In this document: piece by piece, positions 1 to 64,000 of the stretch
Numbering within the stretch: the stretch's first letter is position 1
How the letters are laid out: each line of letters begins with the position of its first letter
Assembly: GCA_001599355.1 (NCBI GenBank)
Contig: BCGQ01000001.1
Span: 1,429,135 to 1,493,134 of the forward strand
Origin: Nakazawaea peltata
Taxonomy: Eukaryota; Ascomycota; Pichiomycetes; Alaninales; Pachysolenaceae
Direction: 5' to 3'
DNA: 64,000 nucleotides
Made by a program: the position numbers and the translations under genes
Notes under the pieces: model-generated
The model's input: only the letters and a program-made list of their open reading frames with translations
Database searches by the model: none
What the model was told of the DNA's origin: nothing

Positions 1-584
1 TTTTTCAACGTCAAAGTCATCTCCCCTGTAAATCGCTAGTGAATGCGCTTAAGGGAAGGTTTGGGGAATGATTTTCCTTTAAGGGAAGGGAAAAGAAGGA
101 GAGGGAGAAGGGGGATAAAAGAAAGAGAAAAGAAGGGGGAGATTAGATAGAGGGAGGAAAGGGGAAGGGAGAAGAACAAAATTCAAAGGAGATAAGCTGA
201 TACATAGAGAGAGTGAACAATCCCGAAACCCTAAAGACCCGGCAGACAACATCATTCAATCTCCCAAGATCAAATTAGTTGACCTGGTTCTCCCGTTAAC
301 GGCCCTTCGCTTTCAGATAACGATAGTGGAAAGAAAGCGAAAAAGAGTTAAGAGCAGGAGACTGCGCAATTGTGGAGCATTAATTAATTGCAGACCATAC
401 AGAGCATTATACGAAACACATCTGAGACATTCCAAAAGTAGTGCATTACCAAAACCCAAATCAAGTAATCCCTTGCAAAAAAAAGGGGGGAAGCAAAAGA
501 TTTTATCAAATTATCAAAATTAATTTATAAAACCATTAATGAAGAGCAAGATCGAGCGATAAGTAAAGGATCACACTATTAAGA
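1..584. other. Left-edge intergenic region upstream of DIF1
   Basis: No convincing gene is seen. Positions 60-190 are strongly purine-rich on the + strand, with several runs of three to five G. The remainder is ordinary A/T-rich DNA that should include the DIF1 promoter and 5' leader. A 65-codon open frame at 326-523 begins at a GTG and is basic low-complexity sequence without family resemblance. Confidence 0.6.
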
Positions 585-1058
585 ATGTATAAGAAAGCCA
601 ACTATAACAGTTTCAGCGGTTCACAAGAACAAGTGGACGATACTACTCTTCTGTTACAGTCGATTGGAATGAGAATTAGAAAAGCCGTATCAGATGGATA
701 CACGGTGGGCGGTAATAATGCTAGTTATCAAAATCAATATGAACAGCAATATCAGCAACAACAGCAACTGCTGCCAAGATTCAACAGAGTCCCATTACCA
801 TCCCATATGTCACAACCACCTTCTTTAAGTTATGGTATGTCTTCTACATTAGAAGGAGAGTCACTCGACCAGAGATTCATGAGTAGACCACAACTGATGT
901 TCACTCCAAGTAATAAGAGAACAAGAGATTTCGATGAATATGACGATGAACAAGCCGATCCAGAAGTTGCTAGTTTCAATTCTGTGAATAATAAAGATGC
1001 TCCAATTGAATATTTCCATAACAAATATGGATCACTTTCATTCAAGGAAGAGTTTTAA
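585..1058 (+). CDS. DIF1: Dif1/Sml1-type regulator of ribonucleotide reductase
   Basis: A small, largely disordered protein of 157 residues. The segment SIGMRIRKAVSDGY (about residues 27-40) matches the Hug-type motif of S. cerevisiae Dif1. A second short motif, RFNRVPLP (about residues 66-73), matches the second conserved stretch of Dif1. The Dif1/Sml1/Hug1/Spd1 family restrains ribonucleotide reductase, and Dif1 drives nuclear import of the small subunits until Dun1 signalling destroys it. A Gln-rich run lies between the two motifs and the C-terminus is acidic (FKEEF). The next gene is ECM30 in the same orientation, as in S. cerevisiae (YLR437C-YLR436C), which supports the orthology. Sml1-like direct inhibition cannot be excluded from sequence. 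Confidence 0.85.
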   Translation: MYKKANYNSFSGSQEQVDDTTLLLQSIGMRIRKAVSDGYTVGGNNASYQNQYEQQYQQQQQLLPRFNRVPLPSHMSQPPSLSYGMSSTLEGESLDQRFMSRPQLMFTPSNKRTRDFDEYDDEQADPEVASFNSVNNKDAPIEYFHNKYGSLSFKEEF

Positions 1059-1456
1059 GTACGCTTCACGTATAGTCATTCAGTTCTTGTCATAGATGTT
1101 ATTAATATAGTTATATTTTACGGTGTGTAGGGTATCGACCACTCCAAATATCTCGTAGCTCCTGATTATAGTCCCCCAATCGTAGTGCTGTAGAGGATTT
1201 TGGTGTCACGATCTACATTTGCCCCACTTTGCGATCTGCCCCTGCCCTCGTTATCGCACATTTTCTTAAGGAAAGGCAATTTTCCAACCAGTTAACCAAA
1301 AGCCTCCAGACTTCCAATAGGCGGTGTAGAAGATAGAAGTGAGGAGGACGTGAGAATCGAATAACTTTCAAAGTCCATATTACAAGTATTGACCAGTTAA
1401 TCTGTGGAAAATTACAAGTTGAGCCGCATTTATTATCACCTTACCGCTTACTCATC
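1059..1456. other. Intergenic DIF1-ECM30
   Basis: About 400 bases between two genes in the same orientation. They must hold the DIF1 3' end and the ECM30 promoter. No ORF, repeat or RNA gene is apparent. Confidence 0.5.
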
Positions 1457-4400
1457 ATGAGCTCACTGGAAGCCAGATCGAAATTTAGGACCCATTTCCT
1501 CCGGCTCAGTGAAAGAAAAGACATACCATCTAATAGTCCATACTGGGAGTTCTATTGGGAATTTCCGAAAGCTGCATCCGACGTATTCGATGGTCTCTCC
1601 AACAGCGATATCAGAAATGTGTGTATGACGAGAAATTTTGTCAAATTAATAAGAGTTTTATCATTGAAATTAGTACATTTTACGAATGACGGAGTTCTAG
1701 ATTTGAATACACATGGCGTTCTCAACTGTATCCGGTTATTGACCCGGTTTCTCCCGTTCTTTTATGAGAACCCCATGTTTTATAAAGTGGAGAATCAGAT
1801 CTTTTGGTCGGTAATAAGCGCCACTACTAATAATACCAGGAAAGACAGTACATCGGCGGCATCTACAGTGGGTACAGGGATTGAGACCGCTAATACTTTA
1901 TCGAATATCGACTACGAAAAGGCCAGCGTAGAACTGAATATCAACTTCGAGACCCATTCCAACATACAAACGGATCGGCTGGAACTTTCCTTAGCTGATA
2001 CAAGGGCACCCTTGGGTGCGCAGTTGGTCAATTGCATAGTTAACTTGTTATTCACCAGGGGATTCACGTTAGGAAAAAGTAAATCCAATGGAGGTCGCGC
2101 AGGGATCGAATTCTCCATTTGGGAGCCAGGGATCGGTTTGGCTGGTGATTATTTACAGCCTCGGATGGATATCGACTCGAATAGGTTTGAAGTGTTGAGA
2201 TTTTTATCTGTATTATGCTCACAGCCACTTTATCATCCGCCAGGGGCTGTTATTGCCAAAGGTTCTCGATTCCTTACGGTATTAGTAGCTGCTATTCCTA
2301 AATTGCATATTCTCACATTGTTATCTTCGTTAATCAATATAACTGTCCGTACGGGAAGGATAGATCCGGGCCAGAATGCTATTCAAGGCTCAAATCAGAC
2401 ATTAAATCATCTGAGACTGATCATGGTCACCACTCTGTTCGAGATATTAACCTTAATGATCGTTTATCCATTGCCTAAAGATGATATTCAATTCTTATTA
2501 AGTACTGGGATCGTCATTTCCAAGCCTTATAATTTGGTGAGATTCTATTTCGGTAAATTACATAAAGATGAAGACTTGAAATTTATCATTGAGGGGTTAT
2601 TAAATTTCTTGAAACGTCCGATGGACGAGACCATTGCCAATGAACAAGGCACTTCTCTTTCCTCGATGATCAAATCGAAGACTGCTAATATTCAACCGTC
2701 AATTTGGGGTGTAGAACTGACTATTCTTTTATGGGAATTATATCAATGTAACAAGAAGTTGAAGTTGAAGTTGGTTACCGATTACGGACATCAGTTAGTA
2801 TTGGCATTACTCTATAATATTTGTACTTATCGGAAGGTTGAGTTATATTCTCATTTTATTCGGCTTTTATCCTATTTTCTCTTAGTTATAACTGGAGATC
2901 TGGTATTTGCCAATGAGATTTTACTGCCATTCCCTAAAGAAACGTTTAATCAGCTCCCAGAATCGTTCAAAGTCACTCCATACCCGGTAACGTATCGTGA
3001 TTTTGTCGTTTTAAAGATCGCTTCCATGCTACTTAATGATGATTTGAATGTATTATCTCCGACTTTGAATGAGTGTTTATATAATTTGATCCCGATTGCT
3101 TCATCGTATGATGATCCAAGTTCTATTAGGACACAGAATCGCAAGAACTCAGCTGTCTCTTTAACTGAAGTCAATCAAGGTTATAGAAGTCCTGGAAGTG
3201 GTCTTTCTTATTCGGTGTGCAATATGTTATGTCAGTTAATGATCAAGTATAGTGGACATAAATTCCTCACCGATAACAGCACCAATCCTGATTATTTGGC
3301 TCTTTTGATGAGACTGATATGCCATGCAATGTGTCGATATCCAAAGCAATCACGTAGTTTGATGTATTCCATGACAAAGAATATCAAATACTTGGAGAAC
3401 TTCAATGTCACAATTGAGAATATGAAGGTGAATGATGAGATCGGGTCAGTGGGATCGGATCTGGGCTCAATTCATCACGGTTCAGTACAAACTTCAGGAC
3501 ACCAACCTTCAGAAGTTTCAACTGAAGACCAAGATTCTCAATATACTCCTTATAGAATGCTGTCGGTAGTCACTGTTGGATCTGTTACGTCTGGTCTGTT
3601 AGATTTAGATGAGACCATTGCGGAATCAGATGATTTGGAAATCGACGACTCAGCTATGCGTCCTAAACCCCCAGTGGGAATGTCTGTAAAACTGAAGGGA
3701 AAGCTGCCTAAAGACCTGCCTTTGAAAAGAACATGGGCAGGCTATGCCTCATTCCAAACAGTGCTTCATATAATTGCGACCATCAGAGATGAGCTTGAAG
3801 AATTCGATAACCTCACTGGTCGTGATATAACTAACCTCTTGACCAAGATCGAAAGGTTGGAACTTGACAGTTTGATCGCATCTATAGCGAAGTCGGAATT
3901 TGTTGCCGGAAAGAGTAACTTTATTCCGCTCAAATTCCAATGGTCAAATTTGTCACTTGGTTGGTATGAAAGTGTTCTTTGGATGAACATATTCAGTAAT
4001 AATGAGATGGTCAGTCGTAGATATAATAAGACCAGCTCGTTGAACACGACGATCTCCAGTTTCTCCGACTGGAGTTTTGGTAGATGGACTAATAGTGAAT
4101 CAGATATGGTTGAAGCGGTGAATAAATCGTTAGTTTCTACTAATATTTGGTCTGGTACAAGAGTTCGTCTTTTCAAAACAGATAAATATTTAGCTTTATA
4201 TAAGGGAAATTTCTCAGAACAGTTAATCAGAAGGTTTAGTGATTTCAAGTTGGGTTCACCTACACCGAATCAACAGGGAACTCAATCTCCACTGTCCCCT
4301 CAACTGCAACTGCAACCACCATTATCACCTACGTTATCTCATACACAACCTTCGAGACAGAATAGTACTGTATCGATTGCGAGTTCTGTACTGTCGGCTA

Positions 4401-4576
4401 GCCCGATTTTACAGAGTGATGATTATTTTGGAGATCCGGTTCTGATTAAAGTTACCCAACGTCCTTCGTCTCATCGACTTTCTGTTAGTTCTAACATCAA
4501 TTCCCCAAGGACTAGAAACAGTAGTAATGTTAGTACACCTACTGTTGGCAGTCCAAGGAATTCCATTGCATTATAA
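1457..4576 (+). CDS. ECM30: Hid1/Ecm30 family Golgi-trafficking protein
   Basis: A protein of 1039 residues belonging to the HID1/dymeclin-related family; S. cerevisiae Ecm30 is longer. The N-terminus has the family pattern in which short Trp/Phe motifs (SPYWEFYWEFP, about residues 27-37) precede a long alpha-helical repeat region. Near residue 835 comes the conserved block with NLSLGWYESVLW. The last 120 residues are Ser/Pro/Gln-rich and probably disordered. In animals HID1 works at the Golgi/TGN in dense-core vesicle formation. In yeast, Ecm30 has been linked to cell-wall phenotypes and amino-acid permease sorting. The stop lies only 27 bases from the stop of the convergent TSR2, so the transcripts almost certainly overlap at their 3' ends. 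The order DIF1-ECM30-TSR2 is as in S. cerevisiae. Confidence 0.88.
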   Translation: MSSLEARSKFRTHFLRLSERKDIPSNSPYWEFYWEFPKAASDVFDGLSNSDIRNVCMTRNFVKLIRVLSLKLVHFTNDGVLDLNTHGVLNCIRLLTRFLPFFYENPMFYKVENQIFWSVISATTNNTRKDSTSAASTVGTGIETANTLSNIDYEKASVELNINFETHSNIQTDRLELSLADTRAPLGAQLVNCIVNLLFTRGFTLGKSKSNGGRAGIEFSIWEPGIGLAGDYLQPRMDIDSNRFEVLRFLSVLCSQPLYHPPGAVIAKGSRFLTVLVAAIPKLHILTLLSSLINITVRTGRIDPGQNAIQGSNQTLNHLRLIMVTTLFEILTLMIVYPLPKDDIQFLLSTGIVISKPYNLVRFYFGKLHKDEDLKFIIEGLLNFLKRPMDETIANEQGTSLSSMIKSKTANIQPSIWGVELTILLWELYQCNKKLKLKLVTDYGHQLVLALLYNICTYRKVELYSHFIRLLSYFLLVITGDLVFANEILLPFPKETFNQLPESFKVTPYPVTYRDFVVLKIASMLLNDDLNVLSPTLNECLYNLIPIASSYDDPSSIRTQNRKNSAVSLTEVNQGYRSPGSGLSYSVCNMLCQLMIKYSGHKFLTDNSTNPDYLALLMRLICHAMCRYPKQSRSLMYSMTKNIKYLENFNVTIENMKVNDEIGSVGSDLGSIHHGSVQTSGHQPSEVSTEDQDSQYTPYRMLSVVTVGSVTSGLLDLDETIAESDDLEIDDSAMRPKPPVGMSVKLKGKLPKDLPLKRTWAGYASFQTVLHIIATIRDELEEFDNLTGRDITNLLTKIERLELDSLIASIAKSEFVAGKSNFIPLKFQWSNLSLGWYESVLWMNIFSNNEMVSRRYNKTSSLNTTISSFSDWSFGRWTNSESDMVEAVNKSLVSTNIWSGTRVRLFKTDKYLALYKGNFSEQLIRRFSDFKLGSPTPNQQGTQSPLSPQLQLQPPLSPTLSHTQPSRQNSTVSIASSVLSASPILQSDDYFGDPVLIKVTQRPSSHRLSVSSNINSPRTRNSSNVSTPTVGSPRNSIAL

Positions 4577-4603
4577 TAAAGTATTCTTTAGATTTATATA
4601 GTA

Positions 4604-5227
4604 TTATCTTCTTCTTCTCTGCACTAACTCGAAACCGTCGTCGTCTATTATTGGGCCTTGCTGGGTATGGCCTTGGCCTTGGGTCTGCCCTTGAGACTGA
4701 GGTTGAGCTTCATCCTCCATCTCTTCATCTAAATCTTCCCCTTCATCTTCACTAGAGTTCATAGGATCAGATTCGACATGCACTTTATACTTCAGCAGCT
4801 CTTCCAGACGTCTCTGTTGCTTCTCTTGCCATCTAGTGTACATCTCTTCAATTGTAGAGTAATTTCCTTGAGCTGCCTCTCTATAGATTTGTAATACAAG
4901 GGCCAGAATTGGCAAGGCTGAATCATCTTCGACATGGACGTCAAATTCATCTTGCATGGCATAAAGCATTACTTCCTCGATAGATTCTAAATCGACAACA
5001 CGATCTTCGAACAATTCCACCACCACACCGGTGATCCAATCTCTTTTCTCAGCTGATTCTGGTCCTCCCCAACTGTTCTGGACTGCTACTTCGAGGGCAT
5101 CCCATTTGTAGATGCACATGGAGACACCTAACTCGAATCTCAGTTGTTGTTTTTGGTCATTGAATTTTAAGGAGCTGACGCCTTCTGGAGCTTCGATATA
5201 GTCTGATACGTCGATTGTTCTTGACAT
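4604..5227 (-). CDS. TSR2: Tsr2, escortin for ribosomal protein eS26, 20S pre-rRNA processing
   Basis: 207 residues. The N-terminal half is the Tsr2 domain (FELGVSMCIYKWDALEVAVQ at about residues 32-51, then NSWGGPESAEKR). It is followed by an acidic linker with many Glu/Asp (about 155-175), a Gln-rich run, and the conserved C-terminal DDDGFELVQ just before a terminal Arg cluster. Tsr2 releases eS26 (Rps26) from its importin and delivers it to pre-40S particles; its loss blocks 20S rRNA cleavage. The gene is convergent with ECM30. Its upstream region carries an RRPE and a PAC motif (see 5277-5302), as expected for the ribosome-biogenesis regulon. Confidence 0.92.
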   Translation of the reverse strand: MSRTIDVSDYIEAPEGVSSLKFNDQKQQLRFELGVSMCIYKWDALEVAVQNSWGGPESAEKRDWITGVVVELFEDRVVDLESIEEVMLYAMQDEFDVHVEDDSALPILALVLQIYREAAQGNYSTIEEMYTRWQEKQQRRLEELLKYKVHVESDPMNSSEDEGEDLDEEMEDEAQPQSQGQTQGQGHTQQGPIIDDDGFELVQRRRR

Positions 5228-5276
5228 GGTTGGTATTTGAGGGGTGATGGGAGGGTGAAAATTTTAGTTGAGATAT

Positions 5277-5302
5277 AAAATTTTTCAGATGGGGCAGATG
5301 AG
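5277..5302 (-). promoter_or_regulatory. RRPE plus PAC motifs upstream of TSR2
   Basis: On the minus strand, the transcribed strand of TSR2, 5277-5287 reads TGAAAAATTTT, the exact RRPE consensus. On the + strand, 5297-5302 reads GATGAG, the PAC core. They lie 50-75 bases upstream of the TSR2 start codon, the usual distance. In yeasts this pair is bound by Stb3 (RRPE) and Dot6/Tod6 (PAC) and marks ribosome-biogenesis genes. The motifs are seen in the sequence; factor binding here is inferred. Confidence 0.65.
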
Positions 5303-5360
5303 AAGAAAGGGAGCGAAATACGAAGAGATAAAGGGGAAGGGCAGGTAGGGTAGATGGATA

Positions 5361-5410
5361 GGAGGGGCAGATGGGAGGGGCAGATGGGAGGGGCAGATAG
5401 GAGGGGCAGG
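5361..5410 (+). repeat. Four-copy G-rich tandem repeat
   Basis: Four near-identical copies of the unit GGAGGGGCAG, spaced 12-13 bases and separated by AT(G) or AT(A). It sits roughly 135-185 bases upstream of TSR2. It may be a simple minisatellite or a cluster of G-rich factor sites; the sequence does not decide. Confidence 0.75.
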
Positions 5411-5892
5411 TGGATAGTTATGAGCAGAGATATGGGGGATGGAGGTAGATACAGAGATGGTTAAATTGATAAAATATGGTTAGTTAATTTGGGTGAAGTA
5501 CTTCTCTTGGTTTTAAGTATGATATATCAGAATCATAGAGAATTACCTTTGTCTAGCCACCACATAACCACCGCATAACCTTGATTTATGTTTAACTACT
5601 TGGTGAGTGAAATTGTGCCCTACGATATACTGCCAGATATTGTGCCCCTATGCTCTTTCCTTACAGCAGCTCCTCCCAGTAGCGCGCACTTGGAACTTGC
5701 CCTCAACCTGCCTTCTCCCTCCACTTGCTCCTGCTCCACTACCTCGCGCACTGTCGGGCACATTAGGCGCACTGCCGGGCACAGGAACCTGCCCTTGTCC
5801 GGGCACGCCCACTAAGCCCTCCAACGTTATTACCTTTTCTTGCTACTTCATCACAAGAGCCAAGATCAACCCAACCCTCTACACCACCAATA

Positions 5893-7635
5893 ATGCCGAA
5901 CAGTAATAAATCTTTACTGAAGGAGAACTCCACTAAGATCGATAACGCACTTCGTGCCATAAAATACAAAAAAGAAGTGGATCGTGACTTCTCTGTGGTA
6001 GTCACAACCGACGGGGATAAAGTCAACACCAGAGAAAGAATCGTCAGTACAGTGCCACCAGTAGCTGGTAAGAACCCATCCAATGATGACGTTTTCTTGC
6101 CTAATGGCTTACCCAATCATGAGTTCATCAAGCAGCATTTCATCAACGAAGGTCGTTTGACCGAAGACCAAGCTATCAAGATCCTCGAGATGGCCACTAA
6201 CGCCTTATCAAAAGAGCCAAATTTGTTGACGGTGCCTGCTCCGGTCAATGTTTGTGGGGATGTTCATGGTCAATATTTTGATTTGATGAAGTTATTTGAG
6301 GTCGGAGGTCACCCAAGTAACACTCAGTATTTATTCTTAGGTGACTACGTGGATAGAGGTTCGTTCTCCATCGAGTGTTTATTATACCTTTACTCATTGA
6401 AATTGAATTACCCAAACACCTTCTGGATGTTACGTGGTAACCATGAATGTAAGCATTTGACTGGATATTTCACTTTCAGAAAGGAATGTGTTCATAAGTA
6501 TTCCATGAAATTGTATAAAGTTGCCTGTGCCAGTTTCAATGCCTTACCGTTGGCTCTGATTATGAGTAACCAATTCTTCTGTGTCCATGGAGGTATCTCA
6601 CCTGAATTGAATTCTCTTGATGATATAATGGAATTGAACAGATTCAGAGAACCTCCTTCAAGAGGTCTTATGTGTGATTTGTTATGGGCTGACCCTATTG
6701 AAGATTATGATGAAGATAAAGTACGTTCTTCTTTCTTACCCAATGAAAATAGAGGTTGTTCGTATGCGTTTACTTATAAGGCAGCATGTGCATTTTTGGA
6801 GAGAACAGGGATGCTTTCGATCATTAGAGCTCATGAGGCTCAAGATGCCGGTTACAGAATGTACAAGCAAACCGAGACTTTGAAATTCCCGTCTTTAATT
6901 ACCATGTTTTCAGCCCCTAATTATCTTGATAGTTATAACAATAAGCTGCTGATTTTGAAGTATGAGAATAATGTGATGAATATTCGTCAATTCAATTGTT
7001 CACCTCATCCGTATTGGCTTCCGAATTTCATGGATGTGTTCGAATGGTCGATTCCGTTTGTTTCTGGGAAAGTTTTGGATCTGTTATCATCAGTTTTGAA
7101 TGTATGTACCGATATGGAGTTGAATGAGGAGACCGAGTTGGCAAGAGAACCATTGAAATCCATTAATGATGTAGGACCAGCATCTCCAGTCAAGACCAAA
7201 TTCAATTTGGGACAATTGGTCAGTAAACTGGAACTGCATATGGGTGAATCTAGTACAGATGAAGATCCAGATTCTTTGGATGCCAAGAAGAACTCTTTGA
7301 GAAACAAAATCATGGCTATTGGAAGAGTTAGTCGTATGTATCAAGTATTGAGAGAGGAAAGTGAGAAGGTGGAACATCTCAGAGAGTTGAGTGGTGGATC
7401 TGCATTGCCTAAGGGTGCTCTTTTGGGTGGTAGTGTATCTATCAACAAACATATATTGACATTTGAAGAGGCAAGAAAGAGAGACTTGAAGAATGAAGCG
7501 ATGCCACCAAGTGAACTGGATATTGAAAAGCAAGAACAAGAGAAGAGAGATCAATTACAACGTATTGTTGCGGAACGTGTTAACTCTGATCCACATTTAC
7601 AACGACTTGCTCGTAAACTTTCTGATTTTGATTAA
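5893..7635 (+). CDS. CNA1: Calcineurin A, Ca2+/calmodulin-dependent protein phosphatase catalytic subunit
   Basis: 580 residues. Metal-site motifs of the PPP phosphatases appear in order: GDVHGQ (about 123), GDYVDRG (about 150), RGNHE (about 181), and the HGG and RAHE loops further on. The calcineurin B-binding helix follows (VFEWSIPFVSGKV, about 379). Next are a calmodulin-binding basic segment (about 474-500) and an autoinhibitory segment containing FEEARKRD. The enzyme dephosphorylates Crz1 and other targets in stress, ion homeostasis and drug tolerance. Two consecutive CTG codons at 6946-6951 and one at 6556-6558 fall where calcineurins are normally Ala. S. cerevisiae has the same neighbourhood (YLR433C next to TSR2), and WGD yeasts also have CMP2, so the symbol stands for the single ancestral gene. 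Confidence 0.96.
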   Translation: MPNSNKSLLKENSTKIDNALRAIKYKKEVDRDFSVVVTTDGDKVNTRERIVSTVPPVAGKNPSNDDVFLPNGLPNHEFIKQHFINEGRLTEDQAIKILEMATNALSKEPNLLTVPAPVNVCGDVHGQYFDLMKLFEVGGHPSNTQYLFLGDYVDRGSFSIECLLYLYSLKLNYPNTFWMLRGNHECKHLTGYFTFRKECVHKYSMKLYKVACASFNALPLALIMSNQFFCVHGGISPELNSLDDIMELNRFREPPSRGLMCDLLWADPIEDYDEDKVRSSFLPNENRGCSYAFTYKAACAFLERTGMLSIIRAHEAQDAGYRMYKQTETLKFPSLITMFSAPNYLDSYNNKLLILKYENNVMNIRQFNCSPHPYWLPNFMDVFEWSIPFVSGKVLDLLSSVLNVCTDMELNEETELAREPLKSINDVGPASPVKTKFNLGQLVSKLELHMGESSTDEDPDSLDAKKNSLRNKIMAIGRVSRMYQVLREESEKVEHLRELSGGSALPKGALLGGSVSINKHILTFEEARKRDLKNEAMPPSELDIEKQEQEKRDQLQRIVAERVNSDPHLQRLARKLSDFD

Positions 7636-8170
7636 TTTATAGATAATGAAGGATTATATCTGATAAATTTCCCCTAACAAATTTCCCCTAACAATTTTCC
7701 TCTAACAAATCTCCCATAATAATTTCCCCTATTCATATTTTCTCTATAAATTTTCCCTATTAGTTTCCCCTATTAATTTCCCATAAGAAATTCCCATAAT
7801 AAATTCCGTAATCTTATTTTCTCTATAGACTTTCCCTATTGATTTTTCCTGGCCTTGGTTATTTCCTCTGCAAATTTCCCATACATTTTCTCTATAAATT
7901 TGTCCTTTTCATTTTCTCCCTGTCTTCTCTCTGTATTTTCTCACTGTGTGTCGCTATGGTTTTCCTGATTTCTCTACATATTTCCCTTACATTTCCCTGC
8001 TGATTTTCTCATACACTTCTCCAAGAGTCCTTAGTATTTTCCCTCCTCATTCTCCCATATATTTTCAGCCTCTGCATTTTCCGTCGATTTCCTTGCCCAA
8101 TCTGGTAATCCCAAGAAATTAAAAACGTGAATGAACTCACCATATCAATAACTACCCACCCAACCACACC
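7636..8170 (+). repeat. Pyrimidine-rich degenerate repeat array between CNA1 and LOT5
   Basis: No gene is seen. From about 7665 to 7900 the + strand repeats a loose 14-18 base unit resembling AATTTCCCCTAA, at first almost exactly (7667-7695) and then increasingly diverged into TTTTCTCTATAAATTTTCC-like copies. The array continues as C/T-rich DNA to about 8060. It separates two genes of the same orientation, so it covers the CNA1 3' end and the LOT5 promoter. Confidence 0.6.
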
Positions 8171-8989
8171 ATGAAACGATCTCCAACTGTGATAACAGTA
8201 AAGCCGTCCATCTCAAATACCGACACTATCACCTCATTGAAATTGACAACTCCTCTGTCAAATTTCTCCATGGTAGAGAATCCCATATTATATGGAGGTT
8301 CCTCATTGATGGTATTAAGATCAAGTGTCAATCTACTGAAGTCGTCCATATTTCAGGAAATCCTCGGAGATAATGAATGTTATGAGGTTGAAATAGAATT
8401 TTATGCGTTCAATACCTGTTTTATCATTTGGTTTGACCAATTTTCCAAGGGGGTCGAACTCGACTATCGCTCGCTTATATTACATGCCATTTCTACCGAT
8501 CCAGACACCGGGTTAGAATGTATTTACATGCAAATAGAGGATTCCTCGTCATTTGGAGATTTGGATCTGTCAATTGATCTGTTTATAAGATATCAAACTG
8601 GAGAGGAGCGTACTCAACTTTTCAAAGAGTTGGCCTTGAAAAATGTCATACTAAATACTTATGAACTGATTTCGGAATGCACATCTTTCCATCAAGATGA
8701 GGACGAAGATGACCAATATGAATCTAGAGAAAACACTGCATTACCTTCATTCCCTATAACATTCAAAGATGAGGAGAAAGAGCCAGAATCGGAACTCACA
8801 ATCAAAATAGACGAGAATTCAATAGCCGATGATTTAGGAAATGACGATGATATTATGATGTATAGTGATAGTATTAATAGTGGGGCAATTGTAGATGTGG
8901 GGACAACTACTTTAACGGGATCAGTACGAAGTAGGAAAGATGATGATGATGATGATGGCATACATACAAAGTCTAGAAAAATTGTATAG
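8171..8989 (+). CDS. LOT5: Lot5, ICln-like protein of unknown role
   Basis: 272 residues. The N-terminal two thirds fit the ICln/Lot5 PH-like fold (ENPILYGG at about 36-43, a beta-rich core, and the LECIYMQIED segment at about 117-126). Long acidic runs follow in the C-terminal third, ending in a stretch of consecutive Asp before a basic tail. In animals ICln (pICln) is a methylosome component that chaperones Sm proteins. Yeast Lot5 is low-temperature induced and its role is not settled. It lies next to SPE1 as in S. cerevisiae (YKL183W-YKL184W). Assignment rests on the fold pattern plus neighbourhood, so the exact function is open. Confidence 0.8.
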   Translation: MKRSPTVITVKPSISNTDTITSLKLTTPLSNFSMVENPILYGGSSLMVLRSSVNLLKSSIFQEILGDNECYEVEIEFYAFNTCFIIWFDQFSKGVELDYRSLILHAISTDPDTGLECIYMQIEDSSSFGDLDLSIDLFIRYQTGEERTQLFKELALKNVILNTYELISECTSFHQDEDEDDQYESRENTALPSFPITFKDEEKEPESELTIKIDENSIADDLGNDDDIMMYSDSINSGAIVDVGTTTLTGSVRSRKDDDDDDGIHTKSRKIV

Positions 8990-9264
8990 AAGAAGAATTA
9001 ATAGATTTATTTATAAAATTAAGGTGATGATGTGATAGGATCACAATTAAAGGATTGATCATATGGCAGAAAGGCCTGGAAAAAGATCATAAAAAAGAGC
9101 CAACATGCTCAATCCTTCTTGGTAGATACTCCTTGTATAAATATCAACACCATAACACCAATAGAGAAGAATAATACGTGGTAAGGAAGAAATGAGGTAA
9201 ACGACCGAAAATCTCTTAATGAAAGAAGAAGAACAAAAGAAGAGATCATAAGAGATGATATCGA

Positions 9265-10656
9265 TCAGACATATTTCACTTCGGATTTATGTCTGAACCC
9301 ATTAAAAGCAGTCGAAGCAGCCAAAGTGTAGGCTCCAATATCTTTGAAGAGGATCCAATCACCAACTTCTGGAACGGCTACCATTTTGGTGGATCTTGAT
9401 ACACAGTCTAAACCATCACAAGTTGGTCCCCAAAGTGAAACATCTACAGCTGAAGAATCATTTGAATCGTATCCAGGATACAAGAATCTCCCATTATGAG
9501 TCAATAACTCACCAACAGGGTTCTGATGATCATAGATAATACAGTTCAAATTCCCATATACTCCATCATTGATATAAACCATATGTTGTTGAATACCCTC
9601 AGAATCAATGAAACTTCTCTTAGCTATAACATGACACAGTAAGTAGTACAGTGATGAACACATATATCTTCCTGGTTCGGCAATAATCTTCAAATCTGGG
9701 AACAATTTCTCGGGGAAATGTAATTCCAAAGATTCATTTACCACGGTTGAAGAGTTTTCGAACGAGCTCAATTCAAATCCTCCTCCAATATCTAAAATAT
9801 CCATTGAGAATCCCATCGATTTCCCAATATCAAATAATAACTTCGAGTCCAGTACTGCTTTACGAATCAGGTCAAAATCACTACTTCCACTTCCAACATG
9901 GAACAGGACACCAGCGACGTTCAAATCCAATTCTTTGGCGAGTTTCAACAATTCCATCAGTTGAGGAATTGAAGCTCCAAATTTAGTGGATAATCTACAC
10001 TGTGCATTGTCATCGTCGGTGATAACACGCAATAACAATTTGGAAGTTGGATGATACTTGGCCATCTTTATCAACTCATCAGAGTTATCAAAAGTGGTCA
10101 TATTGACCTGCATTTGTTGCAGATAACGGATCGAAGGAGGAGATTTACAAGGATTAGCAAAGACAATCCTTTCAGGAGCTACGTTTAAGGACAAAATCGA
10201 ATCGATTTCACCCTTGGAAGCACAGTCAAAATTAGCTCCCAACTTGGCCAAGGTCTCCAAAATAGAAGGGTCATTATTACATTTGACCGCATAAAATGGT
10301 TTGACACGAGGCAACAGATGACACCAATTGGAATACAACCGAGTAATCTGGTCGGTGTCACAGACAAAGAAGGAATCTTCTTCACCTGGAGAGCAATCTT
10401 GATGATCAACAGCCATAACGTGCTCGTACAACAGTTGACCAACTTTATCGAGCTTCTGATTCATACTTGAGACCGACGACGTTGGCGTCAACATCTCATA
10501 GGACATGATAGTCCCAGAGCGGTCCGAAGTAACTTCGGCGGCTTTAACAGCTTTTCCAACCGTGATCAGAGTCGGTCTTGATTGGGAGATCTGTCTAGAT
10601 AACATTCTGTCAAGTTGAATCGTAGACGATAATTGTGGACTAAAGCGCTTCAACAT
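9265..10656 (-). CDS. SPE1: Ornithine decarboxylase, first step of polyamine synthesis
   Basis: 463 residues from the ATG at 10656; an in-frame TTG lies just upstream. The PLP-binding lysine sits in KPFYAVKCNND (about residue 125). The phosphate-binding GGG and EPGRY motifs follow, then WGPTCDGLD with the catalytic Cys of the neighbouring subunit. The C-terminus GAYTLAASTAFNGF is the family ending. The enzyme converts ornithine to putrescine in the cytosol and acts as a homodimer. About 90 extra N-terminal residues, rich in Ser/Thr, precede the catalytic core; in S. cerevisiae the N-terminus serves antizyme-stimulated, ubiquitin-independent degradation. It is convergent with LOT5. Confidence 0.96.
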   Translation of the reverse strand: MLKRFSPQLSSTIQLDRMLSRQISQSRPTLITVGKAVKAAEVTSDRSGTIMSYEMLTPTSSVSSMNQKLDKVGQLLYEHVMAVDHQDCSPGEEDSFFVCDTDQITRLYSNWCHLLPRVKPFYAVKCNNDPSILETLAKLGANFDCASKGEIDSILSLNVAPERIVFANPCKSPPSIRYLQQMQVNMTTFDNSDELIKMAKYHPTSKLLLRVITDDDNAQCRLSTKFGASIPQLMELLKLAKELDLNVAGVLFHVGSGSSDFDLIRKAVLDSKLLFDIGKSMGFSMDILDIGGGFELSSFENSSTVVNESLELHFPEKLFPDLKIIAEPGRYMCSSLYYLLCHVIAKRSFIDSEGIQQHMVYINDGVYGNLNCIIYDHQNPVGELLTHNGRFLYPGYDSNDSSAVDVSLWGPTCDGLDCVSRSTKMVAVPEVGDWILFKDIGAYTLAASTAFNGFRHKSEVKYV

Positions 10657-11608
10657 CAAATTGATCTTTTTTTAACTTCCGATACTCTACACTAAAATAA
10701 CAGTATCGCTTCTTTCTTGTTCTTCTTCTTAGAACTTTTGTTTTAACAGGCCTTTCAAGTTGATGGGATGCGAGAGGGTTTGAAAAATGGGAGGGTAAGG
10801 TTGTAAAATACTTGTACTCACTCTCACTTCATGCGGCAGCTCTCGTAATGATATTTGTCTTGGGTCAATAGCAAAACAAATACGTCAAATAATTTGATGA
10901 TTCTTCTAATTCAATCTGATAAAAAGATAATTAAATTTAAAAAAAATCACAAGCAAAAGCCAAGGGTTTGCGGTGAAATTTTTTTTCCTGCGTTAGGGGA
11001 ACAATCGCAAACTTATCTTAGGGTGATTTTAGGCTTAGATATGCGAGATGGGTTTTGTGCGTTTTGGAATTACTGTTTTTGGATATTTGTGACTTTTTTA
11101 GGGGTTAGGGCTATGAGAGGCTACAAAGGGGGATCGATATGGGAAACGATAGGGGAAACTAGTGGGGGTCCAGTGGGGGGTCAATATGGGAATAAATATG
11201 GAACAAATAGGAGAAGTGATAGGAGAAATATTGAGTCACTAAGCGGTGTTACACTACTAATCTACATTACTAATCTACACTGCTCGTATATACTGCTTAT
11301 ATACCCTGTTTAATACCCTACTTATATACACTGTTTATATGCACCGCTGATACATACTACTCTAAACTACTGTTCTAAACAACTTATCTATAGTGAGTAC
11401 ACCTATAGTGAAGTCTTCTATAGTAAGTTACTCTCTAGCTGCTACTCAATTTATATCATTCTATAGCCTCTATTCTACATCTCATTATAACTATATTATA
11501 TTATTAGCGCCGTAATCTCAGAAATTAATATTAAATAAGTCTCAATGGACCAAGAAACAAAGAAGAGAACTCAAAAGAAGTTTTTCGAGTCCTTTATGCT
11601 GCTAGTCT
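10657..11608. other. Long intergenic region SPE1-ASH1
   Basis: 950 bases. The SPE1-proximal part is its promoter. 11095-11230 contains repeated G-runs (GGGGG, GGGGAAA, TATGGGAA units). 11290-11460 contains many imperfect copies of CTATA/TATAC. A 152-codon open frame at 10855-11313 starts at TTG, is compositionally biased and matches nothing known, so it is not called. No tRNA or other RNA gene is visible. Confidence 0.5.
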
Positions 11609-13369
11609 TCAATCGCTAGTGGCTACTTCCCCACCACAATGAAGACATTTATAGCAATGTCTAATCTCACCAGTAGATTTATCATGGAACTCCAATTTTC
11701 CTCTGTTCTTCATCAAATTCCACTCTCCCTTAGCTGGAATACGAAGACATTTCTCATTCAAACAGTGGGCACCGGTCTTTTTGTATCTCAACCCACAAGA
11801 GTTACAAAGTTGACCTTGAGAAATGGACCAAGAAGGTCTCCAACATGGAGAGCTGGTTGACTGACATGAAATACAAGTACGTACATGGTGAGAATGTGGA
11901 GAATTTTGCTTAGGTGACGTACTTGGGGAAACCTTTGAAGACTTTGGAGTCGATGGAGGCAAAATTCTTGGGTTGGCCAACTTAGGCTGCTTTTGTTTAG
12001 GTGAAGTAGTGTTAACAAAAGTGTGGTTACTGTTATGCCTTTGGCTCATTGGTGGTAACCCTGGAAGATGATGATGTTGGCGATGTCCTTGCAATGGCAT
12101 CGAAGAGTAATAAGACAAGGCAGCTCTCTGATTGAGAGGAGACAATGGAGCACGATAAGCCAAATCATCATATCTTCTGAATTCAGCTGGAAGGTCTGTT
12201 GTCGATGACATTTGATTATAATGAACTGTCCTTCTGTGATAGTCATCGATTTCAGCCTGTTGTTGTTGGTACTGTTGTTGTTGTTGAGCTGCTGTCAAAA
12301 TGTGACTATACTTCTCCAAATTGATAGAAGGCTTTCTGTTCATATATTCTGTGTTGCTGTTTAACATCTCGATGTCCTTCAAATACCCTGTTGATTGATA
12401 AGTGTAGTTTGATTCAAAGGGGAAGTTTACGATCGAGGAAATTTTCATCATGTTGTTGGATCTCAGCTTCTTGTAGCGAGAATTTATCAGTCTTGTAAGA
12501 CTGTTGTTGGTGCTCTTTTGGAGTTTGCTGGAAATTCTTGAATCGAAATAAATGTTTGATGTAGCTGAAGTTTGAGTCTTATGGACCTCTTTGCAATAAT
12601 CTTTCAAATGAGAATAGGTTGTTGGGTTGTCAGCCTTGATCAAAATCTCCAATCTTTGCTTCCATTCCTCATTGTACAACTCATTGTGGCTGTTAATTTG
12701 ATTACTCAGAGCAGAAGAAGTGTATTTGTAACATGTATCTGGATATTCATTCAGTGATCCCGGACTGTATGAAGATTTCAGAGAGCTTGCTGGGGAAGGT
12801 GGAGCTTGAGGAGCAGCTCTCTGTTCCTGTTGTTCTGTGATTGGATCAGATGAAACCAATGGCGTACGCATTCCTTTAGGAGGAGTGACGGATCTAACCC
12901 TTTCTGAGATGCTATCCAACTTGAATGGAAGGGGATTTTTCAAGCTGAGCTCAGTGGTGTTGAATTCATATGGTGGAGAAGGTGGGGCAGTTCTTGATCT
13001 CTTGAAATCATAGTGCATGATATCATAGTAATAATCATCATCCTGACTGAGTCTTCTCTTTCTTAAAGATGCTCTTTGGAAAAGATCGTTGTTATTGGAA
13101 TCAAAAGTGGCAGTTGCATTTGTAAGACTGGCTAATGGAGGCAAAACTGTTGGAATTGTGGAAGCCAACTTGGCAAAGTCCAATTCTGGAGTTCTCGAAA
13201 TACGAGTCTTGGCTCCAAGATGGTATAAGGACAATCCACAAGAGGTGTTGTTTTTTGTTGGATCACTTTGTGATCTGGCATGAGACAGCAAAGGTGACAG
13301 TGAGGTGAATCCTCTAATTGTAGTAGGGGAGCTGGCAGCAGTTGGGGCTGATGGTTTCAGTGCAAACAT
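11609..13369 (-). CDS. ASH1: Ash1-type GATA zinc-finger transcription repressor
   Basis: 586 residues. The C-terminus carries the Ash1-type finger: [16 protein letters not shown] (from about residue 498), then [17 protein letters not shown]. It is followed by the downstream Cys-rich block CYKCLHCGG near the end. The preceding 490 residues are Ser/Pro/Gln-rich and disordered, with poly-Gln around 365-372. In S. cerevisiae Ash1 represses HO in daughter cells through bud-localised mRNA, while in other yeasts it acts in filamentation. Mating-type control here cannot be inferred. SPE1-ASH1-MTR2 are neighbours as in S. cerevisiae (YKL184W-YKL186C). Localisation elements in the mRNA were not assessed. 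Confidence 0.9.
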
Positions 13370-14189
13370 TGTATAAATTCGTTGTGTGTATATTCAATAA
13401 TATCCAATTCCTGCTTGGTAAATTATTTTAGACTGTATGTAAATATTTGATGTTCTGAATTGAATACAGTGGATAAATAGCTGATCTGTTAAGTAAAAGA
13501 ATGACTAAGTGAGTGATCGAGCTAAAAGTAAAGAATGAATGGAGTGGGTGTCAAACAAAGTATGAGTGATGAGGGCTTAAACCAGGAGTCCAATGTGGCA
13601 GAATCAATTTGATTTATATCCCCCACCTAAGACATCAACAACAGGAGGCAAGTGTTGTTCCTTGCCTGATTCGATCAAATCAAATCAAGCAGACCATCGC
13701 TCCCTGCCTGCGCTGTATCCCCTTTTTTTCCTTTCTGCGTAGAAAAAAAGGGGAGGCAGGTCGAATCTGAGACTCGATTTAGTTTTTTGTTCTGTGGATT
13801 TGACAGTTTTGCGGTGCAAATAACAGGGCGATTTGCGCAGTGAGCTTGCTTGACTTTGAGGTTTGCTGGGGTTAACAAGATGGGGGAGTTAAGAAGATGG
13901 GGAGGGATGTTTCAAAAAGAGTGCTGTGATTTAGAGGTTGCTCTGGATGACATGTCTCACTGTGATATCATAGTTGTCATTGACCTAAGTTATAGACCAC
14001 GTTCTTCTTCTCGCCCCTTCATCTCATCTCCAATTTCTCCCGACCCTTCTCTTCTCCTTAGCAGTTTACAAATAAAATTCGGCGCTAAAAAATTTTATAT
14101 CGAGGAGGCTTGACTTATTGATTTTAGTTGGCGTCATCGGTGAATCCAAAGCAGGCGAAGACGCAGATCATCGCTATACCGAATAAAGA
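13370..14189. other. Divergent promoter region ASH1 / MTR2
   Basis: 820 bases between divergent genes. A long imperfect inverted repeat occupies 13703-13760 (separate entry). An 87-codon frame on + at 13850-14113 does not resemble any family and lies where the MTR2 promoter must be. Nothing else is recognised. Confidence 0.5.
13703..13760. repeat. Bulged inverted repeat, possible hairpin
   Basis: The inner arms TCCCCTTTTTTT (13718-13729) and AAAAAAAGGGGA (13743-13754) are perfectly complementary around a 13-base loop. The outer arms CCTGCC (13703-13708) and GGCAGG (13755-13760) pair as well, with a one-sided bulge. It lies 334-391 bases upstream of ASH1 and about 430 upstream of MTR2. Function is unknown; it may be a cruciform, an insulator-like element or chance low complexity. 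Confidence 0.7.
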
Positions 14190-14788
14190 ATGTCAGATCC
14201 AAGTAAGTAGACAACAATTTCGGCTAAGAAAACCAGACGCATACTAACCTTTACCTCATTGTTATAGCTACCAAGATAGAAGTGTTCCTCAAGAAGGTGA
14301 TAAACACGTTAGACTTGTCATTTGTTAAGGCACCACTGCAATATCAGAATAATGTCGATTTTTTCAAGAGCTCCATCGCTCCGCAATTGAAACAGACTAC
14401 TGCTATCATCATTAACGGAACTCCAAGTTTGGGTAAACTGCTGTTACAAGATGTCTGGTATCAACTCCCACTGTCTCAGCATCAATTGTTGTCATTTGAC
14501 ACTCATTTAATCCCAGGATCAACTACATATGTGATAATGTGTTCTTTGAAAGTACGTTTTGATGAAAACGGTTCTACAAGAATAGGAGATTCGGCAGAAT
14601 TGGTCAGTAATCCTAATAGAATGGACCATAATGTGAATATGAACAAAAATATTTGGGGAAATTGGTACGGAGTGAACTTGAATTTGGTGGTCGATGATAT
14701 TGCAAATAGTAATCCTGACGTGGAATCGATAAATTCATTCAATTATAGATTTACTTCAAAGCCAGAACACTACGTTGTCGATTTCTAA
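14190..14788 (+). CDS. MTR2: Mtr2, NTF2-like mRNA export factor (spliced)
   Basis: The gene is spliced: exon 1 is 14190-14202 (MSDP plus one base) and exon 2 is 14268-14788, giving 177 residues. The intron has GTAAGT at its 5' end, a TACTAAC branch point (14242-14248) and ends TATAG. Joining restores one frame that reads MSDPTTKIEVFLKKVI. The protein is the NTF2-fold partner of Mex67, and the heterodimer carries mRNA through nuclear pores. Supporting blocks are TTAIIINGTP (about 52-61) and the NTF2-like segment QHQLLSFDTHLIPGSTTYV. It is divergent from ASH1 and convergent with PUN1. Without the intron only a GTG-initiated frame would be found. Confidence 0.9.
14203..14267 (+). other. MTR2 intron (65 nt)
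   Basis: Donor GTAAGT at 14203-14208, branch point TACTAAC at 14242-14248, acceptor TATAG ending at 14267. The donor and branch point match the yeast consensus and the exons join in frame. Confidence 0.9.
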
Positions 14789-14846
14789 ATAAGCACCATA
14801 TATATAATTTAATAATAAAAGCTAGTTAAATTTATCCGTTATCATT

Positions 14847-15755
14847 TTATAATTTCTCACTGTATTCCATTGGTGGAGGAGGAGCGACGGCTCTACTTCT
14901 TCCGGTGCTACAGCAACAAATACTGAGCATCCAGAAGACACAAGCACCTAATGACAGAACAACAGCAACCCAATAGAAGACCAAGTAATTACTAGACAAA
15001 TGAGCAGAAATACCGTAGTCAGAGACAGCGTTGTTGAATTCTTTTCTCAAATAGATGAAAGCACCTGAACTGGCAGCACATCCTAATGTCAACAGAACAA
15101 AGGCAACAACGTTGAAAATGAAGATACAACATGATACAAAGTGAGAGCATACAGCAAAGATACTGAATACCAAGTTGATGAAAGTCAAAGCGATACCAAT
15201 GATAGTACAAATGAAGATCAACTTCGACAATACCTTGACGACCTTTTGGTAATCCTCGACACCATTTGGCAAACTAATACCGGCATCAGAAATCAGAGAA
15301 ATCAAATCTGATAAATCTGAGTCACTGATATCGGCATCAGTCATGTCATTAAGTAAGACAGTAGCTGGGTCGAAAACGTACATAGCCTTGGCCTTAGAAC
15401 AGTAGGTGAAATCAACGTTGTCGGTATTGTAGTCGGCCAATGATTCACCAGATTTCAAGTTACCCTTACAGTAACCCCACATACCAAAGACATATACATC
15501 ACTCAAACCAAGGGCTTGGTTGATCGAAGTAGAGTCTGAATAACTGTCAATGTAAGACGTGAGAGACGAACTCAAATCAGCAGAAGACAGAATCAGCGTA
15601 ACATTCAAATTGGATGTATCCAAATCAATATAGTAAATATCAGTCAAAAAACTGTTGTTCTTCAGTGAACCAGCACAAGCCAAGGCCGATAACACAAGAG
15701 CCACCAATGTTAAAAACAGAGGGAGAAGTATAAAGCAAAATCTGCAACAGCCCAT
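14847..15755 (-). CDS. PUN1: Pun1/Sur7-family tetraspan plasma-membrane protein
   Basis: 302 residues from the ATG at 15755. Four membrane segments are visible: one N-terminal (about 7-30, LPLFLTLVALVLSALACAGS) and three after residue 180. Between them lies an extracellular loop carrying the claudin-like motif GMWGYCKG (W-x(2)-C). The C-terminus is a short cytosolic tail with PPPPMEY. The SUR7/PalI family sits in eisosome/MCC domains of the plasma membrane. The N-terminus and the block SDYGIS resemble Pun1 most; Pun1 is induced by nitrogen stress and affects filamentation. In S. cerevisiae PUN1 lies in the duplicated partner of the MTR2/FAT3 region, which agrees with an ancestral MTR2-PUN1 neighbourhood. 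Confidence 0.82.
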   Translation of the reverse strand: MGCCRFCFILLPLFLTLVALVLSALACAGSLKNNSFLTDIYYIDLDTSNLNVTLILSSADLSSSLTSYIDSYSDSTSINQALGLSDVYVFGMWGYCKGNLKSGESLADYNTDNVDFTYCSKAKAMYVFDPATVLLNDMTDADISDSDLSDLISLISDAGISLPNGVEDYQKVVKVLSKLIFICTIIGIALTFINLVFSIFAVCSHFVSCCIFIFNVVAFVLLTLGCAASSGAFIYLRKEFNNAVSDYGISAHLSSNYLVFYWVAVVLSLGACVFWMLSICCCSTGRSRAVAPPPPMEYSEKL

Positions 15756-17669
15756 AATAAAAATAATAAATTGCACAGATATTCAGATCAGGATTAAATC
15801 ATAACTGCGGGCTTCATTATATATATATTTGTCCTTCAGCCGAGATCCAGGCTCCCCTCGCCGCTTCGGTGATAAAACGCATGTCATGCAAGTAATCAGC
15901 AGAAAAGGGGAAACAAGCACAATGTAGGAAAAAAAGGAGGCTGGCTTGATCTGATCTGAGCTCATCAGCGGTTTTTTTTTTTTTTCTATTTTTGTCACAG
16001 AGTTTTTTTACCGAAAGCAGGGGATATGCCGAAGGGGTGGGCCGAATAGATGGGCCGAAAAAGATAGGCTGAAGAGAGGGAATGGGCGAAATCATTGTAA
16101 TGCTGATCTGCATTGGTGTGTTCTTGGTTGTACATGAATTCCAGGCGTGTGGGCGGTACAGGTCATGAGAGTGGCTGTAGTGCACTTATCTTGCTGCTAG
16201 GAATCATCGTCTGCCTTTAGATGATTCTTCGCTGCGCACCTTTTTTTGTTCATGCCTAGGGACCAATATGCAAAATACTACGCCGAGTTTATAGTTAGTT
16301 AGAGGAAATCGGGGAATTGTACCTGAGTGTAGTTATTAGCAAAACTCTTGGAAGGCCTGGAATTCGATATTTAGAAGATTTAGAAGATTGAATTGTTCTT
16401 TGAGTTGTCTCCGCTGCTTTTCAGGGGCTTAAATAAGTACACCTTAGTTTTTTTAGTAACTAATAATAGAATGAGGCAGGCGAAGGGTTTGGAATTTGAG
16501 GACTTGGCTTGGACGTGAGGGAACGGTGAAGGGAATTAGTGAGTTGTATATGTATTGTATGATCTTGGTTTATTTTTAGGTTTTAGCCCCTTGATTTTGA
16601 CATCAATTTATTTATACCTTTACAAATAGGGGTACAAAATTAGATATAAATAATATATAGGGAAAAGAGAAGAGAAATACTGACATTTAATTGTCTGAGA
16701 AAGTTGAAAAGATTCGAAATGAAAGTTACACGTCAATGAAGAATTGAGCCCTTAATACCGTTTTTCACTCCATGTGTTTCAAGGGCTGGCATATCTCTTT
16801 CTTCAGTGAGATCTCCCCTTACTTTTCATCTCCCTCACCTCCCTCACCCCTTCCACCTTCAGCCTCACTAAAATTCTCAGGTACCTCTAAAAAAGTAGTG
16901 CGCCCTAATCCAAGTTCCAAAAAGAATTTAAAGCACCTATGAAACCGTTAACGGGTCTACGCAGGCAAAAAAATCTAACTGGAGACATGTGCTAAATTTT
17001 AAACAACTAATTCTCACATGCTTCTAGTATTTGAGGTACAACACGATGGATCAAATTTGTTGTGGCATTTGATACAAGGCACATGTTATTGATTAAATAA
17101 AATGGAAATTAGCGACATGTAGAAAACAAGGGGTAAGAATTCGGTCTCTGCTACTTAGAGGTCAATTGAGTATCAGTGCTATCCCCTCTGACTCATCCTT
17201 GCCACAACCTCTCTTTTTGACTTCGATCTATCAGAGTCAAAAAAATGTGTAGTTGAAAACTTTCAGTAGTCACGTGCAATTTCTAAATATCTCAGCATAT
17301 TTGTCAACGAGCCCGCGTGGAGAAAATTTTCTATACGAGCGACAGTGTGCGCGCGAAAGTATGCGCGAAACTGTGAAAAAATCCACCCTTTGTTGGGTAT
17401 GTTAATGCTGGAGAAAAATTATTTCTCCGGAATCGCTGTGTAAATGTAGAAGAAAATTTTTTCAAAGCAGATCGATCCAGTCGTCGATATGTAGAGTTTG
17501 TATAGAGTCACATTTACATAGTAAATTATACTAATATACATATATAAGAAAGCAAATCCCACATATTGTTGAAAAATTTTCTTGTATTTTTTCAAACAAA
17601 AGTTATATACATATATTATCATATATATATATTTAATACTTTAATAGTTTTATATAAAACATTATCACA
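15756..17669. other. Long intergenic region PUN1 / MET6
   Basis: 1.9 kb between divergent genes, with no gene recognised. It has a 13-T run around 15975, a stretch of short T-runs, and A/T-rich DNA with several ATATAT tracts just before MET6. The MET6-proximal 620 bases hold a cluster of sulfur/amino-acid control motifs (17061-17375). The middle part (16200-17000) shows nothing I can assign, neither a tRNA nor a conserved RNA. Confidence 0.5.
17061..17375 (+). promoter_or_regulatory. MET6 upstream control module: Met31/32-, Gcn4- and Cbf1-type sites
   Basis: Motifs seen: TGTGGC at 17061-17066 and its complement GCCACA at 17201-17206 (Met31/Met32 core); TGACTCAT at 17189-17196 (Gcn4 site); TCACGTG at 17270-17276 (Cbf1/E-box); AAACTGTG at 17368-17375 (Met31/32-type). 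CGCGAAA also occurs twice at 17352-17358 and 17364-17370. In S. cerevisiae Cbf1-Met4 with Met31/32 and Gcn4 drives MET genes. The grouping within 320 bases, 295-610 upstream of the ATG, makes the same control likely here; binding is inferred. Confidence 0.75.
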
Positions 17670-19967
17670 ATGGTTCAATCATCCGTTTTAGGTTTCCCAA
17701 GAATTGGTCCAAACAGAGAGTTGAAGAAGGTCACCGAGGCCTACTGGGCTGGTAAGGTTGACCAAGCTGAGTTATTCAAGGTTGGTAAGGAATTGAGAGA
17801 GAAGAACTGGAAGTTGCAAAAGGAAGCTGGTGTCGACATCATTGCTTCTAACGATTTCTCTTTCTACGACCACGTTTTGGACTTGTCTTTGTTGTTCAAC
17901 GTTGTTCCACAAAGATACACCAAGTTCCAATTGGACCCAATTGACGTTTTCTTCGCCATGGGTAGAGGTTTGCAAAGAAAGGCTACCGAGACCACCCCAG
18001 CTGTCGATGTTCCAGCTTGTGAGATGGTTAAGTGGTTCGACTCTAACTACCATTACGTCAGACCAACTTTCTCTCACTCCACTGAGTTCAAGTTGAACGG
18101 TTCTAAGCCAGTTGACGAGTTCTTGGAAGCCAAGCTGTTGGGTATCCAAACCAGACCAGTCATTGTTGGTCCAGTCTCTTACTTGTACTTGGGTAAGGCT
18201 GACAAGGACTCTTTGGACTTGGAGCCAATTTCCTTGTTGGAGAAGATCTTGCCAGTTTACACCGAGTTGTTGCAAAAGTTGGCTGAGGCCGGTGCCACTG
18301 AGGTCCAAATCGATGAGCCAGTCTTAGTTTTGGACTTGGAAGACAACGTTAAGGCTGCTTACAAGACTGCCTACGAATACTTGTCTAAGCAAGAAGGTTT
18401 GCCAAAATTGGTTTTGGCCACTTACTTCGGTGATGTTACTCCAAACCTCGACCTGATCAAGGGTTTGCCAGTTGCTGGTTTCCACTACGATTTCGTCAGA
18501 GTTCCAGGACAATTCGATGAGGTTGTTGCTGCTTTGACCGAGTCCCAAATCTTGTCCGTCGGTATTGTTGACGGTAGAAACATCTGGAAGACCAACTTCT
18601 CTAAGGCCATTGAGTTTGTTAACAAGGCCGTTGCCAAGTTGGGTGCCGACAGAGTTGTCGTTGCCACCTCTTCCTCTTTGTTGCACACTCCAGTTGATTT
18701 GGAGAACGAGAAGAAGTTGGACGAGGAGATCAAGGGTTGGTTCTCCTTCGCTACCCAAAAGGTTAGCGAGATTGTCACTATTGCCAAGGCTGTCTCTGGT
18801 GAGGATGTCTCTGCTGCTTTAGAGGCCAACAAGGCTTCTGTTGAGTCCAGAGCCAACTCTGCCATCACCAACGACGAGGCTGTCAAGGCTAGAATGGCCA
18901 CTATTGACGAGAAGTTGTCTACCAGACCATCTGCTTTCCCAGCTAGATTGGAGGTTCAAAACGCTAAGTACAAGTTGCCATTGTTCCCAACCACCACTAT
19001 TGGTTCTTTCCCACAAACCAAGGACATCAGAATCAACAGAAACAAGTTCGCCAAGGGTACCATCACCGCTGAGGAGTACGAGGCCTTCATCAACAAGGAG
19101 ATGGAGATGGTTATCAGATTCCAAGAGGAGATTGGTTTGGACGTTTTGGTTCACGGTGAGCCAGAGAGAAACGATATGGTTCAATACTTCGGTGAGCAAT
19201 TGAAGGGTTACGCCTTCACCACCAACGGTTGGGTTCAATCTTACGGTTCCAGATACGTCAGACCACCTATTATTGTCGGTGACGTTTCTAGACCAAAGGC
19301 TATGTCTGTCAAGGAGTCTGTCTACGCTCAATCTTTGACCGACAAGCCAGTCAAGGGTATGTTGACCGGTCCAGTCACCTGTTTAAGATGGTCTTTCCCA
19401 AGAGATGACGTTTCCCAAGAGGTTCAATCCTTGCAATTAGGTTTGGCTTTGAGAGACGAGGTTCAAGATTTGGAAGCTGCCGGTATTACCGTCATCCAAG
19501 TCGATGAGCCAGCTATCAGAGAAGGTTTGCCATTGAGAGCCGGTAAGGCCAGAACTGAGTACTTGAGATGGGCTGCTGAGTCCTTCAGAGTTGCCACCTC
19601 TGGTGTTGAAGACACTACTCAAATCCACTCCCACTTCTGTTACTCTGACTTGGATCCAAACCATATCAAGGCTTTGGACGCCGATGTCGTCTCTATTGAG
19701 TTCTCCAAGAAGGATGACCCTAAGTACATCCAAGAGTTCTCTGACTACCCTAACCACATTGGTTTAGGTTTGTTCGACATCCACTCTCCAAGAATCCCAT
19801 CTGTCGAGGAATTCATCGCCAGAATCGGTGAGATCTTGAAGGTTTACCCAGCCGACAAATTCTGGGTTAACCCAGATTGTGGTTTGAAGACCAGAGGTTG
19901 GGAAGAGACCAAGGCTCAATTGACCAACATGGTTGCTGCCGCCAAACACTTCAGAGAACAAAAATAA
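17670..19967 (+). CDS. MET6: Cobalamin-independent methionine synthase
   Basis: 765 residues, the normal length. The N-terminus is SSVLGFPRIGPNRELK and the catalytic C-terminal barrel carries the zinc ligands in HSHFCYSDL (about 655-663), SIEFSKK and NPDCGLKTRGWEE. The enzyme transfers the methyl group of methyl-tetrahydrofolate to homocysteine in the cytosol. Codon use is extremely biased towards a few preferred codons (TTG, GGT, AAG, GTC/GTT, TCT), far more than its neighbours, indicating very high expression. The only CTG codons I noticed (18135-18137, 18453-18455) fall at positions compatible with Ala. The long antisense and frame-shifted open frames inside it are by-products of this codon bias. 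Confidence 0.98.
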   Translation: MVQSSVLGFPRIGPNRELKKVTEAYWAGKVDQAELFKVGKELREKNWKLQKEAGVDIIASNDFSFYDHVLDLSLLFNVVPQRYTKFQLDPIDVFFAMGRGLQRKATETTPAVDVPACEMVKWFDSNYHYVRPTFSHSTEFKLNGSKPVDEFLEAKLLGIQTRPVIVGPVSYLYLGKADKDSLDLEPISLLEKILPVYTELLQKLAEAGATEVQIDEPVLVLDLEDNVKAAYKTAYEYLSKQEGLPKLVLATYFGDVTPNLDLIKGLPVAGFHYDFVRVPGQFDEVVAALTESQILSVGIVDGRNIWKTNFSKAIEFVNKAVAKLGADRVVVATSSSLLHTPVDLENEKKLDEEIKGWFSFATQKVSEIVTIAKAVSGEDVSAALEANKASVESRANSAITNDEAVKARMATIDEKLSTRPSAFPARLEVQNAKYKLPLFPTTTIGSFPQTKDIRINRNKFAKGTITAEEYEAFINKEMEMVIRFQEEIGLDVLVHGEPERNDMVQYFGEQLKGYAFTTNGWVQSYGSRYVRPPIIVGDVSRPKAMSVKESVYAQSLTDKPVKGMLTGPVTCLRWSFPRDDVSQEVQSLQLGLALRDEVQDLEAAGITVIQVDEPAIREGLPLRAGKARTEYLRWAAESFRVATSGVEDTTQIHSHFCYSDLDPNHIKALDADVVSIEFSKKDDPKYIQEFSDYPNHIGLGLFDIHSPRIPSVEEFIARIGEILKVYPADKFWVNPDCGLKTRGWEETKAQLTNMVAAAKHFREQK

Positions 19968-20694
19968 GTTTCTCACTATAATGGTGCTTTCTAACAACAC
20001 CAATGCATTTATTCAACATTAATGTATTGCATACATATTTATATCATCTTTTTTGTTACTTTTTTTGTCTTGTTACTGCTTTTTTCATGTTTATTTTTAC
20101 AGATCTTTCTATATTGATGGGGGAGTTTGGAGGGGAGAAGGTGATAATTGAGAATTAATTAGCGTCTTGAACCAACGGGGGTTAATTTGAGAGGGTTGTC
20201 TTTGAATGTCCAATACTTTCTCTTAGGAGATCTTCATATATATTTACTGGGAAATATTTTCTTTTAATAGGGATTTCAACATCGGTTTTATGTTTAATTA
20301 TTTGTAGGTTTGTACTTTGTGTTTCTTCGTGGTACCATCGTTGCGGGCTCCAAGCGCATCTAAGGGGTGGTTGTAAAGGGGTTAATTGTAATTGAAGTTT
20401 TTCTGTCAGTTTTTCTCTGTAGTTTTTCTCTGTAGTTTTTCTCTATCAGTTTTTCTCTACCATTTTTTTCTACTAGTTTTTCTCTCTGAGCTTTTCTCCA
20501 CCAGTTTCTTTCTAGTTTTCTCCAAGTTCTCTCTACAAAGTCGTGTACCACCAAATCCCAATAAGGAAACAACCACAGTACACTTTGCTCAGAGATCAAT
20601 CATCCTTTATTAAGCGATTGCCACTGATGAATTGAAAGATCAATTGAGTGGAAATCAAGCTTAATTGAGATTCAAATTATCAACAGAATCAACT
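19968..20694. other. Intergenic MET6-SHP1
   Basis: 727 bases between genes of the same orientation. The first 130 bases are T-rich and should contain the MET6 3' end. 20396-20535 is an array of imperfect AGTTTTTCTCT units (separate entry). No gene is seen. Confidence 0.55.
20396..20535 (+). repeat. Degenerate AGTTTTTCTCT repeat upstream of SHP1
   Basis: About eight imperfect copies of an 11-14 base unit (AGTTTTTCTCTGT, CAGTTTTTCTCTA, TAGTTTTTCTCTC and similar) lie 160-300 bases upstream of the SHP1 ATG. Poly-pyrimidine promoter tracts are common in yeast, but the regular spacing suggests local tandem duplication. Confidence 0.7.
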
Positions 20695-21846
20695 ATGAGT
20701 GATAACGACGAAGAATACACCAAGAGAATCGCTGAATTCATTAGCATTACCGGCGCTAGCGCTGGACTGGCTCAAAAATACTTGGAGAATTCCAACTTTG
20801 ATGTACAAGACGCATTACAAGAGTATTTTGAAGAATCTGTGAAGGGAAATGACGGAGATAAGGACTTTGAGACTGAGAGACCAAGTCAGGGACCATTTTC
20901 ATCGTCGAGTTCTGGAATTTCTACCCCTCAATCGGGTGTTCTGTCAAAGAAAGAGAAGCCAAAGAAGAAGTTCAGAACTTTCCAAGAGCTTATGAACGGC
21001 GGTGGTGATGGTAGTGATGATGATGACGAGACCAATTTCTTCACTGGTGGTGAGAAATCAGCTTTGCAAGTAGAGAACCCTAATAAGAATAACAACCCAC
21101 TGAGTTTAGTACAGGATATCTTAAAGAAGGCGGCCGATCCTGGCAATGGACCAAGAGGAAAGGACGATGAGGCAGCTCCAAAGAAGAAACTGTTCACTGG
21201 GACAGGATTCAAGTTGGGTGATTCAGAGACCCCTTCCACTGTGATTCCAGAGAAGACCTCATTTTTCCAAAAGCCTCCAAAAGTGGAGAGAAAGATCACA
21301 TTCTGGAAAGATGGTTTCAGTGTAGGAGATGGACCGTTATATCGTTATGATGATCCTCGTAATGGAGCATATTTGCGTGATTTGAACTCTGGAAGAGCTC
21401 CATTGGAGTTATTGGATGTAAAATTAGGTCAAGATGTCGATGTGACGGTGGATAAAAGATTGGACGAGAACTATACTCCTCCAAAGAGAAAGGTTGGAGG
21501 ATTTCATGGGTCTGGTCAAAGATTGGGATCTCCAGTTCCTGGAGAGACTGTAATTACTACGGAACCTACTCCTGTTGCTCCTTCAGCTACACCTTCAGCT
21601 AAGCCAGATGAAGGAGAAGGTGATTGTAAATTACAGATCAGATTTGCCGATGGAAGAAGAGTTGTTCGTAAGTTCAATTCTACTGATTCCGTACAAACAG
21701 TTTACGATTTTGTATCATCTGAGACATCTGATTCGAGACTGTTCTTCTTATCGTTGTCATTCCCGGTTAAGCCATTAAATGATATGGAGATTAGTATTAA
21801 AGAGGCTGGATTAGTTAATGCTGCACTTATTCAAAGATGGAAGTAG
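20695..21846 (+). CDS. SHP1: Shp1/p47 UBX-domain cofactor of Cdc48
   Basis: 383 residues from the ATG at 20695; the frame extends 10 codons upstream to a TTG that is unlikely to be used. Domain order is that of p47/Shp1: a UBA domain (about 5-45, FISITGASAG and YLENSNFDVQDALQEYFE), a disordered acidic/basic linker, a SEP domain (about 200-280, FWKDGFSVGDGPLYRYDDP), and a C-terminal UBX domain (about 305-383, ending ALIQRWK). Shp1 recruits Cdc48/p97 to ubiquitylated clients and activates protein phosphatase 1 assembly. The UBX loop reads FPVKP rather than FPR, as p47-type UBX domains also deviate there. No introns are needed. Confidence 0.95.
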   Translation: MSDNDEEYTKRIAEFISITGASAGLAQKYLENSNFDVQDALQEYFEESVKGNDGDKDFETERPSQGPFSSSSSGISTPQSGVLSKKEKPKKKFRTFQELMNGGGDGSDDDDETNFFTGGEKSALQVENPNKNNNPLSLVQDILKKAADPGNGPRGKDDEAAPKKKLFTGTGFKLGDSETPSTVIPEKTSFFQKPPKVERKITFWKDGFSVGDGPLYRYDDPRNGAYLRDLNSGRAPLELLDVKLGQDVDVTVDKRLDENYTPPKRKVGGFHGSGQRLGSPVPGETVITTEPTPVAPSATPSAKPDEGEGDCKLQIRFADGRRVVRKFNSTDSVQTVYDFVSSETSDSRLFFLSLSFPVKPLNDMEISIKEAGLVNAALIQRWK

Positions 21847-22336
21847 ACTAATAAATGATTAAGAAATGAAGTAGAAGTAGAGAGGGCGTGTAGTGCTACC
21901 CGGTTTCCACTGTACGTCCTCAGATGTAAGCTATTCGGTATCCACCATCCACTGTCCATCACCCACTATCCATTATCGACCGATCACCAATCCATCGATC
22001 TCTTCTTGCCCTCTAGTTTGCCCAATATTTCACTAAGATTTCCATAAAATTGCCCAAATATTCACCTACCATGCCCTAATATTCCCCATTCTTGCCCTTT
22101 ATCGTCAACAAGTATCCCCTTCCTTTGCCCTGAGTCCTCTCAATTTTCCTAACATTTTCCCTCACATATTCATCCTTGCCCTATCCTTCCCCGTTCTTGC
22201 CCCTCCCTGCCCTTGCAAATTTTTCTCCTCGACAAGGTTCAAAATCTAAAGGAAATTTGTGACTAATCGGCGGCTATTTAAATCCAGAACAAATAAGCCG
22301 AATCTCAACCAGACCTATTCGCTCCCACCAACTGAC
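21847..22336. other. Intergenic SHP1-TRP2 with TTGCCC-rich tract
   Basis: 490 bases. Between about 22010 and 22225 the + strand contains many copies of TTGCCC or TGCCCT in C/T-rich sequence, roughly every 20-30 bases. A TGACTAA (22260-22266), a weak Gcn4-like site, lies 70 bases upstream of the TRP2 ATG. No gene is seen. Confidence 0.5.
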
Positions 22337-23908
22337 ATGGAAGGAAAGATTCAACCGGATTTCGACACTTTGGAGTCGATCATATCCAAAGATAGACAAA
22401 GATTCTCCTCCGAAGAATTACCAAACTTATACCCAATTTTCGAATATGCTTCCTCGGAGTACTTGACTCCTCATTTGGCATTTTTGAAGTTGACAAGACT
22501 TGGTGATCCAACTCATAAGAAAGCGCCATCATTTTTGTTCGAGAGCGCCAAGAATGGTGACACCATTGACCGGTTCTCATTCATCGGTTTCAACCCTAAA
22601 AAGATCATCAAGACTGGTCCAGAATTTGACAATGAGTGTGACCCGTTGGTACTTTTGGAAGAAGAATTGAAGAATATCAGACAGCTGGAGTTACCCCTGA
22701 TCCCAAAATTGAGTGGTGGTGCTATCGGATACATCTCTTATGATTGTATCAAGTATTTCGAACCTAAGACCAAGAGGGAATTGAAGGATGTCTTGAAGTT
22801 ACCAGAACTGGCTTTGATGTTATTTGATTTGATTGTAGCTTTTGACCATGTTTTCCAAAGATTCCAGATCATTAACAATATCCAAGTCAACCCAGAAGAT
22901 AGTTCGCAAGATTTGCAGATGAAATTTTTGCTGCTGGTGAAGGAAATCGAGTCCGTTAGAAAGACTTTGACTGATATGAGTAGTCCAGTTCCTTACCCTG
23001 ACCAACCTGCTATCAAATTGGATCAAGATTTCACCTCCAATATTGGTCAAGAAGGTTATGAAAACCATGTCAAAACATTGAAGGAACACATCTTGAAAGG
23101 TGATATTTTCCAACTGGTGCCTTCTCAAAGAATCGCCAGACCAACCTCGTTGCATCCTTTCAACATTTACCGTCATTTGAGAACCGTCAACCCATCTCCA
23201 TACCTTTTCTATATTGATTATTTGGATTTCCAGATTGTCGGAGCGTCTCCTGAACTTTTAGTCAAGTCTGATGTCAATAATAAAATCATCACCCATCCAA
23301 TCGCTGGAACTTTACCAAGAGGTCAAACCAGAGAGGAAGATGATGCTAATGCTGTGCTGTTGAAACTGTCGCTCAAGGACACTGCTGAGCATGTGATGTT
23401 GGTAGACTTGGCTAGAAACGATGTCAACAGAGTCTGTGATCCACAATCGACCTCTGTAGATAGATTGTTATCAGTTGAGAGATTTTCTCATGTTATGCAT
23501 TTGGTCTCCGAAGTTAGTGGTACCTTAAGACCAGATAAGACCAGATTTGATGCCTTCAGATCGATTTTCCCTGCCGGTACTGTCAGTGGAGCTCCAAAGG
23601 TGAAGCTGATGACTTTGATCAGTGAGTTGGAGAAGGAAAAGAGAGGTGTATATGCTGGTGCAGTAGGTCATTGGTCATATGACGGACGTACCATGGATAC
23701 TTGTATTGCTTTAAGAACCATGGTAGTTAAGGATGGAGTCCTGTATTTACAAGCTGGTGGTGGTATTGTCTATGATAGTGATCCATATGATGAATATATG
23801 GAGACCATGAATAAGATGAGGGCTAATAATAATACTATTGTTCAAGCTGAGAAGATTTGGTCTGAGAGGCTTCAAGATGATAAGTATGAGAGTGAGGCTG
23901 ATAATTAG
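22337..23908 (+). CDS. TRP2: Anthranilate synthase component I
   Basis: 523 residues from the ATG at 22337. The N-terminal half carries the tryptophan feedback-binding motif FLFES (about 66-70). The C-terminal half is the chorismate-binding domain, with HPIAGTLPRGQT, AEHVMLVDLARND, GTVSGAPKVK and QAGGGIVYDSDP. With the Trp3 glutamine amidotransferase it makes anthranilate from chorismate, the first committed step of tryptophan synthesis. Three CTG codons (22808-22810, 23606-23608, 23741-23743) stand where fungal TRP2 proteins have Ala. The frame continues upstream to a GTG at 22259 without resemblance to the family, so the ATG is preferred. Confidence 0.96.
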   Translation: MEGKIQPDFDTLESIISKDRQRFSSEELPNLYPIFEYASSEYLTPHLAFLKLTRLGDPTHKKAPSFLFESAKNGDTIDRFSFIGFNPKKIIKTGPEFDNECDPLVLLEEELKNIRQLELPLIPKLSGGAIGYISYDCIKYFEPKTKRELKDVLKLPELALMLFDLIVAFDHVFQRFQIINNIQVNPEDSSQDLQMKFLLLVKEIESVRKTLTDMSSPVPYPDQPAIKLDQDFTSNIGQEGYENHVKTLKEHILKGDIFQLVPSQRIARPTSLHPFNIYRHLRTVNPSPYLFYIDYLDFQIVGASPELLVKSDVNNKIITHPIAGTLPRGQTREEDDANAVLLKLSLKDTAEHVMLVDLARNDVNRVCDPQSTSVDRLLSVERFSHVMHLVSEVSGTLRPDKTRFDAFRSIFPAGTVSGAPKVKLMTLISELEKEKRGVYAGAVGHWSYDGRTMDTCIALRTMVVKDGVLYLQAGGGIVYDSDPYDEYMETMNKMRANNNTIVQAEKIWSERLQDDKYESEADN

Positions 23909-23940
23909 ATAGGTGATGAATAGATTGATAGACTGATAAG

Positions 23941-23990
23941 TGTAGATAAGTGTAGATAAGTGTAGATAAGTGTAGATAAGTGTAGATAAG
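23941..23990 (+). repeat. Five exact copies of a 10-base repeat downstream of TRP2
   Basis: TGTAGATAAG is repeated five times head to tail without change, preceded by a related GATAAG and followed by TAGTGTAGATGATGAG. It starts 33 bases after the TRP2 stop and so should lie in its 3' UTR. The exact identity of the copies implies recent slippage. Confidence 0.95.
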
Positions 23991-24008
23991 TAGTGTAGAT
24001 GATGAGTA

Positions 24009-24116
24009 GAGAGGGAAGGAGAGAAGGAGAAGGAGAAGGAGAAGGAGAAGGAGAAGGAGAAGGAGAAGGAGAGAAGGAGACAAGGAGAGAAGGAGACAAG
24101 GAGAGGAGAGGCTCAA
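24009..24116 (+). repeat. GGAGAA hexamer microsatellite (purine strand)
   Basis: About 100 bases of almost pure purine, with runs of GGAGAA/GAAGGA units and a few CAAGGAGA interruptions. It follows the 10-base repeat and ends about 240 bases before the next ATG. It creates long spurious open frames on both strands (poly-Glu/Gly and Ser/Pro-rich) that are not genes. Confidence 0.95.
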
Positions 24117-24352
24117 AGACTCTGCGCGGCCCCAACCAATCTCTGCCAATTCTCCAGCGAACCCCCGTTGTGCCCAGCCAGCTTCCCCAAAATCTTCCCC
24201 CCTTCGTCTCCTACCAAAATTATCTCCTCGGCAGAACGCTCCCACCAATTCTCCGCCAAATTAATTTTCCAGGCAGAAATTCCCAAGCAAAAATCTGAAA
24301 AATCATCTTCAAGCTTCTCGTCTCAGGAGAGCACTAACCTCCATTCACCGAG

Positions 24353-24718
24353 ATGATGTTTTTAAGAGCTTCTAGATTATCGTCTAGTGTATTCAGAGCC
24401 CCGGCTTTCAAAAGAGCCCCACAACAAATCTCCCCAGTGAGATTCTACTCCTCTGGACAAGACCTGAGAAAGACAGAGTTCATCGAATTGTTGAGCAATA
24501 ATGACAAGGTGAGAAATAGCTTTGAAGAATTCGGAAAATTGGTGGAACTGAAAGGTTTCGACGCTAATATGGGTATTATGCAACAGATGAAGTTCCTCAT
24601 GGACACAGAAGTTAGACTGGGATTGAAGAAATTAGGTGCCGACTTGAAAGAAGCCGGCGTGGAAATAAAACCAGAAGACATCCAGGCATTTACCGAGATC
24701 TTGAACATCAAGAAATGA
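24353..24718 (+). CDS. Small predicted mitochondrial protein, function unknown
   Basis: 121 residues; two adjacent ATGs at 24353 and 24356. The N-terminus is a textbook presequence: Arg/Ser/Ala-rich with no acidic residue until after RFYSSGQD (about 31-38), where RFY-S fits an R-3 (MPP plus Icp55) cleavage site. The mature part, about 87 residues, is helical and charged (FIELLSNNDKVRNSFEEFGK, then VRLGLKKLGADLKEAGVEI) with no transmembrane segment. I do not recognise the family. The gene is convergent with DST1, with 48 bases between stops. It could be a matrix factor or an assembly or ribosome-associated protein, but nothing in the sequence decides. Confidence 0.75.
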   Translation: MMFLRASRLSSSVFRAPAFKRAPQQISPVRFYSSGQDLRKTEFIELLSNNDKVRNSFEEFGKLVELKGFDANMGIMQQMKFLMDTEVRLGLKKLGADLKEAGVEIKPEDIQAFTEILNIKK

Positions 24719-24766
24719 AATTTATATACATTTAATATATTAAATTACACATTTACACACCGGTAA

Positions 24767-25712
24767 TCAGTTCATCTTCCATCTGTTACCACAGTTTTCA
24801 CAGGTACAGAAAGTAGTCAACGGTTCATCGGCAGATCTTGTTTGCAATTGGTAGTAAGAAACCTTCTTCTGCTTACATTTACCACAGGTGAAACTGCTAC
24901 TGATGGCTCTCTTCTCTACGGCACCTTGAGCATCGAATAAGTTTTGTTTGTGCATCTTCTCCATCTCCTGTTTCAAGGACTCTGGGGCCATCTCTTGTGG
25001 GGTCATATTTACCAATTGAGATGGCTTGATAGCACCCGATAAAACATTAGATCTCAATTCAGGATTCTTCTTGTTCTTTAAACTTAATATAAGCGATCTT
25101 AATTTCTTTCTGTAGTTATCATTGACCTCGAGCAGTTCCAATTTGTAACATTCGTGCTCGATATTCTTCGAGACTTCCAAGATTTCCTTTGGAAACAAGT
25201 CGGAATCAAATGCCAATGCTGTATATAATCCAGCAATGGAGGAATTCCTTGTAGTGTTATCATGGAAATCGGTTTTAACTCCGTCATTCTGAGGAGTTCT
25301 TGGTCCTTTGGAGACAAATTTGTTGGTCAGTTCCAGTTGAGACACATCATTACTTGCAGATGGACTTCCCAGGCTCTTCTTATCGGCGGCATTCTTCTTC
25401 TTGACTGCATCTTTCCAACTTCCAATTATACGCTTCACCAAGGAGGAGACCTCTTTATTGGAGCTACCTCTTAATTTGTTTACGGCAATACCTACTTTGG
25501 TTTCCTGAAATGTTAGTAAAATTGATGCGGAATCTTCATAGCGGGGTGTTCAGAATGATCCCGCAGCTCCCCTTCATCTCGTGACTTACTCTTAATAATT
25601 TCTCGGTAGGAACAACGTCATCTTTCAAAACATTCAAAAGTTTCAAGATTGTCGCGTCATCCGTTGCTTTTTCAAGGTTAACAATAACCGTTTTGATCTC
25701 TTTAGCATCCAT
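24767..25712 (-). CDS. DST1: TFIIS, RNA polymerase II elongation factor (spliced)
   Basis: Two exons on the minus strand: 25590-25712 (41 codons) and 24767-25504 (245 codons plus stop), giving 286 residues. The intron is given separately. Joining gives KLLRETKVGIAVNKLR, the canonical TFIIS N-terminal (LW) domain, followed by the central Pol II-binding domain. The C-terminal zinc ribbon has the acidic catalytic pair in RSADE and ligands CGKC and CENC. TFIIS stimulates transcript cleavage by backtracked Pol II. The gene is divergent from RNA15 across a 255-base promoter, exactly as in S. cerevisiae (YGL043W/YGL044C). Without splicing the N-terminal domain would be lost. Confidence 0.96.
25505..25589 (-). 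other. DST1 intron (85 nt)
   Basis: Read on the minus strand: donor GTAAGT next to 25590, branch point TACTAAC close to the acceptor, and acceptor CAG ending at 25505. The branch-point A is only about ten bases from the splice site. The exons join in frame. Confidence 0.92.
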
Positions 25713-25967
25713 TTTATGGTGATCCGAAGGTGTCTTCTCAACTGGCCTAGTGGTTTATTCCATTTTCAAATGGGACTTGGAGATAATTTTTTGAACAATT
25801 GGGATATTTCCTAAAGTAGTAAATTAGGGGCGGATCTCCAGATGAAGAGGATCTGGATGAGTTTTGAGGACTTGAATGAGCAATTTACGAATATATGTAC
25901 AAAATTCACCAACTACTTGAGCAGTTTTGAAAGCGCTGAAAGAAGACACATTTAAAAGACACCAAGA

Positions 25968-26768
25968 ATGTCAGGAGAGTTTGCTACAAAGGTTATTCAT
26001 ATCGGAGGTATCCCATTCGATCAGACAGAAGAACAGGTGCTAGAAATTGCTAGAACTGTGGGACCTGTTGAGAAAATACAACTCGTATTCGACAAAGAGA
26101 CAGGTAAATCCAAAGGTTATGCATTTGTTAAGTATTATGATGAACAAACTGCTGGCTCAGCAGTGAGAAATCTTGGTAGATATACTATTGGGAATAGAGA
26201 ATTGAAATGTAATTTTACAAAAGAAGAACTGATCGAAGATCTGTTTGGAGAACAAGTTCTGCTGGATGGGGTGAGTAAAGGTCGTGGCCACGGTAACCAA
26301 ACTATTCCTCCTTTACCTCTTGGAGTGGATGTTAATTCTTCCGAATTACCGGGGGATTTTATTACGAAACAATTACAAAGAATAGATCCTGCAAGGCTCA
26401 ATAATATTTTGAGGGATTCAATCAAGATGGCTAGTATGAACCCATCATTAATGGAGGAATTATTAGTACAATCACCACAATTAAGTTATGCCATTGTGCA
26501 ACTGGGATTAATGGTTAATGCTATTGGAGAACCAGATTTGGTCAAATTGGTCAATGAAGTTTCAGATTCTCTTCCACAGGCAAATGATCTGCCTTCTGGG
26601 TCTCTGCCTCCAGGCTCAACTCTGCCTCCAATTGACTCATTATCTGAAGAACAGAAAAAGTTAATTAAACAAGTTATCTCTTTATCCGAACAGGATATCT
26701 CTTCATTGTCCGACCATCAAAGAAAAACCGTCTATCTCTTAAAAGGTCAATACTTAGGACTTGTATAA
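25968..26768 (+). CDS. RNA15: Rna15, RRM subunit of cleavage factor IA (CstF-64 ortholog)
   Basis: 266 residues. The N-terminal RRM (about 7-85) has the Rna15-type RNP2 region HIGGIPFDQTEEQ and RNP1 KGYAFVKY. The hinge that binds Rna14 follows, recognisable by LPLGVDVN and a helical block (about 120-190). At the C-terminus is the three-helix CstF-64/Rna15 C-terminal domain (EEQKKLIKQVISLSEQDI, ending GQYLGLV) that contacts Pcf11. Rna15 binds A/U-rich elements in pre-mRNA for 3' cleavage and polyadenylation. It is shorter than S. cerevisiae Rna15 because the Asn/Gln-rich linker is missing. It stands head-to-tail with PTI1, with 178 bases between them. Confidence 0.93.
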   Translation: MSGEFATKVIHIGGIPFDQTEEQVLEIARTVGPVEKIQLVFDKETGKSKGYAFVKYYDEQTAGSAVRNLGRYTIGNRELKCNFTKEELIEDLFGEQVLLDGVSKGRGHGNQTIPPLPLGVDVNSSELPGDFITKQLQRIDPARLNNILRDSIKMASMNPSLMEELLVQSPQLSYAIVQLGLMVNAIGEPDLVKLVNEVSDSLPQANDLPSGSLPPGSTLPPIDSLSEEQKKLIKQVISLSEQDISSLSDHQRKTVYLLKGQYLGLV

Positions 26769-26946
26769 TAATAGATAAAGAATACCGAATTGAACTAAAA
26801 GGTAGTGTAAACGACCCCAATTTTTCAAACTTTTCGCCCTTTTTTTTAAGCTCCGCGCCCCATCAAATTGAACAAGGGAAGGAGGAAGGACTGAAGAAGA
26901 GAGGAGGCAGTACAAGACGCTGTCAACGTTGTGGTGGATCGATTAA

Positions 26947-28140
26947 ATGAACCGCTCTAACAAATTGTTCGTAGGGAATATCCCTAACCACTGGACAGTG
27001 GAGAATTTCGAGAGTGTCGTGTGTGGTACCGGTAATGTTGTCGAGGTACGTTTGGTGATGGAATTGCCTAGTAGAAACAAGGGGTATGGGTTTGTGGAAT
27101 ATCTGACACCTGATGAGGCTGAAAATGCTATTGGAATGCTTGGAGAGATCAAAATCTTGGGAACTAGTAGGAAGTTGAGAGTGGAGTTATCGAAGGAAGG
27201 AGGTAAACCGGGGAAACCTGTTATGAATTTGACTAAGGATAATATGCCTAATAATGTAGTGCTACCGCCGGAATTGGGAGGTGGTTATGGTATGCCACAA
27301 CAGCAGCAAGCTTATTCTGGGTATCAGAACAATAACCAATCGTATGGCCAGCCTCCGGCTCCTGGGGGTACAGTGTTTGATCAATTACCTCCTGAATTTA
27401 TCCAATTAATGACGACCAACACGCAATTTCAACAGTTGGTCACTCAAATGATTAATAGTGGAGTTGAATTGAACAAAATTTTGGAAGTGACTAGACCTTT
27501 CCTTCAACAGCAGCAACCACTGCCTCAACTGATACCCCAACAGCAACAGACTGGTGGATATAATGCAGTTCCTACACCACCTCCAAATCAACCAGCTGCA
27601 TTATCGAGTGTTATTCCTGATTATTTAAAGAGAGCCACTACATTTTTACCTGACCCACCTCTGGGGTTACTTGAGGTAGATTCAAAGGGAGACGAATCAT
27701 TGAAGAATTTCAGTCCTCCTTTCTTAATTCAATTGATTGCTAGTTTAAAAGAGGTGGTGGATTCATCCAGTGCCTTGAATGCTGCACAAGTTTTAAAAGA
27801 ATCTCTGGATTTATCAGCAGCTTCAGCTCAGCTTTTATTATTCATGGGGTTCATTGATTCAGATGTAGTACAAGAAGCCATGTCACAAGCACAAACACAA
27901 GCTCCAGGATCTACTTCAGGTACACCTGCCCTGCCTACACCTCCTGCACCAACCAACAACTCCAATATTGATCCATCTTGGTCAGGTTTGGGGCCAAACA
28001 CCATCGCAAAATTACAAAAATTGGACCCTTCTCAAGCCAATATGATCCTGCAAGTTTTACAGATGCCAGTACAACAATTAGCCGGGTTACCTGCAGATCA
28101 GAAACTGATGATCGAACAGTTGAGAGCAGAATATCTCTAA
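26947..28140 (+). CDS. PTI1: Pti1, CstF-64-like RRM subunit of the cleavage and polyadenylation factor
   Basis: 397 residues. It has an N-terminal RRM (about 5-80) with RNP2 KLFVGNIP and RNP1 NKGYGFVEY. A Gln/Pro-rich linker follows, then a helical block (about 220-305; YLKRATTFLPD, then FLIQLIASLKEVVD and LLLFMGFIDSDVV) that matches S. cerevisiae Pti1. The C-terminus is a CstF-64-type domain (LDPSQANMILQVLQM, ending EQLRAEYL), like the one in Rna15. Pti1 belongs to the APT part of CPF and acts in mRNA and snoRNA 3'-end formation. It immediately follows RNA15 on the same strand; in S. cerevisiae the two genes are apart (YGL044C, YGR156W). The 3'-side hinge differs clearly from Rna15, so this is not a recent copy. 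Confidence 0.85.
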   Translation: MNRSNKLFVGNIPNHWTVENFESVVCGTGNVVEVRLVMELPSRNKGYGFVEYLTPDEAENAIGMLGEIKILGTSRKLRVELSKEGGKPGKPVMNLTKDNMPNNVVLPPELGGGYGMPQQQQAYSGYQNNNQSYGQPPAPGGTVFDQLPPEFIQLMTTNTQFQQLVTQMINSGVELNKILEVTRPFLQQQQPLPQLIPQQQQTGGYNAVPTPPPNQPAALSSVIPDYLKRATTFLPDPPLGLLEVDSKGDESLKNFSPPFLIQLIASLKEVVDSSSALNAAQVLKESLDLSAASAQLLLFMGFIDSDVVQEAMSQAQTQAPGSTSGTPALPTPPAPTNNSNIDPSWSGLGPNTIAKLQKLDPSQANMILQVLQMPVQQLAGLPADQKLMIEQLRAEYL

Positions 28141-28676
28141 CGAAAATGTATATCCTATGTAAATGAATACAAGCCTCATATAGATGCAGTTTATACTCCT
28201 CAAATAATATGATCAGCGAAACAATTAGACTGTGCAGAAGTCTGTGCAGATGCTGGAAACTGAAGCGAAGGCCATGTAAGCTTTCCAAAGGTTTAGCTTT
28301 ATGCTTCAATTGGTGAGTACCTCCTTTTAAATACGTCACTGAGCACCGTAGTAACCATCTCCACCATGCCATCTCCGTATCATCTCGTTCCAACCCCCCT
28401 CTTTTCCCCAGCTAAAGAAGCGAAACCTTATTTGGCCCTGCCCATGCCTGCGCATTCAACTCCCTTCTCTTTATGGTACGAGTCACACAAAAAGTGAGAC
28501 AAATCTCCATTTTTCATAAGGGGACAAAACTCAATTTACAGATTTTGCGGCAGGAGAAACGAAAAAGGGCATTTATTTTATAGGGCTCGAGATAGCCGGA
28601 GGGATTGGAGAACAAAGTTGATAAGAGGAGGAATTAGTAGGCGGTGACACGGGGTAGTTTAGTGGCTCCAATTAAA
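28141..28676. other. Intergenic PTI1 - DCAF4-like gene
   Basis: 536 bases between genes of the same orientation. The sequence TAGTTTAGTGG near 28655 looks like a tRNA A box, but no B box follows. Otherwise nothing is recognised. Confidence 0.5.
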
Positions 28677-30182
28677 ATGGCGAAACGTGAGATACCGGGT
28701 TACTTTTATGGTGAGTTTGAATTTGGAGAAATGGTTACTGTGAATACTAACTGGGTGACGATCGGCGGTATTTCCTCAACCTCGAGGGGTCTTACCGTTT
28801 GAATCACAACTATAGATGATGAAAGGGGTCGTTATTTCAAGATTCCAAAAGGAGGAGGAGGTCGAGAAGGTGTGAGTGCTTCTACTTCTGCTACCTTTTC
28901 TCCCAAACAATATACAGAATCCTCTATCAATAGGAAGAAACTGGAGAATGCTCTGAAAAGAAATGATCTCAAGGCATTCAAACCAATAAATTCGCGAACA
29001 GAGTTCCTGAAATATGATAAATTTGCAAGATATTGTAATAGATATCATCAAAACCCCGCTTTATTTCAGAGGAGACTTTATCATATCGATCAAGCTTACA
29101 GTGTAGGTAGATTAGGATATTTCAAGCAATTAGCATGTCGTACCGACACAGACAGACCACGCGTCAATGAGATCATGTATGACGCCGTGAATAATCGTTT
29201 GGTGATACATACCAAGACCGGACTCTATCGCTCTCCTAATATGAACGGAATATATCAAGAAATGGGATCCAATTCTTTAGTTGATTTTGACAAAATTTCC
29301 AATCCTGAATCTTCATATATTCGGTATTTACGATCTAAAGCTGCTAATGAAAATTATAATAGTGCGAATCTTGATAAGTCGAAGGATCTAGCTGTCATTG
29401 GGGCATTAATGACTGGTTCAGGATATGGGAGGTCCGAGAAATTCTCACTTTCTGTCTTTTGCCGTATAGCTAACCAAGATAATCCATATAAAGAGAAGGT
29501 ACATGTATTGGAAGATTATAATCCGAATGGTGATTTTGGGATATCGAATAATTTTTTGGCATACACTACGGTGAAGGGAATGAATTTTGTAGATATTGAG
29601 GGGAATTTTGTGCAAAAATTGGTTCCTAGTTCGGAAGAATTCAGCTCGGATCATTTGTTAAGATTTCAATTCCATTCGGGAAGTAGTTTCTCCAACATAA
29701 TTGGGGCAGGATCCAAAAATGGATCAGTATTCATGGTCGATAGAAGGGAGTCGACTTTTGGACGGCCAATTGTCAAATTACATCAAAATGTAGCAGTGAC
29801 AAATTTCAAATTTTGGCAACAACAAGTCGACCCTTTCAAATTTGTAGTAACTGCTCTGAGTAATTTTATGGCCTCTTATGATATGAGAAATACAAATTCT
29901 CCGATAATAGTTTATGAAGATTATCGTTCTTCAAAATCAAGATTAGAGAGTAGTTCAAGTTTGCAATTCTTTGCTGAGAGCCATATGTTGGTTAGGGATG
30001 AGCTTTTACAAACCATCAAAATCTATGATCTCGATGGTCGGTCACCTGTTAAGCAGATTGGTAGTAAAGTACAGCTGTTTACAACTGTTAGACATAGTGA
30101 GGGGGGTTGCTACGATGACGTTTATGTAGTTGATGATGCGGGGAGTATTTCCATCTACAATTCCTTCTCTCAGGACTTATGA
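28677..30182 (+). CDS. DCAF4/WDR21-like WD-repeat protein (spliced)
   Basis: Exon 1 is 28677-28710 and exon 2 is 28816-30182, giving 466 residues. Joining gives an N-terminus containing IPGYFYDDERGRYFKI, the hallmark opening of DCAF4/WDR21-type proteins. The intron has GTGAGT, TACTAAC (28745-28751) and TATAG, with an unusually long branch-to-acceptor distance of about 64 bases. The rest of the protein is beta-rich with weak WD-like blades (for example HSGSSFSNIIGAGSKNGSVF at about 275-295 and the KIYDLDGRS block), consistent with a diverged propeller. In animals DCAF4 is a DDB1-CUL4 substrate receptor; S. cerevisiae has no obvious counterpart that I recall. The catalytic partner in this yeast is unknown. 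Confidence 0.7.
28711..28815 (+). other. Intron of the DCAF4-like gene (105 nt)
   Basis: Donor GTGAGT, branch point TACTAAC at 28745-28751, acceptor TATAG ending at 28815. An earlier AG (CGAG, about 28783) lies between branch point and acceptor but would break the conserved N-terminal motif, so the distal site is chosen. Confidence 0.8.
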
Positions 30183-32086
30183 CTGTATATACTGTATAAT
30201 AGAATGTGCATAGTATAATAAGCATAGTATAATAAGCATTAGTATAAAAAGCATTAGTGTAAGAAGCATTGACATAATAGGGGTAATGATGTAGCTAAAT
30301 ATAGCAACGAGCTACTGGGCAAGCACATGATCATTGGAAAACACAAGGCTTCTGTCCTGATCACCCTTTCAGGTGGGCCAAGTTCAGAAAGCAACAAAAC
30401 CTCTGCCTCATGACAACCAATTGAGGTAAGATTATTCTTGGTCCTGATAATTCCGCAAAGGGTAATCGACACCTACTATTTTTATTGTCTGTCCTGAGAC
30501 AGACTCCGGAATAATTCCCAAAGAAGAAGGTGGATAGCAACACAGGGTAACTCCTCAAGAATTCCTGTCCATTTTGAGGTCTTTCCTGCCTGATAACAAA
30601 AATCTCTTTGGTGTGTCTCAGAGTCTCGGTGCCAAAGATGGACAACCAAGGCTAGACACTAGCCCCTTCTTGTATGCGGATTCCTGATTTGAAAGGGATA
30701 CATTTTTTTCCTGTGTGCCTGTGTCCTTTCTTGGTAATTTATTTACTATTTTCGTCATCAAAAAAAATTGTGCCTTTGTGGAGTCATGAGATGAGTTCTT
30801 TTGTGCCCTTTAAAAAGAGTTCGGGAAGGGTGGGTCTACTGGGAGCTGAGCGTTCACTAGGAGCTGGGGGGTGACTGGGAATCGGGTTCTACAGTAGAAT
30901 TTCTTCAGCTGATCCCACATGAATAGTAGAGCTCAGACCTACTACTATTCATGTGGCTATGTGGTCACTGCCCCATCATCCTGAATCCCCCAACAGGAGA
31001 AAAGGGCAAATCAATCAATAGCTGGAAAAAGTCGTTGCGGGAATCAGCACCTTATACATAAGACTTACATTGGAGCTAAACGAAAGGGACTAACCAAATC
31101 AGAGTGTGCTTTCTTGGGATGCTATATTATAAGCCGAGCAAGCGTAAAATTTATATACGGGCCCCCTTTATTCATCCCTTACATATAAACTAAGGCCTCT
31201 CTTTAAGCCGAACCGAGTGATCTCTCTTAGATAAGTTACCAATCTCTTTACTTTTTCTTTGTTTCTTTTTACGTAGAAGGTGTAGAATAAACTTCAGGAA
31301 GTTTCATATTAAGGTGTGTGAAACTGGGATCACCCAAATAATATTAGTGCTGGGTGGGTGGGTCTCCCAAGAGTTTTGGTTCGGTAATCTTCGTCCCAAC
31401 TGCGCTAGTGAAATTGCCCTAACTGAACCGAATCAAAGTTCATGCGATTTTCAGTAGGCACTCCCATCTTTCTTACTAAAAAAACATTACGTATTGCCCC
31501 CATATTTTTTTGTCCCGATAGCACTGACAATTTCAAACTCCTTCTACGTACATGAAAAATTTAGTGCACTACATATTTCTATATATTCTTAGAATTTATG
31601 AGTAAACTTTGCATTTTTCCTGATTTAAGAGTACTTAGGAATTTCTTTTTTTGGTCGCAGACTATGTATGCTTGATTAGCTACACACTGGGTGAGTGGAT
31701 TGTAAAATATATTTAAATCTTAAAGCATCCTCTACGAGATAACACCAAGTTTCTACCAGCGCCATTAAGTAACAACGGGCAAATTGGTTATCAAACTGGT
31801 TCAATTGAAGACTCAAAGGCGAAATAAGGAGAAATTCACCAAATTCTATTTATATACGCACATATAGATTGGAAAGGCAGATTCATACTGAAAGGGAAAT
31901 TTGTTTTCGGATTCGTCAGCTTCGATTCCAGCGTTCAATTCTTGATACCATTTTTTTCCAATACTTGAAAAGTCACGATAAGATCAGTTATCTATTACAA
32001 CCTGCGAGTTCAAGATCACAAATCTTCATCTCTAACTGTTGGTAAAGAAACTCCTACAAAGAGAAAGATCCAGAAATTAAGTTACT
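30183..32086. other. Long intergenic region before MPT5
   Basis: 1.9 kb with no convincing gene. Contents: short ATTAGTATAA/AGTATAATAAGC direct repeats at 30210-30275; a 94-codon minus-strand frame at 30361-30645 starting at TTG (not called); a perfect 15-bp inverted repeat at 30915-30956; and a possible stem at 31325-31369. The last several hundred bases must be the MPT5 promoter and 5' leader, which is also long in other yeasts. Confidence 0.5.
30915..30956. repeat. Perfect 15-bp inverted repeat with 12-base loop
   Basis: CCACATGAATAGTAG (30915-30929) is exactly complementary to CTACTATTCATGTGG (30942-30956). No gene covers it and no T-run follows, so it is not a simple terminator. It may be a structured RNA element, a palindromic binding site or a transposon footprint; no family is recognised. 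Confidence 0.9.
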
Positions 32087-35000
32087 ATGGTAAGTCTATT
32101 TTTTTCCTTTACATTACTATGAGAGAAAGAGAGGCAAAAAGGGCACAAACAAAGATTTTGTGCCTCTTTTTATTTGACTCTTACTCTTTTTTTGCCCCTA
32201 GCTCCATCAAGATCAAGCCGTGAGCTCCGACTAATACTCGGAGTGATCTGGTTCTCTTAACATTTCCGTCGCGAGTTGTCTCCATTTACTACTGTGTCTC
32301 CACTGGTGTTGCCTGCACTCTTACCCCTTCCCCTGCCGTTCCGTTCATTCCCAAGATTTTCCTGACCTTTTCTAAGCAACTTTCTCCCCTCAAGCAATTT
32401 TTCGGCTTCGCACAGAAGCGCATACAGGTGCACACAATTTATTGATTAGTTTAGAGAGGGTCTAGATTTGGCACGAGAAATGAAAGGGATGAAGACAATA
32501 GAAAGGTAAATGTCAATATTACCCGGATGAGTACCATTAGATTTTCAGCAGTGTCTCTCAGACCAGACTTGCCTCTTATTTCCCACAATCGCTGAGGGAT
32601 TTTGGCAAGTGTCAGACAAACACTAATACGAGCCAGCCGAGACACAGTAATATCATACACCGCGCGCTTTGGCACGCTTTTCCCTTTTTTTTCCATCTGT
32701 GTCCCAGGGCAAGAAAAAAGAAAAGAATCCCCTACACCTCTCATTTCCGATTGTGACGATCTATCCACCCTTTCTAATGGGATTTTTTTCCTTCCTCTTC
32801 CCCTTCAGTCTTTGCCAGACTTTCCTGAGATTATGCATATCCCGCTATATAATACGATGTGCAGTTAGAAGCAGCATTTATGAGAGCAGGAAGAAAGCTC
32901 TTTTCTTTTTTAATTCAGGCAAGACTATTGGGGGGACACAGTAAGGATTGGGGACTCTGACTTGGAGATGGAGCAATTTTTCGCTTTTTATATACTTAAT
33001 AGTTACTAACCCCCCGTGTTTTTTCTGCAGTTTGACTATGATCCATTATTGCAACAGTCGGGCTCTCATACTCAGCAGGTGATGTACCAACAAGATCTGC
33101 ATCAATTCCGGAGCCCGGATCAACCCCCACATTTGGGATCCGACCAGGGCATCCCCGGCGTTATGTCATCGCTGGGTTCCAATGTTATTCAGGCTCCAAA
33201 TTCCACCAATTCGACCGCTAGAATTCCTTCTCACCAACTGAGTTTATCGGTTAACTCTATCCAGTCATTCCAATCCACTGTCGCTGAGCCTTTGACACCT
33301 CCTGACTTGAATAACTATCAATTGAAATTCTCGCCATGGAACAACCAGCTTGGTGCTTCAAATCATAACTCCAATATGACCGGCAGTAATCCTGGCTCGG
33401 GTTTATTGGGTCAATATACTTACCAAACTAATACCCCTGTCAGTTTGACCTCTGGTAGTGTCTCTGGCAGCGTCGGTACAACTGATTTTACTGCAGTATT
33501 AGGTAATAGAAATGGTGCTCATTCATTAGATATATCTATGTTACAAAGTCCCGGGTATCAGCAACAGTATCAGCATCAAAAGAGGGTTCTGTCTATGCCC
33601 CATTTACAACCAGCTATCAGTTTCAGTCAGAATACTAACCAAGCTATGATGACTCCCACAATAGTTCCTACTCCAGGTTCTGATAGACGTAAGGCATCGC
33701 CTCCATTGAATGGATTTACTAGATCAAACACTGCTCCCTCCTCTGATTCGTCGTCGTTGAGCTCTGCTGATTCGAGAAAATCCTCAATTGATCGCGAAAC
33801 TATTCTCAAGCTCAATGCTACCCCATTTGAGTCTTTATCCAGTCAGATCTTGCAGTTATCGAAAGATCAATATGGCTGCAGATTCTTACAAAAGAAGATT
33901 GATGAAAATGCCGCTGCCAACTTCCCCTTGGTTTTCAACCTGGTGGTTCTGAATAGTTTCGAGTTAATGATCGATCCATTTGGCAATTATTTGATGCAGA
34001 AATTGTTAGACTTTTGTTCCGAGCAAGAGAAAGATCAAATCGTGAAGAATTGCTCTGAGAATATGCACTTGATCGCTTTAAATCAACATGGGACCAGGGC
34101 TCTTCAAAAGATGATTGATTGTGTCACTACTGACTACCAAATCGCATTGATCCGGGATTCTCTCAAAGACTATGTCGTTGATTTGATCCAAGATTTGAAT
34201 GGTAACCATGTGACTCAAAAATGTATCAATGTTTTCAGCAGTGATCACTGTCAATTCATCATTGACTCGATTTGTATGAATATCGTAAAAGTTTCAACCC
34301 ACAAACATGGGTGTTGTGTCTTGCAAAAATGCTTAAATAATTGTAATCTTGTTCAATTGCAACAATTGGGAGATGAAATTATTAATAGCTCGATTATTTT
34401 AATGCAAGATCAATTCGGGAACTATGTGGTTCAATATTTACTTGGGATTAATAATCATCAGATCAATGAAAAATTAGTTTATAGAATTATCCCTTCGATT
34501 CCGATCTTGTCTGTTCAAAAATTCTCATCTAATGTGGTTGAGAAATGTTTGAAAAACAGACTGGTAAGTGATGGATTAAAATCATTGATGATTGAGGAGA
34601 TTTTAAAACCACAAAATTTGACTCTGTTAGTCAAAGATCAATACGGGAACTATGTGGTTCAGACCTCTATGGATGTTCTGAGTGATGCTTACAAGTTAAA
34701 ATTGATATTGGCCATCAAACCTTTAATTCCTCTGATTAAATCTACACCATTTGGAAGAAGAATCCAGTCAAAAATGTCGACGATTTTGAATTCGAATCCA
34801 AATTTAAATAATCAGGTAATTATGGGTCAACAACCATCTATGGATCAAACAATTCCTTTCAATAATCCGTACCAAGATCAAGATGCGCAATACCTTGATA
34901 TAAATGGATCAATTGCTCAGTTGCAGCCTCAATGGCACCCCCATCAAAAACATACACAGTCATATCATAGAACAACTCCGCAGCGGAGCAGATTTTACAA

Positions 35001-35109
35001 CCCCCAATTCAATACTAACTTGAATTTCAACAATCCAAATTCCTCATCACATAGCAATGATTCTGGGTTCATCAATGGTGCAACACCAACTGGTGGGTTC
35101 TGTATGTGA
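32087..35109 (+). CDS. MPT5: Mpt5/Puf5-type PUF RNA-binding protein, ATG-only first exon
   Basis: Exon 1 is just the ATG (32087-32089) and exon 2 is 33031-35109, giving 693 residues starting MFDYDPLLQQ. The long disordered N-terminal part has the blocks LSLSVNSIQS and HSLDISMLQS that match S. cerevisiae Mpt5. Eight PUF repeats span about 265-590, with RNA-contact triplets such as GCRFLQ, GNYLMQ, GTRALQ, GNHVTQ, GCCVLQ, GNYVVQ, SSNVVE and GNYVVQ. Repeats 5-8 are those that read the UGUA core. The C-terminus is Asn/Gln-rich. PUF proteins repress and destabilise target mRNAs through Ccr4-Not. S. cerevisiae MPT5 (YGL178W) lies near SAE2-BUD13-XRN1-NUP49, as here. The 941-base intron is unusually long. 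Confidence 0.92.
32090..33030 (+). other. MPT5 intron (941 nt) directly after the start codon
   Basis: Donor GTAAGT at 32090-32095, branch point TACTAAC at 33004-33010, and a C/T-rich acceptor ending CTGCAG at 33030. Inside are a TTACCCGG (about 32519, Reb1-like) and two overlapping + strand frames (88 and 91 codons, about 32602-32944) with no resemblance to known proteins. The length leaves room for an internal promoter or a small RNA, but none was identified. Confidence 0.88.
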
Positions 35110-35877
35110 TAGGATATCCACGACCGTTTTTTCATATCTTTTGGGAATTTTATTTGTTTGTTTTTAGTTTTATTATTACCCCCCTACTTTTGTTATGTAT
35201 TATTCCAGTGTTTTTTCATTTTTTATAGTTTAGGAAGTCCGGTTTTATCTTATTATTCTAATGTAGTGGATATAAATCTGGTTGATAGGCTCTTAGTGAG
35301 AGCAAATGAGAAGATGAAATATGAGGCGATGAGGATAATCAGTAGATGCATATTTTCTATGTAGCGATGTGATATTTATTTCTTTTTGTTTATGTTTGGA
35401 CCGTGGGCATCGACCTCCATCTAGAAATAGGTTCAACCAATTAGAAGTTTGAGCCAGAAGCAACACAGAGAAAGGATTAGAACGGAACCAGAAAGGGAAA
35501 AGGTGGTTTTAAGAGAGCAGCAAAAAGAAATTACATCGAAATAGTAAGAGAAACGCAGCAGATCGTTGATAGGGCAAATTGGTAACTACGCTTTTCAAAC
35601 TGCCCAGAATTCTGGACTCCTTACTTGGATCCCTCGAACTCCCTCAATTGTCTCGTATCTACCAGTATCGTCTCTGCCTCAAGTCAAATTCGCTTGCAAC
35701 AGAAGATGCATCTCGTTTTCCCAATTAGGAAGTCTAATTAACTGTATGGCCTTTTTTTCAAATAATAGGGCAGAAAACGAAATGGCCCACCTCTTGAAAT
35801 CGGGAAAAACACAAACACCTCTACTATCAGGATTACATAACAATACTTTCATTTAAATATACAGTTCATGATTGAGA
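35110..35877. other. Intergenic MPT5 / LCP5 (convergent)
   Basis: 768 bases between convergent stops, starting T-rich (35130-35240). Three open frames of 68-117 codons occur, one of them antisense to LCP5. None has family features or a good start. No RNA gene is recognised. Confidence 0.5.
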
Positions 35878-36972
35878 TCAACGTCTTCTTTTAGCTCTGT
35901 CCCAAGCAGTTTGCAGTTTTCTCTTTCTAGATGCGGACTCACCAATATCTCTGTTTTTATTGTTGAACATACTGAAATCTTCACCACCAAATACATTGAC
36001 ATCCTGCTTGTATTTGCCCTTTTTGGATTTTTTATTACTGTCCATCATCTTTGGATTAAGTCTAACAAAGTTGTCTTCTTCGTATCTTTGAATTTCCAGT
36101 TCCTTTTGTTTATCACGAGCAGTCTTGATTCCACCTCTTCCATGATCCATAATAGTAGAACCGATACTTTCCACTACCATTGGAGCATCACTTTGTTCTC
36201 TAAGATACTCTTCCATAGATTGTAACTTTCTTGTTCTATTACCGGATTTCAGCAGTTTATCAATATCAGCATATGCTGTGGTTGGAGGCAATTGGGCTGA
36301 AATCTTTGGAGGTTTATATTTCTCCGATGCAGATGACGATGAGTCCAGACCAGATGACTTCAGACTGGTCTTCTTCAGTTTCAGTAATGATGCAGTCAAC
36401 AGGGACAGATCTGGTCTGTAAGAGGTTACATCTTCGGCTTCTGAGTCACTATCTTCTTCTTCTTCGGAATTACTTTCATTTTCGCTGTCACTACCACTTT
36501 GATTAGCCTTCAATTCTCCTTTTTCTTGTGCTTTGAGCTCTTCATCCGCCATTCTTTCATACAGTCTAGTCATCTTATCTAATTGGTAGTTTAATCTACT
36601 CTCTAAACTTTTGACTCCTCTTTCTAATGTAACTCTTTGCAGAATGGATCCTTTAATCAGCTGTGTTCTTTTATCCTTGAATTCTTCATCGTCTTCATCT
36701 TTATCAAGTCTTTCAATGTTCGATAATATTATCAAGATCAAATGGTTTAAATAGGCCAACATGGAGGCATTTTTCAATGACATCAATGAAACTCCGGCCG
36801 GAGATTCGATTCCCGTCTCTTTTAATAACCCTTGAATCAATTTAGGATGAGAAGATGAGTCTTTTTGGGATTCTAATAACTCTTTCAATTTTTCAACTCC
36901 AGTCGATGTGGCTCCGATGGCCTCTACCACACTAGAAAGGGCCGATGTGATGACATCATTTTCTTTAGTCAT
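35878..36972 (-). CDS. LCP5: Lcp5, SSU processome component (Sas10/C1D family)
   Basis: 364 residues. The N-terminal half is the Sas10/Utp3/C1D helical domain (LKELLESQ, then ALNHLILIILSNIERL-like block; GVSLMSLKNASMLAYLNHL at about 59-77). A strongly acidic Ser/Glu stretch (about 158-182) and a basic C-terminus (SRKRKLQTAWDRAKRRR, at the very end) follow. Lcp5 associates with U3 snoRNP and is needed for A0-A2 cleavage of pre-rRNA in the nucleolus. It is divergent from NSA2 across a 284-base promoter with RRPE and PAC motifs, the same pairing as YER127W/YER126C in S. cerevisiae. Confidence 0.93.
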   Translation of the reverse strand: MTKENDVITSALSSVVEAIGATSTGVEKLKELLESQKDSSSHPKLIQGLLKETGIESPAGVSLMSLKNASMLAYLNHLILIILSNIERLDKDEDDEEFKDKRTQLIKGSILQRVTLERGVKSLESRLNYQLDKMTRLYERMADEELKAQEKGELKANQSGSDSENESNSEEEEDSDSEAEDVTSYRPDLSLLTASLLKLKKTSLKSSGLDSSSSASEKYKPPKISAQLPPTTAYADIDKLLKSGNRTRKLQSMEEYLREQSDAPMVVESIGSTIMDHGRGGIKTARDKQKELEIQRYEEDNFVRLNPKMMDSNKKSKKGKYKQDVNVFGGEDFSMFNNKNRDIGESASRKRKLQTAWDRAKRRR

Positions 36973-37121
36973 TATGGAATCTCAAGCACTTTTCTTCTTC
37001 TGTCTGATCCTGACTCAAATATAAACTCAGTTGTAACTTTAGTTGCACTTCACTTGTCACTTCACTTGCCGCTCCTCACTTGCAACTTCTCAGCTCTTCC
37101 TCTGCTCTTCCCTTCTCACTA

Positions 37122-37206
37122 TGAAAAATTTTCCTAACTAAGCAGAAAAAGAAAAGAAAAAATTTTTCCTCTATAAAAAAATTTTTAGTCCTTTTTTTAT
37201 CTCATC
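37122..37206. promoter_or_regulatory. RRPE and PAC motifs in the divergent LCP5/NSA2 promoter
   Basis: TGAAAAATTTT at 37122-37132 is an exact RRPE. CTCATC at 37201-37206 is the PAC core (GATGAG on the other strand), 51 bases before the NSA2 ATG. Further A/T runs (AAAAAATTTTT) lie between them. One promoter thus serves a 40S and a 60S biogenesis gene in opposite directions. Motifs are seen; use is inferred from the known ribosome-biogenesis regulon. Confidence 0.7.
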
Positions 37207-37256
37207 TTGAAGGGTAAGGGCGGTTAGCTTAGAAGAGGAAGGATAGATCTGACAAA

Positions 37257-38094
37257 ATGGTGAGTATGGTTTTGGAGCACGATGTCCTGGCGTTAATACT
37301 AACAACAATAGCCTCAAAACGAATATATTGAACAGCATATCAAACAACATGGTAGAAGATTAGATTATGAGGAGAAGAAGAGAAAGAAGGAAGCAAGAGA
37401 ACATCACAGAGTGGCTAAAGATGCTCAAACATTGAAGGGATGGAGAGGTAAACAGTTCGCTAAGAAGCGTTATGCTGAGAAGACCGAGTTGAAGAAGAAG
37501 ATCAGAGCACATGAAGAGAGTAAAGTTAATGGACCATCCAAGCCTGCTAATGATAACGAGGAGGCATTGCCAACATATCTTTTGGACAGACAAACAAATA
37601 ATCAAGCCAAAGCCATTTCTTCTTCGATTAAACAGAAGAGATTGGAGAAGCTGGATAAATTCAGTGTACCATTACCAAAGGTTAGAGGTATTAGTGAGGA
37701 AGAGATGTTCAAGGTGATCAAGACAGGTAGCAAGAAGAGTAAATCTTGGAAGAGAATGATTACAAAACATACATTTGTCGGTGAAGGATTCACTCGTAGA
37801 CCAGTTAAGATGGAGAGAATTATCAGACCATCTGCTTTAAGACAGAAGAAACTGAATGTGACACACCCAGAATTGAAGGTAACTGTTCTCTTACCAATCT
37901 TAGCTGTCAAGAAGAACCCACAAAGTTCCATGTACACTCAATTAGGTGTATTAACCAAGGGTACTATTATTGAAGTCAATGTCAGTGAGATGGGTTTGGT
38001 TACTGCTGGAGGTAAAGTTGTTTGGGGTAAATATGCCCAAATTACTAACGAACCAGATAGAGACGGATGTGTCAACGCTGTCTTGTTAGTTTAA
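37257..38094 (+). CDS. NSA2: Nsa2, 60S ribosome biogenesis factor (spliced, ATG-only first exon)
   Basis: Exon 1 is the ATG (37257-37259) and exon 2 is 37312-38094, giving 261 residues, identical in length to S. cerevisiae Nsa2. The spliced start [15 protein letters not shown] matches the family. The basic N-terminal helix region is followed by the eS8-like beta-barrel domain ([45 protein letters not shown]) and the invariant end [10 protein letters not shown]. Nsa2 acts on nuclear pre-60S particles and is needed for 27SB processing. Two CTG codons (37651-37653, 37852-37854) stand where S. cerevisiae Nsa2 has Ala. Orthology is certain. Confidence 0.98.
37260..37311 (+). other. NSA2 intron (52 nt)
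   Basis: Donor GTGAGT at 37260-37265, branch point TACTAAC at 37297-37303, acceptor AATAG ending at 37311, only eight bases after the branch point. It follows the initiator ATG directly, the same placement as in MPT5. Confidence 0.9.
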
Positions 38095-38592
38095 CGCATT
38101 TATTTCTCTGCATTTGTACGACCTTTTTTTATATTTATATACAATCTTTTAGTTCGATAATCTTGTAGAGAGTTACCTTAAAGAGTAGTGATCCCAACGG
38201 TGGTACCCCACGCCATGTCCCCACGCTTCCTCGATGATCTTCGCCCTGCGCAATTCTCCTCTTGCGGTTGCCCCACCCTATCTCGCTAGTCACTTATCCC
38301 ACTTTTTCTCTCCAACTCCGGGGTAATTCTCCAATTTTTTCATTTTATGTTTGTAACGGTTCAAGTTTGGGGAATTTGAATTGTAAACGTTAGATCGGAG
38401 TCTCGACTCATTCATTTAAGCATCATATCCAGCCCATTCCCACGAATTGGCCCCACCGACAAATCTGGATAAAATTGGACTACCCTTCCAAACCACATCA
38501 TATTAAGCGAGAGACCCCACGACAAATCAGGTAATCCGCTTTATGTCAATTACTAATTGAATCAACATATACACCATAGTAACCTCACAACG
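38095..38592. other. Intergenic NSA2 - C2H2 regulator
   Basis: 498 bases between genes in the same orientation. It includes a T/A-rich NSA2 3' end and the upstream region of the regulator. No ORF or RNA gene is recognised. Confidence 0.5.
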
Positions 38593-41475
38593 ATGACGAT
38601 GTTCAAATGTACAGAGCCTGGGTGTGATAAAGTATTCTCCCGAAGTGGCCATCTCACAAGGCACAGGCTCAATCATAACCCTGATGTGATCTACAAATGT
38701 CATTTTGAGAGTTGCGGGAAGACTTTCGTTAGAAATGATTTACTTAAGAGGCACTTGAAACGCCATGATTTGAGATCGGCCAAGATACGAAACAACAACT
38801 TCAAAGATTTAAGGAAATTGGGACCAGAAAGGATATCAAAGGACCTGGATTTCCAGAAACTTCTAGCCGAGAAAGACCCTGATGAGATCAAGATCGTACA
38901 ATTACAAGATAAAAGCAAAGATATTGTTCATGAGTTGATCCGGAAGCCGAAATCCGGAAGACGGGACAGTTTGAGAGATGTCAAGGGAGAAGTGGATTCT
39001 TCGTCGATTTCACCTGGATATCATCAGATAAGTGCTGTTTCTTCAGTGAGGACCGAGCTGCCACCACTTGGATCATATCCTTCTGCCGTCAAGACACCCA
39101 ACGGGGCTCATACCCCTCAATTACAAAGTATTCTGGCTAATCCTTCGAATAAACTTCTCGATTGGATCTTCAATACTGAAACAAGTGTCGAGCCAAGCTC
39201 CAACCAACAATCGTTCCCCATAGAACAGCCTTCTCAAACACAGAATTTAGATCAACTTCTGCTATCTCAAGGACAATCTGCTGTTGTTCCTCGGAATTCT
39301 ACCCTGGTTGCCGGTGCCACATCAACACCTGCTCCTCCTCATCAAGAGTTGGACAGCTTGTTCTTCAATAATATGAACAACTTCAATATCGAGTCGTTAT
39401 TCCTCTCGGATGACGATGTCAACAGTCGCGGCAACAGCCAATACCAAGTGTCTCCAAATTCTTTGTTATTGAATATGTTCAACGACCCCACCTTGTTCCC
39501 CAATAACGGAACTTTCCTGCAGTATAAAAGTAAGTTGATTAAGATCGATGAGTTCATCTACACGGACATGATCAAGTTGATTCCTCAATTATCAAGGAAC
39601 CCAGACTTCACTATCTCGAATATCGAGGATCTTTTGGAGTCATATTGGAGGTTCTTCCATCCTTCATTACCTTTCTTACACAAGCCATCTTTCAGCACTG
39701 TGGAGGCACCAATTCTACTTTTATTGTCGATGATAATGATCGGAAGTCGTTACGTCGAGTGTCAATACTACAATGTAAAGAGAGGTAAGATGGAGACCAA
39801 GCTGGGCAAGTTTAAGAATGCTGCGAAATTGGGGATCCTGATCGCAGAGCCATTAAGATGGTTGATCTTCTCGTCTCGCGAATTTGCTCCTCCTTCTAAG
39901 ATCTGGGTCTTCCAAAGTTTGATCATGTTGGAATTCTTCGAGAAATCATGCTCCTCAAGAGTATTACATGAACGTAGTCACTTACATCATGGAACTATCA
40001 TTCAGTTGTTAAGAAGATCTCCCTCTTTGGGAGGTAACCCGATCAAGTTGGATAATAAGAACACTTCCGAGTTGACAAACCATGATATTTGGAAGAGATG
40101 GGTCAATATAGAATCGATGAAGAGAATCACCTTCCTGGTATTCTATCTCGATGTCATTGATGCTATCAGGTACGGACATCAAGTGATGGTATTTGCTCAT
40201 CAGATCCAATTGCCTATGCCATGCGATGATGAGTTATGGGAGAACATGAAAGTTAACAATGATGAGAATGGAACTGTAGTACCGAAGCAACCGTTGTTCT
40301 TGGATTCCTTGAAAGCCATGCTAAATGGGGGGTCTGTTGATACTACCAACTTTGGGAAGGAGATCTTATTGGCTGGTATCTTATCGGTGATGTTCCAACT
40401 GCAACAGAGAGAGTTACAGATCTCGTATGGTTTGGAACAACAAGTGCAACAACCCAACAGGAATTGGAGGGAACTGATCTCCTTACTGTTGTCGATCTGG
40501 GAGAATGATATTGTAGGTAGTTGTAGTAATACTTTGATTCTGGTGCCGACTCATCAAGCCAGTATGGGGGAGATTGCAAAGTCCCCTGCTAATACTTACG
40601 ACCATTCTCAACAACAGCAACCTCCATCTCAACATACACCTAACTCAACTCTGTCGATTTACAGTACGGATGAATTTGAAGAGACAGGGGCAATGATTCC
40701 TCTGTTCAATACGGCCGATACTACTTGCAAACACACTTCGTATCACATACTGCATTTGTATATGAGAATACCTCACTATGACTTTATCGTGATGGCAGGA
40801 GCTCCTTATTGGATGAACGTGAGACCTAGTAATAACGATAGGGCAGCAATAAGGGTGAGAATGGAGCATTTCTTTAAGACTAGAGATGCCCGTATTGCTT
40901 TGATCCACTGTTATTTGCTTGCTTGGGAGACATTCTTGGCTCCTCAAGATGACCCAGAGAACCCCGATAGAGCCAATCTGTATCTGGCAGCAAGTGATGT
41001 GTTCAATAGATCTACCATGATAGGTATGGCTTTAGTATATTTGTGGGACTACAATTATATCACTGAGGGTATAGAAAACACAGCATTGAAGGCTGACCCG
41101 AGCAAGAAACTCGATGAGATCAGAGAACAAGAGAATGGGTATGATTATTTGAGACGTATCAGACGCGAATTGTGTAATCTTTGTGATGGACAGTTTGTTC
41201 AAATTCATCGTTATTGTCGTCAATCGGGTCAGGAGAACCTTCGTATCTTGTTACGTTACGCTGATAACATTGACAAGGTCAGAAACAAACATCTCATGGT
41301 TGGTTTGCTCAAGATGGTGCTGGATATTTTCCGACTGAGCGAAAATGAACTTACCAGGGAACATGGAAGATTATTAAGTAATTGTGCGAAGAGAAGTTGT
41401 GGATCACTGCAAGAGATCTGTGAGGACATGTATCATGTCCCACGTAAGGAGAACACTGGTGAGGGGGGTAATTAA
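38593..41475 (+). CDS. C2H2 zinc-finger transcription factor with fungal-specific middle domain
   Basis: 960 residues from the ATG at 38593 (a second in-frame ATG lies two codons later; the frame reaches back to a TTG at 38557). Two C-x4-C-x12-H-x3-H fingers lie at the very N-terminus: CTEPGCDKVFSRSGHLTRH and CHFESCGKTFVRNDLLKRH. A basic segment and a long Ser/Gln/Asn-rich linker follow. The second half is the fungal-specific transcription factor domain (LLESYWRFFHPSLPFLHKPS at about 355-374, then DIWKRWVNIESMKRITFLVF). This architecture is shared by S. cerevisiae Sdd4, Rsf2 and Tda9 and S. pombe Klf1. SDD4 is a neighbour of AGC1 there, and AGC1 lies two genes away here, a weak hint. The target genes are unknown. 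Confidence 0.85.
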   Translation: MTMFKCTEPGCDKVFSRSGHLTRHRLNHNPDVIYKCHFESCGKTFVRNDLLKRHLKRHDLRSAKIRNNNFKDLRKLGPERISKDLDFQKLLAEKDPDEIKIVQLQDKSKDIVHELIRKPKSGRRDSLRDVKGEVDSSSISPGYHQISAVSSVRTELPPLGSYPSAVKTPNGAHTPQLQSILANPSNKLLDWIFNTETSVEPSSNQQSFPIEQPSQTQNLDQLLLSQGQSAVVPRNSTLVAGATSTPAPPHQELDSLFFNNMNNFNIESLFLSDDDVNSRGNSQYQVSPNSLLLNMFNDPTLFPNNGTFLQYKSKLIKIDEFIYTDMIKLIPQLSRNPDFTISNIEDLLESYWRFFHPSLPFLHKPSFSTVEAPILLLLSMIMIGSRYVECQYYNVKRGKMETKLGKFKNAAKLGILIAEPLRWLIFSSREFAPPSKIWVFQSLIMLEFFEKSCSSRVLHERSHLHHGTIIQLLRRSPSLGGNPIKLDNKNTSELTNHDIWKRWVNIESMKRITFLVFYLDVIDAIRYGHQVMVFAHQIQLPMPCDDELWENMKVNNDENGTVVPKQPLFLDSLKAMLNGGSVDTTNFGKEILLAGILSVMFQLQQRELQISYGLEQQVQQPNRNWRELISLLLSIWENDIVGSCSNTLILVPTHQASMGEIAKSPANTYDHSQQQQPPSQHTPNSTLSIYSTDEFEETGAMIPLFNTADTTCKHTSYHILHLYMRIPHYDFIVMAGAPYWMNVRPSNNDRAAIRVRMEHFFKTRDARIALIHCYLLAWETFLAPQDDPENPDRANLYLAASDVFNRSTMIGMALVYLWDYNYITEGIENTALKADPSKKLDEIREQENGYDYLRRIRRELCNLCDGQFVQIHRYCRQSGQENLRILLRYADNIDKVRNKHLMVGLLKMVLDIFRLSENELTREHGRLLSNCAKRSCGSLQEICEDMYHVPRKENTGEGGN

Positions 41476-41785
41476 AATGTATAATATTATAGTGTATATG
41501 AATTGAGATTATGTATTAGAATAAATAGTGTTAAAATTTGTTTTTTTAAATGTTTCGTTGTCCTTCTGGGTCCTGCTTGGTCCTTCGCCCCATCTCTGTT
41601 TTTACCCCTTTTACCCCTCTGCCCCCTTTTATAGTTTTTTCTAATTGAACTTGCCCCTTCACAAAATTTCTGCCCTTTCCCCATCGCGCCCCCATCGCGC
41701 CCAAGACCGCGATTTTTTTCGCGACTGAAAACAAACAAAAAACCCCCAATTTTTGATAACATCTCATTAATATAGAGACCTCGAT
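41476..41785. promoter_or_regulatory. SAE2 upstream region with an SBF-type (SCB) motif
   Basis: 310 bases. 41560-41710 is C/T-rich with many TACCCC and TGCCC units. TTTCGCG at 41717-41723 is CGCGAAA on the other strand, the SCB consensus, 63 bases before the SAE2 ATG. G1/S control would suit a resection gene, but the motif is short. Confidence 0.4.
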
Positions 41786-43191
41786 ATGACAGCGGCGGTT
41801 TATCTGTCATTGGACCGTATACGGCCGATTCTTGAATCGTTTGAGTACCAGATATCGCAAAAATTTGAACAAAGTAGGTAGTTTTGAACTCTGGGTTCTT
41901 GTTTACAATTACTAACTCTGATCGACCAGAAATATCCCAGTTGGAAAATGAAAATACCAGGCTAAGGGAAGATAATGTCGAGCTTACAAGGCTTAATGAA
42001 GAATACTTGGCAACAATTGATCGAATGAGTCGAAACAGAGGTGATCAATCCAACAATGAACCAAAAATAGACGGCCCTGAAGTTTCTGATCAGATCTCTC
42101 AGCTGCCACCATCTCCAGCACAAAATTTGCATCGTCCAGTCACGGTGAAGAAAGAACCCACTGATGAGGTAATCACCTCTGACAATTCAGGTCCATCTTC
42201 TCCAGTACAAGAAAGAGAAGATCACTTCCTTCCTTTCCTTTCCCCTACTCAATACTCCTCGTCCCCTAATGCAATTTCACAAAATGAACCAACTGGAAAT
42301 GATATCTCAAAGAAGACCACTGAATCTCAGTCACGCAAGGAATCTTATTCAATTTTCCATGAAGGTTTAGATATATATTTGAATCATTCGGGTGAAGAAG
42401 AGGAAGAATCCTTCTTCGACAATTTGCACGACTCACCTTTAAGTCAACGTAAACGCAAGTTCGAAATTGAAGACTCTCAAAAAGATTATGAGATCTTGAA
42501 GGTGAACAAAACTCCAAATGGTGTGCCCAACGTGGTGAAAAAAGAATCTACAACAAACACAAGAGTGCCTTTACTGGATATAACACATAATAAGAGAAAC
42601 AAATCTCGAAATGTATTGGATATACAGAGTTCTGTTAAAATTGTCGATCTAAGTCAAAACTTTGTGGAAGGTCGTGATTGGAATTATCTGGATTTCCAAC
42701 CCAATCCCCTGGTTTGTGATCCAGAATCCGGTCTTTTTTCTAAAGACCTTAATGCCCGTAGTCTTGGAGAAACCAAAAAGCAATGTCAATGTCTTAACTG
42801 TATTCGTTTTTATGAGCTTTCTGGAATGCCAATCAACTTGTCACGAGAAGACAAACTTAAATTGTATCTCAACAAAATTAATCATGGACAACAACACCAT
42901 CTCTTCAATTTCAGTGCAGATGCTCCAGGAATCGGCAGGTCCGAGTTCCCAACTTCACAAGAACTGAGGCAAGATAAACTGAATCTGCTGAAAATTAATA
43001 AAGCCAAACTGCTCATGAGACTCCTCCAATCTTTACAAAGAGACCCCAAGAGCAACAAGCAAACGGGTCTTTTCATATTCAGAAACCAAGATTGTAACAA
43101 TATCGTTAAATCTGGCAAATTTAAGATCGGAGATTGGGTTTACAACGAGTTGGAGAATTTCATCAGAGATAAAGAGCTGGGACTACTTTGA
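41786..43191 (+). CDS. SAE2: Sae2/CtIP family DNA end-resection factor (spliced)
   Basis: Exon 1 is 41786-41873 and exon 2 is 41930-43191, giving 449 residues. The N-terminus is a coiled coil continued across the junction (ISQLENENTRLREDNVELTR), as in the Sae2/Ctp1/CtIP tetramerisation region. A disordered Ser/Pro/Glu-rich middle part with several potential CDK sites follows. Near the C-terminus is the family block APGIGRSEFPTSQE (about 363-376) and FIFRNQDCNNIVKSG. Sae2 activates the Mre11 nuclease to open hairpin or protein-blocked DNA ends. A CxC/CxxC cluster (CQCLNCIRF, about 312) may bind zinc. S. cerevisiae SAE2 is YGL175C, next to BUD13. The protein is longer than Sae2 (345) and closer to CtIP-like length. 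Confidence 0.88.
41874..41929 (+). other. SAE2 intron (56 nt)
   Basis: Donor GTAGGT at 41874-41879 (slightly unusual), branch point TACTAAC at 41910-41916, acceptor CCAG ending at 41929. It joins exon 1 (29 codons plus one base) to the coiled-coil frame without a stop. Confidence 0.82.
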
Positions 43192-43288
43192 AATGATGTG
43201 TAACATAAATAAATCGTAAGTCATTATATTAAATATAGACGTTGCGTAAAACTCTCTTTTTGATAAATAGTATAAATAAACGACGTCA

Positions 43289-45730
43289 TCATCTCTTCTT
43301 GCTGAGATAGTCGATGTAGTCGATTTTGTCGAAGCTGATCTTGAAATCATTACAGATGTTGTTGATTTTGTCGAAACTTTTGATGATACGGAACTGTAAC
43401 AAACTTTCTAACCCATAAGAATAGTCCTTGATATCTTTATTGATCATCACTCCCTCGCTAGTGCCTTCGAGAGGTGAGTCGTTGTTACCAATTCCGTAAT
43501 AGTTAAACTTGGTCAACTTGGTGTAGGCAGTGTTACCGGTCATGTTACTAATCTTGGCTGGGTTAATAACAGATAAGGCAGCAACATCATCGTCGTCTGC
43601 ATCTCCATCCCGGCGATTATAACCATGAGTCTTCTTGGTGAACATCTTGTCAAAGGAGAAACTCTTTTGTAATAATTCATAACTCAGCAAAGTGAAACCA
43701 AATTGAGGGGATGATCTCATAACTCTGGCCATGCCTCCTTTGAAGAACAGTTTGAATCCTTCTTCTTTCAAGATGGTCGATGCACAGTGTCTAATTCCGA
43801 GGTATTTGGTTTCGTGTTGCTTTGTTTCCACTTGCAATCTTGTCTTCAAGACGTCAAATGGAGTGGTGAAATACAGCAGAGGAACACCTGCAAGGGCACC
43901 AGAGACAAGTAATTGTAAAGAGGACAAATGTTGGGTCTTTGAAGGGTCGGTGGGGTCGAAATTGAATAAGTATTTCTTCAAATTGGCATAAGTTGGGAAA
44001 TAAATAGCACTGAATGGAACATCTCTCATCAAACACAGAGATGCACCTTTATACAAACCTGTAATACCCAACTTTTTAATGATGTCAATCAGAGAAATAC
44101 GTACTTGGCTCTCACCCAGAACTTGTAATCTAATTTTTACAATTTCCAATGGGTTTGTGAAGACCACTTGAGCGGCACCAGCAGAACAACCTGCCAGTAA
44201 CTCCCATTGAATAGGAACATGGCCATTCTGGTCGGAACCCAATTTACGAACTAAATCATTTACGGTTAACTTAATCAGCTTCTCTGGGGCAACACCAATC
44301 CACTGAGGGATAATTCCACGGTAAAATCCACGTAAACCTTCCATTTGGAACACTTTTACAAAACAGTCCAAATATCCACTATACAATTTGACATTTCTCT
44401 GCAGTTGCATTCTAGTCTTGACCAAATCAATGGGGTACACCATAGTAGCACCGAAGGCACCAGCAATGGAACCCAATAAGAATGAGTGGACAGATTCGAA
44501 GAATTGTCCTCCTGACAGAACATCAGGCAAATAAGATTTTACAATATACATTAAACCGGATTCTCTCTCGGTTTTCTTATTATGACTCAAAATCTTCTTA
44601 GTGGAGTTCAAATCAAAGTCACTTAACAAAGTCAAAACTTCCAACTTGTTGATATAATCCTTGGAAGTATTTGGGTTAGCCAAATGCTCATGGAGAATAA
44701 CCCAATTCCAATAGAAATACATATCAATTTCCTCCATGTCAGTCAAAGACTGCAAATGAGGGATCAAATTATTATAGTCGTTGACATATCTATAAAACTG
44801 ATCGGCACTGATCAAATTATTGGAACTTGTCCCCGTCTGATAGATATTGTTAAGCAATAAATAGTTGAATTTAGGCAAATTTTGCAAAAAGCTGATGATC
44901 AGCAAACATTGCTTATAATTCAAATCGGCTCCAGTTTTGGAGAAAAAGGGAATCAAATCATCGATCTTGTCTACAACTTGAGTCGGAATATGACTGCCTA
45001 CGAAGATCTTCTCCTTCAACAAAGACTTAAAATCATTGAGGGAAATGGTGTCGGAGTTGAACTGGTTGAAATCGTAGGTGAAATTGATCACAGATAAACT
45101 TTGAACCATCTGAATGAAGGTGTCATAATCGATTTCGGAACCCGGCTTCAAAGTGAAAGTCTTCTTGTTCTTTGGACTCTGCATATAAAATTGAATACGG
45201 TCATGTAACTCTGGGTTGAACTTCTTAACAATCTGGAAGAAGTGGTCACATTGGATAGAATTCTCCAAAGGATTAGAACCAGAATCGACAAGTTCCTTTT
45301 CCAAGATCTTGAATAACTTGAAGACAAACTTATACTCATCATCAGTCTCTAACTCTATATTATCAATGGAGGCGATCTTCAAGTGCTTATAATTCAAGTC
45401 ATAGTTGTTATGTAAGAACAATAAGCCTCTACTGAATTTCAACCAGTCATAGAGGTTCAATTCACCTTGCTTGTTGGCATCGGCAATCAAAAAGAGCAAC
45501 TCGCTATTTGGCTTATCGTTGAATATCAGCCTGAAACCATCCAAATTGATCAGTTTGTGCAGATTATTCGAGTACTCGATGAAAAGTTTAGTCAAGTTGG
45601 AGTTGATATCCTTAGGCGACAACTTCAGGATCTCATCTTCCTCAAAAGTAGTGAACTTCAACAACTTAGGCAACGATCTCTTGCTGATCGGCTTCGGTGT
45701 AAGTAAATCTAACAGCTTGGCGTCTGACAT
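43289..45730 (-). CDS. AGC1: Mitochondrial aspartate-glutamate carrier with N-terminal EF-hand-like domain
   Basis: 813 residues. The N-terminal 390 residues are an EF-hand-like regulatory domain of the aralar/citrin type. The C-terminal half has three mitochondrial-carrier repeats with signatures YPIDLVKTRMQ, NPLEIVKIRLQ and TPFDVLKTRLQ. The block APEKLIKLTVND carries a CTG codon (44276-44278, minus strand) at the L, where aralar proteins have Ala. The carrier exchanges matrix aspartate for cytosolic glutamate at the inner membrane. About 110 poorly conserved residues follow the last repeat. It is convergent with SAE2 (97 bases between stops). It corresponds to S. cerevisiae YPR021C. Confidence 0.94.
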   Translation of the reverse strand: MSDAKLLDLLTPKPISKRSLPKLLKFTTFEEDEILKLSPKDINSNLTKLFIEYSNNLHKLINLDGFRLIFNDKPNSELLFLIADANKQGELNLYDWLKFSRGLLFLHNNYDLNYKHLKIASIDNIELETDDEYKFVFKLFKILEKELVDSGSNPLENSIQCDHFFQIVKKFNPELHDRIQFYMQSPKNKKTFTLKPGSEIDYDTFIQMVQSLSVINFTYDFNQFNSDTISLNDFKSLLKEKIFVGSHIPTQVVDKIDDLIPFFSKTGADLNYKQCLLIISFLQNLPKFNYLLLNNIYQTGTSSNNLISADQFYRYVNDYNNLIPHLQSLTDMEEIDMYFYWNWVILHEHLANPNTSKDYINKLEVLTLLSDFDLNSTKKILSHNKKTERESGLMYIVKSYLPDVLSGGQFFESVHSFLLGSIAGAFGATMVYPIDLVKTRMQLQRNVKLYSGYLDCFVKVFQMEGLRGFYRGIIPQWIGVAPEKLIKLTVNDLVRKLGSDQNGHVPIQWELLAGCSAGAAQVVFTNPLEIVKIRLQVLGESQVRISLIDIIKKLGITGLYKGASLCLMRDVPFSAIYFPTYANLKKYLFNFDPTDPSKTQHLSSLQLLVSGALAGVPLLYFTTPFDVLKTRLQVETKQHETKYLGIRHCASTILKEEGFKLFFKGGMARVMRSSPQFGFTLLSYELLQKSFSFDKMFTKKTHGYNRRDGDADDDDVAALSVINPAKISNMTGNTAYTKLTKFNYYGIGNNDSPLEGTSEGVMINKDIKDYSYGLESLLQFRIIKSFDKINNICNDFKISFDKIDYIDYLSKKR

Positions 45731-46411
45731 TTTGATTTCATCTGATTGGCTTGAGTGTCGGGTGGGAAAAAATTTGTGCTTTATATGAAACTCTTGTTAG
45801 AAGAGCAGAAAAGGAGTCCGAAATTGAGAATTGTGAGCGGTGGGCTTGACTAATAGTAGGGGGGGTGGGGTCGTTAGGTGAGTGAAAATTTTTGTTCAAA
45901 ATATGATAAAATGATGACTCGATAAATAAAATCGATCGATCAATAAATGAATAAATAAATCTATTAACGTGATGTGGATTACCAGTGAGTGGGATGACCA
46001 ATAAGTGGGTGACAAACGGTTGTGATGGTGCTTATTAGTGCTTGATGCTCTGTGCTTGATGCTCTGTGCTCAGGCTACTCCCTCAATCCTAATCAATTAA
46101 ATTAATCTATATACTTTCTATACTTTCCAAGATATCTATGCTTATATACTTTGGATCTACTTAAATATTCCGACACTTCCCAAGTGGAGAAGACTTCGGC
46201 TCTTGGCCGTTCTTACCCCAATCATTGTTTTGCTTTCATATGCTAAAGGAACGCCGCTTAACCCTCGTCAGACTGCCCAATTCGGCAAAATCCCGGGGAG
46301 GTTGTCATTCCCCGCATTTGGGCTCGGATCAAAGCAGGGCAGGAGGCTATTTTTAGTGTTCCCAATTCGGTACCTTCCATATTGGGTAATCAATCACGTA
46401 ATCCCCAGCCT
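45731..46411. other. Intergenic AGC1-BUD13
   Basis: 681 bases: the AGC1 promoter side and the BUD13 3' side. At 46032-46072 a GTGCTTGATGCTCT unit is repeated. A 70-codon + frame at 46203-46415 lacks family features. No RNA gene is recognised. Confidence 0.5.
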
Positions 46412-46888
46412 CTAGTCACTGTAATGGTCAAGCACATCGTCATCGTAGTAGTCTCTGTTATTGCGGAGATGTTCTTGTTCGCGTTTTTTGTTCATGAATT
46501 TGAGTTCAAATCCGTTTGATCTGTTAACACCGTCCCAAAGTGGGCCCAGCTTAATTTTGTATCTATTTTCACTGTATAATCTTGGAGTGGATTCGTTGGG
46601 CACTACTGAGCTGGAAATTATCGAGTTTGGTTTCATGATGGCGAGCGGATCTTCATATTCTTCCCGTGATTGAGTGAATTTTTTGTCATTCTCGATCGGT
46701 GGGTTCAGTTGGTCATCTTCATTCACAATTGTAGCTCCTTCTAAGAGGTCAGTCTCGGCCAGCTTCACCTTGACCAGCTCAACTTCTGTCTTCTCAGACT
46801 TCGATTTGGACTCCTTCTGTTTCTTCTTCAACTTCTTTTGTTCTTTCTTTGACAAATAATTCTTCGCTAGGTAATCTTGTAATCCCAT
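46412..46888 (-). CDS. BUD13: Bud13, RES complex splicing factor (short form)
   Basis: 158 residues. The N-terminus MGLQDYLAKNY and a Lys-rich stretch match the yeast Bud13 start. The C-terminal signature SENRYKIKLGPLWDGVNRS (about 106-124) followed by NGFE is diagnostic of the family. With Snu17 and Pml1 it forms the RES complex, which helps splicing and nuclear retention of pre-mRNA. It is much shorter than S. cerevisiae Bud13 (266), the lost part being the variable linker. The order SAE2, BUD13, XRN1, NUP49 is that of S. cerevisiae, although SAE2 and BUD13 are each flipped. It is followed on the same strand by XRN1 upstream at 51338. Confidence 0.88.
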   Translation of the reverse strand: MGLQDYLAKNYLSKKEQKKLKKKQKESKSKSEKTEVELVKVKLAETDLLEGATIVNEDDQLNPPIENDKKFTQSREEYEDPLAIMKPNSIISSSVVPNESTPRLYSENRYKIKLGPLWDGVNRSNGFELKFMNKKREQEHLRNNRDYYDDDVLDHYSD

Positions 46889-47126
46889 TTTCCATTATCC
46901 CATACCAATTGACGTCCACTGGATTGAGTCTCTGCTCTCATCGAAACATCACTTTTCATACTTAAAATTGATATTATGCTAAGCTCATCTACAATACTAC
47001 TTCGTCATTATTGATATTTTGCTCAAGTAATCATTATGATTTTCTTACAATATTAATATTTTGATACGTTTTGATATTTTACTCACTACCATTTATTCAA
47101 TTCATCGTTCAATGAATAAGTTCTAA
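46889..47126. other. Intergenic BUD13-XRN1
   Basis: 238 bases of A/T-rich DNA between the XRN1 stop and the BUD13 start, both on the minus strand. Repeated GATATTTTG/TTGATATTTT units occur at 47008-47082. Nothing else is seen. Confidence 0.5.
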
Positions 47127-50100
47127 TTATTGAGAAACTGGGGCAGGAGACTTCTTCTTACCGTTGGGTTTCTTTGAAGGAGTCTTCTTTCCGGAGCTTC
47201 CATTTTTAGGTTTGGTCAACAAGTTCTTCAATTCAGAAGATCCTTTCAGATCTACTGGTTGTTGGACTGGAGCATATGGGCTGGAACCTTGTGGAGGGAA
47301 CAGAGCCTGACCAAAGGATGGAGGAACACCCATAACATTGCCCATTACGGAAGAGAAGACGTTATGAACGCTTTGGATAGGGACGGATGGAGCCAGAGTT
47401 GGCAGAGTTGGAGCCAGAGTTGGAGCCAGAGCCAGAGCTGGTTCACTCTCCTTCTCACTCTTTCCCTTGATCAAATTCAACAAATCATTCTTTGCCTTAT
47501 TCTCCTCCTTCAGTTTAGCCAGTTTCTTAGCCTTCAGCAGTTCCAGTTTCAGTTTGGCCTTAGCAATTGCCTCCTTAGTGGATCCAGGCTTCTTAACAGT
47601 CTTCTCGGCTTTAGATTGATAAACCAATTGAGGAGTAGTCAAGTTCAACAAATTAGAAGAATCAACAGTCAGTCCTCTTTGAGTTCTCAACTTTCCATCC
47701 ATAGTGTTACCTCCCATAACTGGTAAGTCAAACAATACTTGAACAGAAGTCTTAGTACCAAGGGTTCTAATTCCAACTACTGTACCTTTACTGAAGACAG
47801 GGATGACACCGGAACTTTGAACGTAGATGACACGTTCTCCTAACTTGAATACCTGTTTAGATAAGACATGGAAAGACATCGAAGGAACCAATACTGCATT
47901 TCTTGGGATACCCTTGATACCTTTGTTATCAAAATTGATTGGTTGTTGGACAAACTTCTCGATTTGAGCCTCCAATTTTCCGATCGAGATCTTTGATAAT
48001 GATTCACTCTCTAAAGAAACAGTTTGGAAGTCAGCATTGGCCAGTCTAACGTATCTCTTAATCTCGTTCAACTCATCGGTAGAGATACCCAAATCTTCAA
48101 CACTAGGCATACGGTTGTTGGACTTAGCTGACAATGGGATCAATTTCTGGAAGAATTTAGGGTACTTCAGTAAGTACAGTTTGATCAAATCAACCGCAAT
48201 AGCACTGAATTCCCAACCACGTTCACTACGTCTAGTGTAACCCAACACTTTCAAACCTTTCTGTTGGTATTTCAAAGTCAAACCAATGTTGTGTCTCTTA
48301 CCATCGTTGTCTTGGATCATGAATTGAGATGTAATTCTGGAGAGGAAAAGAGGAGGAAGATGGAGCATCTTGGACAGGACATGTGAAGGGAAGTATTGAA
48401 TGACTCTACTCTCCAATTCAGCCTGTTTCAAACCAAATGTAGGCTCCAGTTGCTTTGGAATCTTTGACACCAGAACCGATAATCTGTCATCACCATGGCC
48501 AACGACTTGCAGCGGTGATCCATAAGCGAAGGATCCCAAGAATACCACCTGTGTGTCGACTGGGAACTCCTCTTCGATTGGTAATGGAGGTCTTTCGACG
48601 TATCTAGGATCCTGGTTGGAAACACTCTCAACTACTACTTGGATAGGGAAGGTCTCGACAGTCTCGGCAAAGGTCTTGACATAAGCTCCCTTGTTAGTAC
48701 GGACTAAACCATTGACTCTCTTGACATGAACAATACCGGTGATCTGAGGCAATTTAACACCACGAGTACGCAAATAAGAGTTACCAAGTTCAGATCTGGT
48801 ACGGTAATACTCTTGTTTATCACCATGATCAAGAGGCGAGCTGGTGAAGCTAATAGTCTTCTTAGCTGGATTCTTCAATAACTCATATTGGTTATTCTCA
48901 TCTACCACTTTGATAACTTTACATTCTCTCAAATATGGCCAGTTTGTGTACACTACTTCACCACAGAATTGCTTCAGGAATTGTTCAACAGTCAAACCCT
49001 CATAAAGGTCATCTAAAGTCAAGATCATACTCTCTTGTTTCGAAGGTTGTTGGAAGACTTGGACACCTTCATTCTTCAACTCATTATGGAATGGAATAGT
49101 GTATAAAGATGGGAATCCGGCAAGAGAATCTTTACCTTTCAAAGCATCAGCACATAATCCATGGAAATAAGACAATCCCTCCATTGAAGGTAACTCGAAT
49201 TTGACTTCTTCACAATGATTGTTCTCCAAATTAGCAAACAGAGCAGGTAAAGGTGAAGGATAAATGGAGTTGATTTGAGGGTTGAAGATGAACTTCAAAT
49301 CGGAACCAAATGAGTTACGAGCACGCTCTTCATCGTTCAACGATTTCAAAGATGGAGCCATGGCATCGAATAATCTTTGCTCATCTACAAACGACAACTT
49401 GACAACGGCTTCCCAATCGGCAGTCTTACCGTTCTTATCGATCTCGACATCATCAGGATAGAAATCAATGATTGGAGAATGTTCATCGACCATTAAATGA
49501 CGTAAACATTGAGGGATCAAAGCACGAGATCTGGCTGGTAAAACGGCCATCAATTGCTCAAATGGCTTGAACGGAGTACCCTTCTCGAACTCAATCAACA
49601 GGTTCAATCCCAACCTGATATCGGAGATTCTAGGAGCGTAATGATACTTATAGTACCATGGCCAAGAAGGACATCCCTCATAATAATAATAGAGGACCCA
49701 TTGTAAACCTTGGACGTAGTTCTCACATAAGTCGACTAATTGATCTTTGTCTTCATAAGTGAAACCGAATTTCTCCTTGTAGTAACTGGATTTCCATTTA
49801 ATGAATTTCTCATCGTAGGTGTGTTTTTGATCTTCAAAAGTTTCTTCGTCTTCGACAATGATGGCAGCTTGGTACCGTTTGATGACTTTTCTAATCTCTT
49901 GAGATCTCTCTTCGATATCATCGCTGTCCTCAGAACTTAAGCCATCGATGTCTAACTTCAGAGTATAAGTGTCGGCGGATTTGGAATGGATAATAATCAA
50001 ACCAATATCAAGAGCAAATCTACGAATGAAATCCAAATTCACTGGAGATCCAGATATCAAATCAGATGGTAATTCCAAAGAAGGAATCTTGGATTCATCT

Positions 50101-51338
50101 TCTAACCAATCAGCGACATTGAATCCCTCGGAATACACCTTAGAAATCCATGGTTTAATCAATCCTACTAATTTCTTCTGTTGCTTAATCAATAACACTT
50201 TACCTTGTCTCAGTCTTCTTCTCTCACCTTCAAGAGAGATGTTCTCCAACTGTTTGTTAAACCATTCAACATCGACGTTGACTCTCTCGAAATTCTCCAA
50301 CTCGAATTTGGACAAAATATCTAACCATTTACCAAGTCTTTGTAATTCGATCTTACCGTTTTGGTTCAAATATCCATCCACCAGTAACAAACCTTCCTTG
50401 AAGGATTGTACTAACAATGGGAAGGCACCTTTATTCAAATGTAAATCAGGTAAATTTGGTAAGAAATCGTTACCAATGACATACATGACCAAGATGAAAT
50501 CGTCAAGAATACGTTCGAAATCGTACTCGAACGAGATCTGATCCTTCAATTCTTCAAATTCCAACTCCAAATACTCTCTAACAAGAGACAAATGTAAGAG
50601 GAAGAATCTTTGAGTGGTCAAGTCTGCAGTCTTTTGAGAAGACGAACGACCAAATGTCACCTCCTCTCTTAATAAAGCGAAATGAGGGTCATGAGCCGAT
50701 AATCCCAACATGATCAAATCGGCATCCAAACCGTAGATACAATGACGTAAGTTTGGATTATAATCAGGCTGAGCCTTCATAGTACGAATATAGTCCATAA
50801 TTTTATGTTCACCTTCACCCGGGACCTCATGGCCACTGAAAATGACCTCGACATCTTGCCATTTGGAGTCGGTAGACAATTTTTGATGGATGAAAAATTT
50901 AAGGTTCTTAGTCAATTTGGCCATGAACTCAGTCCCCGGGGTGATAGCGTTAGTATCGAAGGCTTCTTCTTTAGGGATTGGCTCCCCGGCCTCAATTGCC
51001 TTTTTCATTGCCTTCTCAGCCTCAACAGCAGTCCTAAATCTTCTCGACCGTTGTTGGTTCATCTTAGCTCTTGGGGCCACACCATCAATGGCCATATAAA
51101 AAGTCTTCTGTGGTTTAATAGTGGAAAATAAATGGTCAATGTACGCGAATATGGCGCCGAACATCTGTTCATCGGTCATTCTCGAGATCGACCCATCATT
51201 ACTATGTGTACAAGTATGAAGAATCGAGTTCATATCAAGGTATAAATTGTCGAATTCCGGGATGGCGGAGTCGTCTATCAACTGACTTATTTGCGGCCAT
51301 CTTTCGGAGATGTACCTGAAGAACTTTGGGATACCCAT
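47127..51338 (-). CDS. XRN1: Xrn1 (Kem1), cytoplasmic 5'-3' exoribonuclease
   Basis: 1403 residues. The N-terminal nuclease is essentially colinear with the family: MGIPKFFRYISERWP, NLYLDMNSILH (Asp35), YMAIDGVAPRAKMNQQRSRR (Asp86), GHEVPGEGEHKIMDYIR (Glu176 and Glu178 by family numbering) and YGLDADLIMLGL (Asp206/208). The PAZ/Tudor, KOW, winged-helix and SH3-like domains follow to about 1200. The C-terminus is Lys/Ala-rich, then Pro-rich, shorter than S. cerevisiae Xrn1 (1528). Xrn1 degrades decapped mRNA and buffers mRNA levels. It is divergent from NUP49 as in S. cerevisiae. No CTG codons were checked here. Confidence 0.98.
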   Translation of the reverse strand: MGIPKFFRYISERWPQISQLIDDSAIPEFDNLYLDMNSILHTCTHSNDGSISRMTDEQMFGAIFAYIDHLFSTIKPQKTFYMAIDGVAPRAKMNQQRSRRFRTAVEAEKAMKKAIEAGEPIPKEEAFDTNAITPGTEFMAKLTKNLKFFIHQKLSTDSKWQDVEVIFSGHEVPGEGEHKIMDYIRTMKAQPDYNPNLRHCIYGLDADLIMLGLSAHDPHFALLREEVTFGRSSSQKTADLTTQRFFLLHLSLVREYLELEFEELKDQISFEYDFERILDDFILVMYVIGNDFLPNLPDLHLNKGAFPLLVQSFKEGLLLVDGYLNQNGKIELQRLGKWLDILSKFELENFERVNVDVEWFNKQLENISLEGERRRLRQGKVLLIKQQKKLVGLIKPWISKVYSEGFNVADWLEDESKIPSLELPSDLISGSPVNLDFIRRFALDIGLIIIHSKSADTYTLKLDIDGLSSEDSDDIEERSQEIRKVIKRYQAAIIVEDEETFEDQKHTYDEKFIKWKSSYYKEKFGFTYEDKDQLVDLCENYVQGLQWVLYYYYEGCPSWPWYYKYHYAPRISDIRLGLNLLIEFEKGTPFKPFEQLMAVLPARSRALIPQCLRHLMVDEHSPIIDFYPDDVEIDKNGKTADWEAVVKLSFVDEQRLFDAMAPSLKSLNDEERARNSFGSDLKFIFNPQINSIYPSPLPALFANLENNHCEEVKFELPSMEGLSYFHGLCADALKGKDSLAGFPSLYTIPFHNELKNEGVQVFQQPSKQESMILTLDDLYEGLTVEQFLKQFCGEVVYTNWPYLRECKVIKVVDENNQYELLKNPAKKTISFTSSPLDHGDKQEYYRTRSELGNSYLRTRGVKLPQITGIVHVKRVNGLVRTNKGAYVKTFAETVETFPIQVVVESVSNQDPRYVERPPLPIEEEFPVDTQVVFLGSFAYGSPLQVVGHGDDRLSVLVSKIPKQLEPTFGLKQAELESRVIQYFPSHVLSKMLHLPPLFLSRITSQFMIQDNDGKRHNIGLTLKYQQKGLKVLGYTRRSERGWEFSAIAVDLIKLYLLKYPKFFQKLIPLSAKSNNRMPSVEDLGISTDELNEIKRYVRLANADFQTVSLESESLSKISIGKLEAQIEKFVQQPINFDNKGIKGIPRNAVLVPSMSFHVLSKQVFKLGERVIYVQSSGVIPVFSKGTVVGIRTLGTKTSVQVLFDLPVMGGNTMDGKLRTQRGLTVDSSNLLNLTTPQLVYQSKAEKTVKKPGSTKEAIAKAKLKLELLKAKKLAKLKEENKAKNDLLNLIKGKSEKESEPALALAPTLAPTLPTLAPSVPIQSVHNVFSSVMGNVMGVPPSFGQALFPPQGSSPYAPVQQPVDLKGSSELKNLLTKPKNGSSGKKTPSKKPNGKKKSPAPVSQ

Positions 51339-51646
51339 GTTGAGGTATGGATTTCTTCGGTAATATCAGTAGCGTGGTGCTGTAGGTGATGGAGTGTTGT
51401 ACAGTGGTGTTGCCGCTGAAGTTTAGCGCCGTCGCGCGCTTCGTTGAAGAAATTCGACGTAATTTGAAAGGTAGTGCGTTGGCAAATTTCCGTTTTAGGA
51501 ATACGAAAATTTTGCCCTTCAAAGTAAACAAAGGCAGTTAGCGCTGATGGATTTGGTGCTACTCGTCACTGATTGCTGCTGATTGCTCCTCACTTACTGT
51601 TGAGTCACTACAATTGCTCGCTCTCGCTCGCAATCGCTTACTACTA
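51339..51646. other. Divergent promoter region XRN1 / NUP49
   Basis: 308 bases. A CpG-rich patch (GCGCCGTCGCGCGC, 51425-51438) lies near the middle. No gene or repeat is seen. Confidence 0.5.
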
Positions 51647-53224
51647 ATGTTCAGATCGGCATCAGCATCAGGAGCTTCTGGTTCAGGAGGGTTTTCTTTC
51701 GGATCCACTCAACCTTCAGGAGGTTTCGGGGCTAAACCAAGTGGATTTTCACTTGGAGCTCCGGCTCCAACTACAGGTGGTGGAGCAAATAGTGGAACTA
51801 CGGGAACAAATACGGGGACTGGATTATTTGGGAATACTCAAAGTGGGACTGGAACTAACAATGGAACTAACACTGGAACAAGTTTATTTGGAAATACTTC
51901 TCAACCTGCTGGGGCTAGCACTGGAACAAGTTTATTCGGGGGTCAACAGAGCACTACTCAACCTGCTGGAGGTTTATTCGGGGGTCAACAGAACACTACT
52001 CAACCTTCTGGAGGTTTATTCGGGGGTCAAAGTAACACTACTCAATCTAATGGTGGTGGGGTGTTTGGTCAAAGTAATACCAATTCTCAGGCTCAACCTG
52101 CTGGTAGTTTATTCGGGGGTCAACAAAGCACCAATACTCAACCTGCTGGTGGTTTATTCGGAGGTCAAAACAACACCAATACTCAATCTCAACCTGCTGG
52201 TGGTTTATTCGGAGGTCAAAACAACACCAATACTCAATCTCAACCTGCTGGTGGTTTGTTCGGTGGTCAAAGTAACACTTCTCAACCTTCTGGTGGTTTG
52301 TTTGGCGGCCAATCTAATTCTCAACCTACTGGTGGCTTATTCGGTGGTCAAAGTAATACTACTCAACCTTCTGGAGGTTTATTTGGAGGCCAATCCCAAC
52401 AAACTTCAGGATTATTCAACAAACCAGCTCAATCAACATCAGGTGGCTTATTCTCTAACACTCAAAACACCTCCGGTGGCTTATTTGGTAATAAACTGAA
52501 CACATCTGGAGGTTTATTTGGTGCTCAGAACACTTCAGGTGGTTTATTTGGTAATAACCAAAACTCTTCTGCCAACTTAACTGACCAGTTGCCACCATTA
52601 ACCTCAATGACAAGAGTCGCAGAATTATCAGAACCCTTACAAAACCAATTAGAACAATTCGACACCTACATTCAACTGCAAATGACTATCCGTGATAACC
52701 TCAGTGCCGATACTCCAAAGCATAAAGAATTGATCGAAAGTATCCCCAGAGATATCTCTTATTTAGAGGGGAAACATGTAGCAGTAAATCAAACATTGAA
52801 CAACACTTTAAAATTCATCGAAGAATTCAAAACCAAAGAATTGGATATCTTCAACAATTGGGTCGAGAAATTACTCCGATTATATTTGCAACTCACCAAC
52901 AATGGTAGTGGGACATTACTGACAAATTTGGACAGTGCCGTGTCTGTTAATGCCAATAAAACCTTGAGTCAGTTCTTCCTTACTAAAATGGAGGACTTTG
53001 AAGGTAAAATCGAGAGTTATAAAGGTGTATTGAAGGAGATCCAAGCTACTATCGATGGGTTGGATAAAGTGTCTATAAGTGGCATTGAAAAAAATAGAGG
53101 AACTCTTCTTGCTTTTGAGACATTAAAATCTCAATTCCAATTGTTCATGGAATTGTCGAATAATATGGCTGAGATTCATCATGATGTGAAGAAATTATCG
53201 GGCAAGACCAGATCAACTATATAA
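51647..53224 (+). CDS. NUP49: Nup49, GLFG nucleoporin of the central channel
   Basis: 525 residues from the ATG at 51647 (the frame extends 11 codons upstream without an ATG). The first 310 residues are FG-repeat sequence: SLFGN, SLFGG and about 15 copies of GLFGG/GLFGN spaced by Asn/Gln/Ser/Thr-Pro linkers. The last 210 residues are a coiled coil (LPPLTSMTRVAEL to VKKLSGKTRSTI) that assembles with Nsp1 and Nup57. The complex lines the transport channel and, through Mtr2-Mex67, contacts mRNP export. The repeat DNA includes near-identical 48-base units. S. cerevisiae NUP49 is YGL172W, adjacent to XRN1. Confidence 0.94.
   Translation: MFRSASASGASGSGGFSFGSTQPSGGFGAKPSGFSLGAPAPTTGGGANSGTTGTNTGTGLFGNTQSGTGTNNGTNTGTSLFGNTSQPAGASTGTSLFGGQQSTTQPAGGLFGGQQNTTQPSGGLFGGQSNTTQSNGGGVFGQSNTNSQAQPAGSLFGGQQSTNTQPAGGLFGGQNNTNTQSQPAGGLFGGQNNTNTQSQPAGGLFGGQSNTSQPSGGLFGGQSNSQPTGGLFGGQSNTTQPSGGLFGGQSQQTSGLFNKPAQSTSGGLFSNTQNTSGGLFGNKLNTSGGLFGAQNTSGGLFGNNQNSSANLTDQLPPLTSMTRVAELSEPLQNQLEQFDTYIQLQMTIRDNLSADTPKHKELIESIPRDISYLEGKHVAVNQTLNNTLKFIEEFKTKELDIFNNWVEKLLRLYLQLTNNGSGTLLTNLDSAVSVNANKTLSQFFLTKMEDFEGKIESYKGVLKEIQATIDGLDKVSISGIEKNRGTLLAFETLKSQFQLFMELSNNMAEIHHDVKKLSGKTRSTI
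51930..52400 (+). repeat. In-gene FG-repeat DNA of NUP49
   Basis: Units encoding GLFGGQ-N/S-N-T-Q-(S)-QPAG are repeated about ten times. Two adjacent units at about 52142-52240 are almost identical at DNA level (GGTGGTTTATTCGGAGG cores). This suggests ongoing unit duplication or gene conversion inside the FG domain. Confidence 0.8.
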
Positions 53225-54096
53225 TGAATAATAATAGGAATAGGTTAAAGTGTTTAGGGGAGGGTAGTGTATGGGATGCTAAAATTTTGGAAGACTTAAA
53301 TGTGTATTGAGTAGTGTATTTTATACTAAACATTTTGATGGTATAAAGTAGTGTATTGTATGCTAAATTTCATATTTGGTAGTCTACATAGTACTATATT
53401 TTGTAAGATGTTACTGCATACTATAATCTAAAGGCATAATGTATAGTGAACTGATTACTACAATTAACCATCCTCAATGTTATATTCAATGTTTGCTGTA
53501 TATATTACTCATATTTCTACCTTAGTTCATATCTCGTGCTGTACTGTGCCCTGCCCTGCCTGCTCTGCTCTGCTGTGTATGCCCATTGGTGTTACGATGT
53601 AAACAGTAGTGCATCACATGCTAATCGCCCCTTCCTATTTAAGTAATCATATCACGCAGCGATGCTCCTGCTTATCTAAATTAATTACCGATGAGAGGAT
53701 CTGGATGAGAGTTGAATTCATACTGGAGAATCAAGTACAACTTCAAACTTAGATAGTGAGTATGAAATGATTGGGAGTTAGCAAGGTGAACGAGTCAACA
53801 TATTGGTGGATTCAGAAGATATGGGCGGTAGCGCCTTCAGAGATCAATGGCGATGGCGATGGCGATGAGGGGCGAATAAGATTAAATTTTTAAATGGTGG
53901 AATGGAAGGTGGAATGGGTGGCGGAATAGATGGTGGAAATGGTGTTGGTGTACTGTCATGATGATTACGATATGCCGCTGCATCACATTTATGACACTTG
54001 TCGAATCACTTGAATCACTTTGTCGTCTCTAATAGCCCCCTTTATTAAGGCCTCATTTACTAACAATTCAGTTAATTAATCAATAAAGTGAACAAA
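53225..54096. other. Intergenic NUP49 - membrane protein gene
   Basis: 872 bases between genes in the same orientation. There are several AGTGTATT/ATGCTAAA(A) direct repeats around 53268-53370 and short GATGGC/GGTGGAATGG tandem stretches around 53848-53940. No gene or RNA is recognised. Confidence 0.5.
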
Positions 54097-55812
54097 ATGA
54101 CTCAGACCGGTAGTGATTTGTCGTCTGAAATTGATGCCCATGGTAGCGCCGTTGATGCCAAGGTTGATAACGTTGTCGGTGATGCGGTTGATGGTGCTGG
54201 TGACGCTGGTAGAGCTCCTGTTGGCGCCACCCAAAACCCCTCAACTAAAGAACCTACAAACAGTAGCGATGACTTGGAAACTGATGATTCATGGTCAGTT
54301 ATCTACTCTGATGACTCAAATTCGATCAATGAATTTGGTAGACGTGCTGCTGATGCTGAAGAGAGTGTGATAGTGGCTGCTTCGGAGGAATCTCGTAAGA
54401 GAGGTAGTAGTGTTGATGCTGGGTCGATTGTGACTTTACAGAATTCCAGTCAATGGAATGGGTCACTTTCGTTACCGAAGATGAGTATGAAGGATGAGGG
54501 TTTGGAGTCTGTGGAGGCCCGGAAGACTGGTATGGAGAAGAAGACTCTGAAGAAGACTCTGAAGATTTCCCTTGTTGAGAAAGCTCTCAAGTTCTCTCAA
54601 ACAACACTCAATCATCTTAGTAAGTTGAAAGATGATCTCTTGGTAGAATGGAAAAACTCCAAATATCCCATGTCTATTCCACTGGTCCTGATGGGGGTCT
54701 GTTTGGTGTTTTTCGTGATGTTCTTACCTAATAATTCAGAAAAGAGAGCCGTAATGGGTACTTTAGAGTCTTTTTACCCCTTCTACAAGGCTAATTACGC
54801 ACTGAAAGATACATTTTTGGTTTGTGATAACTCAAGATCACTTTTCATAATAGAAAGAGACCCTTTGACTCTTTCAAATGAACAAGTTTCTATTTTCGGT
54901 GACTTATCTCCTTCAGAGACCCTGTTTCATATGGCTGCACTTGAAAAAATCGAATCTCTGTTAAGACAGATATCTCAAGGTAGTGATGAGGTGGCTAACG
55001 GTGTTGAATTAAAGACTGTTATCAATGAATTATGTGGTGGATCTAATCAAGTTGAGTTTATGTGGAAAAAGAAGTCAAAACAGTACCCTGGAAGTGTTAT
55101 TGTCTTCTCTGATAAACGTAAGATCAGCTCGAAAGCTCGTCAAATCTTGAATAATTATCCCTCTGTCGATTATCAAATGATTGAGCAGTTCCACGGATCT
55201 TGGAAACCTTCTAATGTTGTGAATTGGGGATTAGATACCAGGATTATGATGCAAGTTGGTTCCGAAATGGTTCAACTGATTTCTGGTCGTGTTAGTCTGA
55301 AGTTTAGAGGTGTAGTTGATGCTTATGAGAAAGGTGTAGTACCAAAACTGGAATTAGGTTTACAGCTGTTGAAATCTCAAGGTATTTTGGCTTATAACAA
55401 TTGGAATCAGATTGTTCTCCCTCTGGTTCTGAGTTCTTATAAAGATCTGAGCACCAAGTTGAACGTTTGGTCAACTGAAATGGATAAATTCGTCTCTACT
55501 AAGATCATTCCTGAATTGGAATCACTGGTTTCTGATTTCAGCAAAGATCTGAATAAGTTGTTCGAGAACACCAAGCTGAAATCTATCAAAGTTTACAACC
55601 ATTCAAGTAAACTGCTGGATCTGTTATCGAAATACGTAGCTTTACAAGCTCCAAAGCTCTACAAACAAACAGAGGGTCAGTTGTTAGCACTCAAAGAACC
55701 TTCTTTGAAGTTGGTTGAGTATGGCATCAGTTTCTCTCGTTCTAAATTGTCGGATGCTGGACGTCTGGCGCAGCTCGTAAGGTCCAAGATTATGGATCAT
55801 TTACAGCTGTAA
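54097..55812 (+). CDS. Single-pass membrane protein with an Atg8-interacting-type motif, candidate ER/nuclear-envelope autophagy receptor
   Basis: 571 residues from the ATG at 54097. The cytosolic-looking N-terminus (about 1-190) is acidic and disordered and contains DDSWSVIYSDD. This is W66-x-x-I69 flanked by acidic and Ser residues, the form of an Atg8-interacting motif. A basic segment (about 145-175) precedes one hydrophobic span (about 193-211, SIPLVLMGVCLVFFVMF). The remaining 360 residues are helical with many amphipathic stretches, the last ones rich in Leu/Lys. Atg39, the S. cerevisiae ER/nuclear-envelope receptor, has the same order (AIM, single span, lumenal amphipathic helices), but overall similarity is not something I can show. 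Alternatives: a tether, a lipid-binding ER protein or an unrelated membrane protein. Confidence 0.55.
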   Translation: MTQTGSDLSSEIDAHGSAVDAKVDNVVGDAVDGAGDAGRAPVGATQNPSTKEPTNSSDDLETDDSWSVIYSDDSNSINEFGRRAADAEESVIVAASEESRKRGSSVDAGSIVTLQNSSQWNGSLSLPKMSMKDEGLESVEARKTGMEKKTLKKTLKISLVEKALKFSQTTLNHLSKLKDDLLVEWKNSKYPMSIPLVLMGVCLVFFVMFLPNNSEKRAVMGTLESFYPFYKANYALKDTFLVCDNSRSLFIIERDPLTLSNEQVSIFGDLSPSETLFHMAALEKIESLLRQISQGSDEVANGVELKTVINELCGGSNQVEFMWKKKSKQYPGSVIVFSDKRKISSKARQILNNYPSVDYQMIEQFHGSWKPSNVVNWGLDTRIMMQVGSEMVQLISGRVSLKFRGVVDAYEKGVVPKLELGLQLLKSQGILAYNNWNQIVLPLVLSSYKDLSTKLNVWSTEMDKFVSTKIIPELESLVSDFSKDLNKLFENTKLKSIKVYNHSSKLLDLLSKYVALQAPKLYKQTEGQLLALKEPSLKLVEYGISFSRSKLSDAGRLAQLVRSKIMDHLQL

Positions 55813-55968
55813 GGTGATATCTTTTTGTTTTTATCTATGGTTTTTATATATATATTTGGATTTTATGTTGGTTTGGGAGGTTGGGACGGTCCTTTTTATA
55901 TCTCTGTGACTCTATGAAAGTGGAGCTAATTTATTGTTATTTTATTCGGATGAAGTAGATGGTATTAG

Positions 55969-55976
55969 TATATACA
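55969..55976 (-). promoter_or_regulatory. Puf3-type binding site in the COX19 3' region
   Basis: On the minus strand the sequence reads CTTGTATATA; its core TGTATATA is at 55969-55976, 123 bases after the COX19 stop. This fits the Puf3 consensus CNTGTANATA and equals, as I recall, the site in S. cerevisiae COX17 mRNA. It lies on the correct strand for COX19 mRNA provided the UTR extends that far. Confidence 0.5.
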
Positions 55977-56037
55977 AGTAGTAGTCAGTAAGACTGGATA
56001 TATCGACGGTGGATAGTCCTTTGGTGGTTATTCCTCT

Positions 56038-56086
56038 AATGGCTAGTTATCTGGTGGCTAGTTATCTGGTGGCTAGTTATCTGGAG
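56038..56086 (+). repeat. Three tandem 15-base repeats beside COX19
   Basis: ATGGCTAGTTATCTG is followed by two close copies (GTGGCTAGTTATCTG). It abuts the COX19 3' end at 56099 and so would be transcribed in its 3' UTR. Purpose unknown. Confidence 0.85.
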
Positions 56087-56098
56087 ATTCAGGCTTTC

Positions 56099-56401
56099 TC
56101 AATTTGTCGGGGTCTGATCAGAGGCCGGTTGCTTCACTACATCAGTTTTAGACTCATTATCGGGGAGTCCAAGCTTATCCCATGAAACTCTATCCATAAG
56201 TTGATGGTCCATACGACATTCTAAATAATTCTTCAGTAACGTTCTGCAGTTAGGAGCATTATCATTCTTCACAATCTTCATACACTTGAGGTATTCTTGC
56301 ATATATTTTGTACATTCACCTTCGTGATCCAAGGGAAAGGAGCCTCTTTCTGGTGGTCTTGGTGACCAGGACGATAATTTATTACCTGGGTTAGCTGACA
56401 T
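56099..56401 (-). CDS. COX19: Cox19, twin CX9C mitochondrial copper-related protein
   Basis: 100 residues. The twin CX9C coiled-coil-helix motif is intact: Cys30-x9-Cys40 and Cys52-x9-Cys62. The flanking blocks [20 protein letters not shown] and [17 protein letters not shown] match Cox19 across the whole protein. Cox19 of the intermembrane space is imported through Mia40 and supports copper delivery to cytochrome c oxidase together with Cox11. It lies close to KNS1 here and in S. cerevisiae (YLL018C-A/YLL019C), although two other genes are inserted. The 3' region has a Puf3-type site (55969-55976), the hallmark of mitochondrial-biogenesis mRNAs. Confidence 0.96.
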
Positions 56402-58094
56402 GATGTCTTAATGGTAGGTCTTCTGGTCTAGATTGGTCATCTGATCACTTCAGTTTCTTGTTCAGATGCGAGTCATGGTGAAAATGCACGACTTTTCGGT
56501 ATTCGGATATTGTACACGACTAAATCTTGAAAATTTTAGTGCGTACGACGTCCCGCATAAATTTATTGAATATGCACGACTTTTATGACAGATTTTCATA
56601 GCTTCAAGCCGTGCCGGAATTGAACTTGGGGATCAAAGATGGTGTTGAGTAGGAGATCGATTTTACGGAACGAGGTGAAGAACTTTCGCTCCGAACATGA
56701 TAGATGTGTTCCGTTTCCCTTGTTCGGCTTTCTCGCGTTTCTCTTGTTCGGATATCAAACCCTAGATCGGAAATCGCAAATGGACTCCCCTAATGGAAAA
56801 TGGTGGGACTTTGGAGAAGAAAAAACGGTAATGGAACCAAAGGAGGCTAAGTGGGGTTATTATGAATGTATCTAAATTGCGGGGTTGATATCTGGACAGA
56901 TGGAGATATTCCTGATAAATTTTATTACTGGTGCGATAGATAGGACAACCAGATTCATTTCTGCAACATGTTACGGTATCTAAGTCGGTTTCCGTGTTTT
57001 CATTCGCTGGACGCACACGAACCGATGAGCTACCCCTCCATGCTCGACCCCACTTGTCGTATCAACACTCCATGGATATGCATCTCTCACTTCCGGAGGC
57101 GCGCACACTCAAGAAGAGGATAAATTTGAGCCGGTACCGAACCTTGGCTTCCTAAAAAACTTCTCCTAAATGGTGCAGATTTTTTCTCCTGCGCCGAATT
57201 TTTCCTTAGAAGAATTGGGAGTCTACCCCACTCTTCTGCTTTCAACTAACAGGCCTATTACGAATTAATTATTAGTAAACTGGGAAAAGAAGTAAATGTC
57301 CGGGGAGCTAAAAACGGTTTACAAGAAAGGCGTTTCTAGAGTGGTAGGGGATTATGATTTCCGGGATAACACCTGATCTTTATACCCCAGTCATGTGCAC
57401 CTTCCCCGGGAATTTACCAAGAGATCTCTTATTATTATTAAAACCAGTCGTTACTCCCAATTCCCGGACAAAACAAGCCTTACAACTCTTGATAGCCGAT
57501 CTTCCGACAAGAGATTATTGACAGTAGGTATACGCAGAAATTAGTGAAAATTTCGGATTTCACTGTTTCGTCCCATAAAAGAAAGTGGAAAAAACTTCCA
57601 TTGCCCCACTTCTAGTTAGTGAAAAAGCTTGTGCGCGAGATGCTTACTCCGCTTTAAAGTCTTGGAAAAGCTTTTTATTTTTCGCCAATTGGAGAAATTT
57701 TAATATGGAAAATGTATGTAAATCTTCGCGGTAAGTAGCGATGCCGGAGAAAAAAATAAGAAATTTTCTCAAAAGATAACAATGTTAATGACCACTGTTA
57801 TGTAATCCAAGTATGGTTTTGTCTGAAAGCTGTGGTAAACTAGTGGATTGTACCTCTTCTCTTCTGCATTTGGTAACAATAATCAAGGTTGGAACTCCTC
57901 CGATGCAGCTGTTAGAGGGGGAAGGTATAAAAATTTTCGGCAACACAGAGAGGGGTTATCCCTTGATTATCTGCAATATTGAAAATTTATATAAAGGACT
58001 CTCGATGTCCGAATGTATTTAAAATGGCGTAGAAAGGATTATTCTTCAGTTTGTTCTCTTTTTGTACTTGAATTAAACTATAGAAACTGCAAAG
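56402..58094. other. Long divergent intergenic region COX19 / JEN transporter
   Basis: 1.69 kb with no gene recognised; open frames at 56639-56875 and 57813-58022 have no family features. Near COX19 the 13-base ATGCACGACTTTT is repeated at 56484-56496 and 56572-56584. A third partial copy, GTACACGAC, lies at 56512-56520, 108-180 bases upstream of COX19. The transporter side is a long promoter with CCCGG patches (57360-57470) and a TATAAAGG at about 57991, typical of nutrient-regulated transporter genes. No proven Cat8/Adr1 site was found. Confidence 0.55.
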
Positions 58095-59678
58095 ATGAGT
58101 GAACAATCGTCTGTTATGGAGGCTAGCAAGGATTTGTCCCAGCTCGAGAAAGAGCTGATGATCCAAAAGCCAACTTTCACCTCGAAATCTATCAAGAACT
58201 ATTGTATTACTAGATTCACCGAGTTGGTTCCTGACAAGGAGAATGTTAAGCGTAACAGATACTTGTTGAACCCATTCCCAGGTATGAAGCTTATCAAATT
58301 CGACCAATGGTTATTGATGGCTTCTGGTTTCATGGCTTGGACTTGGGATGCTTTCGATTACTTCTCTGTCTCTTTGAACGCTTCTTTGTTGGCCAAGGAT
58401 TTTGACGTTGATGTCAAGTCTATTACTTGGGGTTTGACCTTGGTTTTAATGTTTAGAACCGTTGGTGCTCTTTTTTTTGGTTTCGCTGGTGATAAATTCG
58501 GTCGTAAATGGCCTCTTGTCATCAACTTGGCCTTAATGTGTATTTTGGAAATTGGTACTGGTTTCATCAAGACTTACAAGCAATTCTTGCTGGTTAGACT
58601 GCTTTTCGGTGTTATCATGGGTGGTATTTTCGGTAATGCTTCTCTGACCGTTATGGATGACTGTCCTCAAGAATGTATTGGTTTCGTCTCTGGTTGTTTC
58701 CAACAAGGTTATGCCTTTGGTTACTTGTTGCTGGTTGTCTTCACCAGAGTTATTGTCTACAACACTTCTTATGAGTGGAGAGCTTTGTTCTGGTTCGCTG
58801 CTGGTTGTTGTTTCTTGATCACCATCTCTAGAGCTTTATTGCCAGAGACCAAGCTGTTCATTGCTAAGAAAGAGTTGCTGGAGTACAGAAAGGCCAACAA
58901 CATTTATGTTCCAAGTTTCAAGGAAAAGGCTATGATTTCTTTGAAAATTTACTGGTCTTATATGATTTACATGATCTTGCTTATGTCTGGTTTCAACTTC
59001 ATGTCTCACGGATCTCAAGATTTATTCCCAACTATGTTAACCAACCAATTGGAGTTCAGTTCCGACAGATCCACCGTTACCAACTGTGTTGCTAACTTGG
59101 GTGCTATCTGTGGTGGTATGCTTATTGGACATTTCTCTAACTTCACCGGTAGAAGATTGGCTATTATGGTCAGTTGTATCTGCGGTGGTGCTTTGATCTA
59201 CCCATGGGCTTTCTCTAATGGTAATGGTATCAACGCTGGTGTCTTCTTCTTGCAATTCTTTGTCCAAGGTGCTTGGGGTGTTATTCCAGTTCATCTTTCC
59301 GAGTTGTCCCCACCAGAGTTCAGAGCTATTATTGCTGGTGCCGCTTATCAATTGGGTAACTTGCTGTCTTCTCTGTCTTCTACCATTGAGACCACTATTG
59401 GTGAGAATTTCCCAATCAAGAACAAGGAAGGTGAAACTATCTTCGATTATGGTAAGGTTATGGCCATCTTCGTCGGATGTGTATTTGCCTATGTTTTCAT
59501 CATCACTTTGGTTGGTCCAGAAAACAGTTCTATTAGTAAGAGGGTTCACTCCGTGCATGAAAAACACCAACAAGAGCTGGCTGATGAGGAGCTTGCTATT
59601 GAGATGCAAGAATCAGAGTCTCAAGGCTCTGCTATCCTGCTGGGTGAGAAGTCTAAGACTGTCCACCAGGAGGCTTAG
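58095..59678 (+). CDS. JEN-family monocarboxylate/dicarboxylate:proton symporter
   Basis: 527 residues, 12 membrane segments of the major facilitator type. The JEN signature NXX[ST]HX[ST]QDXXXT is present as NFMSHGSQDLFPT (about 301-313, in segment 7). The sugar-porter-like motif DKFGRKWPL (about 134-142) lies after segment 2. JEN proteins import lactate/pyruvate (Jen1) or succinate/malate (Jen2). The length and N-terminus resemble both, so the substrate class is not decided. Codon use is moderately optimal (TTG, GGT, GCT), suggesting strong induced expression. The long 1.69 kb upstream region fits nutrient control. It sits between COX19 and KNS1, which are adjacent in S. cerevisiae, so it is an insertion relative to that order. 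Confidence 0.93.
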   Translation: MSEQSSVMEASKDLSQLEKELMIQKPTFTSKSIKNYCITRFTELVPDKENVKRNRYLLNPFPGMKLIKFDQWLLMASGFMAWTWDAFDYFSVSLNASLLAKDFDVDVKSITWGLTLVLMFRTVGALFFGFAGDKFGRKWPLVINLALMCILEIGTGFIKTYKQFLLVRLLFGVIMGGIFGNASLTVMDDCPQECIGFVSGCFQQGYAFGYLLLVVFTRVIVYNTSYEWRALFWFAAGCCFLITISRALLPETKLFIAKKELLEYRKANNIYVPSFKEKAMISLKIYWSYMIYMILLMSGFNFMSHGSQDLFPTMLTNQLEFSSDRSTVTNCVANLGAICGGMLIGHFSNFTGRRLAIMVSCICGGALIYPWAFSNGNGINAGVFFLQFFVQGAWGVIPVHLSELSPPEFRAIIAGAAYQLGNLLSSLSSTIETTIGENFPIKNKEGETIFDYGKVMAIFVGCVFAYVFIITLVGPENSSISKRVHSVHEKHQQELADEELAIEMQESESQGSAILLGEKSKTVHQEA

Positions 59679-60428
59679 TAGCATTTATAATGACTTGTGT
59701 TTTATGACCCTGCTTTTAATAATATTCATTAGTATTTAGAGGACTGTAGAACAGTATTAGTAAGGTAAAATTTCTGGCTTCCCTCCCTAGCAGTTTAGAT
59801 TTAACCATTCATTATGGTGTATCCCTAATTTACTATGGTATCGTAATATAATTAGGGTGAATTGCACGCCTAAAATAGTTGAGTGCCATACGTTTTTAGG
59901 GGGTACTTCACTGCTACCAGAGCTGACTCCTGATATGACTACACGAATATCCTACTATGTTTAGACTGGCACAGACCCCTGATATCACTCTCTTTTACTA
60001 AGATTATACTACTATGCTTATGTAATATCTCGTAATTGGTACATATTAGCCGTACACGACATTATTACCCCCAATTCAGATGCTTCACTTGAGGTGGTTA
60101 AATCAACAGCAAGGTTGAACTATTCAGTTCTCGAAGTATTGGTTTATCTAGATGATAGATATGAGCAGTAGCCAAAATAATTAGTGGCAAGCCCAAAGAG
60201 GCACTTTTATTGGTAAGGTATCCCCAAAATCGATCGGTGTATCCCTAAAATTACCAAGTGTATTCTTGGGTGATCCGTTGATACTCCCTTAGATGCTCCC
60301 TTGGGTGAATATCGGCCTTCACGTCTGCACATCTACAATAACTAACAATACCTACACTCATTTATCCATAATTTATTCATCATTATATAATCTCTAAACT
60401 CATTCATATTCATAACTCTATAATACAT
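59679..60428. other. Convergent intergenic region JEN transporter / C2H2 regulator
   Basis: 750 bases between convergent genes. GGTGTATCCCTAA occurs twice exactly (59816-59828 and 60236-60248), and related TATCCCC, CTTGGGTGA and TGATATNACT words recur. No ORF, tRNA or known RNA is recognised. Confidence 0.5.
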
Positions 60429-61754
60429 TTACTTTTGAGGACTCTTCAATAATAAACCTTCAACTCTCAGAAGCCTGTTCTCGAGATCACGGATCTTGAA
60501 CTGATCCATATCAATGGTCTTCTCTAGGTGTTTGACTTTAAGTTCAAGTAATTCTACTCTATTGGCCTGCAGTTGAAGCAACAGCTCTTGAGAACCTGGC
60601 AGCGGTTGGGAAGTGAAAGCTGGGCTATAAGGTTTAGCATCATGTGGGAGAGGGTGTGTTTTGGCTTGAGGCAGTGGAGCGACAGGAGGAACTCCAGGTA
60701 CCGCAACAGGCACCGAGGAATGTTGTGGGTATGGCTTCTCAGTGACAGATCTCAAAGTAGATGTTGGAGGAATAGCGATCGATTGAGCACGGTTCCCCAG
60801 ACCTGCAGTATCAAAGACACTAGTATTATATCCATGATCCAAAATAGCAGATGACGAGGCATGTCTAGCATTAAACTGAGTTTGGAATTGTTTCCATTGC
60901 AGTGATGGAGCCGATGTTTGGTTATCATTTGATATTTCAGTAGCGGAATTGGCTCTTGAAGATGCAGCAGAGTTAATAGCTGACTTGGCTACAGCACTGG
61001 CCAGTAAATGTTTATGAAGACGACGTGCCTGAACATCTGAACGGAAAGAAGATGCAGCAGATGTTGAAGCCGCACGGGCTGGGATATCAGAAGATCTTGG
61101 AGGTGATTTCTTTTCTAAAGATGAGCTCATCAGAGAGGTAGAATTCGATCTAGAAGGCTGTTCTTCAGGGATAGTACCACATTTATGTTTAGCATGTCTT
61201 AACAAGGCATCAGCTCTAGAGAAACCTTTGCCACAGACTGGACAGGCATGAGGTTTCTCGCCAGTATGAAGTCTTTGATGTCTTCTTAAATCGTGAATAC
61301 GTTTGAACCCATTTTTACAAATAGAACAGACGTATGGTTTGTACTGGGAATGAACCAAAGTGTGAGTTTCCAAGTTATGTTTGCGAGTGAATACTTTATC
61401 GCACACTTCACAAGGGAATACACGTCCAAAGCCGATGGAATCTGAGCGTGACATGCCATCTTCGTCTTCATCGTCGTCTTCGAGGTCATCTGGACGATGT
61501 TTACCTGGGGAGTTTGGATGATCTTTTGGAGTCACATGGTGTGGAGATGGTCCTACCGCACTTTGATGGAATCCTGATACATCCCCATTATGATTTGGAC
61601 GATTTGGAGTCGAGGGAGGTCCCTGCATACTAGCCAAGGGCTGTTGTGGCTGGGTAGATTGCTGAATATGGGCATTGTAGAAGCCATTTTCATGGGCCGA
61701 GTCCACCTGCTTATGTTGCTGGTTGGAATCAGCAAGTTCAGTTACCGAGTTCAT
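60429..61754 (-). CDS. C2H2 zinc-finger regulator with C-terminal coiled coil
   Basis: 441 residues. Three consecutive fingers sit at about 113-200: CEVCDKVFTRKHNLETH, CSICKNGFKRIHDLRRH and CPVCGKGFSRADALLRH, the last ending in a non-standard HAKHKC (H-x4-C). The first 110 residues are Pro/Gln/His-rich and end in an acidic run. The C-terminal 55 residues are a Leu-rich coiled coil (LQANRVELLELKVKHLEK) that could dimerise. I do not recognise an S. cerevisiae ortholog; finger 2-3 linkers (HTGEKPHAC) are of the classical type. Likely a sequence-specific transcription factor. It lies upstream of, and divergent from, KNS1, 1.4 kb apart. Confidence 0.85.
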   Translation of the reverse strand: MNSVTELADSNQQHKQVDSAHENGFYNAHIQQSTQPQQPLASMQGPPSTPNRPNHNGDVSGFHQSAVGPSPHHVTPKDHPNSPGKHRPDDLEDDDEDEDGMSRSDSIGFGRVFPCEVCDKVFTRKHNLETHTLVHSQYKPYVCSICKNGFKRIHDLRRHQRLHTGEKPHACPVCGKGFSRADALLRHAKHKCGTIPEEQPSRSNSTSLMSSSLEKKSPPRSSDIPARAASTSAASSFRSDVQARRLHKHLLASAVAKSAINSAASSRANSATEISNDNQTSAPSLQWKQFQTQFNARHASSSAILDHGYNTSVFDTAGLGNRAQSIAIPPTSTLRSVTEKPYPQHSSVPVAVPGVPPVAPLPQAKTHPLPHDAKPYSPAFTSQPLPGSQELLLQLQANRVELLELKVKHLEKTIDMDQFKIRDLENRLLRVEGLLLKSPQK

Positions 61755-63153
61755 TTGTAAATGATGGTTTATATGATGTTCAAGGTGGATCTTGATAATT
61801 TGAGGCTGATTTGTTGGCTAGTGAAAATAAAACAAAGATGGCAAAGTGGGCGTAACAAAGAAATTTTCTTGGTGCAAAATTGATTGTGGCTGAGATTGCG
61901 CCACATTTTGAAAGGGGGCGGCGCGCGGCGGAGTAACATCGGGACACCACTCATGGTCGTGTCTGATATACCCAAAAAATAAGGTCCAGCGATTACGCGG
62001 GGTATGCGTAATCAAGATACTTAATTTATTTGTCAAAGGTGTGGGCTGGATATTAAATAAATGCAAGTTTGAAAGACAGATCGGAGAGCGGGGAAATTCT
62101 AGTCATTAAAGATGAAATTGGAGTCATCTTGTTGGGAATGTTTAGTCAAATATGAAGGTGATGGATCTTACCAAGTCTTGTAGTGTTACTCACAACAAAT
62201 ATGAAATCTTTGAGATGACTGCAGATATCTGCGAGTAATGTTTTTATCATCTTATCTATGGGGCAAAAGATAAATTAATTGATAAATTTTTGCCCTTTTA
62301 ATTAATTAATTATAGAAATGATAAAGGCAGAGAGGTGGTACAACCATGGGGATTTAACTCTAACTTTGACTTCAGCTCTCTAATGTTAACTTCAGCTGTC
62401 TAACGTTGACTGTCAACTTTCCAGCATGCTCTTCATCTCTCTAACACTGATCTCTACAGCATTGTCATATCCCTTCATTTCCGATATTCTTTCATTTGCT
62501 CACGCCTTGCCCTTTATAAACGTTGCCTGCAATTAATTTCTAGAGAATGTGCGTAATCTGCCCTTTTGCAGTTTGTCGTAACTTGTCTGTATGGTGTTTC
62601 AGATGATTTGAAAAATGGTAAAACAAAGGGGATGATGTCTGTTTATGGTCTGAATTGAATGTTTAGAGGATATCTCGGTGAATGAAAGATTTGAAGGTGT
62701 TTTGTTGCTTTGATAGGGAGATTAAATTGACGTGCCCTGTAGTTGAATATAATTTTGCCCTACACAAAATATGATTTTGAGAGTTGTACAAAAATCTGGA
62801 CTTCAAATGTACGCTGTATTTCTGTAGACAGCTATCATATTCTAATATCTCCAACCTCACCCCAACCTCACTCATATTATCCCTCCTTTATTCCTGTAAC
62901 ACCCCTTCACTTCACTCCTAACCCCCATCCTTAACACTATCCCCCATAACTTTTATGTGCCCTTGCTCTGTCTTGCTCTCCCTTGCCCTGCCTTGCCCCA
63001 TTTGCCCAATCGAAATCTCCATCCCCCTTTTGCCCCATACAAAATTAATTTAATCAAACAACGTTGTTTATTCAGTTTATATAAACCATAATTCGATACC
63101 CACACCTGAACTTCGTACTGCAACCGTGATACTTGTCTGTCTCATTAGACATA
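61755..63153. other. Divergent promoter region C2H2 regulator / KNS1
   Basis: 1.4 kb. A GGCGGCGCGCGGCGG patch lies at 61917-61931 near the regulator gene. 62374-62480 has repeated CTCTCTAA/TGTTAACTT/CTGTCAACTT words, and 62940-63040 is a C/T-rich tract with recurring TTGCCC/TTGCTC. No gene is called; several short open frames are unsupported. Confidence 0.5.
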
Positions 63154-64000
63154 ATGATGATAGAGGTCAATAGGAAACGTCCTAGAGAATATTCCACCAC
63201 CTGGTCTCACGATCATTCAATGTTTGCTTCTCAGCAGACATCTACTGAGGCTATAAATACAGAGGGCACCACAGAGGGTTCAAATACAGAAATCACCGAT
63301 CCCCATTCTGATATCATTGACACCGACGTAGTCATCCTCGAAGATAACAATTCCACCGCCAACACAACTACCGCCAATACAACTACAATGGATGATGACG
63401 ATGATATCATCATCTTAGAAGAGAAGAAGATCGACGCCCCATTTGATTTCGACGATGCTTTCAATGCCCCCTTATTTGATCAACATTATTCGCCATTTCT
63501 GGTGCTGTCATCCACCTCTCCATCTGCTCCAGCAATCAGGAGGAGCTCCATACAAACCACACGTCCGCCGTTCAAAAAACCGCGCACGAAATCTCTCCCT
63601 CAATTGCCCCATTCAAGAATTTTGTATCATCCGCCACCTACTTTGCAGCAGCTGGTGTCTTCGAAAATAGGGGAGATCAAGACCAATTTCGTCCCTTATA
63701 AAGAGTCTCTGAACTACACATTTGGCAATGGGGGGGATGCCACTACTAGACGGATGTCGTTTGCGGGTCAAACTTCTTATATGACTAGTAAGAATAAACG
63801 TAGTAACTCATGTGATGATGAAGACGGTCATTATATCATAAATTCTGGGGAACTTTTTGCCAATGGAAGGTTCAAATTGAAGAAATTGTTAGGACAGGGA
63901 ACTTTCGGCAAGGTTGTGAGTGCCTATGATACTCAAACCAATGAAGTTGTCGCAATTAAGATCATCAGAGCCATACAAAAGTATCGACTGGCAAGTAAAA
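63154..64000 (+). CDS. KNS1: LAMMER-family protein kinase Kns1, 5' part (cut by window end)
   Basis: The frame is open from the ATG at 63154 to the window end, giving 282 residues of an incomplete protein. About 230 residues of disordered sequence precede the CLK/LAMMER kinase domain. The domain starts with EDGHYIINSGELFANGRF, the glycine loop LLGQGTFGKVV (about 245-255), the ATP-binding Lys in VVAIKIIRAIQKYR, and runs out of sequence. The opening of the domain is diagnostic for LAMMER kinases. In yeast Kns1 acts in TORC1 signalling to RNA polymerase III. The N-terminal region holds two SUMO-interacting-type motifs (VVILED and IIILEE, about 59-64 and 85-90). The order COX19..KNS1 matches S. 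cerevisiae. Confidence 0.95.
   Translation, partial: MMIEVNRKRPREYSTTWSHDHSMFASQQTSTEAINTEGTTEGSNTEITDPHSDIIDTDVVILEDNNSTANTTTANTTTMDDDDDIIILEEKKIDAPFDFDDAFNAPLFDQHYSPFLVLSSTSPSAPAIRRSSIQTTRPPFKKPRTKSLPQLPHSRILYHPPPTLQQLVSSKIGEIKTNFVPYKESLNYTFGNGGDATTRRMSFAGQTSYMTSKNKRSNSCDDEDGHYIINSGELFANGRFKLKKLLGQGTFGKVVSAYDTQTNEVVAIKIIRAIQKYRLASK
63328..63423 (+). other. Two SUMO-interacting-type motifs in the Kns1 N-terminus
   Basis: Residues 59-64 read VVILED (63328-63345) and residues 85-90 read IIILEE (63406-63423), both followed by acidic residues and the second preceded by five Asp. They form a canonical hydrophobic-hydrophobic-x-hydrophobic SIM pair 26 residues apart, inside a disordered stretch. 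Confidence 0.6.

Follow-up and report, generated by a model that had tools for sequence, protein, structure and literature searches.

The window analysed here, a stretch of 64,000 nucleotides, carries among others the genes for calcineurin A (CNA1; 5893..7635, plus strand), ornithine decarboxylase (SPE1; 9265..10656, minus strand), cobalamin-independent methionine synthase (MET6; 17670..19967, plus strand), anthranilate synthase I (TRP2; 22337..23908, plus strand), the aspartate/glutamate carrier (AGC1; 43289..45730, minus strand) and an XRN1 homolog (47127..51338, minus strand), as well as the second exon of NSA2 (37312..38094, plus strand), which was read from stop to stop, its 5' intron being recognised by eye. 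Codons were counted in 24 of the 29 open reading frames, leaving out the one at 585-1058 and four overlapping frames. CTG accounts for 247 of these 12,967 codons (19 per 1000), the two CTG codons of the spliced NSA2 gene being additional to this number, and CUA is nearly avoided in the window (1.2 per 1000 codons). A preliminary description of this DNA had placed eleven CTG codons of CNA1, TRP2, NSA2, AGC1 and MET6 at positions conserved as alanine, the one at 18135-18137 in MET6 only as probable, and all eleven were found to be CTG in frame.

Thinned homolog alignments were used for TRP2 (n=73), AGC1 (n=103) and SPE1 (n=119). Six of the ten CTG codons of TRP2 fall in columns with an alanine majority, namely 22685-22687 (68/73), 22808-22810 (residue 158; alanine 55/73, serine 18/73), 22934-22936 (62/73), 23114-23116 (71/73), 23606-23608 (residue 424; 73/73) and 23741-23743 (residue 469; 72/73), and the other four columns are led by Gly (71), Lys (25), Glu (27, with Ile at 25) and Ser (54) out of 73. 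AGC1 has 17 CTG codons, eight of them in alanine-majority columns: 44402-44404 (91/103), 44276-44278 (residue 485; 101/102), 44090-44092 (101/103), 44036-44038 (102/103), 43877-43879 (82/103), 43874-43876 (102/103), 43748-43750 (93/103) and 43685-43687 (99/103). Two of its remaining nine are covered by too few homologs, and seven lie in columns led by Asn, Val, Thr, Phe, Phe, Leu and Gln. SPE1, which was absent from the sites of the preliminary description, contributes ten CTG codons; alanine forms the majority at 10432-10434 (97/118), 10120-10122 (109/119), 9904-9906 (71/119), 9649-9651 (97/119) and 9637-9639 (111/119), and the other five columns are led by Ser (19/75), Lys (25/119), Val (66/118), Ser (89/119) and Arg (61/119).

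Taken over these three proteins, 19 of the 35 scorable CTG columns have an alanine majority, one has a leucine majority and two a serine majority, bearing out the earlier statement that neither leucine nor serine fits as well; the systematic alignment proposed there as a refuting test thus gave CTG columns that are mainly neither leucine nor serine. Sixteen of the 35 are without an alanine majority, and for comparison, true alanine codons fall in alanine columns in 44 of 66 cases and other leucine codons in only 2 of 154. The difference between 19/35 CTG columns and 20/1505 columns of non-alanine codons in the same proteins corresponds to a Fisher p = 8.5e-24, a value which is descriptive only because the homologs share ancestry.

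The other genes were compared with displayed PDB chains. Residues 222, 352 and 353 of CNA1 (6556-6558, 6946-6948 and 6949-6951), three of its eight CTG sites, are alanine in 5/5 chains representing only a few distinct proteins, as the preliminary description had it; CTG 397 aligns with methionine and the remaining four lie outside the displayed alignments. In NSA2, alanine stands opposite 37651-37653 in 4/4 covering chains and opposite 37852-37854 in 5/5, again as previously described. The two CTG codons of MET6 (18135-18137 and 18453-18455) are a weaker case: the codons themselves were confirmed, but alanine is seen in three near-identical chains and glutamate and valine in the fourth, so that these sites are supportive but weak as evidence for alanine. 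Of the 27 CTG codons of the XRN1 homolog, several are at variable core positions and many in the tail, in Ala/Lys-rich and Ala/Pro/Thr-rich contexts; no consistent residue was seen opposite CTG in the PDB alignments of the core. For three tRNA synthetase genes outside the window, inspected by eye, 23 of 34 CTG codons are covered by the printed alignments, with five opposite alanine, one opposite leucine and the rest mixed. XRN1 and the three synthetases are little informative, owing to poor conservation at their CTG codons or to distant reference sequences. A mitochondrial-type IleRS (P0368) has 33 CTG codons. A homolog-free classifier on the residues flanking each codon (24 ORFs, leave-one-gene-out) was discarded as powerless, since it missed alanine at true alanine codons too; it called 87 CTG sites as Ala, 83 as Leu and 77 as Ser.

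A tRNA gene with anticodon CAG, which the preliminary description had proposed to seek in the rest of the genome, was found outside the window on contig C4 (81426-81498, plus strand; single match in the DNA search), with a T-run downstream. Judged by its sequence, the G3:U70 pair, A73 and short variable arm mark its predicted product as an alanine acceptor; A35 and G37 are also present. The nearest matches by identity are tRNA-Val(UAC) (52/73) and then tRNA-Ala(AGC) (49/73), within 48 tRNA sequence entries that include single genes repeated with an extra end base and contain neither tRNA-Val(CAC) nor tRNA-Val(AAC).

In a tree of 21 taxa and three genes, the genome groups with a close relative (SH-aLRT/UFBoot supports 100/100) and both group with Pachysolen tannophilus (99.6/99), apart from both Komagataella-Ogataea-Kuraishia and those Ser1 yeasts that were sampled; on this grouping the genome is placed in Alaninales. 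At columns that are elsewhere at least 90 % alanine, the database proteins of the close relative show leucine at 6/17 in AGC1 (P0126) and 2/21 in TRP2 (P0005), and at none of 12 in P0245, an SPE1 sequence taken as its own. Such a pattern would be expected if the relative shares the CUG-Ala code and its proteins were translated with the standard code.

Under the standard code, CUG would be leucine and the matches to alanine would be coincidental, or sites mutated to leucine. Residue 512 of AGC1, the one leucine-majority CTG column (63/102), and the name tRNA-Leu that ARAGORN gives the CAG tRNA from its anticodon agree with this. However, the leucine majority at 1/35 CTG columns stands against 91/154 for the other leucine codons (p = 1.1e-10), the enrichment of alanine given above would go unexplained, and the tRNA is without the long variable arm seen in the tRNA-Leu genes of the same genome; the sole CAG-anticodon tRNA found does not show leucine features, and leucine identity of the only such tRNA was the other refuting result named in the preliminary description. 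A Candida-like CUG-Ser code (table 12) draws on the two serine-majority columns, on serine being second commonest at several others and on the higher score of the serine over the leucine translation in 7/8 CTG-bearing Pfam domains. Nevertheless, code 26 gave the top bit score of the three codes, and so exceeded code 12, in 8/8 of these domains, and alanine is the only residue with a positive log score in a Codetta-style calculation (A +34.0, S -44.0, L -65.4). Nor does the CAG tRNA have the long variable arm of a tRNA-Ser, and the Scheffersomyces-Priceomyces-Suhomyces yeasts fall elsewhere in the tree than this genome. We regard both codes as extremely improbable, and to the same degree.

A third possibility is ambiguous decoding, with CUG read mostly as alanine and in a measurable share as leucine, through mischarging of the CAG tRNA or wobble reading by tRNA-Leu(UAG). 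The A35, G37 and A73 of tRNA(CAG) are leucine identity elements in yeast, and a tRNA-Leu(UAG) gene exists in the genome. There is also a precedent in C. albicans tRNA-Ser(CAG), for which the relevant part of PMC5951914 gives ~3% leucine mischarging, attributed to G37. Against this, CTG occupies almost invariant alanine columns, and an excerpt of PMC8645108 reports >99% alanine at CUG in Pachysolen and ascribes a claim of 10% leucine to method; the proposal is improbable, if less so than the two other codes. Nine tRNA-Leu genes were found (CAA x5, UAA x2, AAG x1, UAG x1). No tRNA-Leu(CAG) was seen among these nine or, out of 608 candidates, among the 63 tRNAs that were scored, using CAG patterns that were intronless, so that an intron-bearing copy may exist; caution is due because the intron-bearing tRNA-Leu(UAG) gene had itself escaped both the D-arm pattern and ARAGORN with introns up to 80. 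Only one gene was found for tRNA-Leu(UAG), which might compete for CUG and insert leucine there; it has a 120-nt intron strongly folded into one long hairpin, resembling the large structured introns reported in tRNA-Leu(CAG) of some CUG-Leu yeasts. It is conceivable, though we think it unlikely, that leucine competition is held down at tRNA processing through this intron. Mature tRNA-Leu bearing U34 would then be in short supply, which would match the near-avoidance of CUA. A small residual reading of CUG as leucine may occur.

Column statistics, Pfam scores under three codes, a CAG-anticodon tRNA with alanine identity elements and phylogenetic position all agree with the earlier proposal of a nuclear CUG-Ala code of the Pachysolen/Nakazawaea/Peterozyma type, which is thereby supported. 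The window almost certainly belongs to the nuclear genome of an Alaninales yeast in which CUG is decoded as alanine (NCBI table 26). What has been shown is the presence of CTG in conserved alanine columns, of the tRNA gene with its sequence, and the phylogenetic position, whereas the charging of the tRNA, the tRNA modifications and the degree to which CUG is reserved for alanine are inferred. Alanyl-tRNA synthetase, needing no anticodon, would charge tRNA(CAG) with alanine because of its G3:U70, A73 and lack of a long variable arm, and the charged tRNA, pairing fully with CUG, would read it as alanine; CUU, CUC and CUA would be kept as leucine by tRNA-Leu(AAG), presumably modified to IAG, and tRNA-Leu(UAG). 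If every CTG is alanine, it provides about 28% of alanine codons in the window (247/883), and its frequency there together with its location at conserved alanine columns suggests that it has turned into an ordinary alanine codon in this lineage.

Reassignment of a nuclear sense codon is very rare. Standard-code annotation of such genes errs, as the preliminary description had warned, at every CTG, that is, at about 2% of codons (247/12,967). The same error pattern appears in the close relative's P0126, with leucine where others have alanine, and anticodon-based naming mislabels the key tRNA gene.

The code itself is already known and published for Alaninales, for which the present genome is ordinary. 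Passages of Krassowski et al. 2018 (PMC5951914) describe an alanine clade including Nakazawaea and Peterozyma, which corresponds to the order Alaninales in NCBI taxonomy. From its position next to Pachysolen, the present genome probably belongs to one of these genera. Pachysolen tannophilus (table 26) is alike in having CUG at alanine columns and a CAG tRNA with alanine acceptor features, and is the neighbour in the tree; protein identity to it is 80% for TRP2, 64% for the carrier part of AGC1 and 57% for SPE1, and the species is therefore a different one. The same passages of PMC5951914 picture CUG as relatively rare in code-changing clades and tending away from conserved sites, whereas in the window CTG reaches 19 per 1000 codons and is often located at conserved alanine columns. 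The CUG-Ser1 and CUG-Ser2 codes (Candida and relatives; Ascoidea, Saccharomycopsis) share, as far as these passages go, the codon, a new CAG tRNA and a synthetase independent of the anticodon, but differ from the present code in amino acid, tRNA source and clades.

CUG is, with near certainty, decoded mainly as alanine in this genome. The preliminary description had placed CTG at conserved alanine positions and proposed a CUG-Ala nuclear code; on codon check, all 11 codons it cited are CTG and in frame. In 24 of the 29 window ORFs, translated with CTG masked, this codon accounts for 247 of 12,967 codons, i.e. 19 per 1000. The same ORFs nearly avoid CTA (15 codons, 1.2 per 1000) while CTG is common, and GCG is also rare, with 29 codons. 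By eye, NSA2 carries a short intron directly after its start codon (window 37260-37311), with a TACTAAC branch-point motif inside it.

CTG was rendered as X in translated TRP2, SPE1, AGC1, MET6, NSA2 and XRN1. From the 8000, 3626 and 4897 homologs reported for TRP2, AGC1 and SPE1, the 120 best for each protein were taken, a few of them non-fungal; thinning at 92% identity left 73, 103 and 119, respectively, in the alignments. Alanine is the majority residue at 19 of the 35 scorable CTG columns, serine at 2 and leucine at 1, the remainder showing other or mixed residues; two AGC1 columns, of 37 columns in total, were dropped for having too few homologs. In the same proteins, 44 of 66 GCN columns are alanine, non-CTG leucine codons occupy leucine columns in 91 of 154 cases and alanine columns in 2, serine codons fall at serine in 42 of 129 and at alanine in 6, and all remaining codons at alanine in 12 of 1222. 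Both the alanine enrichment of CTG over non-alanine codons (Fisher p = 8.5e-24) and its leucine deficit relative to other leucine codons (p = 1.1e-10) are descriptive only, because the homologs are mutually related and some are possibly stored under the wrong code. A Codetta-style summed log score at CTG gives +34.0 for alanine, -44.0 for serine and -65.4 for leucine. Such an alignment with orthologs had been proposed in the preliminary description, and its CTG columns are not mainly leucine or serine.

When six proteins were translated under the standard (1), CUG-Ser (12) and CUG-Ala (26) codes, Pfam scores were highest under code 26 in all eight CTG-containing domains; a ninth domain, without CTG, scored equally under the three. 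Against PDB, the cited CTG sites of CNA1 (query translated under code 26) face alanine in 5/5 chains listed and CTG 397 lies opposite Met, while the two NSA2 sites face alanine in 4/4 and 5/5 chains listed. At the MET6 sites, three chains that are near-identical have alanine and the fourth has Glu/Val; XRN1 sites face variable residues. For LeuRS, IleRS and ValRS, encoded outside the window, 23 of 34 CTG codons lie within the alignments shown, opposite alanine five times, leucine once and mixed residues otherwise (by eye), a weak comparison because the LeuRS chains listed hardly differ from one another and ValRS had a single bacterial-type chain as its reference.

ARAGORN found no tRNA genes in the window. 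A first CAG-anticodon pattern, run over the 11.63-Mb assembly, gave five matches, one being a tRNA, also called by ARAGORN (L099/L074, contig C4:81426-81498, + strand); a second gave 15 matches, none a tRNA by ARAGORN. A DNA search listed one match to this gene, a lower bound. In its cloverleaf, G3:U70, A73 and G37 are present, the variable arm spans five bases, and T6.T67 is the single mismatch; a T-run follows 3' of the gene. G3:U70 is the established alanine determinant of tRNA. The CAG-anticodon tRNA which the preliminary description had suggested seeking outside the window exists and bears it. The acceptor end is Ala-like despite a higher overall identity to tRNA-Val(UAC) (52/73) than to tRNA-Ala(AGC) (49/73). 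The most likely route is that this tRNA would be charged with alanine via G3:U70 and that its CAG anticodon would pair directly with CUG.

The ordinary tRNA-Ala genes found comprise four AGC and two TGC, and the tRNA-Leu genes found five CAA, two UAA, one AAG and one UAG. No CAG anticodon occurred among 63 tRNAs scored from 608 candidates, and tRNA-Leu(CAG) was not found by a search blind to an intron-bearing copy. One of the five tRNA-Leu(CAA) genes (L105, contig C7 near 154353) bears an intron and was miscalled tRNA-Val(CAC) by ARAGORN. The tRNA-Leu(UAG) gene (L124, C4:804518-804725, - strand) contains a 120-nt intron folding as one long hairpin (-37.9 kcal/mol, z = -5.6 vs shuffles).

In a 21-taxon tree of concatenated TRP2, AGC1 and SPE1 proteins, the window groups with a close relative (100/100), whose three proteins were assigned to one organism by identity alone, and this pair joins Pachysolen (99.6/99); Komagataella, Ogataea and Kuraishia come next in the midpoint-rooted drawing. 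One or two genes are missing for 12 of the 21 taxa, the Komagataella, Ogataea and Lachancea rows each combine proteins from two congeneric species, and deep branches elsewhere have low support. The relative's AGC1 protein, P0126, has leucine at 6 of 17 columns otherwise at least 90% alanine, and is probably, judging from its residues, a protein of a CUG-Ala species stored under the standard code. Columns, domain scores, tRNA and Pachysolen neighbour together bear out the alanine reading proposed earlier.

The code itself is already known in kind, since CUG-Ala has been published for the Ala clade, Alaninales and Pachysolen. NCBI taxonomy gives Alaninales one family, with the genera Pachysolen, Nakazawaea and Peterozyma, the three with which the text of Krassowski et al. 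2018 (PMC5951914) defines its Ala clade, deriving the clade's CAG tRNA from tRNA-Ala. Together with the tree, this makes Nakazawaea or Peterozyma the most likely genus of the genome. A 2024 codon-usage study handles the whole of Alaninales as CUG-Ala (PMC11540330), and over 99% alanine is cited for Pachysolen in a passage of PMC8645108. Compared with the Krassowski et al. text, CTG in this window is not rare and often sits at conserved columns, and the tRNA-Leu(UAG) with its 120-nt folded intron is an addition. Among the papers listed by a literature search, none dealt with this intron, judging by titles and the openings of abstracts, and we do not claim it as unreported. It resembles the large introns described in PMC5951914 for tRNA-Leu(CAG) in other yeasts.
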